Origin: Ariolimax columbianus
Lineage: Eukaryota; Mollusca; Gastropoda; Stylommatophora; Arionidae
Assembly: GCA_036924085.1 (NCBI GenBank)
Contig: JAVGWX010000002.1
Span: 158,059,674 to 158,123,673 of the forward strand
Length of the DNA: 64,000 nt
Reading direction: 5' to 3'
Each line of letters starts with the position of its first letter. Within the stretch, counting starts at the first letter, position 1. The notes under the pieces are model-generated. The model was not told the origin of the DNA. It ran no database searches and saw only the letters and a list, made by a program, of their open reading frames with translations. Both the position numbers and the translations under genes were made by a program. Shown piece after piece: positions 1 through 64,000 of the stretch.

Positions 1-215
1 GTGCGTGTGTGTATGTATGTTTGTATATATGTGCGTGTGTGTGCGTGTGTGTATGTTTGTATATATGTGCGTGTATGTATGTATGTATGTATATTTGTGC
101 GTATGTGTGCATGTGTCCATTTATGTGTGTAGTGTGTGGGGGTAGAGTATTTATGGATCGTGGGGACGGGGCCGGTGGTGGTGTATGTTCATGTGGTGTG
201 TTTATTGTATATATA
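1..215. repeat. GT-rich microsatellite
   Basis: Degenerate TGTG, TGTA and TGCG repeats fill this stretch. The open frame across it is Cys/Val/Tyr-rich because of the repeat and is not a gene. Confidence 0.9.
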
Positions 216-985
216 TTATAAGATTATGTATTAGGGCCACACATACTGTTGTCGAGGATGAAATCAGCCCACCCCATATATTCCACAGTCAACCACAAGA
301 AAGCTAAATTTGATCAAATAAATTCTGTCTGGTTGGGTTTTTATTTACAAACCTTGATGAAAGTTGAATTGTATCTGCGTGAGATCTGGCTGGTGTCTAC
401 AATTTCTACCTGGCATTGTCTGGGGACGTTGATGCGACAGACATGCCTGATTGGATTAAGGGGTGTTCGAAAATGTTGACTTGTTTGGCTCCAGTTTCCA
501 ATGAGAAATATATATTTATTAAGCTGAGGTTGTCTGAAGTGGATAATGATAGAACGGGAGACGAATAAGTGCTGAACGTAGAGACGTAAACGAGGTGACA
601 TGTGAGAGACCACTCTAGCGCAGACTACTCACCAACTCATGTGCTCACATTTCGCCATCACCACAGACAAAAAGCCCACCGAGTGGAGAGTAGCTATTTC
701 AGTTGTAAATAAAAATTGCACTAGAACGATTTCGTCAAATCAAATGCTGGAGTTCTTCGAGTTTGCGTTCCAACAGACGAGGCTCAACCCTTGACACAAT
801 GGTAGCTGTTTTGGGGACGTAGCCAACACCTCAGCTACTCCACATGATGATGAGCATCCTGCTGGGTGATGTGAGTCCACTTTCAGGGACCCACCGTAGT
901 GGTTACGAATGGGTCCTAGGCTCGATCTGTAGTGAAAATGCAAATTACATTTCAGACAGGTTCCTGTCATTTTATGCCACACTCA
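216..985. other. No recognisable feature
   Basis: About 770 bases of ordinary composition. The open frames are under 100 codons and resemble no family I know. I see no repeat, RNA gene or retrotransposon motif. Confidence 0.6.
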
Positions 986-1092
986 GCCTGATGATTGCCT
1001 ACTGATGATTGTCTACTGAAGATTGCCTACTGAAGATTGCCAACTGATGATTGCCTACTGATGATTCCCTACTGAAGATTGCCTACTCATGG
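986..1092. repeat. 14-bp tandem repeat
   Basis: About seven degenerate copies of a 14-bp unit with core GATTGCCTACTGAA or GATGATTGCCTACT. It lies just upstream of the first recognisable LINE endonuclease residues and may sit inside that relic. Confidence 0.8.
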
Positions 1093-1211
1093 TATTGCCA
1101 TTTGAGAATTCACTGCTGCACGTGTATCTCTAACGATCGAAAGACTTGGAAGGATCTCGATTACATCCTCGTGATATGACTCGATCATATCCTCGCGAGA
1201 AGGCTCAATCG

Positions 1212-1566
1212 AAGATGCTGAGCAGCGCATGAGCTGCAGCGATCAGCGACGCATAGCTGACTGCTAGCATCAAAGCCAGCAAATCATAGCTGCCAAGACC
1301 CTTCTACACCTCCACGCGCTGATCCCGGATAACAGACTGCAACAGAGCAAACTAGCTAAAGAGAAGGGATCGAAGAAGGAATACTAACCATGTACTACAA
1401 AAATGCTTGATGAAGTTGGATGTGTTGGACAAAAAGGTGCAAATATCGCAGTCAAGCTGTAAACTACGATAACGCATTCTGTTATCTGGACTACATTCTT
1501 CTACTTAAGCCCTTTTCAGGGTTTGGTAGCGGGAGATTGAGAATAGACGAAGACAAGCCAAGAAGG
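1212..1566 (+). mobile_element. SINE-like dispersed element, copy 1
   Basis: This stretch aligns by eye with 52316-52692 over nearly its whole length (shared blocks include GCAAATATCGCAG, AAGCTGTAAACTACGA, CTTAAGCCC and AGGGTTTGGTAG). Both end in GAGATTGAGAA followed by an ACGAAG-type tail. It interrupts the endonuclease frame of LINE relic 1 and is flanked by an imperfect 32-bp direct repeat at 1180-1211 and 1567-1598 (27 of 32 identical by my count), which looks like a target-site duplication. I could not identify clear pol III A and B boxes, so SINE is an inference; a LINE fragment is the alternative. Confidence 0.65.
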
Positions 1567-1785
1567 CTCGATTACATCCTCGCGAGAAGATTCGATCGGG
1601 TGACTTCGACAAAGGGTCATTCGAGCGCGGAGGCCCCGGCCAGCACTGACAATTTTCTGCTGATGATAACATACTCCATCAGCCAATTTGTCCTTCCTAA
1701 ACCTTGGCTGATCCAAAGGTACAATGTTCAGCTTCTTAAGGCTAACCTAAGTGTCGCGAAGAAGTACGCCGATGCAGTCATGTGA
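1564..1785 (+). pseudogene. LINE relic 1: endonuclease C-terminus and linker
   Basis: The frame reads LDYILARRFDRV, then about 20 residues on a TDNFLL stretch, then RYNVQLLKANL. In non-LTR elements the endonuclease ends with a conserved LDYILVRR-type strand followed by an (S/T)DH motif; here the His of that motif is Asn, which removes a catalytic residue. An open frame starting at 1420 begins inside the SINE-like insert and runs into this segment, so its apparent start is an artefact of the insertion. Confidence 0.7.
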
Positions 1786-2139
1786 AACTTCGCCGTGGCG
1801 GACCATCCACCCGACGACCCAGAGACAGCATATGCCGTCACAAAGAATGCTCGTGCGAGGCCGTCAGGCTAATCAGTGGCCGAATGACGGCAAAGCATGA
1901 GTAATGGCTTTCCGATACCTAGTTTGGCACACTTGAAAAGAACTCAGCCAGGCATCTCAACGACCATACGGAAAGCTAATGGCTAAAAGACCAACTCCGC
2001 ACGACTGCCAAACCAGACAAGGGATGGTTTTTCAACGAAATTGCTGACTAGTTCGAAGATGGTCTCAGATCTTACGACCTCAGACCCACATTTCAGGCTA
2101 ACAGGCTCTTTTGTCATGGAGACACGCAGATCGAACACA

Positions 2140-2640
2140 AATTGAGATTATCAAAAATTCCGACGGCTCCTTGTGCTCGTCATACGAGACGGAAGCGAAC
2201 TCATGGAAGGAGCACTACACGCATTGTCTACCCACCGACAACGACAGGCTCTAATCTGACCGCTGAATCTCTGCATCCTCCACCGGACACGGAAATACCA
2301 ACGTCGGATCCCTCCCCCCGCACCCCCTCCCCCCTCAAAATATAGCTGAAGTCCTTGACCCTATCCGAAAAACCCCACGGAGCTGTTCAAACGTGCCATC
2401 GACCCGGTCAGCTCTGCCCTCCGTCACCTCATATTTCAACAGGTATGGAGGGCGGGACACGTCCTGGCCGACTGGCGCGTGATGCATTCATCGTCTCCCT
2501 GTACAATGGCAAGAGTAGTCGCACAGACTGCAGTAACCACAGGCCTATAACACTACGTCCAGGGAAAGGTGTTTGCCCACGTCCTACTGGCTAGACTCAA
2601 GCCCACACTTGAGCAAAAAACGTCTGGCTCCCCCCCCCAC
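2140..2640 (+). pseudogene. LINE relic 1: linker and RT fingers
   Basis: Across two or three frames the text reads as a LINE linker (NSDGSLCSSYETEANSWKEH, then a proline-rich stretch) followed by LRHLIFQQVWRAGHVLADW, which matches the usual block before RT motif 1 (family form: ...W..G.VP.DW). It continues through NHRPITL and GKVFAHVLLARLKPTLEQK. Frameshifts lie near 2345 and 2550. The reading breaks off near 2630 in a C-rich run, immediately before the tandem array. Confidence 0.75.
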
Positions 2641-2661
2641 CCGATTGTTCTACAACATGCT

Positions 2662-3277
2662 CTGCCCAGCCTTGCTCTGCTCATCCTCGCTCTGCCCATC
2701 CTCGCTCTGCCCATCCTCGCTCTGCCCATCCTCGCTCTGCCCATCCTTGCTCTGCTTTGCCCATCATTGCTCTGACCATCCTCGCTCTGCCCATCCTTGC
2801 TCTGCTTTGCCCATCATTGCTCTGACCATCCTTGCTCTGCCCATCCTCGCTCTGCTCATCCTCGCTCTGCCCATCCTCGCTCTGACCATCCTCGCTCTGA
2901 CCATCCTCGCTCTGCTCATCCTCGCTCTGCTCATCCTCGCTCTGACCATCCTCGCTCTGCCCATCCTTGCTCTGCTTTGCCCATCATTGCTCTGACCATC
3001 CTCGCTCTGCCCATCCTCGCTCTGCCCATCCTTGCTCTGCCCATCCTTGCTCTGTCCATCCTCGCTCTGCCCATCCTTGCTCTGCTTTGCCCATCACTGC
3101 TCTGACCATCCTCGCTCTGCCAATCCTCGCTCTGCCCATCCTTGCTCTGCTTTGCCCATCATTGCTCTGACCATCCTCGCTCTGCTCTTCCTCGCTCTGC
3201 TCTTCCTCGCTCTGCCCATCCTCGCTCTGCTCATCCTCGCTCTGCCCATCCTTGATCTGCCCATCCTTGCTAAACGT
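2662..3277 (+). repeat. 15-bp minisatellite inside RT (encodes ILALP)
   Basis: About 40 copies of a 15-bp unit (CTCGCTCTGCCCATC and variants such as GACCATC and CTTGCTCTGCTTTG). In the frame of the surrounding RT the unit reads ILALP or LILAL. At this place related RTs carry an ILALRLL-like helix, and the RT text resumes after the array with KRYRGYDRPLYA. The array therefore looks like in-place amplification of RT codons. Both strands show 60-140-codon open frames only because 15 is a multiple of 3. Confidence 0.9.
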
Positions 3278-3542
3278 TACCGCGGCTACGATCGGCCATT
3301 GTATGCGTCAGACGTGGACAAAAGTCTCTTTCGACTCAGTTGAGATGGCGGCTCTATAGAAAGCCCTTCAGGGATAGTCACCCCGCCCCCTTTATAAATC
3401 TGATCAAAGTGCTACACAATGACACCGGTATCAGAATTGGACTGGGTGGTTCTCTCTCTATCTCTCTCTTTCGCTCTCTCTCTCTCTCTAAATCTGATAT
3501 AAGTGCTACACAATGACACCGGTATCAGAATTAGACTGGGTG

Positions 3543-3592
<50 letters not shown>

Positions 3593-3770
3593 GGACAAAT
3601 TCCCCATGACTATGGGTGTCAGACATGGCTGTGTTCTTGCCTCCGACCTATTCTGCCGGACCGTGGACTGGCCCCTACTCCGTCTCAGCGTATACCAAGA
3701 GAGTATCTCTATGGACCAGACAAAGATCATCGATGTCGCATGCGCAGACGACATATCCCAGTAGTGCTCT
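3278..3770 (+). pseudogene. LINE relic 1: RT palm with CADD
   Basis: Directly after the array comes KRYRGYDRPLYASDVDKS, equivalent to the RT motif A region (family: ...RPLYVAYVDIKSAFDS), with the frame lost within it. Then LIKVLHNDTGIRI (family: LI..LH..T..RV), and after a CT microsatellite GVRHGCVLASDLFCRTVDW (motif B; normal Gln of GVRQGC replaced by His) and DVACADDIS (motif C, with Cys in place of the usual Tyr or Phe before ADD). It is clearly decayed. Confidence 0.8.
3398..3592 (+). repeat. Two-copy duplication with CT microsatellite inside RT
   Basis: A segment beginning AAATCTGAT and including CTACACAATGACACCGG occurs twice (near 3395-3480 and 3488-3590), each copy ending in a (TC)n run. 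The second run is uninterrupted for about 45 bases. This is a tandem duplication within the RT relic. Confidence 0.85.
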
Positions 3771-4210
3771 CCAGAAATCCTAACAGCGGAACCTCCTTTC
3801 TGGGCTTGTCGATATCCTTTGCGAAAACCAAAGTTCAGAATCTCATTTCTGATAAATACTTCAGGGCATTGAAACCCAAGGTCACACGGCGGAAGGCATC
3901 ACATAGTTACCTCTCTGGACAGAATGATCCCATCTGATTGGCGCAGCGGTCACGACATGTCAAGGCAGATCAGTCTAGATGTATCTCTTATGCATTACCT
4001 TCGCCGTGTATGCACTAACGACTATATCTCCCTTACAACAAAGATCCCCATTTACCATTATAATGTTTCCAGTCCTCACGTACGACTCTGAAGCAGAGAC
4101 GTTACTTAGACATGATAGATCAAGACTAGAGACATGGAATCGCGCTGCAGTAGGCTGTAGATGTGACGGATCTATGCAACGGGCTTCATTGGGCCTAAGC
4201 GAACCTACTG
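3771..4210 (+). pseudogene. LINE relic 1: region after the RT palm
   Basis: LGLSISFAKTKVQNL matches the block after motif C in this LINE type (family: LGL.VSW.KTKVQ). FPVLTYDSEAETLLRHDR followed by RLETWN matches the later VLPVLTYGSEAWTL block. The two are separated by about 200 bases without clear homology, and the frame is lost after about 4180. Confidence 0.65.
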
Positions 4211-4725
4211 ACTTGGGTTGAACTGAATAAGACCACTGTAATCTGCAAAGTTTCTAGAGTGAAGCCTAGGTGGAACAGAATAGCTCGAGTGTACCATCCA
4301 GGTATGTTGTTAAAGTCGACTAAAGAGTGTCGTGGATAGAGCTAACAACATCATAATGCAAACCCACTTCCATCGAAGCCTCTCTGTTAGTGCTCCAATA
4401 CAAGATTGATGTCGACGGTCCGATCTAGTGGTGGTGACTCTATGCTTCACATCGAGCGATAAGGAGTGTCAGTCAACCATTCAAGTCTATCTTTAAAGTC
4501 TATTATAGAAGTTTATTTATGGGACTAGCAACATCTTCTTGTCAAACGAACGACAAGGAAAACCACCACTACAAGATCTGAGAAAAGTCCTTTCATCTAC
4601 GATTTATGTAAGAGGGCCAACTATAGTTGCGTCACCATGCTTTGTTGGGAGCGAATATGAATGAAGAAGACCATGCGCACAGAAGAGAGGTATACAAGTG
4701 GGACAACTTCGTCCTTCGCTGATGG
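4211..4725. other. No recognisable feature
   Basis: Ordinary composition with no open frame of note and no repeat seen. It could be the 3' end of LINE relic 1, but I cannot support that. Confidence 0.5.
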
Positions 4726-5200
4726 TAGGAAGAGGAGAGGAAGGAGAAACAAGGCACGAGAGGCAGAGAGAAAGAAAGAGAGATAGAGAGAGAAGGAGAG
4801 AGGTAGTGTATAATAAAAACAGAGAGAATAACAAAGAAAGAATGAGGTAGATAGGTGATGATAAAGAGAGAAACAGGGCGTGAGATAATAACAGAGAGAT
4901 AAAAAGAGATGAAGTAATAAGGATAAATGAAGCAATTAAGGGAATGATAATATAACAGAAGGAGATATAAGACGGTCACTAGAACATGATAACGACAGAC
5001 AGAGAGAGAGAAAGAGAGAGAGAGAATGAGAAAGAGAGACATACATAGATAATAATAAAGACAGAGAAAGATTGAGAGATGGAATGGTTAAGAGAAAGAG
5101 AGCACATGAAAAAGAGAGAATGACAATAGAATGAATAAAGTGAAATAGAGAAAGAGGTAGATCTATAGAGAGAAAGTGAAACTAAGAGGCGATGAAAGAT
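4726..5200. repeat. GA-rich low-complexity tract
   Basis: A purine-rich stretch on the + strand (GAGAGA, AAAGAGAG, GATAATAA). The minus-strand Ser/Leu-rich frames across it come from composition. Confidence 0.85.
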
Positions 5201-5394
5201 CTGAGCTCCTTACAGTATGAAGCAATGCTAGCGTGGAAATGGAAAGATCGAAAGAGGATTAGCAGGAGGCAGAAGACGGAGCATGAATGAAGGAATGGAA
5301 GGAGGATTTTGGATAAGATTGAGAAATGGAATTTAGAGAAGAGCATATAGGATTAGTCCAGCTTCTATGATCTTCTCCCAGGTTTCTGGCGTTT

Positions 5395-5622
5395 GGATGT
5401 GTCTGTCTACGTGTCCTTTGGATTGGTCTGTCTACGTGTCCTTTGGATAGGTCGGTCTTCATTGTTTTTCAATGTTTGTCTACATTGTTTTTCGATGTGT
5501 TTGTCTACATTGTTATTCAATATGTTTGTCTACATTGTTTTTTTATGTGTTTATCTACATTGTTTTTCTATTTGTTTATCTACATTATTTTTCTATGTGT
5601 TTATCTACATTGCATTTTGGTA
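5395..5622 (-). repeat. 24/25-bp minisatellite in LINE B C-terminus
   Basis: Two to three 24/25-bp copies with GTCTGTCTACGTGTCC are followed by about seven 25-bp copies with GTTTGTCTACATTGTTTTTC. On the minus strand the unit reads NVDKHIEKQC, just after WGTDKMTV, where LINE A has CPTYEDQRE. This suggests amplification of LINE codons, but identity is weak. Confidence 0.75.
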
Positions 5623-5890
5623 CAGTCATTTTGTCAGTTCCCCAGACACATCCTTCTGTATGTTTTATCCTTAGTTCGTTGAACAGATAGTATATGAGTC
5701 TGTTGTGGCCTTTGTGGGGTCTAAAGATTACCAGCTGCTCACCTCTGTTGACCTGCTAATATGCGTCATGTGGTTGACGACTTGTGTGCCCTGCCTCCCA
5801 CTTGTTTCTGTATCTACACCGGGTAAACCTCTTGGCCTCTTCATACGTTATACTTCCATCAGGTTTAGGTAACTTTCAACCTTCTCTTGA

Positions 5891-5968
5891 CAGCCTGTCA
5901 GCCTCTTCATTGCCCAAAATATTATAATGCAGCCTGTCAGCCTCTTCATTGCCCAAAATATTATAATG
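5891..5968 (-). repeat. 39-bp unit duplicated once within LINE B RNase H
   Basis: The sequence from 5891 to 5929 is repeated at 5930-5968 with no difference that I can see. It covers the HYNILGNEEADRL codons of LINE B. It is a two-copy tandem duplication, an early stage of what the larger arrays show. Confidence 0.9.
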
Positions 5969-6143
5969 CGATATAATCCAGTGTATCACAACTCTCTTGA
6001 ACTGGTGATACAGTTTATAGAGTATCACTCTTAGTTTCCTAAGGTGTGAAATTTCCTGCCCAACCCCAGTGCCACAGACAGCTCGTCTGTGAATAGTGCC
6101 ACATGTCTCTCTGCGCTTTCATTTGTCCTGAGAGTTTCTGCGG

Positions 6144-6405
6144 CAGTTTTCGATGTCTCTGCCTCTGCTCTCGTTACTCGACAGTTTTCAATGTCTCTGT
6201 CTTGCCCTGGTTACTCAACAGTTTTCAATGTCTCTGCCTTACCCTGGTTACTCAACAGTTTTCAATGTCTCTGCCTTGCTCTAGTAACTCAACAGTTTTC
6301 AATGTCTCTGCCTTGCTCTGGTAACTCGACAGGTTTTCGATGCCTTTGCCTCTGCTCTGGTAACTCGACAGTTTTCCAAGCACTACAGATAGATGTCTTT
6401 GATGT
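6144..6405 (-). repeat. 37-bp minisatellite inside LINE B RNase H
   Basis: About seven copies with spacing 38, 37, 37, 37, 37 and 39 (CAGTTTTC at 6144, 6182, 6219, 6256, 6293; variants at 6330 and 6369). On the minus strand one unit reads YQSKAETLKTV, equivalent to the RNase H helix that in LINE A reads LRAEAKALRAAV. The array sits between the YVDGS and NEEAD motifs, exactly where that helix belongs. 37 is not a multiple of 3, so the amplification did not preserve a protein. Confidence 0.85.
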
Positions 6406-6697
6406 ACTTTTCTTTAGGCTCTAAAAGACACCGTTATTCTCTGTTGCGGTTGATGCTGATCCATCTACATATGTCCATATGTTCTATATGTGTTTTAGAG
6501 TTATCCTTCTTCTTTCTGTGTCTGTGTGTCTGCTCTTTCTTCACAATGGCGGGAATGTTTTCTCTCAGCTCTGAGAAGCGCTGTTTTATCCACGCGGGAA
6601 GCATATATGCAGTTTGCATATGTCTTTTTTGTGATGTGTCATTGACAGGATATGTTGTCCACTTTTCTTTCACTGGTGCCACAAAGTTGCTCCGCTT

Positions 6698-6709
6698 GAG
6701 CGCCTTTTC
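6698..6709. repeat. Target-site duplication, left copy (12 bp)
   Basis: GAGCGCCTTTTC, identical to 9538-9549. Removing 6710-9549 (LINE A plus one copy) restores a continuous LINE B reading (minus strand INDIGKGA then LKRSNF), matching LINE A's own LNNLGNG then KLKRRNF at the same place. Confidence 0.9.
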
Positions 6710-6712
6710 AAA

Positions 6713-7084
6713 AACTATAAGCCCTATTGGAACGATGAGTTACAGAAAGCGGAAGATGCAGTAACAAATGCTAGGAACATGGCAGAGCGAGAACAATCTA
6801 TGGAGGCAAACATCGCCCTCAAAGCCGCCACGGCGAAATACAAATACACTCTCAAGCAAACAGCAAGAGAAAGCTGGAAAAAAAAAACGGAAAGCCTAAA
6901 AATGGACAAAGACGGGAAAAAGCTATGGAAGCTAGTCAGAACCATGAACGACGAAACCCCGTCAAATAAACAAATTACCATCAAGCAGGGCGAAAACTTG
7001 CTCACAAGTAAGAAAGCCGCAAACGCTTTTGTCGATCACTATGCCAGAGCAAACCACATCGAGGTCCCTGCATTTAGACATTAG
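6713..7084 (+). pseudogene. LINE A: endonuclease-RT linker (partial)
   Basis: The frame is open from the element's first bases: YWNDELQKAEDAVTNAR, then a lysine-rich charged stretch (ESWKKKTESL), LWKLVRTMNDE and ANAFVDHYA. This is the usual linker upstream of RT in RNase H-type LINEs (family form: ...KLWKLIRSL...AN.F..HY). The Met at 6779 is not a real start, because homologous residues precede it. The frame is lost near 7068-7080 by a single-base shift and continues in the 7029 frame (LDISEELNEHD). Confidence 0.8.
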
Positions 7085-8294
7085 CGAAGAGCTAAATGAG
7101 CACGACAACATCAATACGGCACCTAAAGAGCACATGATGGCCAAATTAACAATGAGCGAAATGGAAGAGGCTATGAGAACATTAAAGAAAAGGAAATCTC
7201 CCGGAAAAGACGGGATAACAAACGAAATGCTGATGGGGCTGGGCCAAACAGCGAAGAGGAAACTGCTATCGGTCCTGAACCAAAGCTGGAACAGGGGAAT
7301 TGTACCCCATGCATGGAAAGACGCAATACTGGTACCAGTACCAAAAACAGGAAAGGACAAAACAGATCCAAATGGAGACAGGCCCATCAGCCTACTGAGC
7401 TGTGTCGGCAAGCTGATGGAACGTATGATAAACACCAGACTGATGTGGCATCTGGAAGAAAAACGAATACTAATTCCACAGCAAGCCGGCTTTAGACAGC
7501 ACAGATCCACTGAGGACCAGGTCATCCTCATTGCCCAGGAGATAGAAGATGCCTACCAGGCACAGAAACACACAGTAGCTGTTTGGGTGGACCTGGAAAA
7601 GGCATTTGACAAAGTCTGGAAAGACGGACTTAGTGCCAAGCTAAGAAGAAGTGACGTTTGTGGGAAAATGTACAAGTGGATCAACCACTACCTCAAACAA
7701 AGAACGGCCAGAGTCCAAGTACAAGGGCAGATGAGCAAAAAGGTGACACTCGAGCAGGGAGTACCCCAAGGGGGAGTACTGTCACCCACACTCTTCCTGG
7801 TATATATAAACGACATTACAGAGAATATACCAAGGAGAGTCCATAGCTCAATGTTTGCAGACGATCTGGCTATGTGGACCTCTGAAAAGAATCTCACCAT
7901 AGCAAGAAATCGGATGCAGACGGCCCTAACATCGCTGGAACAGTGGGCGAACTCATGGCTGTTCAAAATAAACGAGGAGAAAACCACATGCACAATATTC
8001 TCGCTTTCATTGAAACCCCAAAATACCAAATTAAGTCTAAATGGCAAATTCCTGCAGCCAAACGACAACCCAACCTATCTGGGAGTCAAATTTGATCGGC
8101 GCATGACATGGAAAAGTCAGATTGAGAGAAACCGAATGAGAGCCAGAGAAAGAATGGCAATCATGAGGAAACTTGCTGGCATAAGCTGGGGAGCAGACGA
8201 AGGCATACTAAAGAAACTACACTGGAAGAGTGAGACCAGTTCTCGAGTATGGCATTGCGGCATGGACAACAGCAGCAAAGGCGAACTTCGATAA
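7029..8294 (+). CDS. LINE A reverse transcriptase (partial, frame lost at both ends)
   Basis: RNA-directed DNA polymerase domain of a non-LTR retrotransposon, which copies the element's own RNA at a nicked chromosomal site. Visible motifs in order: KSPGKDGITNEML near residue 57; PISLLSCVGKLMERMIN; AGFRQHRSTEDQV; motif A VDLEKAFDKVW (catalytic Asp codon at 7590-7592, residue 188); GVPQGGVLSPTLFLVYIND (motif B); motif C FADD at 7854-7865 (residues 276-279); EEKTTCTIFS and TYLGVKFDRRMTW. All catalytic aspartates are present. True homology enters at about 7068 from the upstream frame and leaves at about 8230 into the next frame, so the Met and the last 20 residues are not native. The ORF survives by chance in a dead copy. 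Confidence 0.75.
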   Translation: MSITMPEQTTSRSLHLDISEELNEHDNINTAPKEHMMAKLTMSEMEEAMRTLKKRKSPGKDGITNEMLMGLGQTAKRKLLSVLNQSWNRGIVPHAWKDAILVPVPKTGKDKTDPNGDRPISLLSCVGKLMERMINTRLMWHLEEKRILIPQQAGFRQHRSTEDQVILIAQEIEDAYQAQKHTVAVWVDLEKAFDKVWKDGLSAKLRRSDVCGKMYKWINHYLKQRTARVQVQGQMSKKVTLEQGVPQGGVLSPTLFLVYINDITENIPRRVHSSMFADDLAMWTSEKNLTIARNRMQTALTSLEQWANSWLFKINEEKTTCTIFSLSLKPQNTKLSLNGKFLQPNDNPTYLGVKFDRRMTWKSQIERNRMRARERMAIMRKLAGISWGADEGILKKLHWKSETSSRVWHCGMDNSSKGELR

Positions 8295-8925
8295 AGTTAG
8301 CAAACGTCAAAACCAAGCCATGAGAATTATAACAGGAGGCATGAAGTCAACGCCAATTGTAGAACTTGAAAAGATTACAAAACTGCAATCCATGACCGAT
8401 AGAAGAGACTGCAGAGCCCAGCTGCAGTCAGAGAAACTCCGAAGACTGACTGACCATCCAATGCACCAGAGACTAAACAATTTGGGAAATGGGAAACTAA
8501 AGCGGAGAAACTTTGCAGAAATAGCCAAAGCAAAGATGCACGAAGATCCCATAAACGCACTAACAACACCAAAACCCATCACTACTGTACGAAAACCTAC
8601 CTGGAGGCAGGATATATTTCAAAAGGTGGTAGAAAATATACTAGGTATTGAAAACAAAAACTGCCAGACTGAAAAAGAAAGGAGAGATACTACCCTAAGC
8701 TTCATATCGAAAAGCTACCCAAGCATGGACTGGACCCATGCATACACCGACGGCTCTGTAACAAACACTACACAGAACGGAGGGGCAGGAGCATTCCTGA
8801 ACCTACCAAATGGCAGACAAATAACACTGTCATTCGCTACAGGTAAGTACACAAGCAATTTAAGAGCGGAGGCAAAGGCACTGAGGGCGGCAGTGGAAGA
8901 AATGGTGACACACAATGAAAATTAA
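8230..8925 (+). pseudogene. LINE A: RT thumb and RNase H start
   Basis: Continues the RT after a frameshift: RPVLEYGIAAWTTAAKANFD, MRIITGGMKSTPIVELE, DHPMHQRLNNLGNGKLKRRN, then the RNase H domain beginning at YTDGSVTN (first catalytic Asp codon 8749-8751) and LRAEAKALRAAVEEM (catalytic Glu in the AEA helix). A stop at 8923-8925 interrupts it; the same frame then continues with VLLTDALAVVTAL (third RNase H Asp, near 8947) up to about 9060. Confidence 0.85.
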
Positions 8926-9062
8926 AGCCATATAGTCCTGCTTACAGATGCTCTCGCCGTAGTCACAGCGCTAAAAAGCCAGAAAAACACTGAGCTTAAT
9001 GACTTAAGAGCAGCACTCTGCAAACTGGGCCAGCAGTCCGCACCAAAAAGGGTAGTGGTACA

Positions 9063-9290
9063 GTGGGTCCGTCACACTGCAACATCCAAGGCAACGAGGA
9101 GGCAGACAGACTGGCAAAAGAAGGTGCAAGACTACCACAAACAGATACTAGTATGACGTACGAAGGTTCAAAACGGCTTATCAAAGCCAGATACATGACC
9201 AAATGGGAAACCGAACATACTGGTTACACCAAAAACGATGAAGAGAGCAGGTCGTTGTCTTCAGACTTCGCACTGGCCACAATAGACTGA
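9063..9290 (+). pseudogene. LINE A: RNase H C-terminal part
   Basis: After a frameshift near 9063 the text reads GPSHCNIQGNEEADRLAKEG, the last RNase H motif (family form: ..GH.G..GNE.AD.LA), then MTYEGSKRLIKARYMTKWE. The first residue is not a start. The frame is lost near 9255, where the homologous reading shifts to the 9258 frame. Confidence 0.85.
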
Positions 9291-9514
9291 GGTACCACCT
9301 ATTCAACAAATTGAAGATAGGTGGCACCGACGAATGCCCGTGCGGTACTGGTAAAATGACCGCTGAACATCTGCTGCAGAACTGCCCGACATACGAGGAT
9401 CAGAGAGAGCAGATGTGGCCATCACCAGTGGAACTGCAAGACAAGCTCTATGGCAGTGGCGACAGCCTCAGGATGACCGCCGCTTTTTTCGAAAAAATAA
9501 TGGTTACTGTCTGA
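9258..9514 (+). pseudogene. LINE A: Cys/His C-terminal domain
   Basis: SFRLRTGHNRLRYHLFNKLK, then ECPCGTGKMTAEHLLQNCP (a C-x-C...H-x4-C arrangement common at the C-terminus of RNase H-type LINEs; presumed nucleic-acid binding), then TAAFFEKIMVTV and a stop at 9512-9514. The 3' untranslated part is very short and ends with GTACGATGAAGAAGAAG. A 14-bp perfect palindrome of T6CGA6 lies at 9484-9497 within the last codons. Confidence 0.8.
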
Positions 9515-9537
9515 CTGCGTACGATGAAGAAGAAGCA

Positions 9538-9549
9538 GAGCGCCTTTTC
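9538..9549. repeat. Target-site duplication, right copy (12 bp)
   Basis: GAGCGCCTTTTC, identical to 6698-6709. It directly follows the GAAGAAGAAGCA tail of LINE A. Confidence 0.9.
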
Positions 9550-9609
9550 CAATGTCATTTATTCTCTGGTACATTGTGTGGTCTATCAGCCTTTTAGAAT
9601 TGTCACCTT

Positions 9610-9805
9610 ACTGTTAGGTCCTGCGGTCCCGTCTGTCCTCCATTAGTTGGGTCCTACTGTCCCGTCTGTTCTCCATTAGTTGGGTCCTGCTGTCCCGTCT
9701 GTTCTCGATTAGTTGGGTCCTGCTGTCCCGTCTGTTCTCCATTAGTTCGGTCCTGCTGTCCCGTCTGTCCTCCATTGGTTGGGTCCTGCTGTCCCGTCTG
9801 TCCTC
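9610..9805 (-). repeat. 33-bp minisatellite in LINE B
   Basis: Five to six copies of a 33-bp unit containing TTGGGTCCTGCTGTCCCGTC. On the minus strand it reads TGQQDPTNGEQ. It lies between the RT end and the RNase H leader, where LINE A has LQSMTDRRDCRAQ; the resemblance of the unit to that block is weak. Confidence 0.85.
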
Positions 9806-10264
9806 TACTGGTTGCAGGTCCAGGTCCCCAATGGGCTAGGTTCTTACACCATGTTATAATTCTCACTGCTTGAACTCTGGTTTTGAACTCTGGTTTTGAA
9901 TTTATTTTGACCAAGTTTGATTTGGTTGCAGTTGTCCATACTGCAATGATATGTTATAGGACTGCTCTCACACATCCAGTATACACCTTCTTCATCTGCT
10001 GCCCAAGTTATTCCAGCCAGTCTATCATGTTTTCCATTTTTTCTTTGAACGCATCCTGTTTCTCTTTGTTTCCACGTCAGCCTCCGGTCAACGGAAAAAC
10101 GTTAGAACATATTTGGGTTTTCATCAAGGAGCAGATAATATTTGTCCTTAGTCTTAGTTTAGAACTCTGGGGCTTATTTGAGTTAGAAAAGATTACATAT
10201 TTGATTGTTTTCTTCATTCATCGTTATTAGCCATGCCTTGGCCAACTTCTCCAGCGATGTTAGA

Positions 10265-10570
10265 GCGTGCTCAGGATAAAGCTTGAAGGACCTCAGGATA
10301 AAGCTTGACTGACCTCAGGATAAAGCTTGACTGACCTCAGGATAAAGCTTGACTGACCTCAGGTTAAAGCTTGGCTGACCTCAGGATAAAGCTTGAAGGA
10401 CCTCAGGATAAAGCTTGAAGGACCTCAGGATAAAGCTTGACTGACCTCAGGATAAAGCTTGAAGGACCTCAGGATAAAGCTTGAAGGACCTCAGGATAAA
10501 GCTTGAAGGACCTCAGGATAAAGCTTGACTGACCTTATGATAAAGCTTGAAGGACCTCAGGATAAAGCAT
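10265..10570 (-). repeat. 22-bp minisatellite next to LINE B RT
   Basis: About 14 copies of ACCTCAGGATAAAGCTTGACTG, with AAGG as the other common ending. It begins immediately after the LINE B codons for LTSLEKLAKAWL, so it interrupts RT upstream of that helix. I could not recognise RT text beyond it at 10571-10735. Confidence 0.9.
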
Positions 10571-10735
10571 GGTGGGTCGTCGCGGCCCGCTGTGGCCATC
10601 TGACTGGGTGTTTGAGACCCTAGTAAACTAGAAGTTGACCCAGGGAACAATGAAAACGACAGGGGCCAGGCACACATCGATCGCTTGTAACAAACCCGTA
10701 GCAGCGTGTCATACAAAGTTGCCAGATAGACAGGC

Positions 10736-10842
10736 CACGGAGATCACGTCTCCACTAGACAGGGCACGGAGATCATGTCTCCACTAGACAGGCCACGGAG
10801 ATCATGTCTTCACTAGACAGACCACGGGGATCATGTCTTCAT
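10736..10842. repeat. 29-bp tandem repeat
   Basis: Just under four copies of a 29-bp unit with AGACAGGCCACGGAGATCA. Confidence 0.9.
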
Positions 10843-10974
10843 TTGTGTGGGATTTCATCAAGATGTGTCCGGGTAACTGAGTGGATGATTACACGTTGCT
10901 ATTCAGCCTTTATTCGAGTTATTCATTTTCCGATCTGAGGATACGAATTTGAGAGAAATTATGTATTCACCTAT

Positions 10975-11290
10975 TCATGCATCTGATATTGTTTGTATTC
11001 CTGTATCACACATACGATATTGTTTGTATTCCTGTATCACACATACGATATTGTTTGTATTTCTGTATCACAGATACGATATTGTTTGTATTCCTGTATC
11101 ACACATACGATATTGTTTGTATTCTTGTATCACACATCTGATAGTGTTTGTATTCCTGCATCACACACAAACGATATTGTCTGTATTCCTGTATCACACA
11201 TCTGATATTGTTTGTATTCCTGTATCACACATACGATATAGTTTGTATTCCTGTATCACACATACGATATATCCTGTATCACATGTGTGA
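10975..11290. repeat. 31-bp minisatellite
   Basis: About ten copies of a 31-bp unit containing ACGATATTGTTTGTATTCCT. The 113-codon open frame across it is a by-product of the repeat. Confidence 0.9.
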
Positions 11291-11369
11291 TACTGTTTTT
11301 ATTCACATGTATGTCCACTTCTCGCCACACTCTCATTCACCTCTTTTGACACACTATGTCACCTCTAAT

Positions 11370-11565
11370 GACATGCTCACAGTCACCTCTTGCGACATGC
11401 TCTCAGTCACCTGTTACGACATGCTCTCAGTCACATGTTACGTAATGCTCTGTCACCTCTTGCGACATGCTATCAGTCACCTGTTACGTAATGCTCTCAG
11501 TCACCTGTTACGTAACGTTCTCAGTCACCTGTTACGTAATGCTCTGTCACGACTTGCGACATACT
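11370..11565. repeat. 24-bp tandem repeat
   Basis: About eight degenerate copies of a 24-bp unit with CAGTCACCTGTTACGTAATG or CGACATG variants. Confidence 0.85.
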
Positions 11566-12399
11566 ATCAGTGGGTCATGTGTGCCCCTCATGTATCTATT
11601 ACCCATGAAAAGTATTGTACCATAGAGACCAGGTAGCCACTTCTAGTAGGGAATCCCCACCACCGGAGCAGTTTCATGAATTCAAAAACCGAATTGTGAT
11701 CACAGACTTAAAGTGTTGAAATATTGATCTTTCTCGAAACAATTCGGCGGATGACACATAACCTGGAGTACATCATTCGCTGGTAGTGCAGCGGCATAGC
11801 CTTTATTTTACAAGCCCGTCTGTTACTCTGTTAAAATCGGGAATACCCTAGGGTACTTGATAAACTTATTCTCTGAAGGACAAATCAGGAGGAAACGTTT
11901 ATTTATAGAAACTATTCCAAACAGTTTCCCGCCATACCATCACATCTCGGCATTCGTCTTATTCCGCTTATCCAAGAATTTTGAAGAACAAAAAAAATCA
12001 AGGTTTCTCATTGGTTGTAACCTTCATATGAATAAGCTGGATTACAATGGCCTGGCATTCTTGAAGTAAGGTTCAGTAAGATTAGTTTGGTAAGTAATTA
12101 AACGTAATTAAAAACCAAACAAAACAGCTTTTATTTAAAAATGTATCCACATACTCTATTGCTATTGAATTTGTGATACACAAAAAATAATCGAAGTAAA
12201 TGTTGTATGTACTGATAAACGTATAATATGTGGGGGTCAATATTTGGTTCCTGTTAATTTTGAATGCACTTTTTCGGTTAAACATTTTTGAGTCAGACAA
12301 TTTTGTTTGAGTCAGACAATTTTGTTTGAGTCAGGCAAATTCCGGAAAGAGCAAACAGAATTCTGACATTTTGCGAAAATGTGCATTTGACAAAAGAGG
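11566..12399. other. No recognisable feature; left flank of the satellite
   Basis: AT-rich, with frames under 75 codons and no family recognised. A short duplication of TTTTGTTTGAGTCAGACAA lies near 12298-12335, just before the satellite begins. Confidence 0.6.
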
Positions 12400-15300
12400 T
12401 TGAAGACCCATATCTAATACCACATTAAAGATCCATGTGTTAGTCCGCACTAAAGATCCATGTCTAAGACCACACTACAGATTCATGTGTTAGTCCACAC
12501 TAAAGATTCATGTCTGAGACCACACTAAAGATACATGTCTAAGACAACACTAAAGATTCATGTGTTAGTCCGCACTAAAGATCCATGCCTGAGACCACAC
12601 TAAAGATCCATGTCTAACACCACACTAAAGATTCATGTGTTAGTCCGCACTAAAGATCCATATCTGAGACCACACTAAAGATTCATGTGTTAGTCCGCAC
12701 TAAAAATCCATGTGTAACACCACACTAAAGATTCATGTGTTAGTTCGCACTAAAGATCCATATCTGAGACCACACTAAAGATCCACGTGTTAATCTGCAC
12801 TAAAGATCTATGTGTTAGTCCGCACTAAAGATTCATGTGTTAGTCTGCACTAAAGATCCATGTGTTAGTCTGCACTAAAGATCCATGTGTTAGTCCGCAC
12901 TGAATATCCATGTCTGAGACCACACTAAAGATCCATGTGTTAGTCTGCACTAAAGATCCTTGTGTTAGTCTGCACTAAAGAACCATGTCTAAAACCACAC
13001 TAAAGATCCATGTCTAAGACCACACTAAAGATCCATGTCTAAGACCACACAAAAGATCCATGTGTTAGTCTGCACTAAAGATCCATGTCTAAGACCACAC
13101 TAAAGATTCATGTGTTAGTTTGCACTAAAGATCCATGTGTTAGTCTGCACTAAAGATACATGTCTAAGACCAAACTAAAGATCCATGTCTGAGACCACAC
13201 TGAAGATCCATGTCTGAGACCACACTAAAGATCCATGTGTTAGTCTGCACTAAAGATCCATGTATTAGTCTGCACTAAAGATCCACGTCTAAGACCACAC
13301 TAAAGATCCATGTGTTAGTCTGCACTACAGATCCATGTCTAAGACCACACTAAAGATCCATGTCTGAGACCACACTAAAAATTCTTGTCTAAGACCACAC
13401 TGAAGATCCATGTGTTAGTTTGCACTAAAGACCCATGTCTAAGACCAGACAAAAAATCCATGTCTGAGACCACACTTAAGATCCATCTCTGAGACCACAC
13501 TAAAGATCCATGTTTTAGTCTGCAGTAAAGATCCATGTGTTAGTCGGAACTAAAGATCCATGTCTAAAACCACACTAAAGATCCATGTCTACGACCACAC
13601 TAAAGATCCATGTCTAAGACCACACTAAAGATCCATATCTAAGACCACACTAAAGATCTATGTCTAAGACCACACTAAAGATCCATGTCTAAGACCGCAC
13701 TAAAAATCCATGTCTAAGACCACACTAAAGATCCATGTCTAAGACCACACTAAAGATCCATGTCTAAAACCACACTAAAGATCCATGTGCTAGTCTGCTC
13801 TAAAGATCCATGTGTTAGTCCGCACTAAAGATTCATGTCTAAGACCACATTAAAGATCCATGTGTTAGTCTGCACTAAAGATCCATGTCTAACACCACAC
13901 TAAAGATCCATGTCTGAGACCACACTAAAGATCCATATGTTAGTCTGCACTAAAAATTTATTTGTTAGTCTGCACTAACGATTCATGTCTGAGACCACAC
14001 TAAAGATCCATGTGTTAGTCTGCACTAAAGATCCATGTCTAAGACCACACTAAAGATCCATGTATTAGTCTGCACTAAAGATCCATGTCTGGGACCACAT
14101 TAAAGATCCATGTCTGAGACCACATTAAAGATCCATGTCTGAGACCACACTAAAGATCCATGTCTAAGACCGCATTAAAGCACAATGTCTGAGACCATAC
14201 TAAAGATACATGTTTTAGTCCGGACTAAAGATCCATGTCTAAGACCACACTAAAGATCCATGTGTTAGTCTGCACCAAAGATTCATGTGTTAGTCCGCAC
14301 AAAAAATCCATGCCTAAGACCACATTAAAGACCCATGTGTCAGTCTGCACTAAAGATCAATGTCTAAGACCACACTAAAGATCCATGTGTTAGTCTGCAC
14401 TAAAGATTCATTTGTTAGTCTGCACTAAAGATCCATGTCTGAGACCACACTAAAGATCCATGTGTTAGTCTGCACTAAAGATCCATATCTGAGACCACAC
14501 TAAAGATCCATGTATTAGTCCGCACTAAAGATCCATGTGTTAGTCTGCACTAAAGATCCATGTCTGAGACCACACTAAAGATCCATGTGTTAGTCTGCAC
14601 TAAAGATCCATGTCTAAAACCACACTCAAGATCCATGTCTAAGACCACACTAAAAATCTATGTCTAAGACCACATCTAAAGATCCATGTCTAAGACCACA
14701 CTAAAGATCCATGTCTAAGACCAAACTAAAGATCCATGTGCTAGTCTGCACAAAAGACCCATGTGTTAGTCCGCACTTAATATCCATGTCTAAGAACACA
14801 TTCAAGATCCATGTGTTAGTCTGCACTAAAGATCCATGTCTAACACCACATTAAAGATCCATGTCTGAGACCACACTAAAGATTCATATGTTAGTCTGCA
14901 CTAAAAATGTATTTGTTAGTCTGCACTAACGATCCATGTCTGAGACCACATTAAAGATCCATGTCTAAGTCCACATTAAAGACCCATGTGTTAGTCTGCA
15001 CTAAAGATCCATGTGTTAGTCTGCACTAAAGATCCATGTCTAAGACCACACTAAAGATCCATGTATTAATCAGCACTAAAGATTCATTTGTTATTCTGCA
15101 CTAAAGATCCATGTTTGAGACCACACTAAAGATCCATGTCTAAGACCACACTAAAGATCCATGTGTTAGTCTGCACTAAAGATCTATGTCTAAGACCACA
15201 CTAAAGATCCATGTCTGAGACCACACTAAAGATCCATGTATTAGTCCGCACTAAAGATCCATGTCTAAGACCACACTAAAGATCTATGTGTTAGTCTGCA

Positions 15301-18300
15301 CTAAAGATCCATGTCTAAGACCACACTAAAGATCCATGTCTGAGACCACACTAAAGATCCATGTCTTAGCCCACATTAAAGATCCATGTCTGAGAACACA
15401 CTAAAGATCCATGTATTAGTCTGCACTAAAGATCCATGTTTGAGACCACACTAAAGATCCATGTCTGAGAAGACACTAAAGATCCATGTCTTAGCCCACA
15501 CTAAAGATCCATGTGTTAGTCCGTATTTAAGATCCATGTCTAAGACCGCATTTAAGATCCATGTCTGAGACCACACTAAAGATTCATGTCTGAGATCACA
15601 CTAAAGATCCATGTCTGAGACCACACTAAAGATCCATGTGTTAGTCCGTATTTAAGATCCATGTCTAAGACCGCATTTAAGATCCATGTCTGAGACCACA
15701 CTAAAGATTCATGTCTGAGACCACACTAAAGATCCATGTCTAAGACCACACTAAAGATCGTTGTCTAAGACCACACTAAAGATCCATATCTGAGACCACA
15801 CTAAAGATCCATGTCTAAGACCCCACTAAAGATCCATGTCTAAGACCACACTAACGATCCATGTCTGAGACCACACTAAAGATCCATGTCTGAGACCGCA
15901 CTAAAGATCCATGTATTAGTCCGCACTAAAGATCCATGTCTAAGACCACACTAAAGATCCATGTCTGAGACCACACTAAAGATCCATTTGTTAGTCTGCA
16001 CTAAAAATGTATTTGTTAGTCTGCACTAACGATCCATGTCTGAGATCACGCTAAAGATCCATGTGTTAGTCCGTACTAAAGATCCATGTATAAGACCGCA
16101 TTAAAGATCCATGTCTAAGACCACACTAAAGATCCATGTCTGAGACCACACTAAAGATCCATGTCTAAAACCACACTAAAGATCTATATGTTTGTCTGCA
16201 CTAAAAATGTATTTGTTAGTCTGCACTAACGATCCATATTTTAGACCACACTAAAGATCCATGTGTTAGTCTGCACTAAAGATCCATGTCTGAGACCACA
16301 CTAAAGATCCATGTATTAGTCTGAACTAAAGATCTATGTCTAAGACCACACTAAAGATCCATGTGTTAGTCTGCACTAAAGATCCATGTCTGAGACCACA
16401 CTAAAGATCCATGTGTTAGTCTGCACTAAAGATCCATGTCTAAGACCACACTAAAGATCGATGTCTGAGACCACTTTAAAGATCCATGTCTGAGACCACA
16501 TTAAAGATCCATATCTGAGACCACACTAAAGATCCATGTGTTAGCCCGTACTAACGATTCATGTCTGAGACCACACTAAAGATCCATGTGTTAGTCCGGA
16601 CTAAAGATCCATGTCTAAGACCACACTAAAGATCCATGTGTTAGTCTGCACTAAAGATCCATATGTTAGTCCGCACTAAAGATCCATGTCTGAGACCACA
16701 ATAAAGATCCATGTGCTAGACTACACTAAAGATTCATGTGTTAGTCCGCACTAAAGATCCATGTCTAAGACCACACTAAAGATCCATGTCTAAGACCACA
16801 CTAAGGATCCATATATAAGTCTGCACTAAAAATGTATTTGTTAGTCTGCACTAACGATCCATGTCTGAGACCACACTAAAGATCCATGTCTGAGACCACA
16901 CTAAAGATCCATGTGTTAGCCCGTACTAACGATTCATGTCTTAGACCACACTAAAGATCCATGTGTTAGTCCGGACTAAAGATCCATGTCTAAGACCACA
17001 CCAAAGATCCATGTGTTAGTCTGCACTAAAGATCCATGTGTTAGTCCGTAGTAAAGATCCATGTCTAAGACCGCATTTAAGATCCATGTCTGAGACCACA
17101 CTAAAGATCCATTTGTTAGTCCGTACTACAGATCCATTTCTAAGACCGCATTAAAGATCCATGTCTAAGACCACACTAAAGATCCATGTCTGAGACCACA
17201 CTAAAGATACATGTCTATGACTACACTAAAGATCTATGTCTGAGACCACACTAAAGATCCATGTCTAAAACCACACTAAAGATCCATGTCTAAGACCACA
17301 CTAACGAACCGCGTCTTAGACCACACCAAAGATCCATGTCTGAGACCACACCAAAGATCCATGTGTTAGTCTGCACTAAAGATCCATGTCTGAGACCACA
17401 CTAAAGATCCATGTATTAGTCCACACTAAAGATCCATGTCTAAGACCACACTAAAGATCCATGTATGAGACCACACTAAAGATCCATTTGTTAGTCTGCA
17501 CTAAAAATGTATTTGTTAGTCTGCACTAACGATCCATGTTTTAGACCACACTAAAGATCCATGTGTTAGTCTGCACTAAAGATCCATGTCTAAGACCACA
17601 CTAAAGATCCATGTCTGAGACCACATTAAAGATCCATGTCTGAGACCACACTAAAGATCCATGTCTAAGACCACACTAAAGATCCATGTCTGAGACCACA
17701 CTAAAGATCCATGTCTAAGACCACACTAAAGATCCATGTCTAAGACCACACTAACGATCCATTTCTGAGACCACACCAAAGATCCATGTCTGAGACCACA
17801 CCAAAGATCCATGTCTAAGACCACACTAAAGATCCATGTCTGAGACCACACCAAAGATCCATGTCTGAGACCACACCAAAGATCCATGTCTGAGACCACA
17901 GTAAAAATCCTTTTATTAGTCTGCACTAAAATTTCATGTCTAAGACCACACTAAAGATCCATGTCTAAGACCACAATAAAGATCCATGTCTAAGACCACA
18001 CTAAAGATCCATTGGTTTGTCTGCACTAAAAATGTATTTGTTAGTCTGCACTAACGATCCATGTTTTAGACCACACTAAAGATCCATGTATTAGTCTGCA
18101 CTAAAGATCCATGTCTGAGACCACACTAAAGATCCATGTATTAGTCTGAACTAAAGATCCATGTCTAAGACCACACTAAAGATCCATGTGTTAGTCTCCA
18201 CTAAAGATCCATGTCTGAGACCACATTAAAGATCCATGTGTTAGTCTGCACTAAAGATCCATGTCTAAGACCCCACTAAAGATCCATGTCTGAGACCACA

Positions 18301-21300
18301 CTAAAGATCCATGTGTTAGTCTGCACTAAAGATCCATGTCTAAGACCACACTAAAGATCCATGTCTGAGACCACACTAAAGATCCATGTCTGAGTCCACA
18401 CTAAAGATCCATGTGTTAGTCTGCACTAAAGATCCATGTCTAAGACCACACTAAAGATCCATATCTGAAACCACACTAAAGATCCATGTGCTAGTCTGAA
18501 CTAAATATTCATGTGTTAGTCCGCACTAAAGATCCATGTCTATAACCACACTAAAGATCCATGTCTGAGACCACACTAAAGATCCATATGTTGGTCTGCA
18601 CTAATAATGTATTTGTTAGTCTGCACTAACGATCCATGTCTGAAACCACACTAAAGATCCATTTGTTAGTCTGTACTAAAGATCCATATCTGAGACCACA
18701 CTAAAGATCCATGTGTTAGTCTGCACTAAAGATCCATGTGTTAGTCTGCACTAAAGATCCATGTCAAAGACCACACTAAAGATCCATGTATTAGTCCGCA
18801 CTAAAGATCCATGTCTAAGACCAGACTAAAGAGCCATGTGTTAGTCTGCACTAAAGATCCCTTTCTGAGACCACACTAAAGATCCATGTGTTAGTCTGCA
18901 CTAAAGATCCACATCTAACACCACACTAACGATCCATTTCTGAGACCACACTAAAGATCCATGTCTGAGCCCACACTAAAGATCCATGTCTGAGAACACA
19001 CTAAAGATCCATGTGTTAATCTGCACTAAAGATCCATGTCTGAGAGCACCCTAAAGATCCACGTCTGAGACCACACTAAAGATCCATGTATTAGTCCGCA
19101 CTAAAGATTCATGTCTAAAACCACACTAAAGATCCATGTGTTAGTCTGCACTAAAGATCCATTTCTAAGACCACACTAAAGATCCATGTATTAGTCTGCA
19201 CTAAAGATCCATGTTTAAGACCAAACTAAAGATCTATGTCTGAGACCACACTAAAGATCCATGTATTAGTCCGCACTAAAGATTCATGTCTTAGACCACA
19301 CTAAAGATCCATGTGTTAGTCCGTATTAAAAATCCATGTCTAAGACCGCATTTAAGATCCATGTCTGAGACCACACTAAAGATCCTTTTGTTAGTCCGTA
19401 CTAAAGATCCATTTCTAAGACCGCATTAAAGATCCATGTCTAAGATCACACTAAAGATGAATGTCCAAGATCACACTAAAGATCCATGTCTGAGACCACA
19501 CTTAAGATCCATGTCTAAGACCAAACTAAAGATCCATGTCTAAGACCACACTAACGATCCATGTCTGAGACCACACCAAAGATACATGTCTGAGACCACA
19601 CCAAAGATCCATGTCTTAGTCTGCACTAAAGATCTATGTCTGAGACCATATTAAAAATCCATTTAATAGTCCGCACTAAAGTTCCATGTCTAAGACCACA
19701 CTAAAGATCCATGTCTAAGACCACACTAAAGATCCATGTCTAAGACCACACTAAAGATCCATTGGTTTTCTGCACTAAAAATGTATTTGTTAGTCTGCAC
19801 TAACGATCCATGTTTTAGACCACACTAAAGATCAATGTGTTAGTCTGCACTAAAGATCCATGTCTAAGACCACACTAAAGATCCATGTGTTAGTCTCCAC
19901 TAAAGATCCATGTCTGAGACCACATTAAAGATCCATGTGTTAGTCTGCACTAAAGATCCATGTCTAAGACCACACTAAAGATCCATGTCTGAGACCACAT
20001 TTAAGATCCATGTGTTAGTCTGCACTAAAGATCCATGTCTAAGACCACACTAAAGATCCATGTCTGAGACCACATTAAAGATCCATGTCTGAGACCACAT
20101 TAAAGATTCTTGTCTGAGACCACACTAAAGATCCATGTGTCAGTCCGTACTAACGATGCATGTCTAAGACCACACTAAAGATCCATGTGTTAGTCCGGAC
20201 TAAAGATCCATGTCTAAGACCACACTAAAGATCCATGTGTTAGTCTGCACTAAAGATCCATGTTTTAGTCCGCACTAAAGATCCATGTCTGAGACCACAC
20301 TAAAGATCCATGTGCTAGTCTGCTCTAAAGATTCATGTGTTAGTCCGCACTAAAGATCCTTGTCTAAGACCACACTAAAGATCCATGTCTAAGACCACAC
20401 TAAAGATCAATGTGTTAATCTGAACTAAAGATCCATATCTGAGACCACACTAAAGATCCATGTATTAGTCTGAACTAAAGATCCATGTCTAAGACCACAC
20501 TAAAGATCCATGTCTAAGACCACACTAAAGATCCATGTATTAGTCCGCACTAAAGATCAATGTCTAAGACCACACTAAAGAGCCATGTGTTAGTCTGCAC
20601 TAAAGATCCATATCTGAGACCACACTAAAGATCCATGTGTTAGTCTGCACTAAAGATCCATTTCTAAGACCACACTAAAGATCCATGTCTGAGAACACAC
20701 TAAAGATCCATGTGTTAGTCTGCACTAAAGATCCATGTTTAAGACCACACTAAAGATCCATGTCTGAGACCACCCTAAAGATCCATGTCTGAGACCACAC
20801 TAAAGATCCATGTGTTAGTCCGTACTAAAGATCCATGTCTAAGACCGTATTTAAGATCCATGTCTGAGACCACACTGAAGATCCATGTGTTAGTCCGTAC
20901 TAAAGATCCATGTCTAAGACCGCATTAAAGATCCATGTCTAAGACCACACTAAACATCCATGTATTAGTCCGCACTAAAGATCCATGTCTAAGACCACAC
21001 TAAAGATCCATGTCTGAGACCACACTAAAGATCCATTTGTTAGTCTGCACTAAAAATGTATTTGCTAGTCTGCACTAACGATCCATGTCTGAGACCACAC
21101 TAAAGATCCATGTGTTGGTCTGCACTAAAGATCTATGTCTGAGACAACACTAAAGATCCATGTATTAGTCTGCACTAAAGATCCATGTGTTAGTCCGTAC
21201 TTAAGATCCATGTCTAAGACCGCATTTAAAATCCATGTCTTAGACCACACTAAAGATCCATGTGATAGTCCGTACTAAAGATCCATGCATAAAACGACAT

Positions 21301-24300
21301 TAAAGATCCATGTCTAAGACCACACTAAAGATCCATGGCTGAGACCACACTAAAGATCCATGTCTAAGACCACACTAAAGATCCATGTCTGAAACTACAC
21401 TAAAGATCCATATGTTAGTCTGCACTAAAAATGTATTTGTTAGTCTGCACTAACGATCCATGTCTGAGACCACACTAAAGGTCCATGTGTTATTCTGCAC
21501 TAAAGATCCATGTGTGAGACCACACTAAAGATCCATGTATTAGTCTGAACTAAAGATCTATGTCTAAGACCACACTAAAGATCCATGTGTTAGTCTGCAC
21601 TAAAGATCCATGTCTGAGACCACATTAAAGATCCATGTGTTAGTCTACACTAAAGATCCATGTCTAAGACCACACTAAAGATCCATGTCTGAGACCACAC
21701 TAAAGATGCATGTGTTAGTCAGCATTAAAGATCCATGTCTAAGACCACACTAAAGATCCATGTCTGAGATCACATTAAAGATCCATGTCTGAGACCACAT
21801 TAAAGATCCATGTCTGAGACCACACTAAAGATCCATGTGTTAGTCCGTACTAAAGACCCATGTCTGAGACCACACTAAAGATCCATGTGTTAGTCTGCAC
21901 TAAAGATCTATGTGTTAGTCCGTACTAAAGATCCATGTCTGAGACCACACTAAAGATCCATGTGTTAGTCCGCACTAAAGATCCATGTCTAAGACCACAC
22001 TAAAGATCCATGTCTGAGACCACACTAAAGATCCATAGTCTGCACTAAAGATCCATATATGAGACCACACTAAAGATACATGTTTTAGTCTGAACTAAAG
22101 ATCCATGTCTAAGACCACACTAAAGATCCATGTGTTAGTCTGCACTAAAGATCCATGTGTTAGTCTGCACTAAAGATCCATGTCTAAGACCACACTAAAG
22201 ATTTATATGTTAGTCCGCCTTAAAGATCCATGTCTAAGACCACACTAAAGATCCATGTGTTAGTCTGCACTAAAGATCCATGTCTGAGACCACACTAAAG
22301 ATCCATGTGTTAGTCTGCACTAAAGAGCCACGTCTAAGACCACACTAAAGATCCATGTATTAGTCCGCACTAAAGATCAATGTCTAAGACCACACTAAAG
22401 AGCCATGTGTTAGTCTGCACTAAAGATCCATATCTGAGACCACACTAAAGATCCATGTGTTAGTCTGCACTAAAGATCCATTTCTAAGACCACACTAAAG
22501 ATACATGTCTGAGAACACACTAAAGATCCATGTGTTAGTCTGCACTAAAGATCCATGTTTAAGACCACACTAAAGATCCATGTCTGAGACCACCCTAAAG
22601 ATCCATGTCTGAGACCACACTAAAGATCCATGTGTTAGTCCGTACTAAAGATCCATGTCTAAGACCGTATTTAAGATCCATGTCTGAGACCACACTGAAG
22701 ATCCATGTGTTAGTCCGTACTAAAGATCCATGTCTAAGACCGCATTAAAGATCCATGTCTAAGACCACACTAAACATCCATGTATTAGTCCGCACTAAAG
22801 ATCCATGTCTAAGACCACACTAAAGATCCATGTCTGAGACCACACTAAAGATCCATTTGTTAGTCTGCACTAAAAATGTATTTGCTAGTCTGCACTAACG
22901 ATCCATGTCTGCGACCACACTAAAGATCCATGTGTTGGTCTGCACTAAAGATCTATGTCTGAGACAACACTAAAGATCCATGTATTAGTCTGCACTAAAG
23001 ATCCATGTGTTAGTCCGTACTTAAGATCCATGTCTAAGACCGCATTTAAAATCCATGTCTTAGACCACACTAAAGATCCATGTGATAGTCCGTACTAAAG
23101 ATCCATGCATAAAACCACATTAAAGATCCATGTCTAAGACCACACTAAAGATCCATGGCTGAGACCACACTAAAGATCCATGTCTAAGACCACACTAAAG
23201 ATCCATGTCTGAAACCACACTAAAGATCCATATGTTAGTCTGCACTAAAAATGCATTTGTTAGTCTGCACTAACGATCCATGTCTGAGACCACACTAAAG
23301 GTCCATGTGTTACTCTGCACTAAAGATCAATGTGTGAGACCACACTAAAGATCCATGTATTAGTCTGAACTAAAGATCTATGTCTAAGACCACACTAAAG
23401 ATCCATGTGTTAGTCTGCACTAAAGATCCATGTCTGAGACCACATTAAAGATCCATGTGTTAGTCTACACTAAAGATCCATGTCTAAGACCACACTAAAG
23501 ATCCATGTCTGAGACCACACTAAAGATGCATGTGTTAGTCAGCATTAAAGATCCATATCTAAGACCACACTAAAGATCCATGTCTGAGATCACATTAAAG
23601 ATCCATGTCTGAGACCACATTAAAGATCCATGTCTGAGACCACACTAAAGATCCATGTGTTAGTCCGTACTAAAGACCCATGTCTGAGACCACACTAAAG
23701 ATCCATGTGTTAGTCTGCACTAAAGATCTATGTGTTAGTCCGTACTAAAGATCCATGTCTGAGACCACATTAAAGATCCATGTGTTAGTCCGCACTAAAG
23801 ATCCAAGTCTAAGACCACACTAAAGATCCATGTCTGAGACCACACTAAAGATCCATAGTCTGCACTAAAGATCCATATATGAGACCACACTAAAGATACA
23901 TGTTTTAGTCTGAACTAAAGATCCATGTCTAAGACCACACTAAAGATCCATGTGTTAGTCTGCACTAAAGATCCATGTGTTAGTCTGCACTAAAGATCCA
24001 TGTCTAAGACCACACTAAAGAGTTATATGTTAGTCCGCCTTAAAGATCCATGTCTAAGACCACACTAAAGATCCATGTGTTAGTCTGCACTAAAGATCCA
24101 TGTCTGAGACCACACTAAAGATCCATGTGTTAGTCTGCACTAAAGAGCCACGTCTAAGACCACACTAAAGATCCATGTATTAGTCCGCACTAAAGATCAA
24201 TGTCTAAGACCACACTAAAGAGCCATGTGTTAGTCTGCACTAAAGATCCATATCTGAGACCACACTAAAGATCCATGTCTGAGAACAAACTAAAGATCCA

Positions 24301-26455
24301 TGTGTTAGTCTGCACTAAAGATCCATGTTTAAGACCACACTAAAGATCCATGTCTGAGACCACCCTAAAGATCCATGTCTGAGACCACACTAAAGATCCA
24401 TGTGTTAGTCCGTACTAAAGATCCATGTCTAAGACCGTATTTAAGATCCATGTCTGAGACCACACTGAAGATCCATGTGTTAGTCCGTACTAAAGATCCA
24501 TGTCTAAGACCGAATTAAAGATCCATGTCTAAGACCACACTGAACATCCATGTATTAGTCCGCACTAAAGATCCATGTCTAAGACCACACTAAAGATCCA
24601 TGTCTGAGACCACACTAAAGATCCATTTGTTAGTCTGCACTAAAAATGTATTTGCTAGTCTGCACTAACGATCCATGTCTGCGACCACACTAAAGATCCA
24701 TGTGTTGGTCTGCACTAAAGATCTATGTCTGAGACAACACTAAAGATCCATGTATTAGTCTGCACTAAAGATCCATGTGTTAGTCCGTACTTAAGATCCA
24801 TGTCTAAGACCGCATTTAAAATCCATGTCTTAGACCACACTAAAGATCCATGTGATAGTCCGTACTAAAGATCCATGCATAAAACCACATTAAAGATCCA
24901 TGTCTAAGACCACACTAAAGATCCATGGCTGAGACCACACTAAAGATCCATGTCTAAGACCACACTAAAGATCCATGTCTGAAACCACACTAAAGATCCA
25001 TATGTTAGTCTGCACTAAAAATGTATTTGTTAGTCTGCACTAACGATCCATGTCTGAGACCACACTAAAGGTCCATGTGTTATTCTGCACTAAAGATCCA
25101 TGTGTGAGACCACACTAAAGATCCATGTATTAGTCTGAACTAAAGATCTATGTCTAAGACCACACTAAAGATCCATGTGTTAGTCTGCACTAAAGATCCA
25201 TGTCTGAGACCACATTAAAGATCCATGTGTTAGTCTACACTAAAGATCCATGTCTAAGACCACACTAAAGATCCATGTCTGAGACCACACTAAAGATGCA
25301 TGTGTTAGTCAGCATTAAAGATCCATGTCTAAGACCACACTAAAGATCCATGTCTGAGATCACATTAAAGATCCATGTCTGAGACCACATTAAAGATCCA
25401 TGTCTGAGACCACACTAAAGATACATGTGTTCGTCCGTACTAAAGACCCATGTCTGAGACCACACTAAAGATCCATGTGTTAGTCTGCACTAAAGATCTA
25501 TGTGTTAGTCCGTACTAAAGATCCATGTCTGAGACCACACTAAAGATCCATGTCTGAGACCACACTAAAGATCCATATGTTCGTCTGCACTAAAAATGTA
25601 TTTGTTAGTCTGCACTAACGATCCATGTCTGAGACCACACTAAAGATCCATAGTCTGCACTAAAGATCCATATATGAGACCACACTAAAGATACATGTTT
25701 TAGTCTGAACTAAAGATCCATGTCTAAGACCACACTAAAGATCCATGTGTTAGTCTGCACTAAAGATCCATGTGTTAGTCTGCACTAAAGATCCATGTCT
25801 AAGACCACACTAAAGATTTATATGTTAGTCCGCCTTAAAGATCCATGTCTAAGACCACACTAAAGATCCATGTGTTAGTCTGCACTAAAGATCCATGTCT
25901 GAGACCACACTAAAGATCCATGTGTTAGTCTGCACTAAAGAGCCACGTCTAAGACCACACTAAAGATCCATGTCTGAGCCCACACTAAAGATCCATATCT
26001 GAGAACACACTAAAGATCCATGTGTTAGTCTGCACTAAAGATCCATGTTTAAGACCACACTAAAGATCCATGTCTGAGACCACACTAAAGATCCATGTCT
26101 GAGACCACACTAAAGATCCATGTGTTAGTCCGTACTTAAGATCCATGTCTAAGACCGTATTTAAGATCCATGTCTGAGACCACACTAAAGATCTATGTGT
26201 TAGTCCGTACTAAAGATCCATGTCTGAGACCACACTAAAGATCCATGTGTTAGTCTGCACCAAAGAGCCACGTCTAAGACCACACTAAAGATCCTTGTCT
26301 GAGCCCACACTAAAGATCCATATCTGAGAACACACTAAAGATTCATGTCTAAGACCACACTAAAGATCCATGTCTAAGACCACACTAAAGATCCATGTCT
26401 AAGACCACACTAAAGATCCATGTCTGACACCACACCAAAGATACATGTGTGAGTC
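12400..26455. repeat. 14-kb satellite array of 25-bp monomers
   Basis: An uninterrupted array of 25-bp monomers, about 560 by length. All share ACTAAAGATCCATGT, followed by one of two endings: CTGAGACCAC or CTAAGACCAC (type 1), or GTTAGTCTGC or GTTAGTCCGC (type 2). The types are intermixed rather than strictly alternating. A marked variant pair (AAAAATGTATTTGTTAG followed by ACTAACGATCC) recurs about 16 times from 13950 to 25600. Stops in every monomer leave almost no open frame, so it does not code. Monomers differ by a few bases over most of the array. Function is unknown; centromeric or heterochromatic satellite is possible. Confidence 0.97.
20531..26220. repeat. Higher-order repeat, 1820-bp period, within the satellite
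   Basis: Diagnostic variants recur at a fixed distance. TAAAGATCAATGTCTAAGAC lies at 20551, 22371 and 24191 (1820 bp apart each time). TAGTCCGTACTTAAGATCC lies at 21191, 23011 and 24781 (1820, then 1770). 1820 fits 72 monomers of 25 bp plus one shortened 20-bp monomer (ATCCATAGTCTGCAC type). Unit 3 lacks about 50 bp (two monomers) near 24260 and has a rearranged stretch near 25540-25650. A partial fourth unit spans about 25940-26220. The copies differ by only scattered single bases, so the duplication is recent. Confidence 0.9.
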
Positions 26456-26584
26456 CGCGATGTCAGTCAAAACCTTATAACTCGCTTTCAGTGTGGCAGT
26501 GGTTGTAGTCGCGTCTCTGGGACACTCACAGTTATCGGGGGATGGGGAGGACAGAGGGATGGGGAGGAAGACTAACATCTTGTT

Positions 26585-26750
26585 AGGCAAAATATACTGA
26601 TCAGACATGTTAGTCAGGGTCAGACAAAAATATACTGATCAGACATGTTAGTTAGGGTCAGGCAAAATATACTGATTAGACATGTTAGTCAGGGTCAGAC
26701 AAAATATACTGATCAGACATGTTAGTCAGGGTCAGGCAAAATATACTGAC
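26585..26750. repeat. 37/38-bp tandem repeat
   Basis: Four copies of a 37-38-bp unit with AAATATACTGATCAGACATG and TTAGTCAGGGTCAG. Confidence 0.9.
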
Positions 26751-27740
26751 CAAGATCCTGAACTCGACTTCCTCGTAGCCCTCCCTGGAGACGGGCTGTT
26801 TTCAAGGCACCCTGGCTAACGAGGTTAGGGATTGACGTGGTCCCCGTAGTAGTAATCGACATGCAGAAGAAGCTAAGCATAGCACAACCTCATGAAGGAC
26901 CCCGGTCCACCTTCATCAGTACGCTCAGGATGTGAGGAAAGCTACTGCAACCCACCACTTAAAGTCTTTTTCAGGGCTAACAAAAGAGTAAACCCACTCA
27001 TTATGGGTATTCGAAACAACAACAACCACAACAACAACAACCACAACAACAACCACAAAGGGACTAGACCGTATGTTACGATTAACGTAAGATGGTCGCG
27101 CCATATTGGCTGGGCTCTCGACTCTCTCTGTTGGTCGAATTTTCCTATGTTTTGGAGGTTCCTGTTCGGATTATATTTCACAACTCCTTCACCAGGTGGT
27201 ATCAATGACTTTATTCTGTGGAATTGATGTGCTTTCGTTCGGTTATCCTGTTTGTTCGGTTATCCTGCATTTCGCTACATTTGATGCCTGGCTCAAGCCG
27301 AGGGAGACCAGTCGATGACGGAGTTCAACGTTCCGCTTAAATGCACACCAGAATTCAGTCTAGATTATCTCTACTCAAGGACATTTCTGCTCGGACTGAA
27401 GCCAACTTCCTCCTGCCCGTCTTTTCCTCCACCGAGGGTTATACGTTGCCTTTCCCATCTCATATTCTCAGCACAGCAAGGGTCACGCTGACCAAAAAGT
27501 GGACAAAATCAGAAACCTCGGCGGCGGGAGACGGAAAAACAGGGAGTTTGACACGGACGGACACGGAAAGCTTGACACAAACATTGGTCTAACACACTAT
27601 TCGCGGCCCTCATCCCAAGACAGTGGAGTACACGGCTCCACCTGGGGAGTCTATAGGGATTTCGGTCGACATGCTACGCATGAACACAGCTTCAGCAGTT
27701 TGACATGGTAGTGATAGATCGACGCAACGGGCCGTTGACG
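26751..27740. other. Unrecognised region with an (AAC)n run
   Basis: An AAC/CAA microsatellite lies at 27017-27058 and an 18-bp duplication (TTCGGTTATCCTG) near 27238-27270. Frames reach 111 codons but change strand and show no known domain. The stretch ends in an (ATT)n tail, so it may be the 3' part of an unrecognised retrotransposon. Confidence 0.5.
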
Positions 27741-27747
27741 TCTAAGT

Positions 27748-27777
27748 AAACATTATTATTATTATTATTATTATTAT
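27748..27777. repeat. (ATT)n microsatellite
   Basis: About nine ATT units following GTCTAAGTAAAC. The position resembles a LINE or SINE 3' tail, but no body is recognised. Confidence 0.8.
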
Positions 27778-28453
27778 GGTTACATGACTTAGATAACTGG
27801 TACGTCAACTCACTTTCTTGTTGAGTCCCAGGTCACAGAATGAGGAAAGGCCTGGCCAGTAGTTGCACTTTCATTGATCGTGTTCAGTAGACCGATTCAA
27901 TTGTAACAGACATTTCTAACTGTATATTAAACATCAAAACGTTGAATGCTTTGACGTTAAGACTCACATAGAAAACTCTAAGGCAAGATATTCGATATAA
28001 AGAAAAGCAATTCATTTATTCCAAAAAATTTTTGTTACAACAATATCAAGATGAAACTAACAAATCTGATCTCCAACAACAGAAAGGAAAGTTCAGTAAC
28101 TGGCATTCAGGATTGAAACTACGGACGTCGTGTTTGTCATGTTTAGATTTGTTAGTTTTCCGAGTACACAAACATGTACATTTGAGATTGTTGTCGCTTA
28201 AATCGTTGTTTCCAGAAGTTGTTGGCAGGGACTTGTGCCGGTCCGCCAGCACTCTGGCGTTAAGACAGAAAACAAAAATAGATGTTTTCTCGATCGGACT
28301 TCGAATGATTGACTACTGTCCCTCGATCAAAATAAGATAATATCTATATGTGTCGTACACAAATGAATTTCAATACAAATTTAAGATGATCGAATAGAGA
28401 TCGATAATCAATAAATAACACAAAGGTCTCTGCTGCAATGAATAAATCCATGG
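27778..28453. other. No recognisable feature
   Basis: AT-rich sequence. The 102-codon frame at 28032-28340 has no recognisable motif and no supporting context. Confidence 0.55.
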
Positions 28454-28985
28454 CGGTCGTTACACTGAACAGTTTTGGAGAACTGGCTTTTTGACGGTCG
28501 TTACACTGAACAGTTTGGGAGAACTGGCTTTTTGACGGTCGTTACACTGAACAGTTTGGGAGAACTGGCTTTTTGACTGTCGTTACACTGAACAGTTTGG
28601 GAGAACTGGCTTTTTGAGGAGTCGTTACACTGTACAGTTTGGGAGAACTGGCTTTTTGACGGTTGTTTCACTGAACAGTTTGGGAGAACTGGCTTTTTGA
28701 CGGTCGTTACACTGTACAGTTTGGGAGAACTGGCTTTTTGACGGTCGTTACACTAAACAGTTTGGGAGACTGGCTTTTTGACGGTCGTTACACTGAACAG
28801 TTTGGGAGAACTGGCTTTTTGACGGTCGTTACACAGAACAGTTTGGGAGAACTGGCTTTTTGACGGTCGTTACACAGAAAAGTTTGGGAGAACTGGCTTT
28901 TTGACGGTCGTTACACAGAACAGTTTGGGAGAACTGGCTTTTTGACGGTCGTTACACAGAAAAGTTTGGGAGAACTGGCTTAAAT
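28454..28985. repeat. 41-bp minisatellite
   Basis: About 13 copies of a 41-bp unit containing CGGTCGTTACACTGAACAG and TTTGGGAGAACTGGC. Copies are nearly identical, so amplification or homogenisation is recent. The flanks are unrecognised. Confidence 0.95.
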
Positions 28986-29530
28986 TATACTTTCATTATA
29001 CGTGTAAGTGGGAGGATAAGATAAAGAGATGGATAAACTGAAGTCTGCCAGATTGAGCCATCAAGGCTTGAGATAATAGACTGTGGAAATTATGAGAGCC
29101 AACTATCGTTGTGCAGGAAGCCACTGAGCTCATGCGATGTGTGGTTATCAAAATACATTTCATTTTTTGTATGTTTCTATTTAGTTTGTGGCGTTACAGT
29201 AATATTCTGTTTATTGGTGTGTTTTTTTTTAGTGCTCATCGCTGTGTGTTCAAATAAGAGACTTTAAATTGTGGGAGATACCAGAAAGGATTGACAAACC
29301 ACACGCACTGTGAATATTGTTTACCCAACGACAAAGATAAGTTTGTTGAGCTGAAGGTAAGTAATAGGTTTACGAGAATTGATTTGTCATTTTTTAAAAC
29401 GAAACTTCACATGTTTTGGTAATGGCTCAGCCTTTTGGCCAGGCTACACCCTTAACAACCGTGATTTTTAGTGCAGGTTTATACTTCATTCAGCCAAGGC
29501 ACGCGTTTTTCTAGATGATGGGCCTGGGTA
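28986..29530. other. No recognisable feature
   Basis: AT-rich with short T runs. No open frame, repeat or RNA gene seen. Confidence 0.6.
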
Positions 29531-29534
29531 GTGG

Positions 29535-30300
29535 TGTCTTTATAATTTAGTGAGTGTTTGTATGTGTGTAGGTGGGTGTCCATGTGTTTGTGACTGTTTG
29601 TATGTGTGTGGATGGGTGTCCATGTGTTTGTTTGTGTGTGGGTGGGTGTCCATGTTTTTGTGATTGTTTGAATGTGAATGGGTGAGTGGCCATGTGTTTG
29701 TGACTGTTTGTATGTGTGTGAGTGAGTGTCCATGTGTCTGTGACTGTTTGTATGTGTGTGTGTTGGTGGGTGTTTACATGGGCCTGTTACTGTGGGGGAA
29801 TTAGTTTACATGCGTGTTTTTGTGTGATTATTTTTGTAGTGAGTTCACTTGTTCAAATAGTTGTGTGCCTGGGTGCATCTTTAATGTATGTTTGTATCGG
29901 TATGCGGCTGTTTAATAGGTCGCGAATGTGTTTCTCTGAGGTGTTTGTGATGTATGTAGTAAATATGACTGTTTTTATGTGTATGCGACTGTTTTTCTGC
30001 GAATGCGACTGTTTCTATTCTATTGCGACTGTTTATGTGTGCGAATGCTACCAAGTGGGTGAGACTATTTCTATGTCAATTCGACTAAATAGGTGAGTGC
30101 GGTTGTTTATTTGTGTGTGAAACAATTTCTAAGTGAATGTTACTGTTTCTATTTGGGTTGGGGTTGTTCTATGTGAATTTGACGATTTATACGTGAATGC
30201 TACTGTTTCTCGGTGAATGCGGTTGTTTATTCTTAAGTGAAACTGTTTCCTATGTGAATGCTACTGTTTGTATGTGAATGCTAATTTTTCCATGTGACTT
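29535..30300. repeat. GT-rich degenerate tandem repeats
   Basis: First, about five 40-45-bp copies with CATGTGTTTGTGACTGTTTG (29540-29790). Then a looser series of about 18-22 bp with ATGCGACTGTTTCTATGTG (29900-30300). The 124-codon open frame at 29722 is repeat-derived. Confidence 0.8.
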
Positions 30301-30718
30301 TTTGTATGTTATGTTTTTTTACGTGGTTAGTACTTGAACTTGATTGTTTGCGTGGACACACACGTGAGTGTGTCGATGTACCTGTAAACTGCTCGTGATG
30401 CTTGACACCCGAGGCGTTCCCAGAGGGCGTGCCTGGCAGGAGTACAAGGGCGTGACGGCGGAAGTAAAAGGGCATAACTGCCGGAGTACAAGGGCGTGTC
30501 TCGGAGAATTAATAAGGCGGAAAGCTAGTTAAATGTAAGTGCATGAAGTACTGGCTAATGCTATTACTGTGTGGGTTCAGGTGGGTAGATCTTGCAGGTG
30601 ATTAGTGGCAGTGTTGGTAATAGGTTTCTGAGAGTAGGGTGGTTCGGTTTCTGTCCTACGGGTAGGTGTTGTTGGAGGTGGATGTGTTTGGGGGAGACGG
30701 ATGAATTAAGGGTGGGAG
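30301..30718. other. Unrecognised, with three imperfect 30-bp copies
   Basis: GGAGTACAAGGGCGTG occurs in about three degenerate copies between 30435 and 30500. Nothing else was recognised. Confidence 0.55.
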
Positions 30719-31160
30719 GGTGCATGTATGGATGGGAAGATGCATAGATGGATAGCTTAGAGGATGGATACATGGGCAAATACGTAAATGGATAAATACA
30801 TAAGTCGATGCGTTGATGAATATATTATTGGACGCTTGGATGGATACTTGTTGGATAAATGAAGGGATACATGGATAGACGCATGAAAGGATACAAGAAT
30901 ATATACATGGATGTAATAAACATGGATATATATATGGATATATGATATATGAATGGATACATGTATGACTGCATTGATGGATGCATACAGAAATACATTG
31001 GTAGGTACATGTCTGAATGCGTACATCAATCCATGGATGTATATATGCATACATGAAGGACACATAGGTAATTCAGGAATGGATACATGTGTGCGTGCAT
31101 GGATATTTACATGGATGGATTCATGGAAGGGTGCATGAATGTATAAGTTGGAAAATGGCA
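30719..31160. repeat. ATGGATAC-type degenerate microsatellite
   Basis: Short ATGGATA and TGCATGGAT motifs in irregular tandem. Frames on both strands are His/Ile/Tyr-rich artefacts. Confidence 0.8.
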
Positions 31161-31194
31161 ACACACCATCATGAAAATTGCGGACAACTGTAAT

Positions 31195-31335
31195 GAATTT
31201 TCGGGGCAGTCGAATGTTTGGGGCAGTCGAATTTCAGTGCTATTTTAAACAGCCCACCGTCAGCGACAACACGCGTGAATCAAGCTGCTATCAACGACAG
31301 GCTGCGTCCCACGACCAGCTAGAAACCAGTCGAAC
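31195..31335 (+). pseudogene. LINE D fragment, forward copy (RT leader)
   Basis: About 140 bp that aligns by eye with the reverse complement of about 33560-33665 (shared blocks TTTCAGTG, TATTTTAAAC, CACGCGTGAATCAAGC and GCTATCAA). In LINE D this is the leader before RT that reads WAEHFSVILN. It abuts, in opposite orientation, the end of LINE C at about 31340. Confidence 0.7.
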
Positions 31336-31614
31336 TCTAGAAGTGGCACCTTTTTCTGTTTCTAAGAATCGACGTCACTGCGCTCCTAGCATACCCATAG
31401 GTGCTCAGCCTCTCTCAGCAATTGGTGCAGGGTCTGGTTGCTGATGGTCCCTGTAGCTCGCTGGTTGTACACTCTTTTACTTCGTCCTCTCATGTGCCTT
31501 TCTCCGCTCGAACCTCGTTTAATGTCGAAACTTTACAACAGGTGGATTGCTGCTTCATCTATTGCAGTGTCCTCATCTAACAGATGGGCATTGATTGATT
31601 TCAAAATGTCACTT

Positions 31615-31980
31615 CTATCCATCAAAAACGTGCCATGGTGGAGCTTGTGAAACTAAGATGTCAGATCTTTCGTTGCCCTGAACCCTGGCATTAGCAGGAC
31701 AGTAGATCCATGTCAACACCTGGAGATTTGAAGCCTCAACAGCTGCTATCCACTCGTACCTAAGCCATCTCTTCTGTACCTTCTGAAGTACGGCTTGCGC
31801 GTCTGTCACAATGACTGCCCTTGTTAAAGAAGTCTCAGATATCCATTTCAGTGCCGGGGTCACTGCTTTCATTCTCAAACTGTCGGTTCTAGACATGTAT
31901 GCCGTACTGCGCTCAGCAACGACCTGTCCTCTCACTCTAGCCGAGAAACCCCAGACTGATGTCCCACTGCGCAGAGCCAA
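31615..31980 (-). pseudogene. LINE C copy 1: RNase H domain
   Basis: A 121-codon frame with VWGFSARVRGQVVAERS, then SLRMKAVTPALKWISETSL (family Glu helix), AVIVTDAQAVLQKVQKRWL (TD-Q motif), VLTWIYCPANARVQGNERSD (final motif, equivalent to IYCPGHAGV.GNE.AD). RNase H cleaves the RNA strand of the RNA/DNA hybrid during retrotransposition. The opening YTDGS-type motif lies upstream of this frame and is not clear. His of CPGHA is replaced by Asn, so activity is doubtful even locally. Confidence 0.8.
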
Positions 31981-32035
31981 AGGTTATGATGACTCTCTGG
32001 TACTCTATCATTCTATCACCAGTGTGGATCCATTC

Positions 32036-32412
32036 TTACCCTTTGGCTATCGTCTCAGCTGGAGTGACGTGTCCGATTGTTGTCTCAGCCTGTGCCATGC
32101 ATGACGCCCCTCTCTTGATTCTTGATCCCTTGATGTCTGAGATACTACTGTACAGAGGGTGCCGTGTGTCTGTGGTTACACGCATATAGGCTTTGACTTG
32201 TGCCAGTTTATGTCTGGATGTCACCGATAACAGTCCCAACATATACTGCATCATCACAATCTGGGTATCTCTAGTGCAGCCCAGAACCAGACGCATACCT
32301 TCATTCTGGATGCGTTCCAACCTTTCACACTGTGTTCTTGATAGTGTCAGGATGCCTAGTCCGTAATCGATAACCGACAACACGACCTGACGAAATAGGA
32401 TGAACAGGAAGT
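32036..32412 (-). pseudogene. LINE C copy 1: RT thumb region
   Basis: The frame reads LSVIDYGLGILTLSRTQC, RLERIQNEGMRLVLGCTRDT, YMLGLLSVTSRHKLAQVKAY and GSRIKRGASCMAQAETTI. This matches the block between RT palm and RNase H in I/Jockey-type elements (family form: VLDYGL...S.....L..IQN..LR...G). No catalytic residues are expected here. The listed Met at 32383 is internal. Confidence 0.75.
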
Positions 32413-32599
32413 AGCACCTACTCGAGCTGGATTGTGAAGCGGTTCAGCAAGACCCGAGCCAGAAGTTTACCAGCGATTGACTGGAGAGATATTTCCCTTT
32501 GGTTATCGCAAGATTGACGACTGACCTTGCTATTAAAGATGTGGACAGTGATGGTACCTTTCTGTTACTGCGGTATGTGACCATCGTCCCAAATTGAAC

Positions 32600-33445
32600 G
32601 AAATAGGTCTGTTAGCTTGTGTAGTAGAAAGGGGTAGGTCTGTTAGCTTGTGTAGTAGTACAGGATAGGTCTGTTAGCTTGTGTAGCAGTACAGGATAGG
32701 TCTGTTAGCTTGTGTAGTAGTACGGGGTAGGTCAATTAGCTTGTGTATTAGTACAGGATAGGTCTGTTAGCTTGTGTAGTAGTACAGGATAGGTCTGTTA
32801 GCTTGTGTAGTAGTATAGGATAGGTCTGCTAGCTTGTGTAGTAGTACAGGATAGGTCTGTTAGCTTGTGTAGCAGTACATGATAGGTCTGTTAGCTTGTG
32901 TAGTAGTACAGGATAGGTCTGTTAGCTTGTGTAGTAGTACAGGATAGGTCTGCTAGCTTGTGTAGTAGTACAGGATAGGTCTGTTAACTTGTGTAGTAGT
33001 ACAGGATAGGTCTGTTAGCTTGTGTAGTAGTACAGGATAGGTCTGTTAGCTTGTGTGGTAGTACAGGATAGGTCTGTTAGCTTGTGTAGTAGTACAGGAT
33101 AGGTCTGTTAGTTGTGTAGTAGTACAGGGTAGGTCTGTTAGCTTGTGTAGTAGTACAGGATATGTCTGATAGCTTGTGTAATCGTACAGGGTAGGTCTGT
33201 TAGCTTGTGTAGTAGTACAGAGCAGGTCTGTTAGCTTGTGTAGTAGAAAGGGGTAGGTCTGTTAGCGTGTGTAGTAGTACAGGATAGGTCTGTTAGCTTG
33301 TGTAGTAGTACAGGGTAGGTCTGTTAGCTTGTGTAGTAGTACAGGGTAGGTCTGTTAGCTTGTGTAGCAGTACAGGATATGTCTGTTAGCTTGTGTAGCA
33401 GTACAGGGTAGGTCTGTGAGCTTGTGCAGCAGTACAGGGCCTCCT
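32600..33445 (-). repeat. 31-bp minisatellite derived from LINE D RT codons
   Basis: About 27 copies of a 31-bp unit with AGGTCTGTTAGCTTGTGTAG. On the minus strand the first copy reads GGPVLLHKLTDL and the last reads LLHKLTDLFRSIWDDG, so the flanking LINE text enters and leaves the array through the same codons. 31 is not a multiple of 3, so only the edge copies are in frame. This is the clearest case of in-place amplification in the window. Confidence 0.95.
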
Positions 33446-33769
33446 GCTTTGTAAGCCTGAGCAGAACTAGCCCGTGACCCCGGGGCTTTGTCACTGGACA
33501 TTACGCTGATTGCCTTCTCGACCTAATCTATACTGGGCGGGATAGCGATGCTGCCCTTGATAGCAGCTTGATTCATGCGTGTTATGGGTAGGTGGCTGAT
33601 GGTGGGCGTGCAGTTTAAAATAACACTGAAGTGCTCTGCCCAATGTCCCAGGATATGGACTCTGTGCCATCATCAGTAAGGACAGGAAACGAGTGATAGC
33701 TGTCATGACATCGTAATACCGCCTCTAGTCATTCGTGTCCGCGGATCGCTGAATGTAATCAGCTTCGCT

Positions 33770-33897
33770 GTTGAGCTAAGCACCGGCTATTGAGCTAAGC
33801 ACCGGCTGTTGAGCTAAGCACCGGCTGTTGAGCTAAGCACCGGCTGTTGAGCTAAGCATCGGCTGTTGAGCTAAGCACCGGCTGTTGAGCTAAGCAT
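33770..33897 (-). repeat. 19-bp minisatellite derived from LINE D linker codons
   Basis: Seven copies of AGCTAAGCACCGGCTGTTG (ATC variant). On the minus strand it reads DA-stop-LNSR; related LINE linkers have DAWLNSKAD here, and the flank continues SEADYIQRSAD. Confidence 0.85.
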
Positions 33898-34112
33898 CGT
33901 GCACATCCCTGAGCTGCTACTCGACAATCCTCCGACAATTTATGAACGCGAACTTTCTTGAAGAGAAGGAGCTTCACCTTGGTGGTGTTCTCACCAGGCC
34001 ATGTCTTCTCATCCAGCAAAGCCTTAACAGTCTCATCGGTCTCACCAAACCAGCTGGGGTCCCTGTGAGAAGCAGTATCCAGGTACTTTGAAACATCAAA
34101 CAGCATCCACCA

Positions 34113-34590
34113 GGGAGGGATAGTGCGTATACCAACGGCTCGTCAAGTATGCCTATTGCTTGTAGTTTTCTTTTAAGTGTGAAAACTGGTGTCAGATGCC
34201 ATCACTGTTGACATGACAACTGCGCAGATAAGTTTTTGTGTATGCAGTGCAACATGGACACTGGCGGGAAGACAAACATTTGACTTTAGAGGAGGTAATG
34301 TTTTTCTTCGGAGAAATCACAGCAATTCAATATCTACGTACAGACATTACTACGTCTAACACCATGATATCCTGTATGCTGGATAATGCATAATGTATGG
34401 ATATGGATTGATGGAAGGATGGATTTTCTTAACGGCAACATACATATACACACGCAGAGGAGGGAATATGTAGGTAGACGGATAACGTGATGGATAGATT
34501 GATGGATGAATAAGCAGATTAGTTAGGGGGATCTGAGGTCTTTATCGCTCTAGTGCAAGACTTCTTCACTGTCTGACCACATACAAAGTC
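34113..34590. other. No recognisable feature
   Basis: Ordinary sequence with a short ATGGATGG-type stretch at about 34385-34520. No gene or retrotransposon motif. Confidence 0.6.
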
Positions 34591-34591
34591 A

Positions 34592-35560
34592 CACATACTG
34601 TTGCATGTGTGTATGTTGTTTATGGCTGTGCATGTGTGCTTATGTGTGTTGTCTCTGTCTACTTGCATGTCACTTTTTTTGTATGTGTCTGTCTGGTTGT
34701 ATGTGACATTTTATGTGTATGTCTGCTTGTATGTGACTTTGTTTGTATGTCTGTCTGGTTGTATGTGACGTTGTTTGTATGTGTCTGTCTACTTGTATGG
34801 GACGTTGTTTGTATGTGTATGTCTGGTTGTATGTGACGTTGTTTGTATGTGTCTGTGATGTGTCTGTCTGCTTGTATGTGACGTTATTTGTATGTGTCTG
34901 TCTGCTTGTCTGTGACGTTGTTTGTTTTTGTCTGTCTGCTTGTATGTGACGTTGTTTGTATTTGTCTGTCTGCTTGTATGTGACGTTGTTTGTATTTGTC
35001 TGTTTGGTTGTATGTGACGTTGTTTGTATGTGTCTGTCTGCTTGTTTGTGACGTTTGTATTTGTCTGTCTGCTTGTATGTGACGTTTGTATTTGTCTGTC
35101 TGCTTGTATGTGACGTTGTTTGCATGTGTATGTGATGTGTCTGTCTGCTTGTATGTGACGTTATTTGTATGTGTCTGTCTGCTTGTATGTGACGTTGTTT
35201 GTATGTGTCTGTCTGTTGGTATGTTACGTTATTTATATGTGTCTGTGATGTGTCTGTCTACTTGTATGTGACGTTGTTTGTATGTGTCTGTATGCTTGTA
35301 TGTGACGTTGTTTGTATTTGCCTGTGATGTGTCTGTCATGTTGTCTGTATGTATCTGTGATTGTCTGCTTGTATGTGACGTTGTTTGTATTTGTCTGTCT
35401 GCTTGTATGTGACTTTGTCTGTATGTGTCTGTCTTCTTGTATGGGACGTTGTTTGTGTGTGTCTGTCTGCTTGTATGGGACGTTGTTTGTATGTATCTCT
35501 GATGTGTCTGTCTGCTTGAATGTGTATTTTCTATGTGTATGTATATGTCTGGTGTATGTC
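34592..35560. repeat. 34-bp minisatellite
   Basis: About 27 copies of a 34-bp unit with TGTCTGTCTGCTTGTATGTG and ACGTTGTTTGTATG. Several copies carry a short deletion or an extra GATGTGTCTG. Frames of up to 159 codons (Cys/Val/Leu-rich forward, Gln/Thr-rich reverse) come from the repeat. Confidence 0.95.
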
Positions 35561-35920
35561 TCTATATATATGTATGCCTTGTCTGTCTGTAAGTCATGTC
35601 TGTCTGTGTTTACGTCCCTAGCTCTTTATATGTCTCTGTCTTTGTGTGTGTCTGATTCTGTCTCCAAGTCTGTCTGTAATCAGAACCTGGCATGTACTAA
35701 TGTCCAACATAATATATCAACTCTATATCAGAGAAACCCAGAGCTGAGCCTTTTCATCACGACATGTCAGAACTTCCGAAAACCGTTATAAAACCACAGG
35801 CTTGACAGCTCACCTGAATTCCGTCGATGAGTGCGTGTGTATGTGGAAATCTCTTCTTGTTTTTCCTCATCTGACCGCTGGAAGCGCGACTTGTTCACTC
35901 TTTTATTCCTGACTGGTGTA
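35561..35920. other. No recognisable feature
   Basis: Decaying TGTCTG-rich sequence up to about 35680, then ordinary sequence. No gene seen. Confidence 0.55.
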
Positions 35921-35922
35921 TG

Positions 35923-36005
35923 GGGGCGTCTGAGTGGCAGAGGGGAAGAGTAGTCGCTTCTCAGCGTCAAAGTACAAAGTTCGATTCCAGTTATCGTCAC
36001 GCCCC
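35923..36005 (+). other. tRNA-like sequence (SINE head or tRNA pseudogene)
   Basis: An A box TGGCAGAGGGG (35935-35945) and a B box GTTCGATTCC (35979-35988) are spaced as in pol III internal promoters. GGGGCGT at 35923 could pair with ACGCCCC at 35999. Ten extra bases between the B box and the acceptor strand rule out a normal cloverleaf. Confidence 0.5.
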
Positions 36006-36054
36006 AGTCGAAACAGGAATAATAGCTGATTTGACTTTCTGTTAGGGAAGGAAC

Positions 36055-36130
36055 AGGAAGCCGGGTTATCGGCTAGTGCACTTGCTGCGCAGCCGAACGA
36101 TTTAGGTTCAATACCTACCGTTGTGCATGG
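36055..36130 (+). other. Second tRNA-like sequence
   Basis: A perfect B box GGTTCAATACC in a TAGG/CCTA T-arm-like hairpin, preceded by TTATCGGCTAGTGCACTTGC at about the A-box distance. It is close behind the previous tRNA-like block, suggesting a dimeric or nested SINE, but no second copy was seen in the window. Confidence 0.4.
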
Positions 36131-36244
36131 TATTTTCTTAGTACAAATAGCACCGACGCGGACCCAGCCTCGACAATTGGGTGCTGGGGCAAGTCTGGGA
36201 AGTAAAGATCGGCGGAGTGATGGTTTTCGTGTATAGAGGCGGAC

Positions 36245-37022
36245 AGAGTAATCTATCCCTTATAATCTATCCCTGATCTAATCATGATATCGCCCTAATC
36301 TATCCATAATCTATCCCTAATCTATCCCTAATCTATCCCTGTTCTAGTCCTAATCTATCCTTGGTCTAGCCCTGATATCGCCATAATCTATCCCTGATCT
36401 ACCTTTGGTCTATCCTTGATCTAGCCCTAATCTATCTCTGGTTTATCTGTGTTCTAGCCCTAATGTATCCCTGATCTAGCCCTGATATCGCCATAATCTA
36501 TCCCTGATCTAGCCCTGATATCGCCTTAATATATACCTGGTCTATCCCTAATCTATCCCTAATCTTTCCCTAATCTATCCCTAATCTATCCCTAATATAT
36601 CCCTAATTTATCCCTAGTCTATCCCTGGTCTATCCCTGATCTAGCCCTAATCTATCCCTGGTCTATCCCTAATCTATCCCTGGTATACCCCTGATCTAAC
36701 CCTAATTTATCCCTGATCTAGCCCTAATCTATCCCCGATATAGCCCTGATATCGCCCTAATCTATACCTGATCTAGCCCTAATCTATCTCTGATCTAGCC
36801 CTCATATTTCCCTAATCTATCCCTAATATACCCCTGATCTAGCCTTGATATCGCCCTGATCTATACCTGATCTGGCCCTAATCTACCCTTGATCTAGCCA
36901 TAATCTATCCCTAATCTATCCCTGGTCTAGCCCTAATCTATCCCAGGTCTAGCCCTCATCTATACCTGGTCTAGCCCTAATCTATCCCTGATCTAGCCCT
37001 GATCTATCGCACTGATATAGCC
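36245..37022. repeat. 12-bp repeat with CCCTAA (telomere-like, C-strand orientation)
   Basis: About 60 degenerate 12-bp units of the form CCCTAATCTATC, CCCTGATCTAG and similar. Many contain CCCTAA, the C-strand form of TTAGGG. Confidence 0.9.
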
Positions 37023-37224
37023 CAGACTCGCTCTGATAGACTTTGAAGGAGCAATTTAAACCATCTGCTGTATTTCAGCATCTCATTTGAAGTAATTTGT
37101 CTAAATATGTCTTTCATATGTTCAAAACTGCTCGTGTCAGTTGAATAGAATCAGAACATATTGACATTTAGAGAAGCTGTGTACGAAGAAGGACTACTAG
37201 ATCGAATGGCAATGGCAGCGATAG

Positions 37225-38575
37225 AGAAGATTTTGTGTTAGGGGTAGGGTTAATGTTAGGGTTAGGGTTAGTGTTAGGGGTTGGGTTAGGGTTAGTGTTA
37301 GGGTTAGGGTTAATGTTAGGGGTAGGGTTAGTGTTGGTGGTATGGTTTGTGTTAGGGTTAGGGTTAATGTTAGGGGTAGGGTTAGTGTTGGTGGTATGGT
37401 TTGTGTTAGGGTTAGGTGTTAATGTTAGGGTTAGGGTTAGTGTTGGTGGTATGATTTGTGTTAGGGTTAGGTGTTAATGTTAGGGTTAGTGTTGGTGGTA
37501 TGGATTGTGTTAGGGTTAGGGTTAATGTTAGGGTTAGGGTTAGTGTTGGTGGTATGGATTATGTTAGGGTTAATGTTAGGGTTAGTGTTGGTGGTATGGA
37601 TTGTGTTAGGGTTAGGGTTAATGTTAGGATTAGTGTTGGTGGTATGGATTGTGTTAGGGTTAGGGTTAATGTTAGGGTTAGGGTTAATGTTAGGTTTAGT
37701 GTTGGTGGTATGGATTGTGTTAGGGTTAGGTGTTAATGTTAGGGTTAGGGTTAGTGTTAGTGGTATGGATTGTGTTAGGGTTAGGGTTAATGTTAGGTTT
37801 AGTGTTGGTGGTATGGATTGTGTTAGGGTTAGGGTTAATGTTAGGGTTAGTGTTGGTGGTATGGATTGTGTTAGGGTTAGGTGTTAATGTTAGGGTTAGG
37901 GTTAGTGTTAGTGGTATGGATTGTGTTAGGGTTAGGGTTAATGTTAGGTTTAGTGTTGGTGGTATGGATTGTGTTAGGGTTAGGGTTAATGTTAGGGTTA
38001 GTGTTGGTGGTATGGATTGTGTTAGGGTTAGGGTTAATGTTAGGGTTAGGGTTAATGTTAGGTTTAGTGTTGGTGGTATGGATTGTGTTAGGGTTAGGGT
38101 TAATGTTAGGGTTAGTGTTGGCGGTATGGTTTGTGTTAGGGTTAATGTTAGGGTTAGCGTTAGGGTTAGTGTTGGTGGTATGGATTATGTTAGGGTTAGG
38201 GTTAATGTTAGGGTTAGGGTTAGTGTTGGGGGTATGGATTATGTTAGGGTTAATGTTAGGGTTAGTGTTGGGGGTATGGATTATGTTAGGGTTAATGTTA
38301 GGATTAGTGTTGGTGGTATGGATTGTGTTAGGGTTAGGGTTAATGTTAGGGTTAGTGTTGGTGGTATGGATTGTGTTAGGGTTAGGGTTAATGTTAGGGT
38401 TAGTGTTGGTGGTATGGATTGTGTTAGGGTTAGGGTTAATGTTAGGGTTAGTGTTGGTGGTATGGATTGTGTTAGGGTTAGGGTTAATGTTAGGGTTAGT
38501 GTTGGTGGTATGGATTATGTTAGGGTTAGGGTTAATGTTAGGGTTAGGGTTAGTGTTGGTGGTATCGTTTGTGTT
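37225..38575. repeat. 48-bp composite repeat built from TTAGGG (G-strand orientation)
   Basis: About 28 copies of a unit of roughly 48 bp: two or three GTTAGGG steps, TTAATG, another TTAGGG, then TTAGTGTTGGTGGTATGGAT. Because 48 is a multiple of 3 and stops are avoided in several frames, open frames of 262-314 codons appear on both strands. Their VRVNVRVSVGGMDC or LGLVLVVWIV text is periodic and is not a protein family. Confidence 0.95.
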
Positions 38576-38579
38576 AAGA

Positions 38580-38980
38580 ACATGGTTAGGCATAGAATTC
38601 GAGATAAGGTTAGTGTTGGTGTTAGTGTTGGTGTTAGTATTGTTGATGTTGTTGAATGCCCACAAAGACTATGATTGCACTTGTTTACGCTATGAAAGTG
38701 ACGTTAAGACTCAGTGTTATGATTTAGTGTCAATGTTGGTGTTTATGTTATTGTTATTGTTTACGGTCGCTTTATTGTCAGTGTGAAGAGTAGAAAGCGT
38801 TTGGATAAATGTAATTCCTTGCCTAGACACAACTTGAAACATCATTCACAAAAATTCCTTTGATATAAACGATTTGATATTATTGAACATTCTCGTTTTC
38901 TGTAGTTTTGATTCTCGTTGAACTGTATTGGCTTGTCTGTGTAGACTGTTGATTGTTTAGCTCGTCCTCTTGTCCCAAGG
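38580..38980. other. No recognisable feature
   Basis: Decaying GTTAGTGTTGGT sequence to about 38770, then AT-rich unique sequence. Confidence 0.55.
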
Positions 38981-38984
38981 ATCA

Positions 38985-39765
38985 ATGTGCTCATTAGTTA
39001 GAGACATCATCTTTCTTGGTGTAAGCTTGGTTGTAAGAGACATCATCTTTCTTGGTGTAAGCTTGGTTGTAAGAGACATCATCTTTCTTGATGTAAGCTT
39101 GGTTGTTAGAGACATCATCTTTCTTGGTGTAAGTTTGTTTGTTAGAGACATCATCTTTCTTGGTGTAAGTTTGTTTGTTAGAGACATCTTCTTTCTTTGT
39201 CTTAGCTTAGTTGTTAGAGACATCTTCTTTCGTGGTCTTAGCTTAGTTGTTAGAGATATCATCTTTCTTAGTTTTTAGAGACATCATCTTTCTTGGTTGT
39301 TAGAGACATCATCTTTATTGGTTGTTAGAGACATCATCTTTATTGGTCTTAGCTTAGCTGTTAGAGACATCATTTTTCTTGGTGTAAGCTTAGTTGTTAG
39401 AGACATCATCTTTCTTGGCTGTTAGAGACATCATCTTTATTGGTTGTTAGAGACATAATCTTTATTGGTTGTTAGAGACATAATCTTTATTGGTTGTTAG
39501 AGACATCCTCTTTATTGGTTGTTAGAGACATCATCTTTATTGGTTGTTAAAGACATCATCTTTCTTGGTTGTTAGAGACATCATCTTTCTTGGTTGTTAG
39601 AGACATCATCTTTCTTGGTTGTTAGAGACATCATCTTTCTTGGTTGTTAGAGACATCATCTTTCTTGGTTGTTAGAGACATCATCTTTCTTGGTTGTTAG
39701 AGACATCATCTTTAATGGTTGTTAGAGACATCATCCTTATTGGTCTTAGCTTGATTTTTAGACCG
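38985..39765. repeat. 25/36-bp minisatellite
   Basis: Core TTAGAGACATCATCTTTCTT. The left part uses a 36-bp unit (core plus GGTGTAAGCTTGGTTG), the right part a 25-bp unit (core plus GGTTG). Two related unit lengths in one array suggest internal deletion followed by spread. Confidence 0.95.
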
Positions 39766-39894
39766 GGTGACCCGTTGACCTTCCTCTCTATATTATGTAT
39801 GTTAGCAATTTGTTAGGTAGCTGGGCTAGCCGGAAGGTGTTTGACCCAGAGATAACCCCCGTACCTTTTGAAATAAGAAGCAGCTCTCTTCTGG

Positions 39895-41232
39895 CCAGGA
39901 CAGATCCACACTAGCACGACCAGGACAGTAGATCTACACCAGAACGACCAGGATAGATCTACACCAGCATGACCAGGACAATAGATCTACACCAGCACGA
40001 CCAGGACAGATCTACACCAGCATGACCAGGACAGATCCACACCAGCATGACCAAGACAGTAGATCTACACCAGCATGTCCAGGACAATAGATCTACACCA
40101 GGACAGTAGATCTACACCAGCATGACCAGGACAGATCTACACCAGCACGACCAGGACAGATCTACACCAGCATGACCAGGACAATAGATCTACACCAGCA
40201 TGACCAGGACAGATCTACACCAGCACGACCAGGACAGATCTACACCAGCATGACCAGGACAATAGATCTACACCAGCATGACCAGGACAGATCCACACCA
40301 GCATGACCAGGACAGATCTACACCAGCATGACCCGGACAGTAGATCTACACCAGCACGACCCGGACAATAGATCTACACCAGCACGACCAGGACAGATCT
40401 ACACCAGCATGCCCAGGACAGATCTACACCAGCACGACCAGGACAGATCTACACCAGCACGACCAGGACAGTAGATCTACACCAGCACGACCAGGACAGA
40501 TCAACACCAGCACGACCAGGACAATAGATCTACACCAGCACGACCAAGACCGATCCACACCAGCACGACCAGGACAGTAGATCTACATCAGCACGACCCG
40601 GACAGATCCACACCAGCACGACCAGGACAGTAGATCTACACCAGCACGACCAGGACAGATCTACACCAGCACGACCCGAACAATAGATCTACACCAGCAC
40701 GACCAGGACCGATCTACACCAGCATGACCAGGACAGTAGATCTACACCAGCACGACCCGGACAGTAGATCTACACCAGCACGACCTGGACAATAGATCTA
40801 CACCAGCCCGACCAGGACAGATCTACACCAGCACGACCCGGGCAATAGATCTACACCAGCATGGCCAGGACAATAGATCTACACCAGCACGACCCGGACA
40901 ATAGATCTACACCAGCACGACCAGGACAATGGATCTACACTAGCACGACCCGGACAATAGATCTACACCAGCACGACCCGAACAATAGATCTACGCCAGC
41001 ACGACCAGGACATCTCTACACCAGCACGACCAGGACAGATCTACACCAGCACAACCCGGACAATAGATCTACACCAGCACGACCCGGACAATATATCTAC
41101 ACCAGCACGACCCGGTCAATAGATCTACACCAGCACGACCAGGACAGATCTACACCAGTACGACCAGGACAGATCTACACCAGCACGTCCAGGACAGATC
41201 TACACCAGCACGACCAGGACAGTAGAGCTACA
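39895..41232 (-). repeat. 25/28-bp minisatellite derived from LINE C RNase H codons
   Basis: About 50 copies of AGATCTACACCAGCACGACC plus AGGAC (25 bp), or with an extra AGT or AAT (28 bp). On the minus strand the unit reads IYCPGRAGV, the RNase H motif that in LINE C copy 1 reads WIYCPANARV. The right edge runs into LINE C RNase H text (41233-41330) that aligns with 31690-31800 of copy 1. The 191-codon forward frame DLHQHDPDNRSTPARPG is repeat-derived. Confidence 0.9.
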
Positions 41233-41965
41233 CAAACTCCTGGTAGTTTGAGGCTTCTTCAGCTCCCATTCACTCATGCCTTATCAAGCCCTTCTGTATC
41301 TTCCAAAGTAAGGATTGATACGATTTTTGTCCCTGATAGACAGGTCTCAGATAACCACATCAGAGCTGCAGTCACTGGTTCCATCTCCATTCTTGTAGCG
41401 GTTGTATGTTGTTCTGTATGCACCGCTCTGCCCTAGAAGCGACATGACCTCTCACTGTAGTACCAAGGTCCTAAAATCGAACCAGTTATATGCATCCTCC
41501 AGGTCTAGAGCATTTGCGACAGTTTCCTGCTTGGACTGAAATCCCTCATATGCAAATGTTTCAGCATTACCACAGGCGATTGCCTGGAACTGCCAAGGGT
41601 GTCAGGTAGAATGTGTTTACATTCTAGATCGAACATAATTTTTCTGTTCACAATCTTCTCTGTCATCGGGCCAAAGACTTTCTGTAGAGTGATTATTCTA
41701 CAGCTTCTGAGGAGTGTGGAATCGTGTCCAGGTTTAGGGAGTGGCGCAGGTAGCTATGGAGCCTTTTCTCGAGCACTGAGACCTTCTCTATCAGATTTAT
41801 AATCTATGCCTCGCCCTCTTCCTTGATGTGACAATACGGTGCTCCATCAGGACCTAAGGCAGTGTTCTTGTTGGAGCGTATAATGGGTACTAGCTCTGTC
41901 TCAGTAATCAAGTCTACCTAGTTGTTATCTCTGATGGTAGTGTCTGGACATACTGACCTATTTTC
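41233..41965 (-). pseudogene. LINE C copy 2: RT fingers and RNase H remnant
   Basis: Read downward in changing frames: ITETELVPIIRSNKNTALGP then DGAPYCHIKEE (family: ...LKNKKAPGPDG...), KVFGPMTEKIVNRKIMFDLE (family: LGKVFEK.IN.RL...LE), ILPDTLG, and FQSKQETVANALDLEDAYN (motif A; family: ....VF.DLE.AYD). The frame then passes to METSDC-type RNase H text and on to the GSLKLPG block at the array edge. Stops and shifts are frequent. Confidence 0.7.
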
Positions 41966-41999
41966 AGATGTACATTTCACTCTCCTTTGTCTGTCTGTG

Positions 42000-42432
42000 C
42001 AACATAGCGGTTAAAGGATTCAGGGCCGTTCCCTTCATCTGTCGTCAACGCCGTGTCTGTGCAACATACCGGTTAAAGGATTCAAGGCCGTTCCCTTCAT
42101 CTGTCGTCAACGCCGTGTCTGTGCAACATACCGGTTAAAGGATTCAAGGCCGTTCCCTTCATCTGTCGTCAACGCCGTGTCTGTGTAACATACCGTTTAA
42201 AGGTTTCAAGGCCGTCCCCTTCATCTGTCGTCAACGCCATGTCTGTGCGACATACCGGTTAAAGGATTTAAGGCCGTTCCCTTCATCTGTCGTCAACGCC
42301 GTGTCTGTGTAACACACCGTTTAAACGTTTTAAGGCCGTTCCCTTCATTTGTCGTCAACGCCGTATCTGTGTAACATACCGTTTAAAGGATTCAAGGCCG
42401 TTCCCTTCATCTGTCGTCAACGCTGTGTCTGT
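42000..42432 (-). repeat. 62-bp minisatellite in LINE C linker
   Basis: Seven copies of a 62-bp unit including ACATACCGGTTAAAGGATTC and CCCTTCATCTGTCGTCAACG. On the minus strand it reads DEGNGLESFNRYVAQT, which continues without a break into the linker text upstream of RT, so the unit appears to be LINE-derived. Confidence 0.85.
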
Positions 42433-42720
42433 AGAATCCTGAATAGTGGTAATACGTTCGCTTGTATTATTTCCATTCACCTCACGATGCGTGTCTCAGA
42501 ACTTCTGGGGGACATTGTCTAACCACTTTGACATCCACTTTTCCATTGTCCGTGACAAAGAACGCGTTGGTGCCAGGGATGGCCGCAAGCACGTTTGCGG
42601 TGCGATTCTGTTCTAACCACTCAGATATTTTCGTTCTCCTAGCCCTTGGTAAATATCTTTATTTATTGTAACATCTGTAAAAAATGTCACAATCTTCATA
42701 CAGATTTCCAGTTTGACCTT

Positions 42721-42954
42721 TCCTGTGATTCTGCTAGGTTGGTCTTAAGTTTTGCTGCAGTTTCTCATATGCTCAGGTATAGCTTTGACTTCCTTTGTTC
42801 GTAACTAATAAGATACACTTTCCGGTAAGGAAATAATTGACCTGCGTGATCGATAATCCAAAGTGTGTCCAACATGCGATGACATTTGTCATGTTTACAA
42901 ATTTGTCAGCTTATCATGGTCAATAGGAGTTTATTTTGGGGTGATATTTTGCTG
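42721..42954. other. No recognisable feature
   Basis: AT-rich, no gene or repeat seen. Confidence 0.5.
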
Positions 42955-43474
42955 CACGCATTTCATAGCGTGTTTTTATATTTATTGATAGCGTGTGTGT
43001 TTATGTATTGATAGCGTGTGTGTTTATGTATTCATAGAGTGTGTGTTTATGTATTGATAGCGTGTGTGTTTATGTATTCATAGAGTGTATGTTTATGTAT
43101 TGATAGAGTGTGTTTATATTGATAGCGCGTGTGTTTATGTATTGATAGCGCGTGTGTGTGTATGAATTGATAGCGTGTGTGTCCATGTATTGATAGCGTG
43201 TGTATTTATGTATTGATAGCGTGTGTGTTTATGTATTCATAGGGTGTATGTTTATGTATTTTATAGCGTGTGTGTTTATATTGATAGCGTGTGTGTCTAT
43301 GTATTGATAGCGTGTGTGTTTATGTATTGATAGCGTGTGGGTGTATGAATTGATAGCGTGTGTGTCTATGTATTGATAGCGTGTGTTTTTATTTATTCAT
43401 AGAGTGTGTGTTTATGTATTGATATCGTATGTGTTTATGTATTCATAGTGTGTTTATTTAATGATAGAGGGTGT

Positions 43475-43475
<1 letters not shown>
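42955..43475. repeat. 23-bp minisatellite
   Basis: About 22 copies of TGATAGCGTGTGTGTTTATG plus TAT, with TCATAGAG variants. Confidence 0.95.
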
Positions 43476-43533
<58 letters not shown>

Positions 43534-43566
43534 GCATATGGAGTGTCTTTATACATTAATAGAGAT

Positions 43567-43604
<38 letters not shown>

Positions 43605-43640
43605 GCATAGGACGTGTGTTTATATATTGATGGGGGTGTG
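43476..43640. repeat. (AT)n and (GT)n microsatellites
   Basis: An (AT)n run of about 45 bases ends near 43520. A second (GT)n(AT)n run lies at about 43567-43605. Confidence 0.95.
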
Positions 43641-43904
43641 TTTATGTATTGTTACGTAATGAAGCCACACTCTGTGCTGGAAAAGGCACAACCAAGTCAA
43701 GTGGTATACACACGTATATGGCTAACACGGCCAGTTAGGAACTAACTCACCTACCTATAGACGAGAACCAATGAGAAGGGAAACTGGACCATATTCTTTG
43801 ACTTACGAACGTATTTGAAGTCTAAAAAAACATATTTTAAACAGTCGTTTATATTTGTTCTAAAAAGATGATAGATTATTAAAATGAATCAATACTTCTG
43901 TAAA
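43641..43904. other. No recognisable feature
   Basis: AT-rich unique sequence between two arrays. Confidence 0.5.
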
Positions 43905-44415
43905 ATCATTGCTAACATTTGTAAATGTTTGCCCTTTAGTTAAAAAAACAGATTAATGGACATTTGTAAATGTTTGTCCTTTATTTAAGGAAACAGATTA
44001 ATGGATATTTGAAAATGTTTGTCATTTATTTAAGGAAACAGATTAATGGATATTTGTAAATGTTTGCCCTTTATTTAAGGAAACAGATTAATGGGTATTT
44101 GTAAATGTTTGTCCTTTATTTAAGGAAACAGATTAATGGACATTTGTAAATGTTTGTCCTTTATTTAAGGAAACAGATTAATGGACATTTGTAAATGTTT
44201 GTCCTTTATTTAAGGAAACAGATTAATGGATATTTGAAAATGTTTGTCATTTGTTTAAGGAAACAGATTAATGGATATTTGTAAATGTTTATCCTTTATT
44301 TAAGGAAACAGATTAATGGACATTTGTAAATGTTTGTCCTTTATCTAAGGAAACAGATTAATGGGCATTTATAAATGTTTGTCCTTTATTTAATGAAACT
44401 GATTAAAGGATATTT
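43905..44415. repeat. 45-bp minisatellite
   Basis: About 11 copies of a 45-bp unit with ATTTGTAAATGTTTGTCC and AAGGAAACAGATTAATGG. Stops inside the unit exclude coding. Confidence 0.95.
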
Positions 44416-44637
44416 GAACTTGCGAATCGCAGGCTTCAACTGGCAATGACCTGCTACATTAGCGCCTAGCAGACATGTCAGTCTATCCCGCGTAACTTTA
44501 AAGTTAGACATTGATTTTTGTTCTGTAGCAATGGAAATCCAAGATGACATTTTCTTCAACTGTTACACACCTTCTGCGTGCTATTACAAGCATCTTCATT
44601 TCCTCTGCCTGTGTACGTCTTCCCGACTTATTTCGTT
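44416..44637. other. No recognisable feature
   Basis: Unique sequence leading into a pyrimidine tract. Confidence 0.5.
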
Positions 44638-45010
44638 CCATCTCTCTCTCTCTCTCTCTGTCTCTTTCTCTCTCTCGCTCCAGGTTTCACTTTCCTCAGA
44701 TAATTTCTTCTGATTGATTCAACATATGACACAACTCCAACATTTTTTCTATCTCTTCCGTTCGTTCCTCTCTCGGTTCTCTCTTCTCTCCTGCTCACTC
44801 CTTTCTTGCATGTCTTCTCTTCCCGTCTTTCCTGTCTTTTATCTCTCTCTCGTCTATCTTTGTCTCTTTTCTCTGTCCAATCCCCCGCCTCTTTCTCGTG
44901 TCTTTTCTCTCCTTCCTTTCCCTTTTCTATCGATCTTTTCTTTCTCTTCTACCTCTTCTATCTTCTTCCTTCTCTCTTTTCTAATTTCTCTCTTTTTTTC
45001 TTCTTTTTAA
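44638..45010. repeat. CT-rich tract
   Basis: (TC)n followed by degenerate TCTCTTC and CTTTTCT sequence. Confidence 0.85.
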
Positions 45011-45049
45011 ACATTGCACAACAATTTTGTTTAATGAACATGTGTACAT

Positions 45050-45405
45050 CTTTCATTTCCCGTGAACATCTTTAATTTCCCGTGAACATCTTTAATTTCC
45101 CGTAAACATCTTTCATTTCCCGTGTACATCTTTCATTTCCCGTGTACATCTTTCATTGCCCGTGTACATCTTTCATTGCCCGTGTACATCTTTCATTGCC
45201 CGTGTACATCTTTCATTGCCCGTGTACATCTTTCATTGCCCGTGTACATCTTTCATTGCCCGTGCACATCTTTCATTGCCCGTGCACATCTTTCATTGCC
45301 CGTGTACATATTTCATTGCCCGTGCACATCTTTCATTGCCCGTGTACATCTTTCATTGCCCGTGCACATCTTTCATTGCCCGTGTACATCTTTCATTGTC
45401 TGTGT
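45050..45405. repeat. 20-bp minisatellite
   Basis: About 18 copies of CCCGTGTACATCTTTCATTG, the first few with TTTCCC or TAATTTCC variants. Very regular. Since 20 is not a multiple of 3, all three forward frames cycle through the same peptide (SFIARVHLSLPVYIFHCPCT). Confidence 0.97.
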
Positions 45406-45429
45406 ACACTAAGGTACAACGGAGGACTT

Positions 45430-46655
45430 GTCCAATAGCAAATGTGTGCGAGTGTGTCTGATTGTAGGTGCGCAGGTATAGCGGGGCGAGTGTATGAATA
45501 AGCGAGTGTTTAAGTGAGGAAGCGAGTGTGTGAGTGTAGAAGTGAGTTAGGTAATACGGGAATAATGTAATAGGGAGGTAGTGAATAATTGAGTTGGCGA
45601 GCAAAGGAATGAGTGAGCGAGGTAGTTGACTTGCGAGTAATTGAGTGAGCGAGTTATGAAATGAGCGAACGATGAATTGAGCAATTCGCGAGTCAATGAA
45701 TGTACGAGCGTAGGAGCCAGTGGTAAGAATGGGAAGGATGGAGTATGTGAGGTCGTTGAGTGAGTGAGTAATTGATTGCGCGAGCAAGGGAATGAGTTAG
45801 TGAGTGTGTGAGCGGGTTAGTGGGGTTAACAAATGAGTGAGTCTGTGAGTGAGTCTGGGAGTAAGTAAGTCTGTGAGTGAGCGTCTGAGTGAGTGAATCT
45901 CTAAGTGAGTAAGTCGGGACTGAGTAAGTTTGTGAGTAAGCGTCTCGGAGTGAGTAAGTTTGAGAGTGAACGAGCCTATGTGTGAGTAAGTCTAGGTGTG
46001 AGTATGTCTGGGGGCGAGTGAGTCTGTGAGGGAGTGAGTTTCTGAATGAGTTAGTCTGTTATTGCGTGAGTCTGTGAATGAGTAACTCGATGAGTGAGTG
46101 AATTCGGAAGTGAGTTAGTCTGTGAGGGATCGAGTCTCTGAGTGAGCAAGTCTCTGGGTGGGTAAGTCTGGGAGGGAGTAAGTCTGGGAGTGAGTAAGTC
46201 TGGAAGTGCGTGAGTCTGGGAGTGAGTGAATCTAGGAGTGAGCGAATCTGGGAGTGAGTGAGTCTTGGAGTGAGTGAGTCTGGAAATGAGCGAATCTTGG
46301 AGTGAGTGAGTCTGTAAGTGAGCGAATTTGGGAGTGAACGAATCTGGGAGTGAGTGAGTCTGGGAGTAAGTGAGTCTGGACGTGAGCGAATTTTGGACTG
46401 AGTAAGTCTGGGAGTGCGTGAGTCTGGGAGTCAGCGAGTTTGTGAGTGAGTGAGTCTGGGAGTGAGATAAATTTTGAGTGAGTGAATGAGTCTGGGAGGG
46501 AGTGAGTGAGCGAGTCACTGAGTGAGTGAGTCTGGGATTGAGTCAGTCTGTGAGTGAGTTAGTCTGGGAGTGAGTGAGTCTGGGAGTGAGTGAGTCTGGG
46601 AGTGAGTTAGTCTGGGAGTGAGTGAGTCTGGGAGTGAGTGAGTCTGGGATTGATA
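45430..46655. repeat. GAGTGAGT-type degenerate array
   Basis: Short 4-bp GAGT steps, organised from about 45820 into 12-20-bp blocks of GTGAGTCTGGGA. The minus-strand TPSQTHSLT frames are repeat-derived. Confidence 0.9.
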
Positions 46656-46839
46656 TTGTTGTGTGAGGCTCTATATGTTGTAAGGTGGATTAAATCAGCT
46701 AGGCTCAACACTATCTTCATGTCACAAAAGCAGGACTAGGTACCAGTTTACCGCTGAATTCAGCTTCTCTCTTACTGTCGACAAGCAGGGTGAACAGGGC
46801 CACACTAAATGTCTGTCCTCCCCATGGTCAAATAATCAG

Positions 46840-48066
46840 ACAGATGATATCCATGTCTCTAGTAAACAGACGATATCCATGTCTCCTGTAAACAGATGAT
46901 ATCAATGTCTCCTGGAAACAGATGATATCCGTGTCTCCAGTAAATAGATGATATCCATGTCTCCTGTAAACAGATGATATCAATGTCTCCTGGAAACAGA
47001 TGATATCCGTGTCTCCAGTAAATAGATGATATCCATGTCTCCTGTAAACAGATGATATCCATGTCTCCCGTAAACAGATGATATCCGTGCCTCCTGTAAA
47101 CAGATGATATCCGTGTCTCCTGTAAACATATGATATCCATGTCTCCTGTAAACAGATGATATCCGTGTCTCTAGTAAACAGATGATATCCGTGTCTCCAG
47201 TAAACAGATGATATCCATATCTACAGTAAACAGAAAATATCCGTGTCTCCTGTAAACATATGATATCCGTGTCTCCAGTAAATAGATTATATCCATGTCT
47301 CCTGTAAACAGATGATATCCATGTCTCATGTAAACAGATGATAATCGTGTCTCCTGTAAACAGATGATATCCGTGTCTCCTGTAAACATACGATATCCAT
47401 GTCTCCTGTAAACAGATGATATCCATGTCTCAAGTAAACAGATGATATCCATGTCTCCAGTAAACAGATGATATCCATGTCTCCAGTAAACAGATTATAT
47501 CCGTGTCTCCTGTCAACAGATGACATCCGTGTCTCCTGTAAACATATGATATCCATGTCTCTAGTAAACATATGATATCCATGTCTCCAGTAAACAGACG
47601 ATATCCATGTCTCCAGTAAACAGATGATATCCATATCTCCAGTAAACAGATGATATCAATGTCTCCTGTAAACAGATGATATCCATATATCCAGTAAACA
47701 GATGATGATTCCGTGTCTCCTGTATACAGATGATATCCATGTCTCATGTAAACAGATGATATACGTGTCTCCAGTAAATAGATTATATCCATGTTTCCTG
47801 TAAACAGATGATATCCATGTCTCATGTAAACAGATGATATCCGTGTCTCCTGTAAACAGATGATATCTGTGTCTCCTGGAAACATATGGTATCCATGTCT
47901 CCTGTAAACAGATGTAATCCGTGTCTCTAGTAAACAGATGATATCCGTGTCTCCAGTAAACAGATGCTATCCATGTCTCCAGTAAACAGATGATATCCAT
48001 GTCTCCAGTAAGCAGATGATATCCACGTCTTCAGTAAACACATGACATCCGTATCTCCAGTAAACC
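46840..48066 (-). repeat. 26-bp minisatellite encoding a LINE endonuclease motif
   Basis: About 47 copies of ACAGATGATATCCATGTCTC plus CAGTAA. On the minus strand the unit reads MDIICLQETW, the N-terminal apurinic-endonuclease-like motif of LINEs (family form: DI.CLQET.L, with the catalytic Glu). 26 is not a multiple of 3, so three units (78 bp) give a 26-residue period and all minus frames carry open stretches of 90-150 codons. No other endonuclease motif was recognised on either flank. Confidence 0.9.
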
Positions 48067-48204
48067 GGATTGTAGCCTGAATATTATTTGTCGATCATTT
48101 CTAAATAATCTGCGTCGGTCGTTTGGTGGACACGATTTTTTTTCTAGATACTACCGCTTCTGTGTGTACGGAAAGAAATGGCAACCTACCACACTGCCCA
48201 CCTG

Positions 48205-48640
48205 CCAGGAAACTTGACAGTCAAATAGGCTGACAGCTGTACGGATGACGTTCTGTAGAAGTCATGCACCTACTTGACAGTCAAATAGGCCGACAGCTGT
48301 ACGGATGACGTTCTGTAGAAGTCATGCACCTACTTGACAGTCAAATAGGCCGACAGCTGTACGGATGACGTTCAGTAGAAGTCATGCACCTACTTGACAG
48401 TCAAATAGGCCGACAGCTGTACGGATGACGTTCTGTAGAAGTCATGCACCTACTTGACAGTCAAATAGGCCGACAGCTGTACGGATGACGTTCAGTAGAA
48501 GTCATGCACCTACTTGACAGTCAAATAGGCTGACAGCTGTACGGATGACGTTCAGTAGAAGTCATGCACCTACTTGACAGTCAAATAGGCCGACAGCTGT
48601 ACGGATGACGTTCTGTAGAAGTCATGCACTTACTACAAAA
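48205..48640 (+). repeat. 60-bp minisatellite beside LINE C RNase H
   Basis: Seven copies of a 60-bp unit with TACTTGACAGTCAAATAGGC and ACGGATGACGTTCTGTAGAA, almost identical. The last copy runs into text equivalent to the LINE C RNase H SQALLQK block (here SHALLQKAELAS with shifts), so the unit may encode QSNRLTAVRMT of RNase H. The match is weak. Confidence 0.85.
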
Positions 48641-49130
48641 AGCTGAGCTTGCATCTGTTTGATTAGATTGTCTGTGTTCACCGCTCCATTCTGTCTTCTT
48701 CTTCTGTTTTCGCTGACCTGCACATCACTGTCTGCTCATGCCGTTGTTCAGGGCAATGAAAGAGCTGACATCTTAGCTTCAGACGCTACCATCATGGACA
48801 CATTAGTGATGGATAGAAGTGACATTTTGAAATCAATCAATGACTGCCTGCTGGATGAGGACACCGCAATAGATGAAACAACAATCCACAGACTGCAAAG
48901 TTTGGACATTAAACGAGATTCGAGCGGAGAGGGGCGCATGAGAGAACGTCGCAGGAGAGTGTACAACCAGTAAGCTACAGGGACCATCAGCATCCATACC
49001 TTACCATTTGATGGGAGAGACTGATCACCTATGGGTATGCCCGGAGTGCAGAGACGTCGATTCTTAGTAACAGAAAGAGAACTTTCCGTGTTCGCCCTGA
49101 AAAGGACGTTTGTGACGAGTCCCTAATTTA
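48640..49130 (+). pseudogene. LINE C relic, copy 3 (RNase H end and ORF end)
   Basis: Forward frame from about 48745: AVVQGNERADILASDATI (last RNase H motif; copy 1 has RVQGNERSDILVSQAP), TLVMDRSDILKSINDCLLDE, DTAIDETTIHRLQSLDIKRD, RRRRVYNQ and a stop at 48971-48973. Beyond the stop the same frame still reads ATGTISIHTLPF, which copy 1 also has, so this stop is a mutation. Homology to copy 1 fades after about 49090. Confidence 0.85.
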
Positions 49131-49434
49131 CAGCGAGGCTGTGATATGTGCGCCTTTTGGTCTGACATATCCGATTTAAACTGGGCTATTTCTAGGACCG
49201 GGATGCCTTCCCGATCCGGTCCCTAATATGTAAGCCAGACTGCATGATTACAGTCTGTTTTGAGGGTCGCCACCTGGAGACGAAATAGTGATGTTGGTCA
49301 GTTATGAGCCACTGACCCTGATGCAAGCAGCAAGAGATGCGTCGGCTGGTTGTTGTCAGCGTCACTGTACCGTTGGTTTCAGATGATATTTTTCGTTTCA
49401 TTGTTTTTACTTTTCTAAATGTCATTTCTTCAGT
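49131..49434. other. No recognisable feature
   Basis: Possibly the 3' untranslated end of LINE C copy 3. An imperfect inverted repeat GGACCGG...CCGGTCC lies near 49194-49222. Confidence 0.45.
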
Positions 49435-49775
49435 TATCTTCTTCTTGTTCTTCTTCTTCTTCTTCTTCTTCTTCTTCTTCTTCTTCTTGTTTGTGTTCTT
49501 GTTCTTGTTCTTCTTCTTCTTGTTATTCTTCTTCGTTTTCTTCTTCTTGAATTTGTTCTTCTTCTTCGTCTTCTTCTTCTTGTTCTTGTTTTTGTTCTTC
49601 TTATTCTTGTTCTTCGTCTCTTTTTCTTGTTCTTCTTTTTCGTCGTCATCTTCTTCTTCTTCTTCTTCTTCTCCGTCCTCTTCTCTTTTTATTATTCTTC
49701 ATCTTCTTCTTCACCTTCCTGTCGACCACTTCTGCTTTTCTTTTCTTCTTCTTCATCTTCCTCTGATCACAAAGA
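49435..49775. repeat. (TTC)n microsatellite tract
   Basis: TTCTTC and TTGTTC runs over about 340 bases. The Phe-only forward frame and Arg-rich reverse frame are artefacts. Confidence 0.95.
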
Positions 49776-50880
49776 CTGTTGTCCAATCTTATATCAATGT
49801 TTCAAAGTTGAGGCATTTCTATCCAACCCAGTGTCTCCTCCACACTCAGCAGCATTTTAACTTTTCTGAATGTCGGAGTGTGCAATCATGTGACTTGGAG
49901 AGTCATCTAGGATAGGGCGGTTTTCATGCAGTAGCATAATCGATATCCATTTGTTTGGTTTTTCTCTTGGATTTTGCTCTGGTGCTTTTTGCGTGCGTGT
50001 TCGGCTCATCTTGAGAATTGTGATCTGGTATATGTTACCACTGGCTGTTCGTCAAGACATCTGTGAGCCACGTGTACAAAGAGATTTTTGAACGAGGAAC
50101 TATCAAGAGCTTCTTGAATAAGGATTTCCTGTCATGTCAGATGCTGAAATTTCACAAAGAATGCTTTTCTGGTTATTGGACTTTCTCCAGTTCTCGCGCG
50201 TACATGAACAAGAAGTGAATACTAGATTTGCCCGCTGGAGCGACAAATGTTGACATGACGAGGGAGGCAGGGAAGACACATTTTGTCTGTCTGTCGATCT
50301 GTCTGTTTAATTTATTGACATTCAGGTCGCGGTCTGTCTAGACTTTAGGAAAGAAAAGACGAAAGAGAACAGAGAGGTATGATTGTGGGGGAGTTGACTA
50401 GGTGGGGAGGGGAGAGGGGATATTGAGGGAACGAAGATTGGATGTCTGAAGGTCATTGAGGCTGGATAAATAAGAGTGCAGAAGATTTGAGGACAAATAA
50501 GGCAGAGTAAAAGAGGGGTGGGGTATGGGAGGGAGGGGGGAGGTTAATATATTAGAAGCCATTTGAGGAGGGCATTGGAGAAAAATGATAGGGAAAGGTA
50601 GGAGGGGTGGACGAGGGGGGGGGGGGGCTGAGGTTAATATATTATAAGATACTGGAGGAGGTCATGGGAGGCAAATGATAGGGCAAGGGGGTGGGGATTA
50701 ATATTAAATACTACTGTAGGAGGACAAGTGAGGCAGAGGAAGACAATGGGGAAGGGTAGTATTCTGAATATGATATAATATTGTAGTGAGGTAGAGGGGG
50801 AGGAGGGGTACATATCTGAGATATCGAAAGCAAGACAGTTTAAGACTTTTAGGTACAGTTCCTGGGCAATAGGAAGAGAG
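49776..50880. other. Unrecognised, GA-rich in its second half
   Basis: 49776-50340 is ordinary sequence without a gene. 50340-50880 is G/A-rich with GGAGGGG runs, and TTAATATATTA-type blocks recur near 50545 and 50630. Confidence 0.55.
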
Positions 50881-51346
50881 GTCTCCCAAAGCAGCACTGG
50901 AGAGGTGGTCTCTAGAAGCAGCACTGAAGAGAGGTCTCCCAAAGCAGCACTGGAGAGCTGGTCTCTAGAAGCAGCACTGACGAGAGGTCTCCCAAAGCAG
51001 CACTGGAGAGGTGGTGTCTAGAATTGGATCATAGATCGTTCAAAGCAGCACTGGAGAGAGGTCTACCAAAAGCGCTGAAGAGAGGTCTCCCAGAGCAGCA
51101 CTGAAGAGAGGTCTCCCAAAGCAGAATTGAAGAGAGGTCTCCCAAAGCAGCACTGAAGAGAGGTCTCCTAAAGCAGCACTGAAGAGAGGTCTCCCAAAGC
51201 AGCATTGAAGAGAGGTCTCCCAAAGCAGCACTGAAGAGAGGTCTCCTAAAGCAGCACTGAAGAGAGGTCTCCCAAAGCAGCACTGGAGAGAGGTCTCCCA
51301 AAGCAGCACTGAAGAGAGGTCTCCCAAAGCAGCACTGAAGAGACAG
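50881..51346. repeat. 26-bp minisatellite
   Basis: About 18 copies of GAAGAGAGGTCTCCCAAAGC plus AGCACT; the left edge also has longer GTCTCTAGAAGCAGCACT variants. Not recognised as LINE text (reverse frames read CCFGRPLFSAALGDLSS). Confidence 0.95.
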
Positions 51347-51985
51347 AGACCAGAATCGGGCATGCAAAGTCTTGGTAGAGACGGTAACATTAACAGTAGA
51401 CAGCTTGAGGTGGTAACAGGTGCATCGTAATGTAGGGAGATGGTGTGCCAGTCCGGCCTCTAAGGTTATGGGACAGACAAGATGAGAGATTGGAAGACAA
51501 GAAAGTTCTAGAACATTAAGACATGAGAACTAAAATGGCAGAATAAAAAACGATAAGAAGATAAAGAACAGGTAGACAGAATGACGAAAGAAGACATAAC
51601 TAGTTCAGGAAAACAAGGACACTCGATGAAGACAGACAGAGTTTAAGACAAGTGAAAAATGCGTGTAGAAGGACGAAGTTTAAAATAAAGTGACATATAA
51701 TGTAGATGACAATTAATGGATAAACAGACAAGATGATAGGATGACAAGACAATAAGAGAAATGATGTAAGAAGACGGGAGAACTTCGAGACAAGAAGAGA
51801 ATTGGTGTAGAAAACATGAGGAAAACTGTATCTACTTGTCCAATGTTTCTCATAACTTCTCTTGTCAAGTTTAGTCCGAAACTGTCAGCTTTTCTCTTGT
51901 CAAGTTTAGTCCGAAACTGTTAACTTTTCTCTTGTCAAGTTTGACCCGAAACTGTCAGTTTTTCTCTTGTTATGACTGGATCACA
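51347..51985. repeat. A/G-rich stretch and a 35-bp triplet of repeats
   Basis: 51460-51840 is rich in AGACAAGA and GATGA motifs without clear period. 51845-51980 holds three copies of a 35-bp unit with TTTCTCTTGTCAAGTTTAG. Confidence 0.7.
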
Positions 51986-52315
51986 TTACAGGACATCAGG
52001 AAAGGTAACTCTACTGAAAATCGAATGAGTGGCTTATTTAACCAGCCATCTTGTGTTTGCCTCAGTCAACATTCTTGAGCCCTATTACTTACGCCACTCG
52101 CCTCTCAATATCTCCCTCAAGCGAACGGTCTTCCGCTGTTGTTGTTTTCAATTTTTGTTTTATGGTCAACATATTCCATTTTGTTCCGTCGATTACTTCT
52201 TCTTCTTTCTGGGATCCACGAGGGAAGTACGTTATTTGTTCTTTCATTCCCTTATCAGCCCAGTGCTATACGCCTTGACATTAATGCAACTACTGTAACC
52301 TTTGATGTAAGTCGG
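51986..52315. other. No recognisable feature
   Basis: Frames of 66-89 codons overlap in all three forward frames with no known motif. Confidence 0.5.
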
Positions 52316-52692
52316 GGATCAAGATGCTGCAGCGGTTAGCGACCCATAGCTGACTGATAGCGTCAGGGCCAGCGAACCATAGCTGCCAAGACCCATCTAC
52401 ACCTCAACGTGGTGATCCTGGATAACAGGCTGCAGCTGAAGCAGGGCAGACTGGCTAAGGAGAAGGGATCGAAGAGGGAATGCTAACCCGGTACTCAAAA
52501 ATTTTTTGCTCAAGTCGGATGTGTTGGACCGAAAGGTGCAAATATCGCAGCCAAGCTGTAAACTACGACACAACGCATTCCGTTCTCTGGACTACATTCT
52601 GCTACTTAAGCCCTTTCAGGGTTTGGTAGTGGGAGATTGAGAACGAACGAAGAAGAAGAAGAAGAAGAAGAAGAAGAAGAAGAAGAAGAAGC
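52316..52692 (+). mobile_element. SINE-like dispersed element, copy 2, with (GAA)n tail
   Basis: Second copy of the element at 1212-1566, and the better preserved one. It opens with GATGCTGCAGCGGTTAGCGA and ends GGAGATTGAGAACGAACGAA followed by (AAG)n to 52692. CTTAAGCCCTTTCAGGGTTT near the 3' end can form a short hairpin (AAGCCCT/AGGGTTT with one G-T pair, TTC loop). The ACGAAGAAG tail resembles the GTACGATGAAGAAGAAG end of LINE A, which would fit mobilisation by an A-type LINE; this is inference. Confidence 0.7.
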
Positions 52693-53984
52693 AAGTCGGA
52701 GAAGGGGATTAAAGGTCGTGAGTAAGACTAGCAACCTCATCAGGTAGAACTGAGGTCCACAGCTACACATTCGCGAACAGTATGTTGCCCACCGAGACTT
52801 CTGCCCGGATGACACTGTTTGACAACGATATGACAGTTACATTGATATAAATAAATAAAGGACAACTTTTATATTCGTGCTGTAGTCAGATCCACTGGAC
52901 AGGTAAGCGCAAAATAAAAAGTGTAACTTACTTCGTCTATAGGAACATGTTGAACACACCCACTTGTTATATGCATGTCCTGTGCTTTTGTCTTTCTTCA
53001 TGAGTTTGGTAGTCCTCCACACAACATTGCTTAGTCAACATTTAGCACATACTTGGTGTACAGCATAGTGTGATGTTCCCACAACGGATGGCTGCCTTTG
53101 AAGTCAGCCGTACAGTTGTTTGTTTCCTGATATCGGCCGGGCAATGCACGGGTTAGGTACATCAATATTTGGTGTCTGTGCATTTCAAAGTAGTTCCTCA
53201 TACATGATATTGAGACTTGGTATTTCTGTGTTGTGATGTGTAATGATTGTTGTGTGATGACTGATGTGTGATTTTTGATATGTGATGTGTGATGACTGAT
53301 GTGTGATGATTGTGATGACTGATGTGTGATGACTGATGTGTGATGACTGATGACAGCCCATTTTCTCGTGCAAGTACATACCCAGATTGTGTTACAGTTG
53401 TAGGTCACAAGGTCAGCTAACTCCCAAATGGTTGTGTTCCTACCAGTTTTTATAATCGCCCAAGTGCTAACGGGGTTCGAAAAAAAACAAAAGAATAAAA
53501 CCACTGTAACATGTTAGGCATGCCATGAGAAGCGACTGATGAGGGTTTGGCATGGGGCTGGCTACCCCATCTTGTAGTAACTTTAAGCCAGAAAAACGCA
53601 AACACAATATGAACAGATCAACATTTGATTATTTGATATGTATTTATTGGAGACCTATGCTTCACAGGGGGCTGAAACAGTTTTGATTCATTAATTAATT
53701 CTGGAATTTCCACTGTTTTAGAACAAAAAATGTGTTACAATATTATTTTCGGTATGAACTATGCCGCCTCAAAAGTGCATCCCTGCACCCATGTCATTGG
53801 AGTTAGAAGCAAGGCGAAGTAGGGGCTGGCATGACTCCACTGACCCTGCCACGCGCCACGTTCCTGCGACCTGTTCAGAGGCTAGAGAGTGCAAGATTGC
53901 ATGAAGATATCGATATATCTGTTAAATATCTCGTATATATTCTTAGGTTGGCTCTAAACTGATTCCTTCAGAGGGATATGTCAG
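52693..53984. other. Unrecognised, with a TGTGATGACTGA repeat
   Basis: A 10-13-bp repeat (TGATGTGTGATGAC) occupies about 53225-53352. The rest has frames of up to 157 codons on the minus strand that owe their openness partly to that repeat. I recognise no gene. Confidence 0.55.
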
Positions 53985-54475
53985 ATTATTTGGGAAGATC
54001 TCTACTGGCAATAACTCTACAGTCGCTTCTCTAACACGAGTGTCAAGTCGGACCAGCCGTATGGCTCTGAGACATGGCATGTGACTATTGGTATCACCTC
54101 GAGACTGCAGACCTTCATTAACTAGTGTTTTTATCGTATAGTTTTTGTTAGATGGCCAGAGGCAAGGGAAGACACAGATATGTTGGATAGAACACAACAA
54201 GCACAGTAGGAGATTGGAGCGACAAAGGGAACATCGATCGGACACACTTTCAGAAAGATGCTGGACAGTATAACCAGATATTATCTGGATTGGAACACTC
54301 AGGGAAAGAGACCAGTAGGAAGGCCAAGAAACATCGAAAGGCCGAGGTTCAATCGAGGTCTCTTTGGCGGGAATCAAGATGGCGGCATAGAGAAGGAAAA
54401 GATGAAAAGCATCTGTTGCAGCCCTATGCTCCAAGGGAACCAAGGCAAAGGCAAAGGCCGCCGTCCATCGTAGAC
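53985..54475 (+). pseudogene. LINE E relic, RT 3' end
   Basis: Forward text in changing frames: SNTSVKSDQPYGSETWHVT (family: .N..VKSVLLYG.ETW..T), SRLQTFIN (family: .LQ.FIN.CLR.I), VRWPEARE, IGHTFRKMLDSITRYYLDWN (family: W.GHTLRK....I...AL.WN), TQGKRPVGRPRN. This is the C-terminal end typical of RNase H-less endonuclease-RT LINEs. Palm motifs are absent, so it is strongly 5'-truncated. A minus-strand frame of 166 codons over the same region is only its shadow. Confidence 0.8.
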
Positions 54476-54499
54476 GATGATCGCATAATTAATTGTGCT

Positions 54500-54712
54500 A
54501 GCGTTATTTTTTGCAAGGCTTAACTTCGCTACATTTTATCCTCACTCTCTCGTCTCGTGCCGCCCGATCCCAGTGGCAAGTCAAGGACAAGACGACCAGA
54601 GAGCGACTACAAGATGCATCCGTGAAAAGGACGGCGGAGTCCGGAGTCGAACCCATACCATCCGATCACGAGGCCGACGGCTTAACCACTTCGCCACGGA
54701 ATCCCCTCCAAG
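54500..54712 (-). mobile_element. tRNA-derived SINE (minus strand)
   Basis: On the minus strand the head starts near 54706. It has an A box TGGCGAAGTGGTTAAGCC (54696 downward) and a perfect B box GGTTCGACTCC (54653-54643) at normal pol III spacing. The head resembles a class II tRNA (Ser/Leu type) lacking a proper variable arm. About 140 bp of body follows (GGGATCGGGCGGCACGAGAC) and merges with the end of LINE E near 54500. Confidence 0.65.
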
Positions 54713-54799
54713 GGAACCAAACGAATAGATAATGATGAAGATCATGATTTGTAGAGAATCTTATGGGATTTTTTTCAGATTGGTCCGTTAAAAATTTGT

Positions 54800-55555
54800 G
54801 AGGCTCTCCTCGTGAGGCTCTCCTCGTGAGGCTCTCTACATGAGGCTGTCCTCGTGAGGCTCTCCTCGTGAGGCTCTCTACATGAGGCTCTGCTCCTTAG
54901 GCTTTCTTCGTGAGGCTCTTTTCATGTGGCTCTGCTCCTTAGGTTTTCTTCGTGAGGCTCTTTTCACGAGGCTCTACTCCTTAGGCTTTCTTCGTGAGCC
55001 TCTCTTCATGAGGCTCTGCTCCTTAGGCTTTCTTCATGAGGCTCTTTTCATGAGGCTCTGCTCCTTAGGCTTTCTTCGTGAGGCTCTTTTAATGAGGCTC
55101 TGCTCCTTAGGCTTTCTTCGTGAGGCTCTCTTCGTGAGGCTCTCCTTGTGAGGCTATCTTCGTGAAGCTTTCTTCATGAGGCTCTGCTTTTTAGGCTCTC
55201 TTCATGAGGCGCTCTTCGTGAGGCTCTCTTCATGAGGCTCTGCTCCTTAGGCTTTCTTCGTGAGGCTCTCTTCATGAGGCTCTCTTCATGAGGCTCTGCT
55301 CCTTAGGCTTCCTTCGTGAGGCTCTCTTGGTGAGGCTCTCCTCGTGAGGCTTTTTTCGTGATCTCTTCGTGATGCTCTCTTCGTGATACTCTCTTCGTGA
55401 TGCTCTCCTCCTGAGGTTTTCCTCCTGAGGCTCTCCTTGTGAGGCTCTCTTCGTGAAGCTTTCTTCGCGATACTCTCCTCGTGATACTCTCTTCGTGATG
55501 CTCTCTTCGTGATGCTCTATGTTCGTGAGGCTCTCTTCGTGAGACTCCCCTCTTT
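54800..55555. repeat. 14-16-bp minisatellite, partly in 45-60-bp higher order
   Basis: Units of GAGGCTCTCTTCGT and variants. From 54885 to 55300 they group into GAGGCTCTGCTCCTTAGGCT plus TTCTTCGTGAGGCTCTTTTC blocks. No LINE text was recognised at the edges. Confidence 0.9.
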
Positions 55556-56005
55556 TGCCATGGAATGAAGAGGCTCCGATTTTTTGTTCTTTCGACTGGA
55601 TGACTGGTCCCATCCGCAACCCTCCTTATTCATCTCTCACGACAAGCCTGGCAGGTTTCGTTACGTTTCTGCTCTTACGACTCTCCTAAAACACGAGCAT
55701 CTACTGAGCATTCCTCTGTTATTTAACTATGGTGAAATAAAAAGCATGATTAAGAAACGAAACTAAGAAAGAAAAATACGATTTTCTGATAGAAAACGCA
55801 TACAGAAAAGAAACAGAATCCTATTGTGTTTAATGGCGTGTTCAGAACTCTACCGGCCTTCTATTTTTAGGTTTTCAGTTACGTAACTCCAACCTCTATC
55901 AATTAAAGTGTTACTTCCTGTCAAAATTATCCGCCCTTTGAGTAATTTATGACTCGTTTTCCCCTCCAAATGACTACCTCCAAATAAATGTACACTGAGA
56001 CTTGA
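55556..56005. other. No recognisable feature
   Basis: Unique AT-rich sequence; no frame of note. Confidence 0.55.
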
Positions 56006-56009
56006 AGGC

Positions 56010-56490
56010 GAGGGGGAGGTGAATGTTGGTCAGGGAGTGAGTGCAGAGAGGAGGTGAATGTTGGTGAGGGAGTGAGTGCAGAGAGGAGGTGAATGTTGGT
56101 AAGGGAGTGAGTGCAGAGAGGAGGTGAATGTTGGTGAGGGAGTGAGTGCAGAGAGGAGGTGAATGTTGGTGAGGGAGTGAGTGCAGAGAGGAGGTGAATG
56201 TTGGTCAGGGAGTGCGTGCAGAGAGGAGATGAATGTTGGTGAGGGAGTGAGTGCAGAGAGGAGGTGAATGTTGGTCAGGGAGTGAGTGCAGAGAGAAGGT
56301 AAATGTTGTGAGGGAGTGAGTGCAGAGAGGAGGTGAATGTTGGTAATGGAGTGAGTGCAGAGAGGAGGTGAATGTGGGTGAGGGAGTGAGTGCAGAGAGG
56401 AGGTGAATGTTGGTAAGGGAGTGAGTGCAGAGAGGAGGTGAATGTTGGTGAGGGAGAGAGTGCAGAGAGGAGGTGAATGTTGAAACAATT
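56010..56490. repeat. 35-bp minisatellite
   Basis: About 14 copies of GTGCAGAGAGGAGGTGAATG plus TTGGTGAGGGAGTGA. The 198-codon minus frame is repeat-derived. Confidence 0.95.
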
Positions 56491-56639
56491 TATGAAATAA
56501 GATATCATTCGAATTTTTAAATAAAAGGTGAAAATATTTTCTAATATATCTTTCAGTCAACGAACAGTGAGGTCCTTCTGTCTGAACTATTCTGTGCCTG
56601 ACACCGCAGGTCTCTCGGTGCATCATTATACCATCTCTC
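56491..56639. other. Short unique spacer between two arrays
   Basis: AT-rich. No gene seen. Confidence 0.5.
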
Positions 56640-57708
56640 TACAATTACACTCTACTTATCCCATTACACCCCATCTCTCCCATTTCGCCCCATCTCTCCC
56701 ATTACACCCCACATCTCAAATTATACCACCTCTCCCATTACACACCACCTCTCCCATTACACCCCACCTTTCCCATTACACAACACCTCTCCCATTACAC
56801 CCCAACTTTCCGATTACACCACCTCTCCCATTACACCCTCTCTCCCATTACACCACCTCTCCCATTACGCCCCACCTTTCCCATTACACACCACCTCTCC
56901 CATAACACCCCCTTTCCCATTACATCCCACCTCTATCATTACACCCCCTCTCACATTACCCCACTCTCTCATTACACCCCCTATTCCATTACACCCACCT
57001 CTCTCATTACACTCCTCTCCCATTACCCCGCCCTCTCTCATTACACCCACTATCCAATTACACAACCTCTCCCATTACATCCCACCTCTCCCATTACATC
57101 CCATCTCTCCCACTACATCCCACCTCTGCCATTACATCCCACCTCTGCCATTACATCCCACCTCTGCCATTACATCCCACCTCTGCCATTACATCCCACC
57201 TCTGCCATTTCATCCCACCTCTGCCATTACATCCCACCTCTCCCATTACATCCCACCTCTGCCATTACATCCCACCTCTGCCATTACATCCCACCTCTCC
57301 CATTACATCCCACCTCTCCCATTACATCCCACCTCTGCCATTACATCCCACCTCTGCCATTACATCCCACCTCTCCCATTACATCCCACCTCTCCCATTA
57401 CATCCCACCTCTGCCATTACATCCCACCTCTGCCATTACATCCCACCTCTCCCATTACATCCCACCTATCCCAATACATCCCACCTCTGCCATTACATCC
57501 CACCTCTGCCATTACATCCCACCTCTCCCATTACATCCCACCTCTGCCATTACATCCCACCTCTGCCACTACATACCACCTCTCCCATTACATCCCACCT
57601 ATCCCAATACATCCCACCTCTGCCATTACATCCCACCTCTGCCATTACATCCCACCTCTCCCATTACATCCCACCTCTCCCATTACATCCCACCTCTTCC
57701 ATTACCTC
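56640..57708. repeat. 19-bp minisatellite
   Basis: About 55 copies of CATTACATCCCACCTCTGC or CATTACATCCCACCTCTCC. The left 400 bp is degenerate with variable lengths, and the right part is highly regular. Age thus appears to fall from left to right. Confidence 0.95.
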
Positions 57709-58412
57709 TTTCCTTACCTTTTCCATCAGTCGCTATCCCTTTCATTATTGTTCACCTCTTTCAATGCACTCTTCCTTTTCAATGCACTCTTGCTCTTCCA
57801 TTGGACGTCTATTTCCCATGAAAGTCTAGTATGGAGAAATTGTTCCCTAGCAACAATCATATTTCAACAAATCGGGATTTCACTCTTTCACTGTATAAGT
57901 TTCCTTTTACTCCTCTGAGGTAGAATACTCCACAACACATTGGACTGTAGAACGTGTCACTAACAATCATCCCGAGGATCGGGTCGCGATTTTCGTTTGA
58001 AAGAAATCTCTAGAACCAATACCACAAACTATATGTGAAACAGGAAGGAAAGATATCTCTAGGAACAATACCACAAACTATATGTGAAACAGGTAGGAAA
58101 AAAGCCTTAGAAACAATACCACGTGCAATAACAATTCCTCACACAGTGAGAGCTTTACTGTAACCAGCATGAACATTGGAAGTGCGCAGACCCAATTCTG
58201 GTGGGTAGGTTAAGTTTCAACGGGAAAAAGTCTGGGGTATGGGCACGGTAGAGCATTACCTTCCCTAGATATAGAAAGGTGCTAGGGAAACAACCCACAC
58301 ATCTACTACGAGTAGCCAAAGAAGTTCCCGAACAACAGACCAAGGAAGTCAGTACCGGACAAATTTAAGAGCTTCCAGACCGAGGTTAGAAAATAAGATC
58401 GGGTCCAAGTTA
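57709..58412. other. Unrecognised, with a 2-3-copy duplication
   Basis: A unit with ACAATACCACAAACTATATG occurs two to three times at about 58010-58125. No gene seen. Confidence 0.55.
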
Positions 58413-59180
58413 CGTGCCTTATTGAATACCAGGATTCGTGCCTGATTGAATACCAGGATTCGTGGCTGATTGAATACCAGGATTCCATATTCCATTACTT
58501 CAGTATTCAAATATTCCAATATTATAGTAATCCAGTATTACATCAGCTATTCTATGATTCCAGTACACCAGCACACGTGTTCCAATATTCCAGTATTACA
58601 TCAGCTATTCTATGATTCCAGTACACCAGCACACGTGTTCCAATATTCCAGTATTACATCAGCTATTCTATGATTCCAGTACACCAGCACACGTGTTCCA
58701 ATATTCCAGTATTACATCAGCTATTCTATGATTCCAGTACACCAGCACACGTGTTCCAATATTCCAGTATTACATCAGTTATTCTATGATTCCAGTACAC
58801 CAGCACACGTGTTCCAATATTCCAGTATTACATCAGCTATTCTATGATTCCAGTACACCAGCACACGTGTTCCAATATTCCAGTATTACATCAGTTATTC
58901 TATGATTCCAGTACACCAGCACACGTGTTCCAATATTCCAGTATTACATCAGCTATTCTATGATTCCAGTACACCAGCACACGTGTTCCAATATTCCAGT
59001 ATTACATCAGCTATTCTATGATTCCAGTACACCAGCACACGTGTTCCAATATTCCAGTATTACATCAGCTATTCTATGATTCCAGTACACCAGCACACGT
59101 GTTCCGATATTCCAGTATTACATCAGTTATTCTATGATTCCAGTACACCAGCACACTTGTTCTAATATTCCAGTGTTACA
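58413..59180. repeat. 24-bp and 58-bp arrays (ATTCCAGTA family)
   Basis: Three copies of a 24-bp unit (GATTGAATACCAGGATTCGT) at 58415-58485, then about 11 nearly identical copies of a 58-bp unit with ATTCTATGATTCCAGTACAC and TTCCAATATTCCAGTATTAC. Confidence 0.95.
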
Positions 59181-59189
59181 AAAACACGG

Positions 59190-59451
59190 TTCCAGTTATC
59201 GAAAGTGTAATGGGACAAAGGAAGCAATTTTCTGTTTGAGAACTCTGACAGAGAAATATATAGAAATACCTAATGACATTTGTATTTGCTTCAAAGACTA
59301 CCAAAAGACTTTTGACAGAGTCCAACATGGGCAATTAATTAAATGTGTCGAAGAAAAAGGTATAGATGATAAAGACATAAGAATGTTCAGTAATCTATAC
59401 AAGGAACAAACTGCTAAAGTAAAATCAGGAAATAATGCTCTCCAAGTATAG
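59190..59451 (+). pseudogene. LINE F: RT motif A segment
   Basis: The open frame 59134-59451 starts in the last copies of the 58-bp array and becomes LINE text at about KHGSSYRKCNGTKEAI. It contains KDYQKTFDRV, with Lys in place of Ile/Leu before the catalytic Asp, and ends at a frameshift just before motif B. Confidence 0.75.
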
Positions 59452-59586
59452 ATGTGAATAGAGGAGTGAGACAGGGATGTGTATTATCCTTTTGTCTTTT
59501 TAATATCTTCACAGAACAAATATTCAAACAGATAGAGGGGATGCCAGGGCATGTCATTGGAGGAGTGCCAATGAATAACCTTAGAT

Positions 59587-59907
59587 ATGAGCTTATACTT
59601 TTTCATGGCAAAAAGTGAGCAAGAATTACAGGATCTTGTGACAACAATATGGAAAATAAGTCAATTGTTTGTATTAGACATAAACATAAAGAAAACAAAG
59701 ACTATGATAATTGAGAAAAGTGACAAGAAACCATGTATGCAGATAAACATAAATGATCAACTAATGGAACAGATACAGAGTTTCTCCTACCTAGATCTTA
59801 AAATATTGGAAGAAGGCAGCTGTCAAAAAGAAATCAGAAAGAAAAAAAAGGTATGGCCAAGATGGTGTTCAGCAATATGCGACACATACCGACATCCAAA
59901 CAGATAA
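59587..59907 (+). pseudogene. LINE F: region after the palm
   Basis: ELQDLVTTIWKISQLFVLDI, KKTKTMIIEKSDKKPCMQIN, QIQSFSYLDLKILEEGSCQK, EIRKKKKVW: the helix, KT motif and beta strand block that follow motif C in this RT type. The frame is lost at 59907. Confidence 0.75.
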
Positions 59908-60394
59908 ATCATAAATGAAAATGAGAATTGTCAGGTGTTGTGAATACTCGTCACAACTTTATGGCCCAGAAACATGGGCACTGAACAACAAGTTGGAACA
60001 AAGTATTGAAACCTTCTAAAAGTGGGTTTATAGAAGATCGGATTGCATTTCTTGGAAAGACAAGAAAACAAATGCGGATGTATTGAAAAAGTTAGGCGTG
60101 AAAAGAGAATTTATGACCAAAATCAGGTTAGACAGTTACGTTATTTTGGTCCTATAACAAGACATACCTCCTTGTTGAAGACCATACTGAGGAGGGAGGG
60201 GGGGGTAGTGTGGAAGGCAGTCGTTCAAGAGGCAAGACAATGCTTTAAGTGGTGGATAACAACAGGAGATGGACTGGAAAAAGTCTGTTAGACTGCACCT
60301 TTATAGCAAGAGGTTGAGTACACTGGAGATCCATTGCAGCCGACCTTCGATGTGGAGATGGCACTTGAACTGAACCGAACTAACTGTTATAGCA

Positions 60395-60720
60395 TTTATT
60401 CTTTGATTCCAGTACATTTATTTCAGGATTCCAGTATTCAAATACATTAATTCATGGATAACAGTACACGTATTTCAGGATTCCAATACTCAATTACATT
60501 CATTCATGGATTCCAGTAATTCAGGACCATAATATTTCAGTATATCTAAACTATTTTTCCAGAACTAACATTCCGTTACCTAAGAACATATATTTTGGGA
60601 TTCCAGTTTTCCAGGACTCCACTATTTAAGTACACAATCCAGTATCATAAGACTCTAGTATTAAAGTATTCCAGTACATGTGTTCGATGATTCAAGCATT
60701 CTAGTATTCCAGTATAATAG
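60395..60720. repeat. Degenerate ATTCCAGTA repeat, right of LINE F
   Basis: GATTCCAGTA, TTTCAGGATTCCAGTA and TTCATGGATTCCAGTA recur irregularly. These share the core of the 58-bp array left of LINE F, so LINE F seems to have landed in older ATTCCAGTA sequence. Confidence 0.75.
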
Positions 60721-61195
60721 AAACATGTAATTGTTTTTGCATTCTTTCTGCTTCCTTTGGCTTTAGATCTACTGGCCTCACAATGTCCAATTGTATCAAT
60801 TTGAATGATGGCCTGTCACTTGTCTTCATGTGAATACTGCATCTGCGACTCCTATTTTCATCCAAATTGAACCTATTTCAGCTTCCACAACTTATCACTC
60901 GATAACCAATACTGTAACTCTATTTAGTGTTTCCCAAAATAACCTACTCCATTGATAATTAAGCCAGGAAACACCTTGCACTAGATGTCTATTATTGGTC
61001 TCCATATGAGATTATTGATTGCCAGAGACAATTATAACACATTTTGTGAGATGTATACGAACAAGCCGCATTCAGGATATAACACGAATATTAGGTCATC
61101 GGGGGGAAGTTGAGCGTGCAGCAGTATTAGGCCCTTTCAGGCATAACTGGTTATATGATGATAATACCTTTGATTGGTAAACACAAATATATACT
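60721..61195. other. No recognisable feature
   Basis: AT-rich unique sequence. It may hold the 3' untranslated end of LINE G near 61090-61195. Confidence 0.5.
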
Positions 61196-61199
61196 TAGC

Positions 61200-62165
61200 T
61201 TTTTTTGTTTTCTTTCTGCTTGCGGTGTTGTTGTTGTTTCCCATCTTCGTGTTGCAAGAGGTATAACTCCACTGGGATCAGTCTGCAGCTTCGTCGTCTA
61301 AGGATGTCAGACTCATGTTCAGGGCTTGTATATAATGCTTGTACACATCTTTGAACTTCAACTGTGGTCGGCTGACTGTTCTCTTGCCATCCGCCAACTG
61401 TCCATAGATGTCTTTGGAGATGCGACCATCTTCCATGCGACCATCTTCCATTCGACCATCTTTCATGCGACCATCTTCCGTTCGACCATCCACCGTGCGC
61501 CCATCTTCCATGCGACCATCTTCCATGCGACCATCTACCATGCGACGAAAATGACCAAGTCACCGTAGTCTTTACTGCCCCTGTGTACAGCGTACATCAT
61601 TGGGAGACTGATGTGAGAGTGCACCTCTGCTTTTGTCACTCTGCTCCGCCATGTTATTCCAAGAATGGATCGCGGGCGCCGTTTGCGGAAGGTGTTAAGC
61701 TTGTGCTCCTGTTTGACACAGGTTTCCCAAGTCTGACTACCTGATAGGATGTCACGTGTACACCATGGCCTTGATTTCAATTTGCAGCTTCTAGTTTTCA
61801 CAAAGAAGCGTTGTGAGGCGAATAGATGTACCAGCAGATTTGCCAATGCGGCTGTCTATTTCTTGGTCTAGAGAGAGCTTGTCGCTATTTAGGGATCACA
61901 GGTACGTGAATTGGTACACAGCTGCCAGTTCATAATTATCGACGCTGACAGTTGACGTGGCATCTACTTCCTGTCCCAGCACTGTGTTTTGGTGAGACTT
62001 ATTGTGAGACCAAAATCTGCGCTCGCTTGGGAGAGGTGATCTATCAAATTCTGAATCTGCTGCTGACTGTAGGCGACAATTGCAGCATCATCAGCGAAAC
62101 GTAAGTTCTTAATGGTGATCTACCTGATCTTCTGTTTGGCCTTGAGCCTTGCAAGGTTAAATAGC
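61200..62165 (-). mobile_element. LINE G relic (RT palm to ORF end)
   Basis: Minus strand, read from 62165 down: KNLRFADDAAIVAYSQQQ (FADD codons 62098-62087), DFGLTISLTKTQ, YELAAVYQFTYL, DQEIDSRIGKSAGTSIRLTT, SQTWETCVKQEHKLNTFRKR, RPRSILGITWRSRVTKAEV, a 15-bp array, GRISKDIYGQLADGKRTVSR, PQLKFKDVYKHYIQAL. This is the C-terminal half of an RNase H-less LINE RT. It is 5'-truncated before motif C, with frameshifts near 61550, 61850 and 61890. The catalytic ADD is intact but motif A is absent. Confidence 0.85.
61420..61544 (-). repeat. 15-bp minisatellite derived from LINE G codons (MEDGR)
   Basis: About eight copies of CATCTTCCATGCGAC. On the minus strand the unit reads MEDGR or VDGRT, and the last unit leads directly into GRISKDIYGQL. 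Related LINEs have a single H-x-M-DDGRIPKDLLYG block here, so this is local amplification of those codons. Confidence 0.9.
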
Positions 62166-63005
62166 CGACCAACCTACCAAACGAGATGTAAGGCAAACGC
62201 TATTCAAGAAACCAAAGCAAGAAATGGGGAAGGTTTCCAAACTCGCAAGTTTACAGCGTCCATTGATCTCACGAGAGACGAGATTTGACGCCTGGTCCAA
62301 TCAAAGATGGATGATAAACTCGCAGGTAGAACAGTTGTAGACCAAATTGAGAGATACAAACTCAGAATTACCAACACATGAATGAAACCAATGACATGCA
62401 ACATAATAATAAACACCCACGACGCATTCCACTGGCTAAGCTGCTCTTCTCCTATAATCAAAAAAAATAAGAGAGGGAGGGGAGAAGGGTGTAGTGAAGG
62501 TGGAGCATTCATTCATTTGCTTGTGGCTTATAGTTTCTACAGGATTTCGGGAGCGAAAGAAAAACTATCGAAGACAGGTGAAACAAACGGATCAAGGTGG
62601 GAGCGAAGAGTACCACCAGAGACAGGTGAACCATGTGAAGGCTACCTCACCTATGTCCATGCCAGGGTTCATGTGAACAGGTTGTGCCACAGCAGTCTGG
62701 CCAACGAGGTGGGAATCGACACAGTGATCCTCTAAGAGTGAGCTAAGTGGGTAGCCTTCCATTGTACTACAAAAGTACCGCCGTCCAGCGTCTCAAGTAC
62801 ACTTCGCCATGTAAGAAGAGCCACTGTAACCTGCTATAAATATTGCATTAACTTAGTACGAGTATCTACCATAACAACATCTACAGAATGAAGTAGCTGG
62901 TTCCATGCCCAACCCTCATCGGTTGCACCTTCTACTATAGAGTGTAGATATGCTTCATTTCCTGTTAGTTTTGTTTCGGTAAACCAATGGATTCAGGGAG
63001 AAGAG
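62166..63005. other. No recognisable feature
   Basis: Frames of 60-117 codons with no recognised motif. The longest, 62382-62735 (+), has a plausible composition toward its end (CEGYLTYVHARVHVNRLCHS) but no family was recognised. Confidence 0.5.
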
Positions 63006-63007
63006 AA

Positions 63008-63755
63008 TGTGAGATGGAACTGCGGCAAAAAGGCTACACCGTCAAAGAAGAGAGGCATAAACAGCGAACTATGGTCAAAAAGCTACACCGTCAAAGAAGA
63101 GAGGCATAAACAGCGAACTATGGTCAAAAAGCTACACCGTCAAAGAAGAGAGGCATAAACAGCGAACTATGGTCAAAAAGCTACACCGTCAAAGAAGCGA
63201 TACCAATACAAGGAACTGCGGTCAAAAGGTTACACCGTCAAAGAATAGATTCATAAACAGGGAAATGCGGTCAAATGGCTGCACCGTCAAATAAGAGAGG
63301 CAGAAACAGCGAACTATGGTCAAATGGTTACACCGTCAAATAAGAGAGGCATTAACAGGGAACTGCGGTCAAATGGTTACACCGTCAAATAAGAGAGGCA
63401 TAAACAGGGAACTGCGGTCAAATGGTTACACCGTCAAATAAGAGAGGCATTAACAGGGAACTATGGTCAAAAGGTTACACCGTCAAATAAGAGAGGCATA
63501 AACAGGGAACTGCGGTCAAATGGTTACACCGTCAAATAAGAGAGGCATTAACAGGGAACTATGGTCAAAAGGTTACACCGTCAAATAAGAGAGGCATAAA
63601 CAGGGAACTGCGGTCAAATGGTTACACCGTCAAATAAGAGAGGCATTAACAGGGAACTATGGTCAAAAGGTTACACCGTCAAATAAGAGAGGCATAAACA
63701 GGGAACTGCGGTCAAATGGTTACGCCGTCAAATAAGAGATGCAGAAACAGTTGTC
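63008..63755. repeat. 49-bp minisatellite with 98-bp higher order
   Basis: About 15 copies of a unit with ACAGGGAACTGCGGTCAAAT and TACACCGTCAAATAAGAGAG. From about 63330 two versions alternate strictly (CATTAACAGGGAACTATGGT and CATAAACAGGGAACTGCGGT), giving a 98-bp period. The leftmost copies are shorter and older. Confidence 0.95.
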
Positions 63756-64000
63756 CAGGCCCGTGGTTGCAGACCAGATATTGTCGATGACTTAAGTACT
63801 GAAAGGTTCGATGTACTTTAAATGATTGATTGATCGATATTTTCGTATTTGGTAACTGGTCGAAAGCCTATTTTCGCCTCTGTGGAAATGTGTGACAGGT
63901 GACGCTTACAGTTATTTGTTCCCCTTACGGGCTACGGTAAAACACAAGTGAAAGTAGTACCTCATTAAGATTAATGGTTAGATAATGGAGTGATTGGTGG
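63756..64000. other. No recognisable feature
   Basis: Unique sequence to the window edge. Confidence 0.5.

What the first reader, a model, noticed from the sequence alone, without database searches (positions are those of the whole stretch)
2662..61544. Minisatellites born in place from LINE coding sequence, repeatedly
At least six arrays lie inside a LINE relic (or, at 46840, stand alone) and have a unit that reads as the LINE motif expected there: 2662 (ILAL, RT), 6144 (RNase H helix), 32600 (LLHKLTDL, RT), 33770 (DAWLNS, linker), 39895 (IYCPGRAGV, RNase H), 46840 (DIICLQET, endonuclease), 61420 (MEDGR, ORF end). Weaker cases are 5395, 9610, 10265, 42000 and 48205. Five different LINE families are involved, on both strands, with unit lengths from 15 to 62 bp that mostly are not multiples of 3, so protein selection is not the cause. 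This points to a genome-wide process that turns dead LINE DNA into tandem arrays. In-place tandem duplication is known in general; so many independent conversions within 64 kb is what deserves attention.
Basis: partly seen in the sequence, partly recalled or inferred. Interest (0 to 1): 0.9.

Follow-up and report, generated by a model that had tools for sequence, protein, structure and literature searches.

The report
Minisatellites born inside decayed LINEs
In this animal genome, likely a snail's, short stretches of decayed jumping-gene (LINE) DNA have been copied head-to-tail where they lie, so repeat arrays sit inside elements whose other copies run through the same spot unbroken; the same local duplication likely acts on other old DNA too, and repeats derived from jumping genes are already known from the human genome.

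Summary
Three more cases turned up (3395, 5891, 63016). Other copies of the LINE in the same genome run through these sites without an array. At 32603, removing the array opens a 31-nt gap that the 31-bp unit fills (27 of 29 aligned bases identical), and its head-to-tail junction (up to 3 mismatches) has 23 genome hits, all inside this array: no travelling satellite inserted there. But LINE DNA shows no sign of being preferred: 11 of 55 window arrays are LINE-bracketed (19.3 expected by random placement), and 0 of 113 in 200 kb of random stretches (about 14 expected). Minisatellites fill 25% of that sample, about 1.4 million arrays by extrapolation. LINE relics likely just make readable what happens to old DNA generally. 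Only 2 of 8 sites had short direct repeats at unit spacing. TE-derived minisatellites are known; the density, and the shortage of two-copy stages, deserve attention.

The parts
2658..3271 (+). 15-bp minisatellite inside a LINE reverse-transcriptase relic (reads ILAL-P)
   Evidence: 8 own-genome copies (L041-L048) align through the site without an array; consensus TATCCTTGCTCTGCGCCTCCTCGCC; unit GCTCTGCCCATCCTC vs LINE GCTCTGCGCCTCCTC 13/15; 2/300 shuffles reach it; 148 of 150 listed genome matches run through the site
3395..3592 (+). 94-bp two-copy duplication plus TC microsatellite inside the same LINE relic
   Evidence: LINE consensus has one copy and only CTCTCTCT; window has two copies and a long TC run
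5891..5969 (-). exact two-copy 39-bp duplication of RNase H motif HYNILGNEEADRL
   Evidence: LINE family A copy at 9003-9287 has one copy; flanks colinear; 0 of 2000 shuffles at the site, 7/300 over the whole reference
6144..6376 (-). 37-bp minisatellite on the RNase H helix NLRAEAKALRAA of a family A relic
   Evidence: left flank aligns to family A up to about 8831 and right flank from about 8895; first and last copies keep the longer ancestral form AGAGCAGAGGCA; unit itself borderline: 191/2000, first copy 29/300
9613..9828 (-). 33-bp minisatellite (MEDRRDSRTQL) in a family A relic (SMTDRRDCRAQL)
   Evidence: flanks colinear with family A; 24 of 2000 shuffles at site, 147 of 300 over the whole reference; 150 of 150 listed young copies run through
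9870..9900 (-). 13-bp, 2.4-copy repeat in the same family A relic; weakest case
   Evidence: flanks colinear, unit not above shuffles (289/300)
32603..33438 (-). 31-bp minisatellite inside an RTE-like reverse transcriptase relic (PVLLHKLTDL)
   Evidence: removing it opens an exact 31-nt gap against 12 own-genome copies; 0/2000 shuffles; 148 of 150 listed matches run through, the other two are this relic's halves; junction unique to this array
33767..33896 (-). 19-bp minisatellite (DAWLNS, W codon is TAG) in the same relic
   Evidence: consensus of the own-genome copies GGATGCCTGGCTTAACAGC, no array in the 12 (one, L038, does not align at this spot), window copy CGATGCTTAGCTCAACAGC; 94/2000 and 14/300 shuffles
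39895..41233 (-). 28-bp minisatellite on RNase H motif IYCPGHAGV; LINE only on the upstream flank
   Evidence: left flank and first copy colinear with 5 own-genome copies L065-L069; unit 22/27 identical, 0/300 shuffles; 150 of 150 listed matches run through, one of them the window's own relic at 31618
41992..42432 (-). 62-bp minisatellite in a LINE linker (TALTTDEGNGLESFNRYVAQT)
   Evidence: 6 own-genome copies run through without an array, mostly reading GRLLKTDEEKGLSFFSRYVAQTDKGD; 43/53 identical, 0/300 shuffles; 149 of 150 matches run through, the other is this relic
61420..61546 (-). 15-bp minisatellite at the LINE C-terminus (MEDGR)
   Evidence: 8 own-genome copies have the segment once, e.g. 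L049 CGTCGCATGGAAGATGGTCGCATC; unit 15/15 identical to the consensus, 0/300; 149 of 150 matches run through, the other is this relic
63016..63750 (+). 49-bp minisatellite in a short dispersed repeat whose copies read like a LINE C-terminus (that reading is by eye, untested)
   Evidence: 29 of 39 non-window genome hits run flank-unit-flank without array; alignment of 6 copies; 33/44 identical, 6/300 shuffles
28454..28981 (+). 41-bp minisatellite at the end of a dispersed repeat of unknown class (one flank)
   Evidence: 35 of 39 non-window hits run from the left flank at least 20 bases into the unit, 74-82% identity; unit 25/28 identical, 0/300

Best explanation
Short segments (13-94 bp) of old LINE DNA have been tandemly duplicated on the spot and then expanded, likely by replication slippage or break repair followed by unequal exchange, and LINE relics are likely just where this can be read, because the original single-copy sequence survives in other copies. 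Shown: at the LINE sites listed, flanks and unit together make up one colinear LINE, and other copies of the LINE have no array there. Shown for one array: its unit junction was found nowhere else in the genome. Inferred: the duplication step. At the two 15-bp sites the LINE reference has a 5-7-bp direct repeat spaced one unit apart (CGCAT, or GTCGCAT in some copies, at 61420; TCCTTGC/TCCTCGC at 2659), which fits slippage between short direct repeats. At the other six sites examined (19, 31, 33, 37, 39, 62 bp) there is at most a 3-bp match, which would fit repair of a staggered break or template switching with little homology. Inferred: the process acts on all old DNA; LINE is not preferred.
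For: Exact 31-nt gap filled by the 31-bp unit; contiguous empty-site copies: 148 of 150, 148 of 150, 150 of 150, 149 of 150, 149 of 150 and 150 of 150 listed matches; DNA alignments to fetched copies; junction uniqueness 23/23 for 32603; ancestral-form first and last copies at 6144; arrays throughout the random sample, 123 in 200 kb, 25.1% of bases.
Against: The family A reference is a related copy, not the direct ancestor, so 6144 and 9613 unit matches are modest, and the direct-repeat tests at 9613, 6144 and 5891 are weak. Terminal copies are not generally more divergent than inner ones (96 arrays, 0.084 vs 0.079, P=0.29), so the founder-at-the-ends picture of 6144 is not general; at 32603 the LINE base kept by copies 1-3 is also in inner copies 19 and 25 and not in the last copy. 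Empty-site searches keep the best contiguous matches, so they show that array-free copies exist, not how often arrays occur. Array 57999 was uninformative. No LINE-bracketed array was found in the random sample (0 of 113), so generality beyond the window rests on array density, not on further proven births.
Confidence: 0.82

Rival explanations
1. A LINE-directed process (for example LINE endonuclease nicking or sequence-specific slippage in LINE ORFs) turns LINE DNA into arrays.
For: 11 of 55 window arrays lie inside LINE relics on the hand-extended map.
Against: Arrays are under-represented at LINE DNA: 0 of 113, about 14 expected, 11 of 55 vs 19.3; 28454 lies at a repeat not recognised as LINE ORF. 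The LINE library favours young copies, so part of the deficit may reflect age.
Confidence: 0.08
2. Pre-existing satellites were inserted into LINEs.
For: None found.
Against: Units match the LINE at the interrupted site, no LINE sequence is displaced at 32603, and its junction was found nowhere else. The uniqueness test was run for one array only.
Confidence: 0.03
3. The arrays arose once in a LINE lineage and were spread by retrotransposition.
For: None found.
Against: The copies aligned at these sites carry no array and the listed matches run through; the 31-bp junction is unique. Listed copies were selected for being contiguous.
Confidence: 0.04
4. The unit resemblance to LINE motifs is chance.
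For: Units at 9870 and 48212 are no better than shuffles; 9613 (147/300) and 6144 (29/300) are modest over the whole reference.
Against: 32603, 61420, 41992, 39895 and 28454: 0 of 300 shuffles over the whole reference; 0 of 81 other window units reach the score at the 32603 site.
Confidence: 0.03

Closest known systems
TE-derived minisatellites of the human genome (Ahmed and Liang 2012, PMC3389668; abstract, section 3.4 and passages seen)
   Same: Tandem repeats derived from TE sequence in place; most initiations not explained by flanking direct repeats or truncated end units (those explain 6%).
   Different: With a similar filter the random sample has 11 arrays in 200 kb (55 per Mb, Poisson 95% 27-98) against about 10 per Mb in human (their 31,472 over a recalled 3.1 Gb). 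0 of those 11 (and 1 of 3 in the window) have under 2.5 copies, while they say the majority of the unexplained human ones have only two units. My filter only approximates theirs.
Haber and Louis minisatellite birth by slippage between 5-10-bp flanking repeats (seen only as described in passages of PMC6947457 and in PMC3389668)
   Same: The two 15-bp arrays (2659, 61420) have 5-7-bp repeats at unit spacing in the LINE reference.
   Different: Six other sites examined have at most 3 bp.
Minisatellites within LTRs, B1 and Alu (Armour 1989, Kelly 1994 and others; not read, seen only as cited in PMC6947457 passages)
   Same: Array derived from a dispersed element.
   Different: Here LINE coding regions, with several separate cases within 64 kb.

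Membership tests
TE-derived minisatellite born in place | Unit homologous to the element at the interrupted position | tested here: met
   8 sites with element sequence on both flanks and a unit above shuffles at about P<0.05, or a direct alignment (2658, 3395, 5891, 32603, 33767, 41992, 61420, 63016); 6144 and 9613 weaker, 9870 not above shuffles, 39895 one flank only
TE-derived minisatellite born in place | Flanks colinear, array-free copies elsewhere | tested here: met
   at 39895 and 28454 one flank only
TE-derived minisatellite born in place | Array not present at unrelated loci | tested here: met
   Only for 32603: 23 of 23 junction hits local; not tested for the others
Haber-Louis birth | Short direct repeats flanking the future unit in the single-copy ancestor | tested here: inconclusive
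   2 of 8 sites (P=0.03 each, uncorrected), 6 of 8 not
Taylor-Breden slippage | Incomplete terminal repeat unit | tested here: inconclusive
   Remainder 0-3 bp in 20 of 107 arrays (15.4 expected), 4-10 bp in 32 (27.0 expected)
Dispersed satellite DNA | Same monomer in arrays at many loci | tested here: not met
   32603 only
LINE-directed conversion | Excess of arrays in LINE DNA | tested here: not met
   the LINE maps are incomplete

The most novel reading that the evidence does not exclude
This genome carries a hyperactive tandem-duplication process: of the order of a million or more independently born minisatellites fill a quarter of it, births need little flanking homology, and arrays run quickly from two copies to many, so two-copy stages are scarce. 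Dead LINEs, with many array-free sister copies, would make each birth's ancestral sequence and breakpoints directly readable, turning the open question of minisatellite initiation into a countable one.
Probability: 0.35. Interest if true: 0.72.

Novelty: new member of a known kind. Interest (0 to 1): 0.48.

Why it matters
How a minisatellite starts from single-copy DNA is still open; Ahmed and Liang could explain the initiation of only 6% of human TE-derived ones. A genome in which LINE copies are so many and arrays so dense gives, for each array in a LINE, the pre-duplication sequence and the ends of the duplicated segment. That would allow slippage, end-joining and template switching to be told apart by counting.

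Tried and rejected
LINE preference: not supported by placement tests. Inserted satellite: rejected for 32603. 48205 as LINE-born: rejected. 46840 as endonuclease-born: I saw no LINE flank; all 39 non-window hits lie in the right flank, 55 bases or more beyond the unit, and none crosses the array, so only the short motif remains. A general founder-at-the-ends signature: tested, not found. An automatic search for colinear LINE on both sides with a protein library found 4 of 52 window arrays and 0 of 116 random ones; the library covers few LINE clades. Array 57999: uninformative, 4 partial hits besides itself. A search with the 61420 C-terminus found no protein (4 candidates, none at E 0.001). 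Literature searches listed no paper whose title or abstract start describes minisatellite birth in LINEs of a mollusc; the lists were capped (20 of 39, 15 of 208, 2 of 2, 15 of 216, 10 of 10, 12 of 222) and the library is open-licence only, so this is not proof of absence. Rapana venosa and Concholepas papers (PMC10432487, PMC10797722; passages only) were looked at for context.
Full report
Setting. The window is C2:158059674-158123673 of a 2.294-Gb assembly in 401 contigs. Of the 120 listed protein matches (5,096 in all) of its best LINE reverse transcriptase, the ones with an organism name are gastropods (Batillaria, Pomacea, Nucella, Littorina, Elysia), so the host is likely a gastropod; this is an inference. 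TRF gives 110 rows that merge to 59 arrays covering 53.8% of the window, 55 of them with a period of 10 or more.

Background. In 20 random 10-kb stretches (L009-L028) 26.7% of bases are tandem repeat; 123 arrays have period 10 or more, covering 25.1% (bootstrap 18.6-32.2%), i.e. 6.15 per 10 kb (4.6-7.8), about 1.4 million by extrapolation (1.07-1.79 million). So the window is dense but not of a different kind. With a filter close to Ahmed and Liang's (period over 20, at least 95% match, GC at least 40%) there are 11 arrays in the 200 kb, none with under 2.5 copies, and 3 in the window, one of them with under 2.5 copies. With period 20 or more, 12 of 91 random-sample arrays have under 2.5 copies and 59 of 91 have five or more; with period 13-150, 20 of 110 have under 2.5.

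Sites with own-genome references. At 32603 and 33767 (one RTE-like relic, minus strand) 12 copies were aligned. Deleting the 31-bp array leaves exactly a 31-nt gap, consensus CCTGTGCTGCTACACAAGCTAACAGACCTCT in the LINE against unit CCTGTACTACTACACAAGCTAACAGACCTAT. Deleting the 19-bp array leaves 16 nt because three bases of the first copy stay in the flank. Of 150 listed genome matches (151 in all) 148 run through the 31-bp site without an array-sized insert, and the other two are this relic's own halves. A protein from Pleurodeles, P0001, also reads GGPILLHKLTDLFQ without interruption.

At 2658 the consensus of eight copies reads AILALRLLAEL once, and 148 of 150 listed matches (152 in all) run through. 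At 61420 eight copies have the segment once, mostly RRMEDGRIPKD (149 of 150 matches). At 41992 six copies have it once, mostly TDEEKGLSFFSRYVAQTDKGD (149 of 150). At 39895 five copies align, with VLTWIYCPAHAGVQGNERAD or close to it in the four translated; the window keeps this up to the first unit, and the LINE beyond the array is missing (150 of 150 matches, one of them the window's array-free relic at 31618). At 63016 a dispersed repeat runs flank-unit-flank in 29 of 39 non-window hits; its copies end in a frame that I read by eye as a LINE C-terminus. At 28454, 35 of 39 non-window hits run from the left flank into the unit; that repeat's class is unknown. These searches score only the best candidates, so they show that array-free copies exist, not their share.

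Family A sites were compared with the array-free copy in the window (6635-9511). The 39-bp duplication at 5891 repeats HYNILGNEEADRL exactly. The 6144 array sits on NLRAEAKALRAA, and its first and last copies keep the ancestral length while four inner copies share a shortened form. The 9613 array sits on TDRRDCRAQL; 150 of 150 listed genome copies, all 98-99% identical to the query and so likely young, run through that stretch.

Chance. Against a 90-bp LINE region at each site, 2000 dinucleotide shuffles reached the score 0, 94, 19, 24, 191 and 0 times for the 31, 19, 15, 33, 37 and 39-bp units. Against whole references, 300 plain shuffles reached it 0 (32603), 14 (33767), 2 (2659), 0 (61420), 0 (41992), 0 (39895), 6 (63016), 0 (28454), 147 (9613), 29 (6144, first copy), 7 (5891) and 289 (9870) times.

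Uniqueness. The head-to-tail junction of the 31-bp array, up to 3 mismatches, has 23 hits in the genome, all inside this array. This was done for one array only.

Is LINE special? With a library of about 150 LINE proteins, LINE makes up 16.0% of non-repeat bases in the random sample; 0 of 113 arrays are bracketed by LINE within 50 bp and 3 touch LINE on a side. Random placement gave 15.5 (95% 9-22) and 18.3, but for all 123 arrays; scaled to the 113 scored this is about 14 and 17. In the window 2 of 55 are bracketed with the same library (10.5 expected), and 11 of 55 with a hand-extended relic map (19.3 expected, P=0.011; 10 of 55 against 19.2 before 63016 was added). The library favours young copies and the hand map is mine, so the deficit may partly reflect that arrays need time; but there is no sign of an excess. 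By the library the window has 2 of 55 bracketed against 0 of 113 in the random sample, so the window may hold more old LINE relics than average.

Initiation. In the LINE reference a direct repeat at unit spacing exists at 2659 (TCCTTGC/TCCTCGC) and 61420 (CGCAT), P=0.03 each without correction; none at 32603, 33767, 9613, 6144 and 5891 (P 0.66 to 1.0) and 3 bp at 41992. For the family A sites the reference is a relative, not the ancestor. Array remainders do not point to one model. Units have more GC skew than random segments (0.355 vs 0.275, P=0.0005).

Known or new. TE-derived minisatellites are established: 7,276 or 23% of human ones, with the initiation of all but 6% unexplained by the two established models (PMC3389668, abstract and section 3.4). 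This case is a new, dense member of that kind. LINE clade names and motif readings are recalled or by eye except where a call is cited.

Noticed in passing
12403-26448: A 14-kb array of a 25-bp unit (AAGATCCATGTCTTAGACCACACTA), about 560 copies, the largest in the window.
   Followed up: no
37237-38557: GTTAGG-rich array mixed with GGTATGGATTG in a 48/96-bp higher-order period; looks like telomere-type repeat away from a contig end.
   Followed up: no
6635-9511: LINE family A: the 150 best genome matches are 98-99% identical over the searched 134 residues, with open frames up to 1304 aa, so likely a recently active family.
   Followed up: partly
1188-1519, 52293-52648, 49094-49222: A dispersed family found by self-comparison, not classified.
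   Followed up: no
3545-3592: TC microsatellite apparently grown from CTCTCTCT of the LINE consensus.
   Followed up: partly
L007, from base 13: A fetched LINE locus begins with an open frame of 160 residues reading NNSIFLCVSAI over and over.
   Followed up: no
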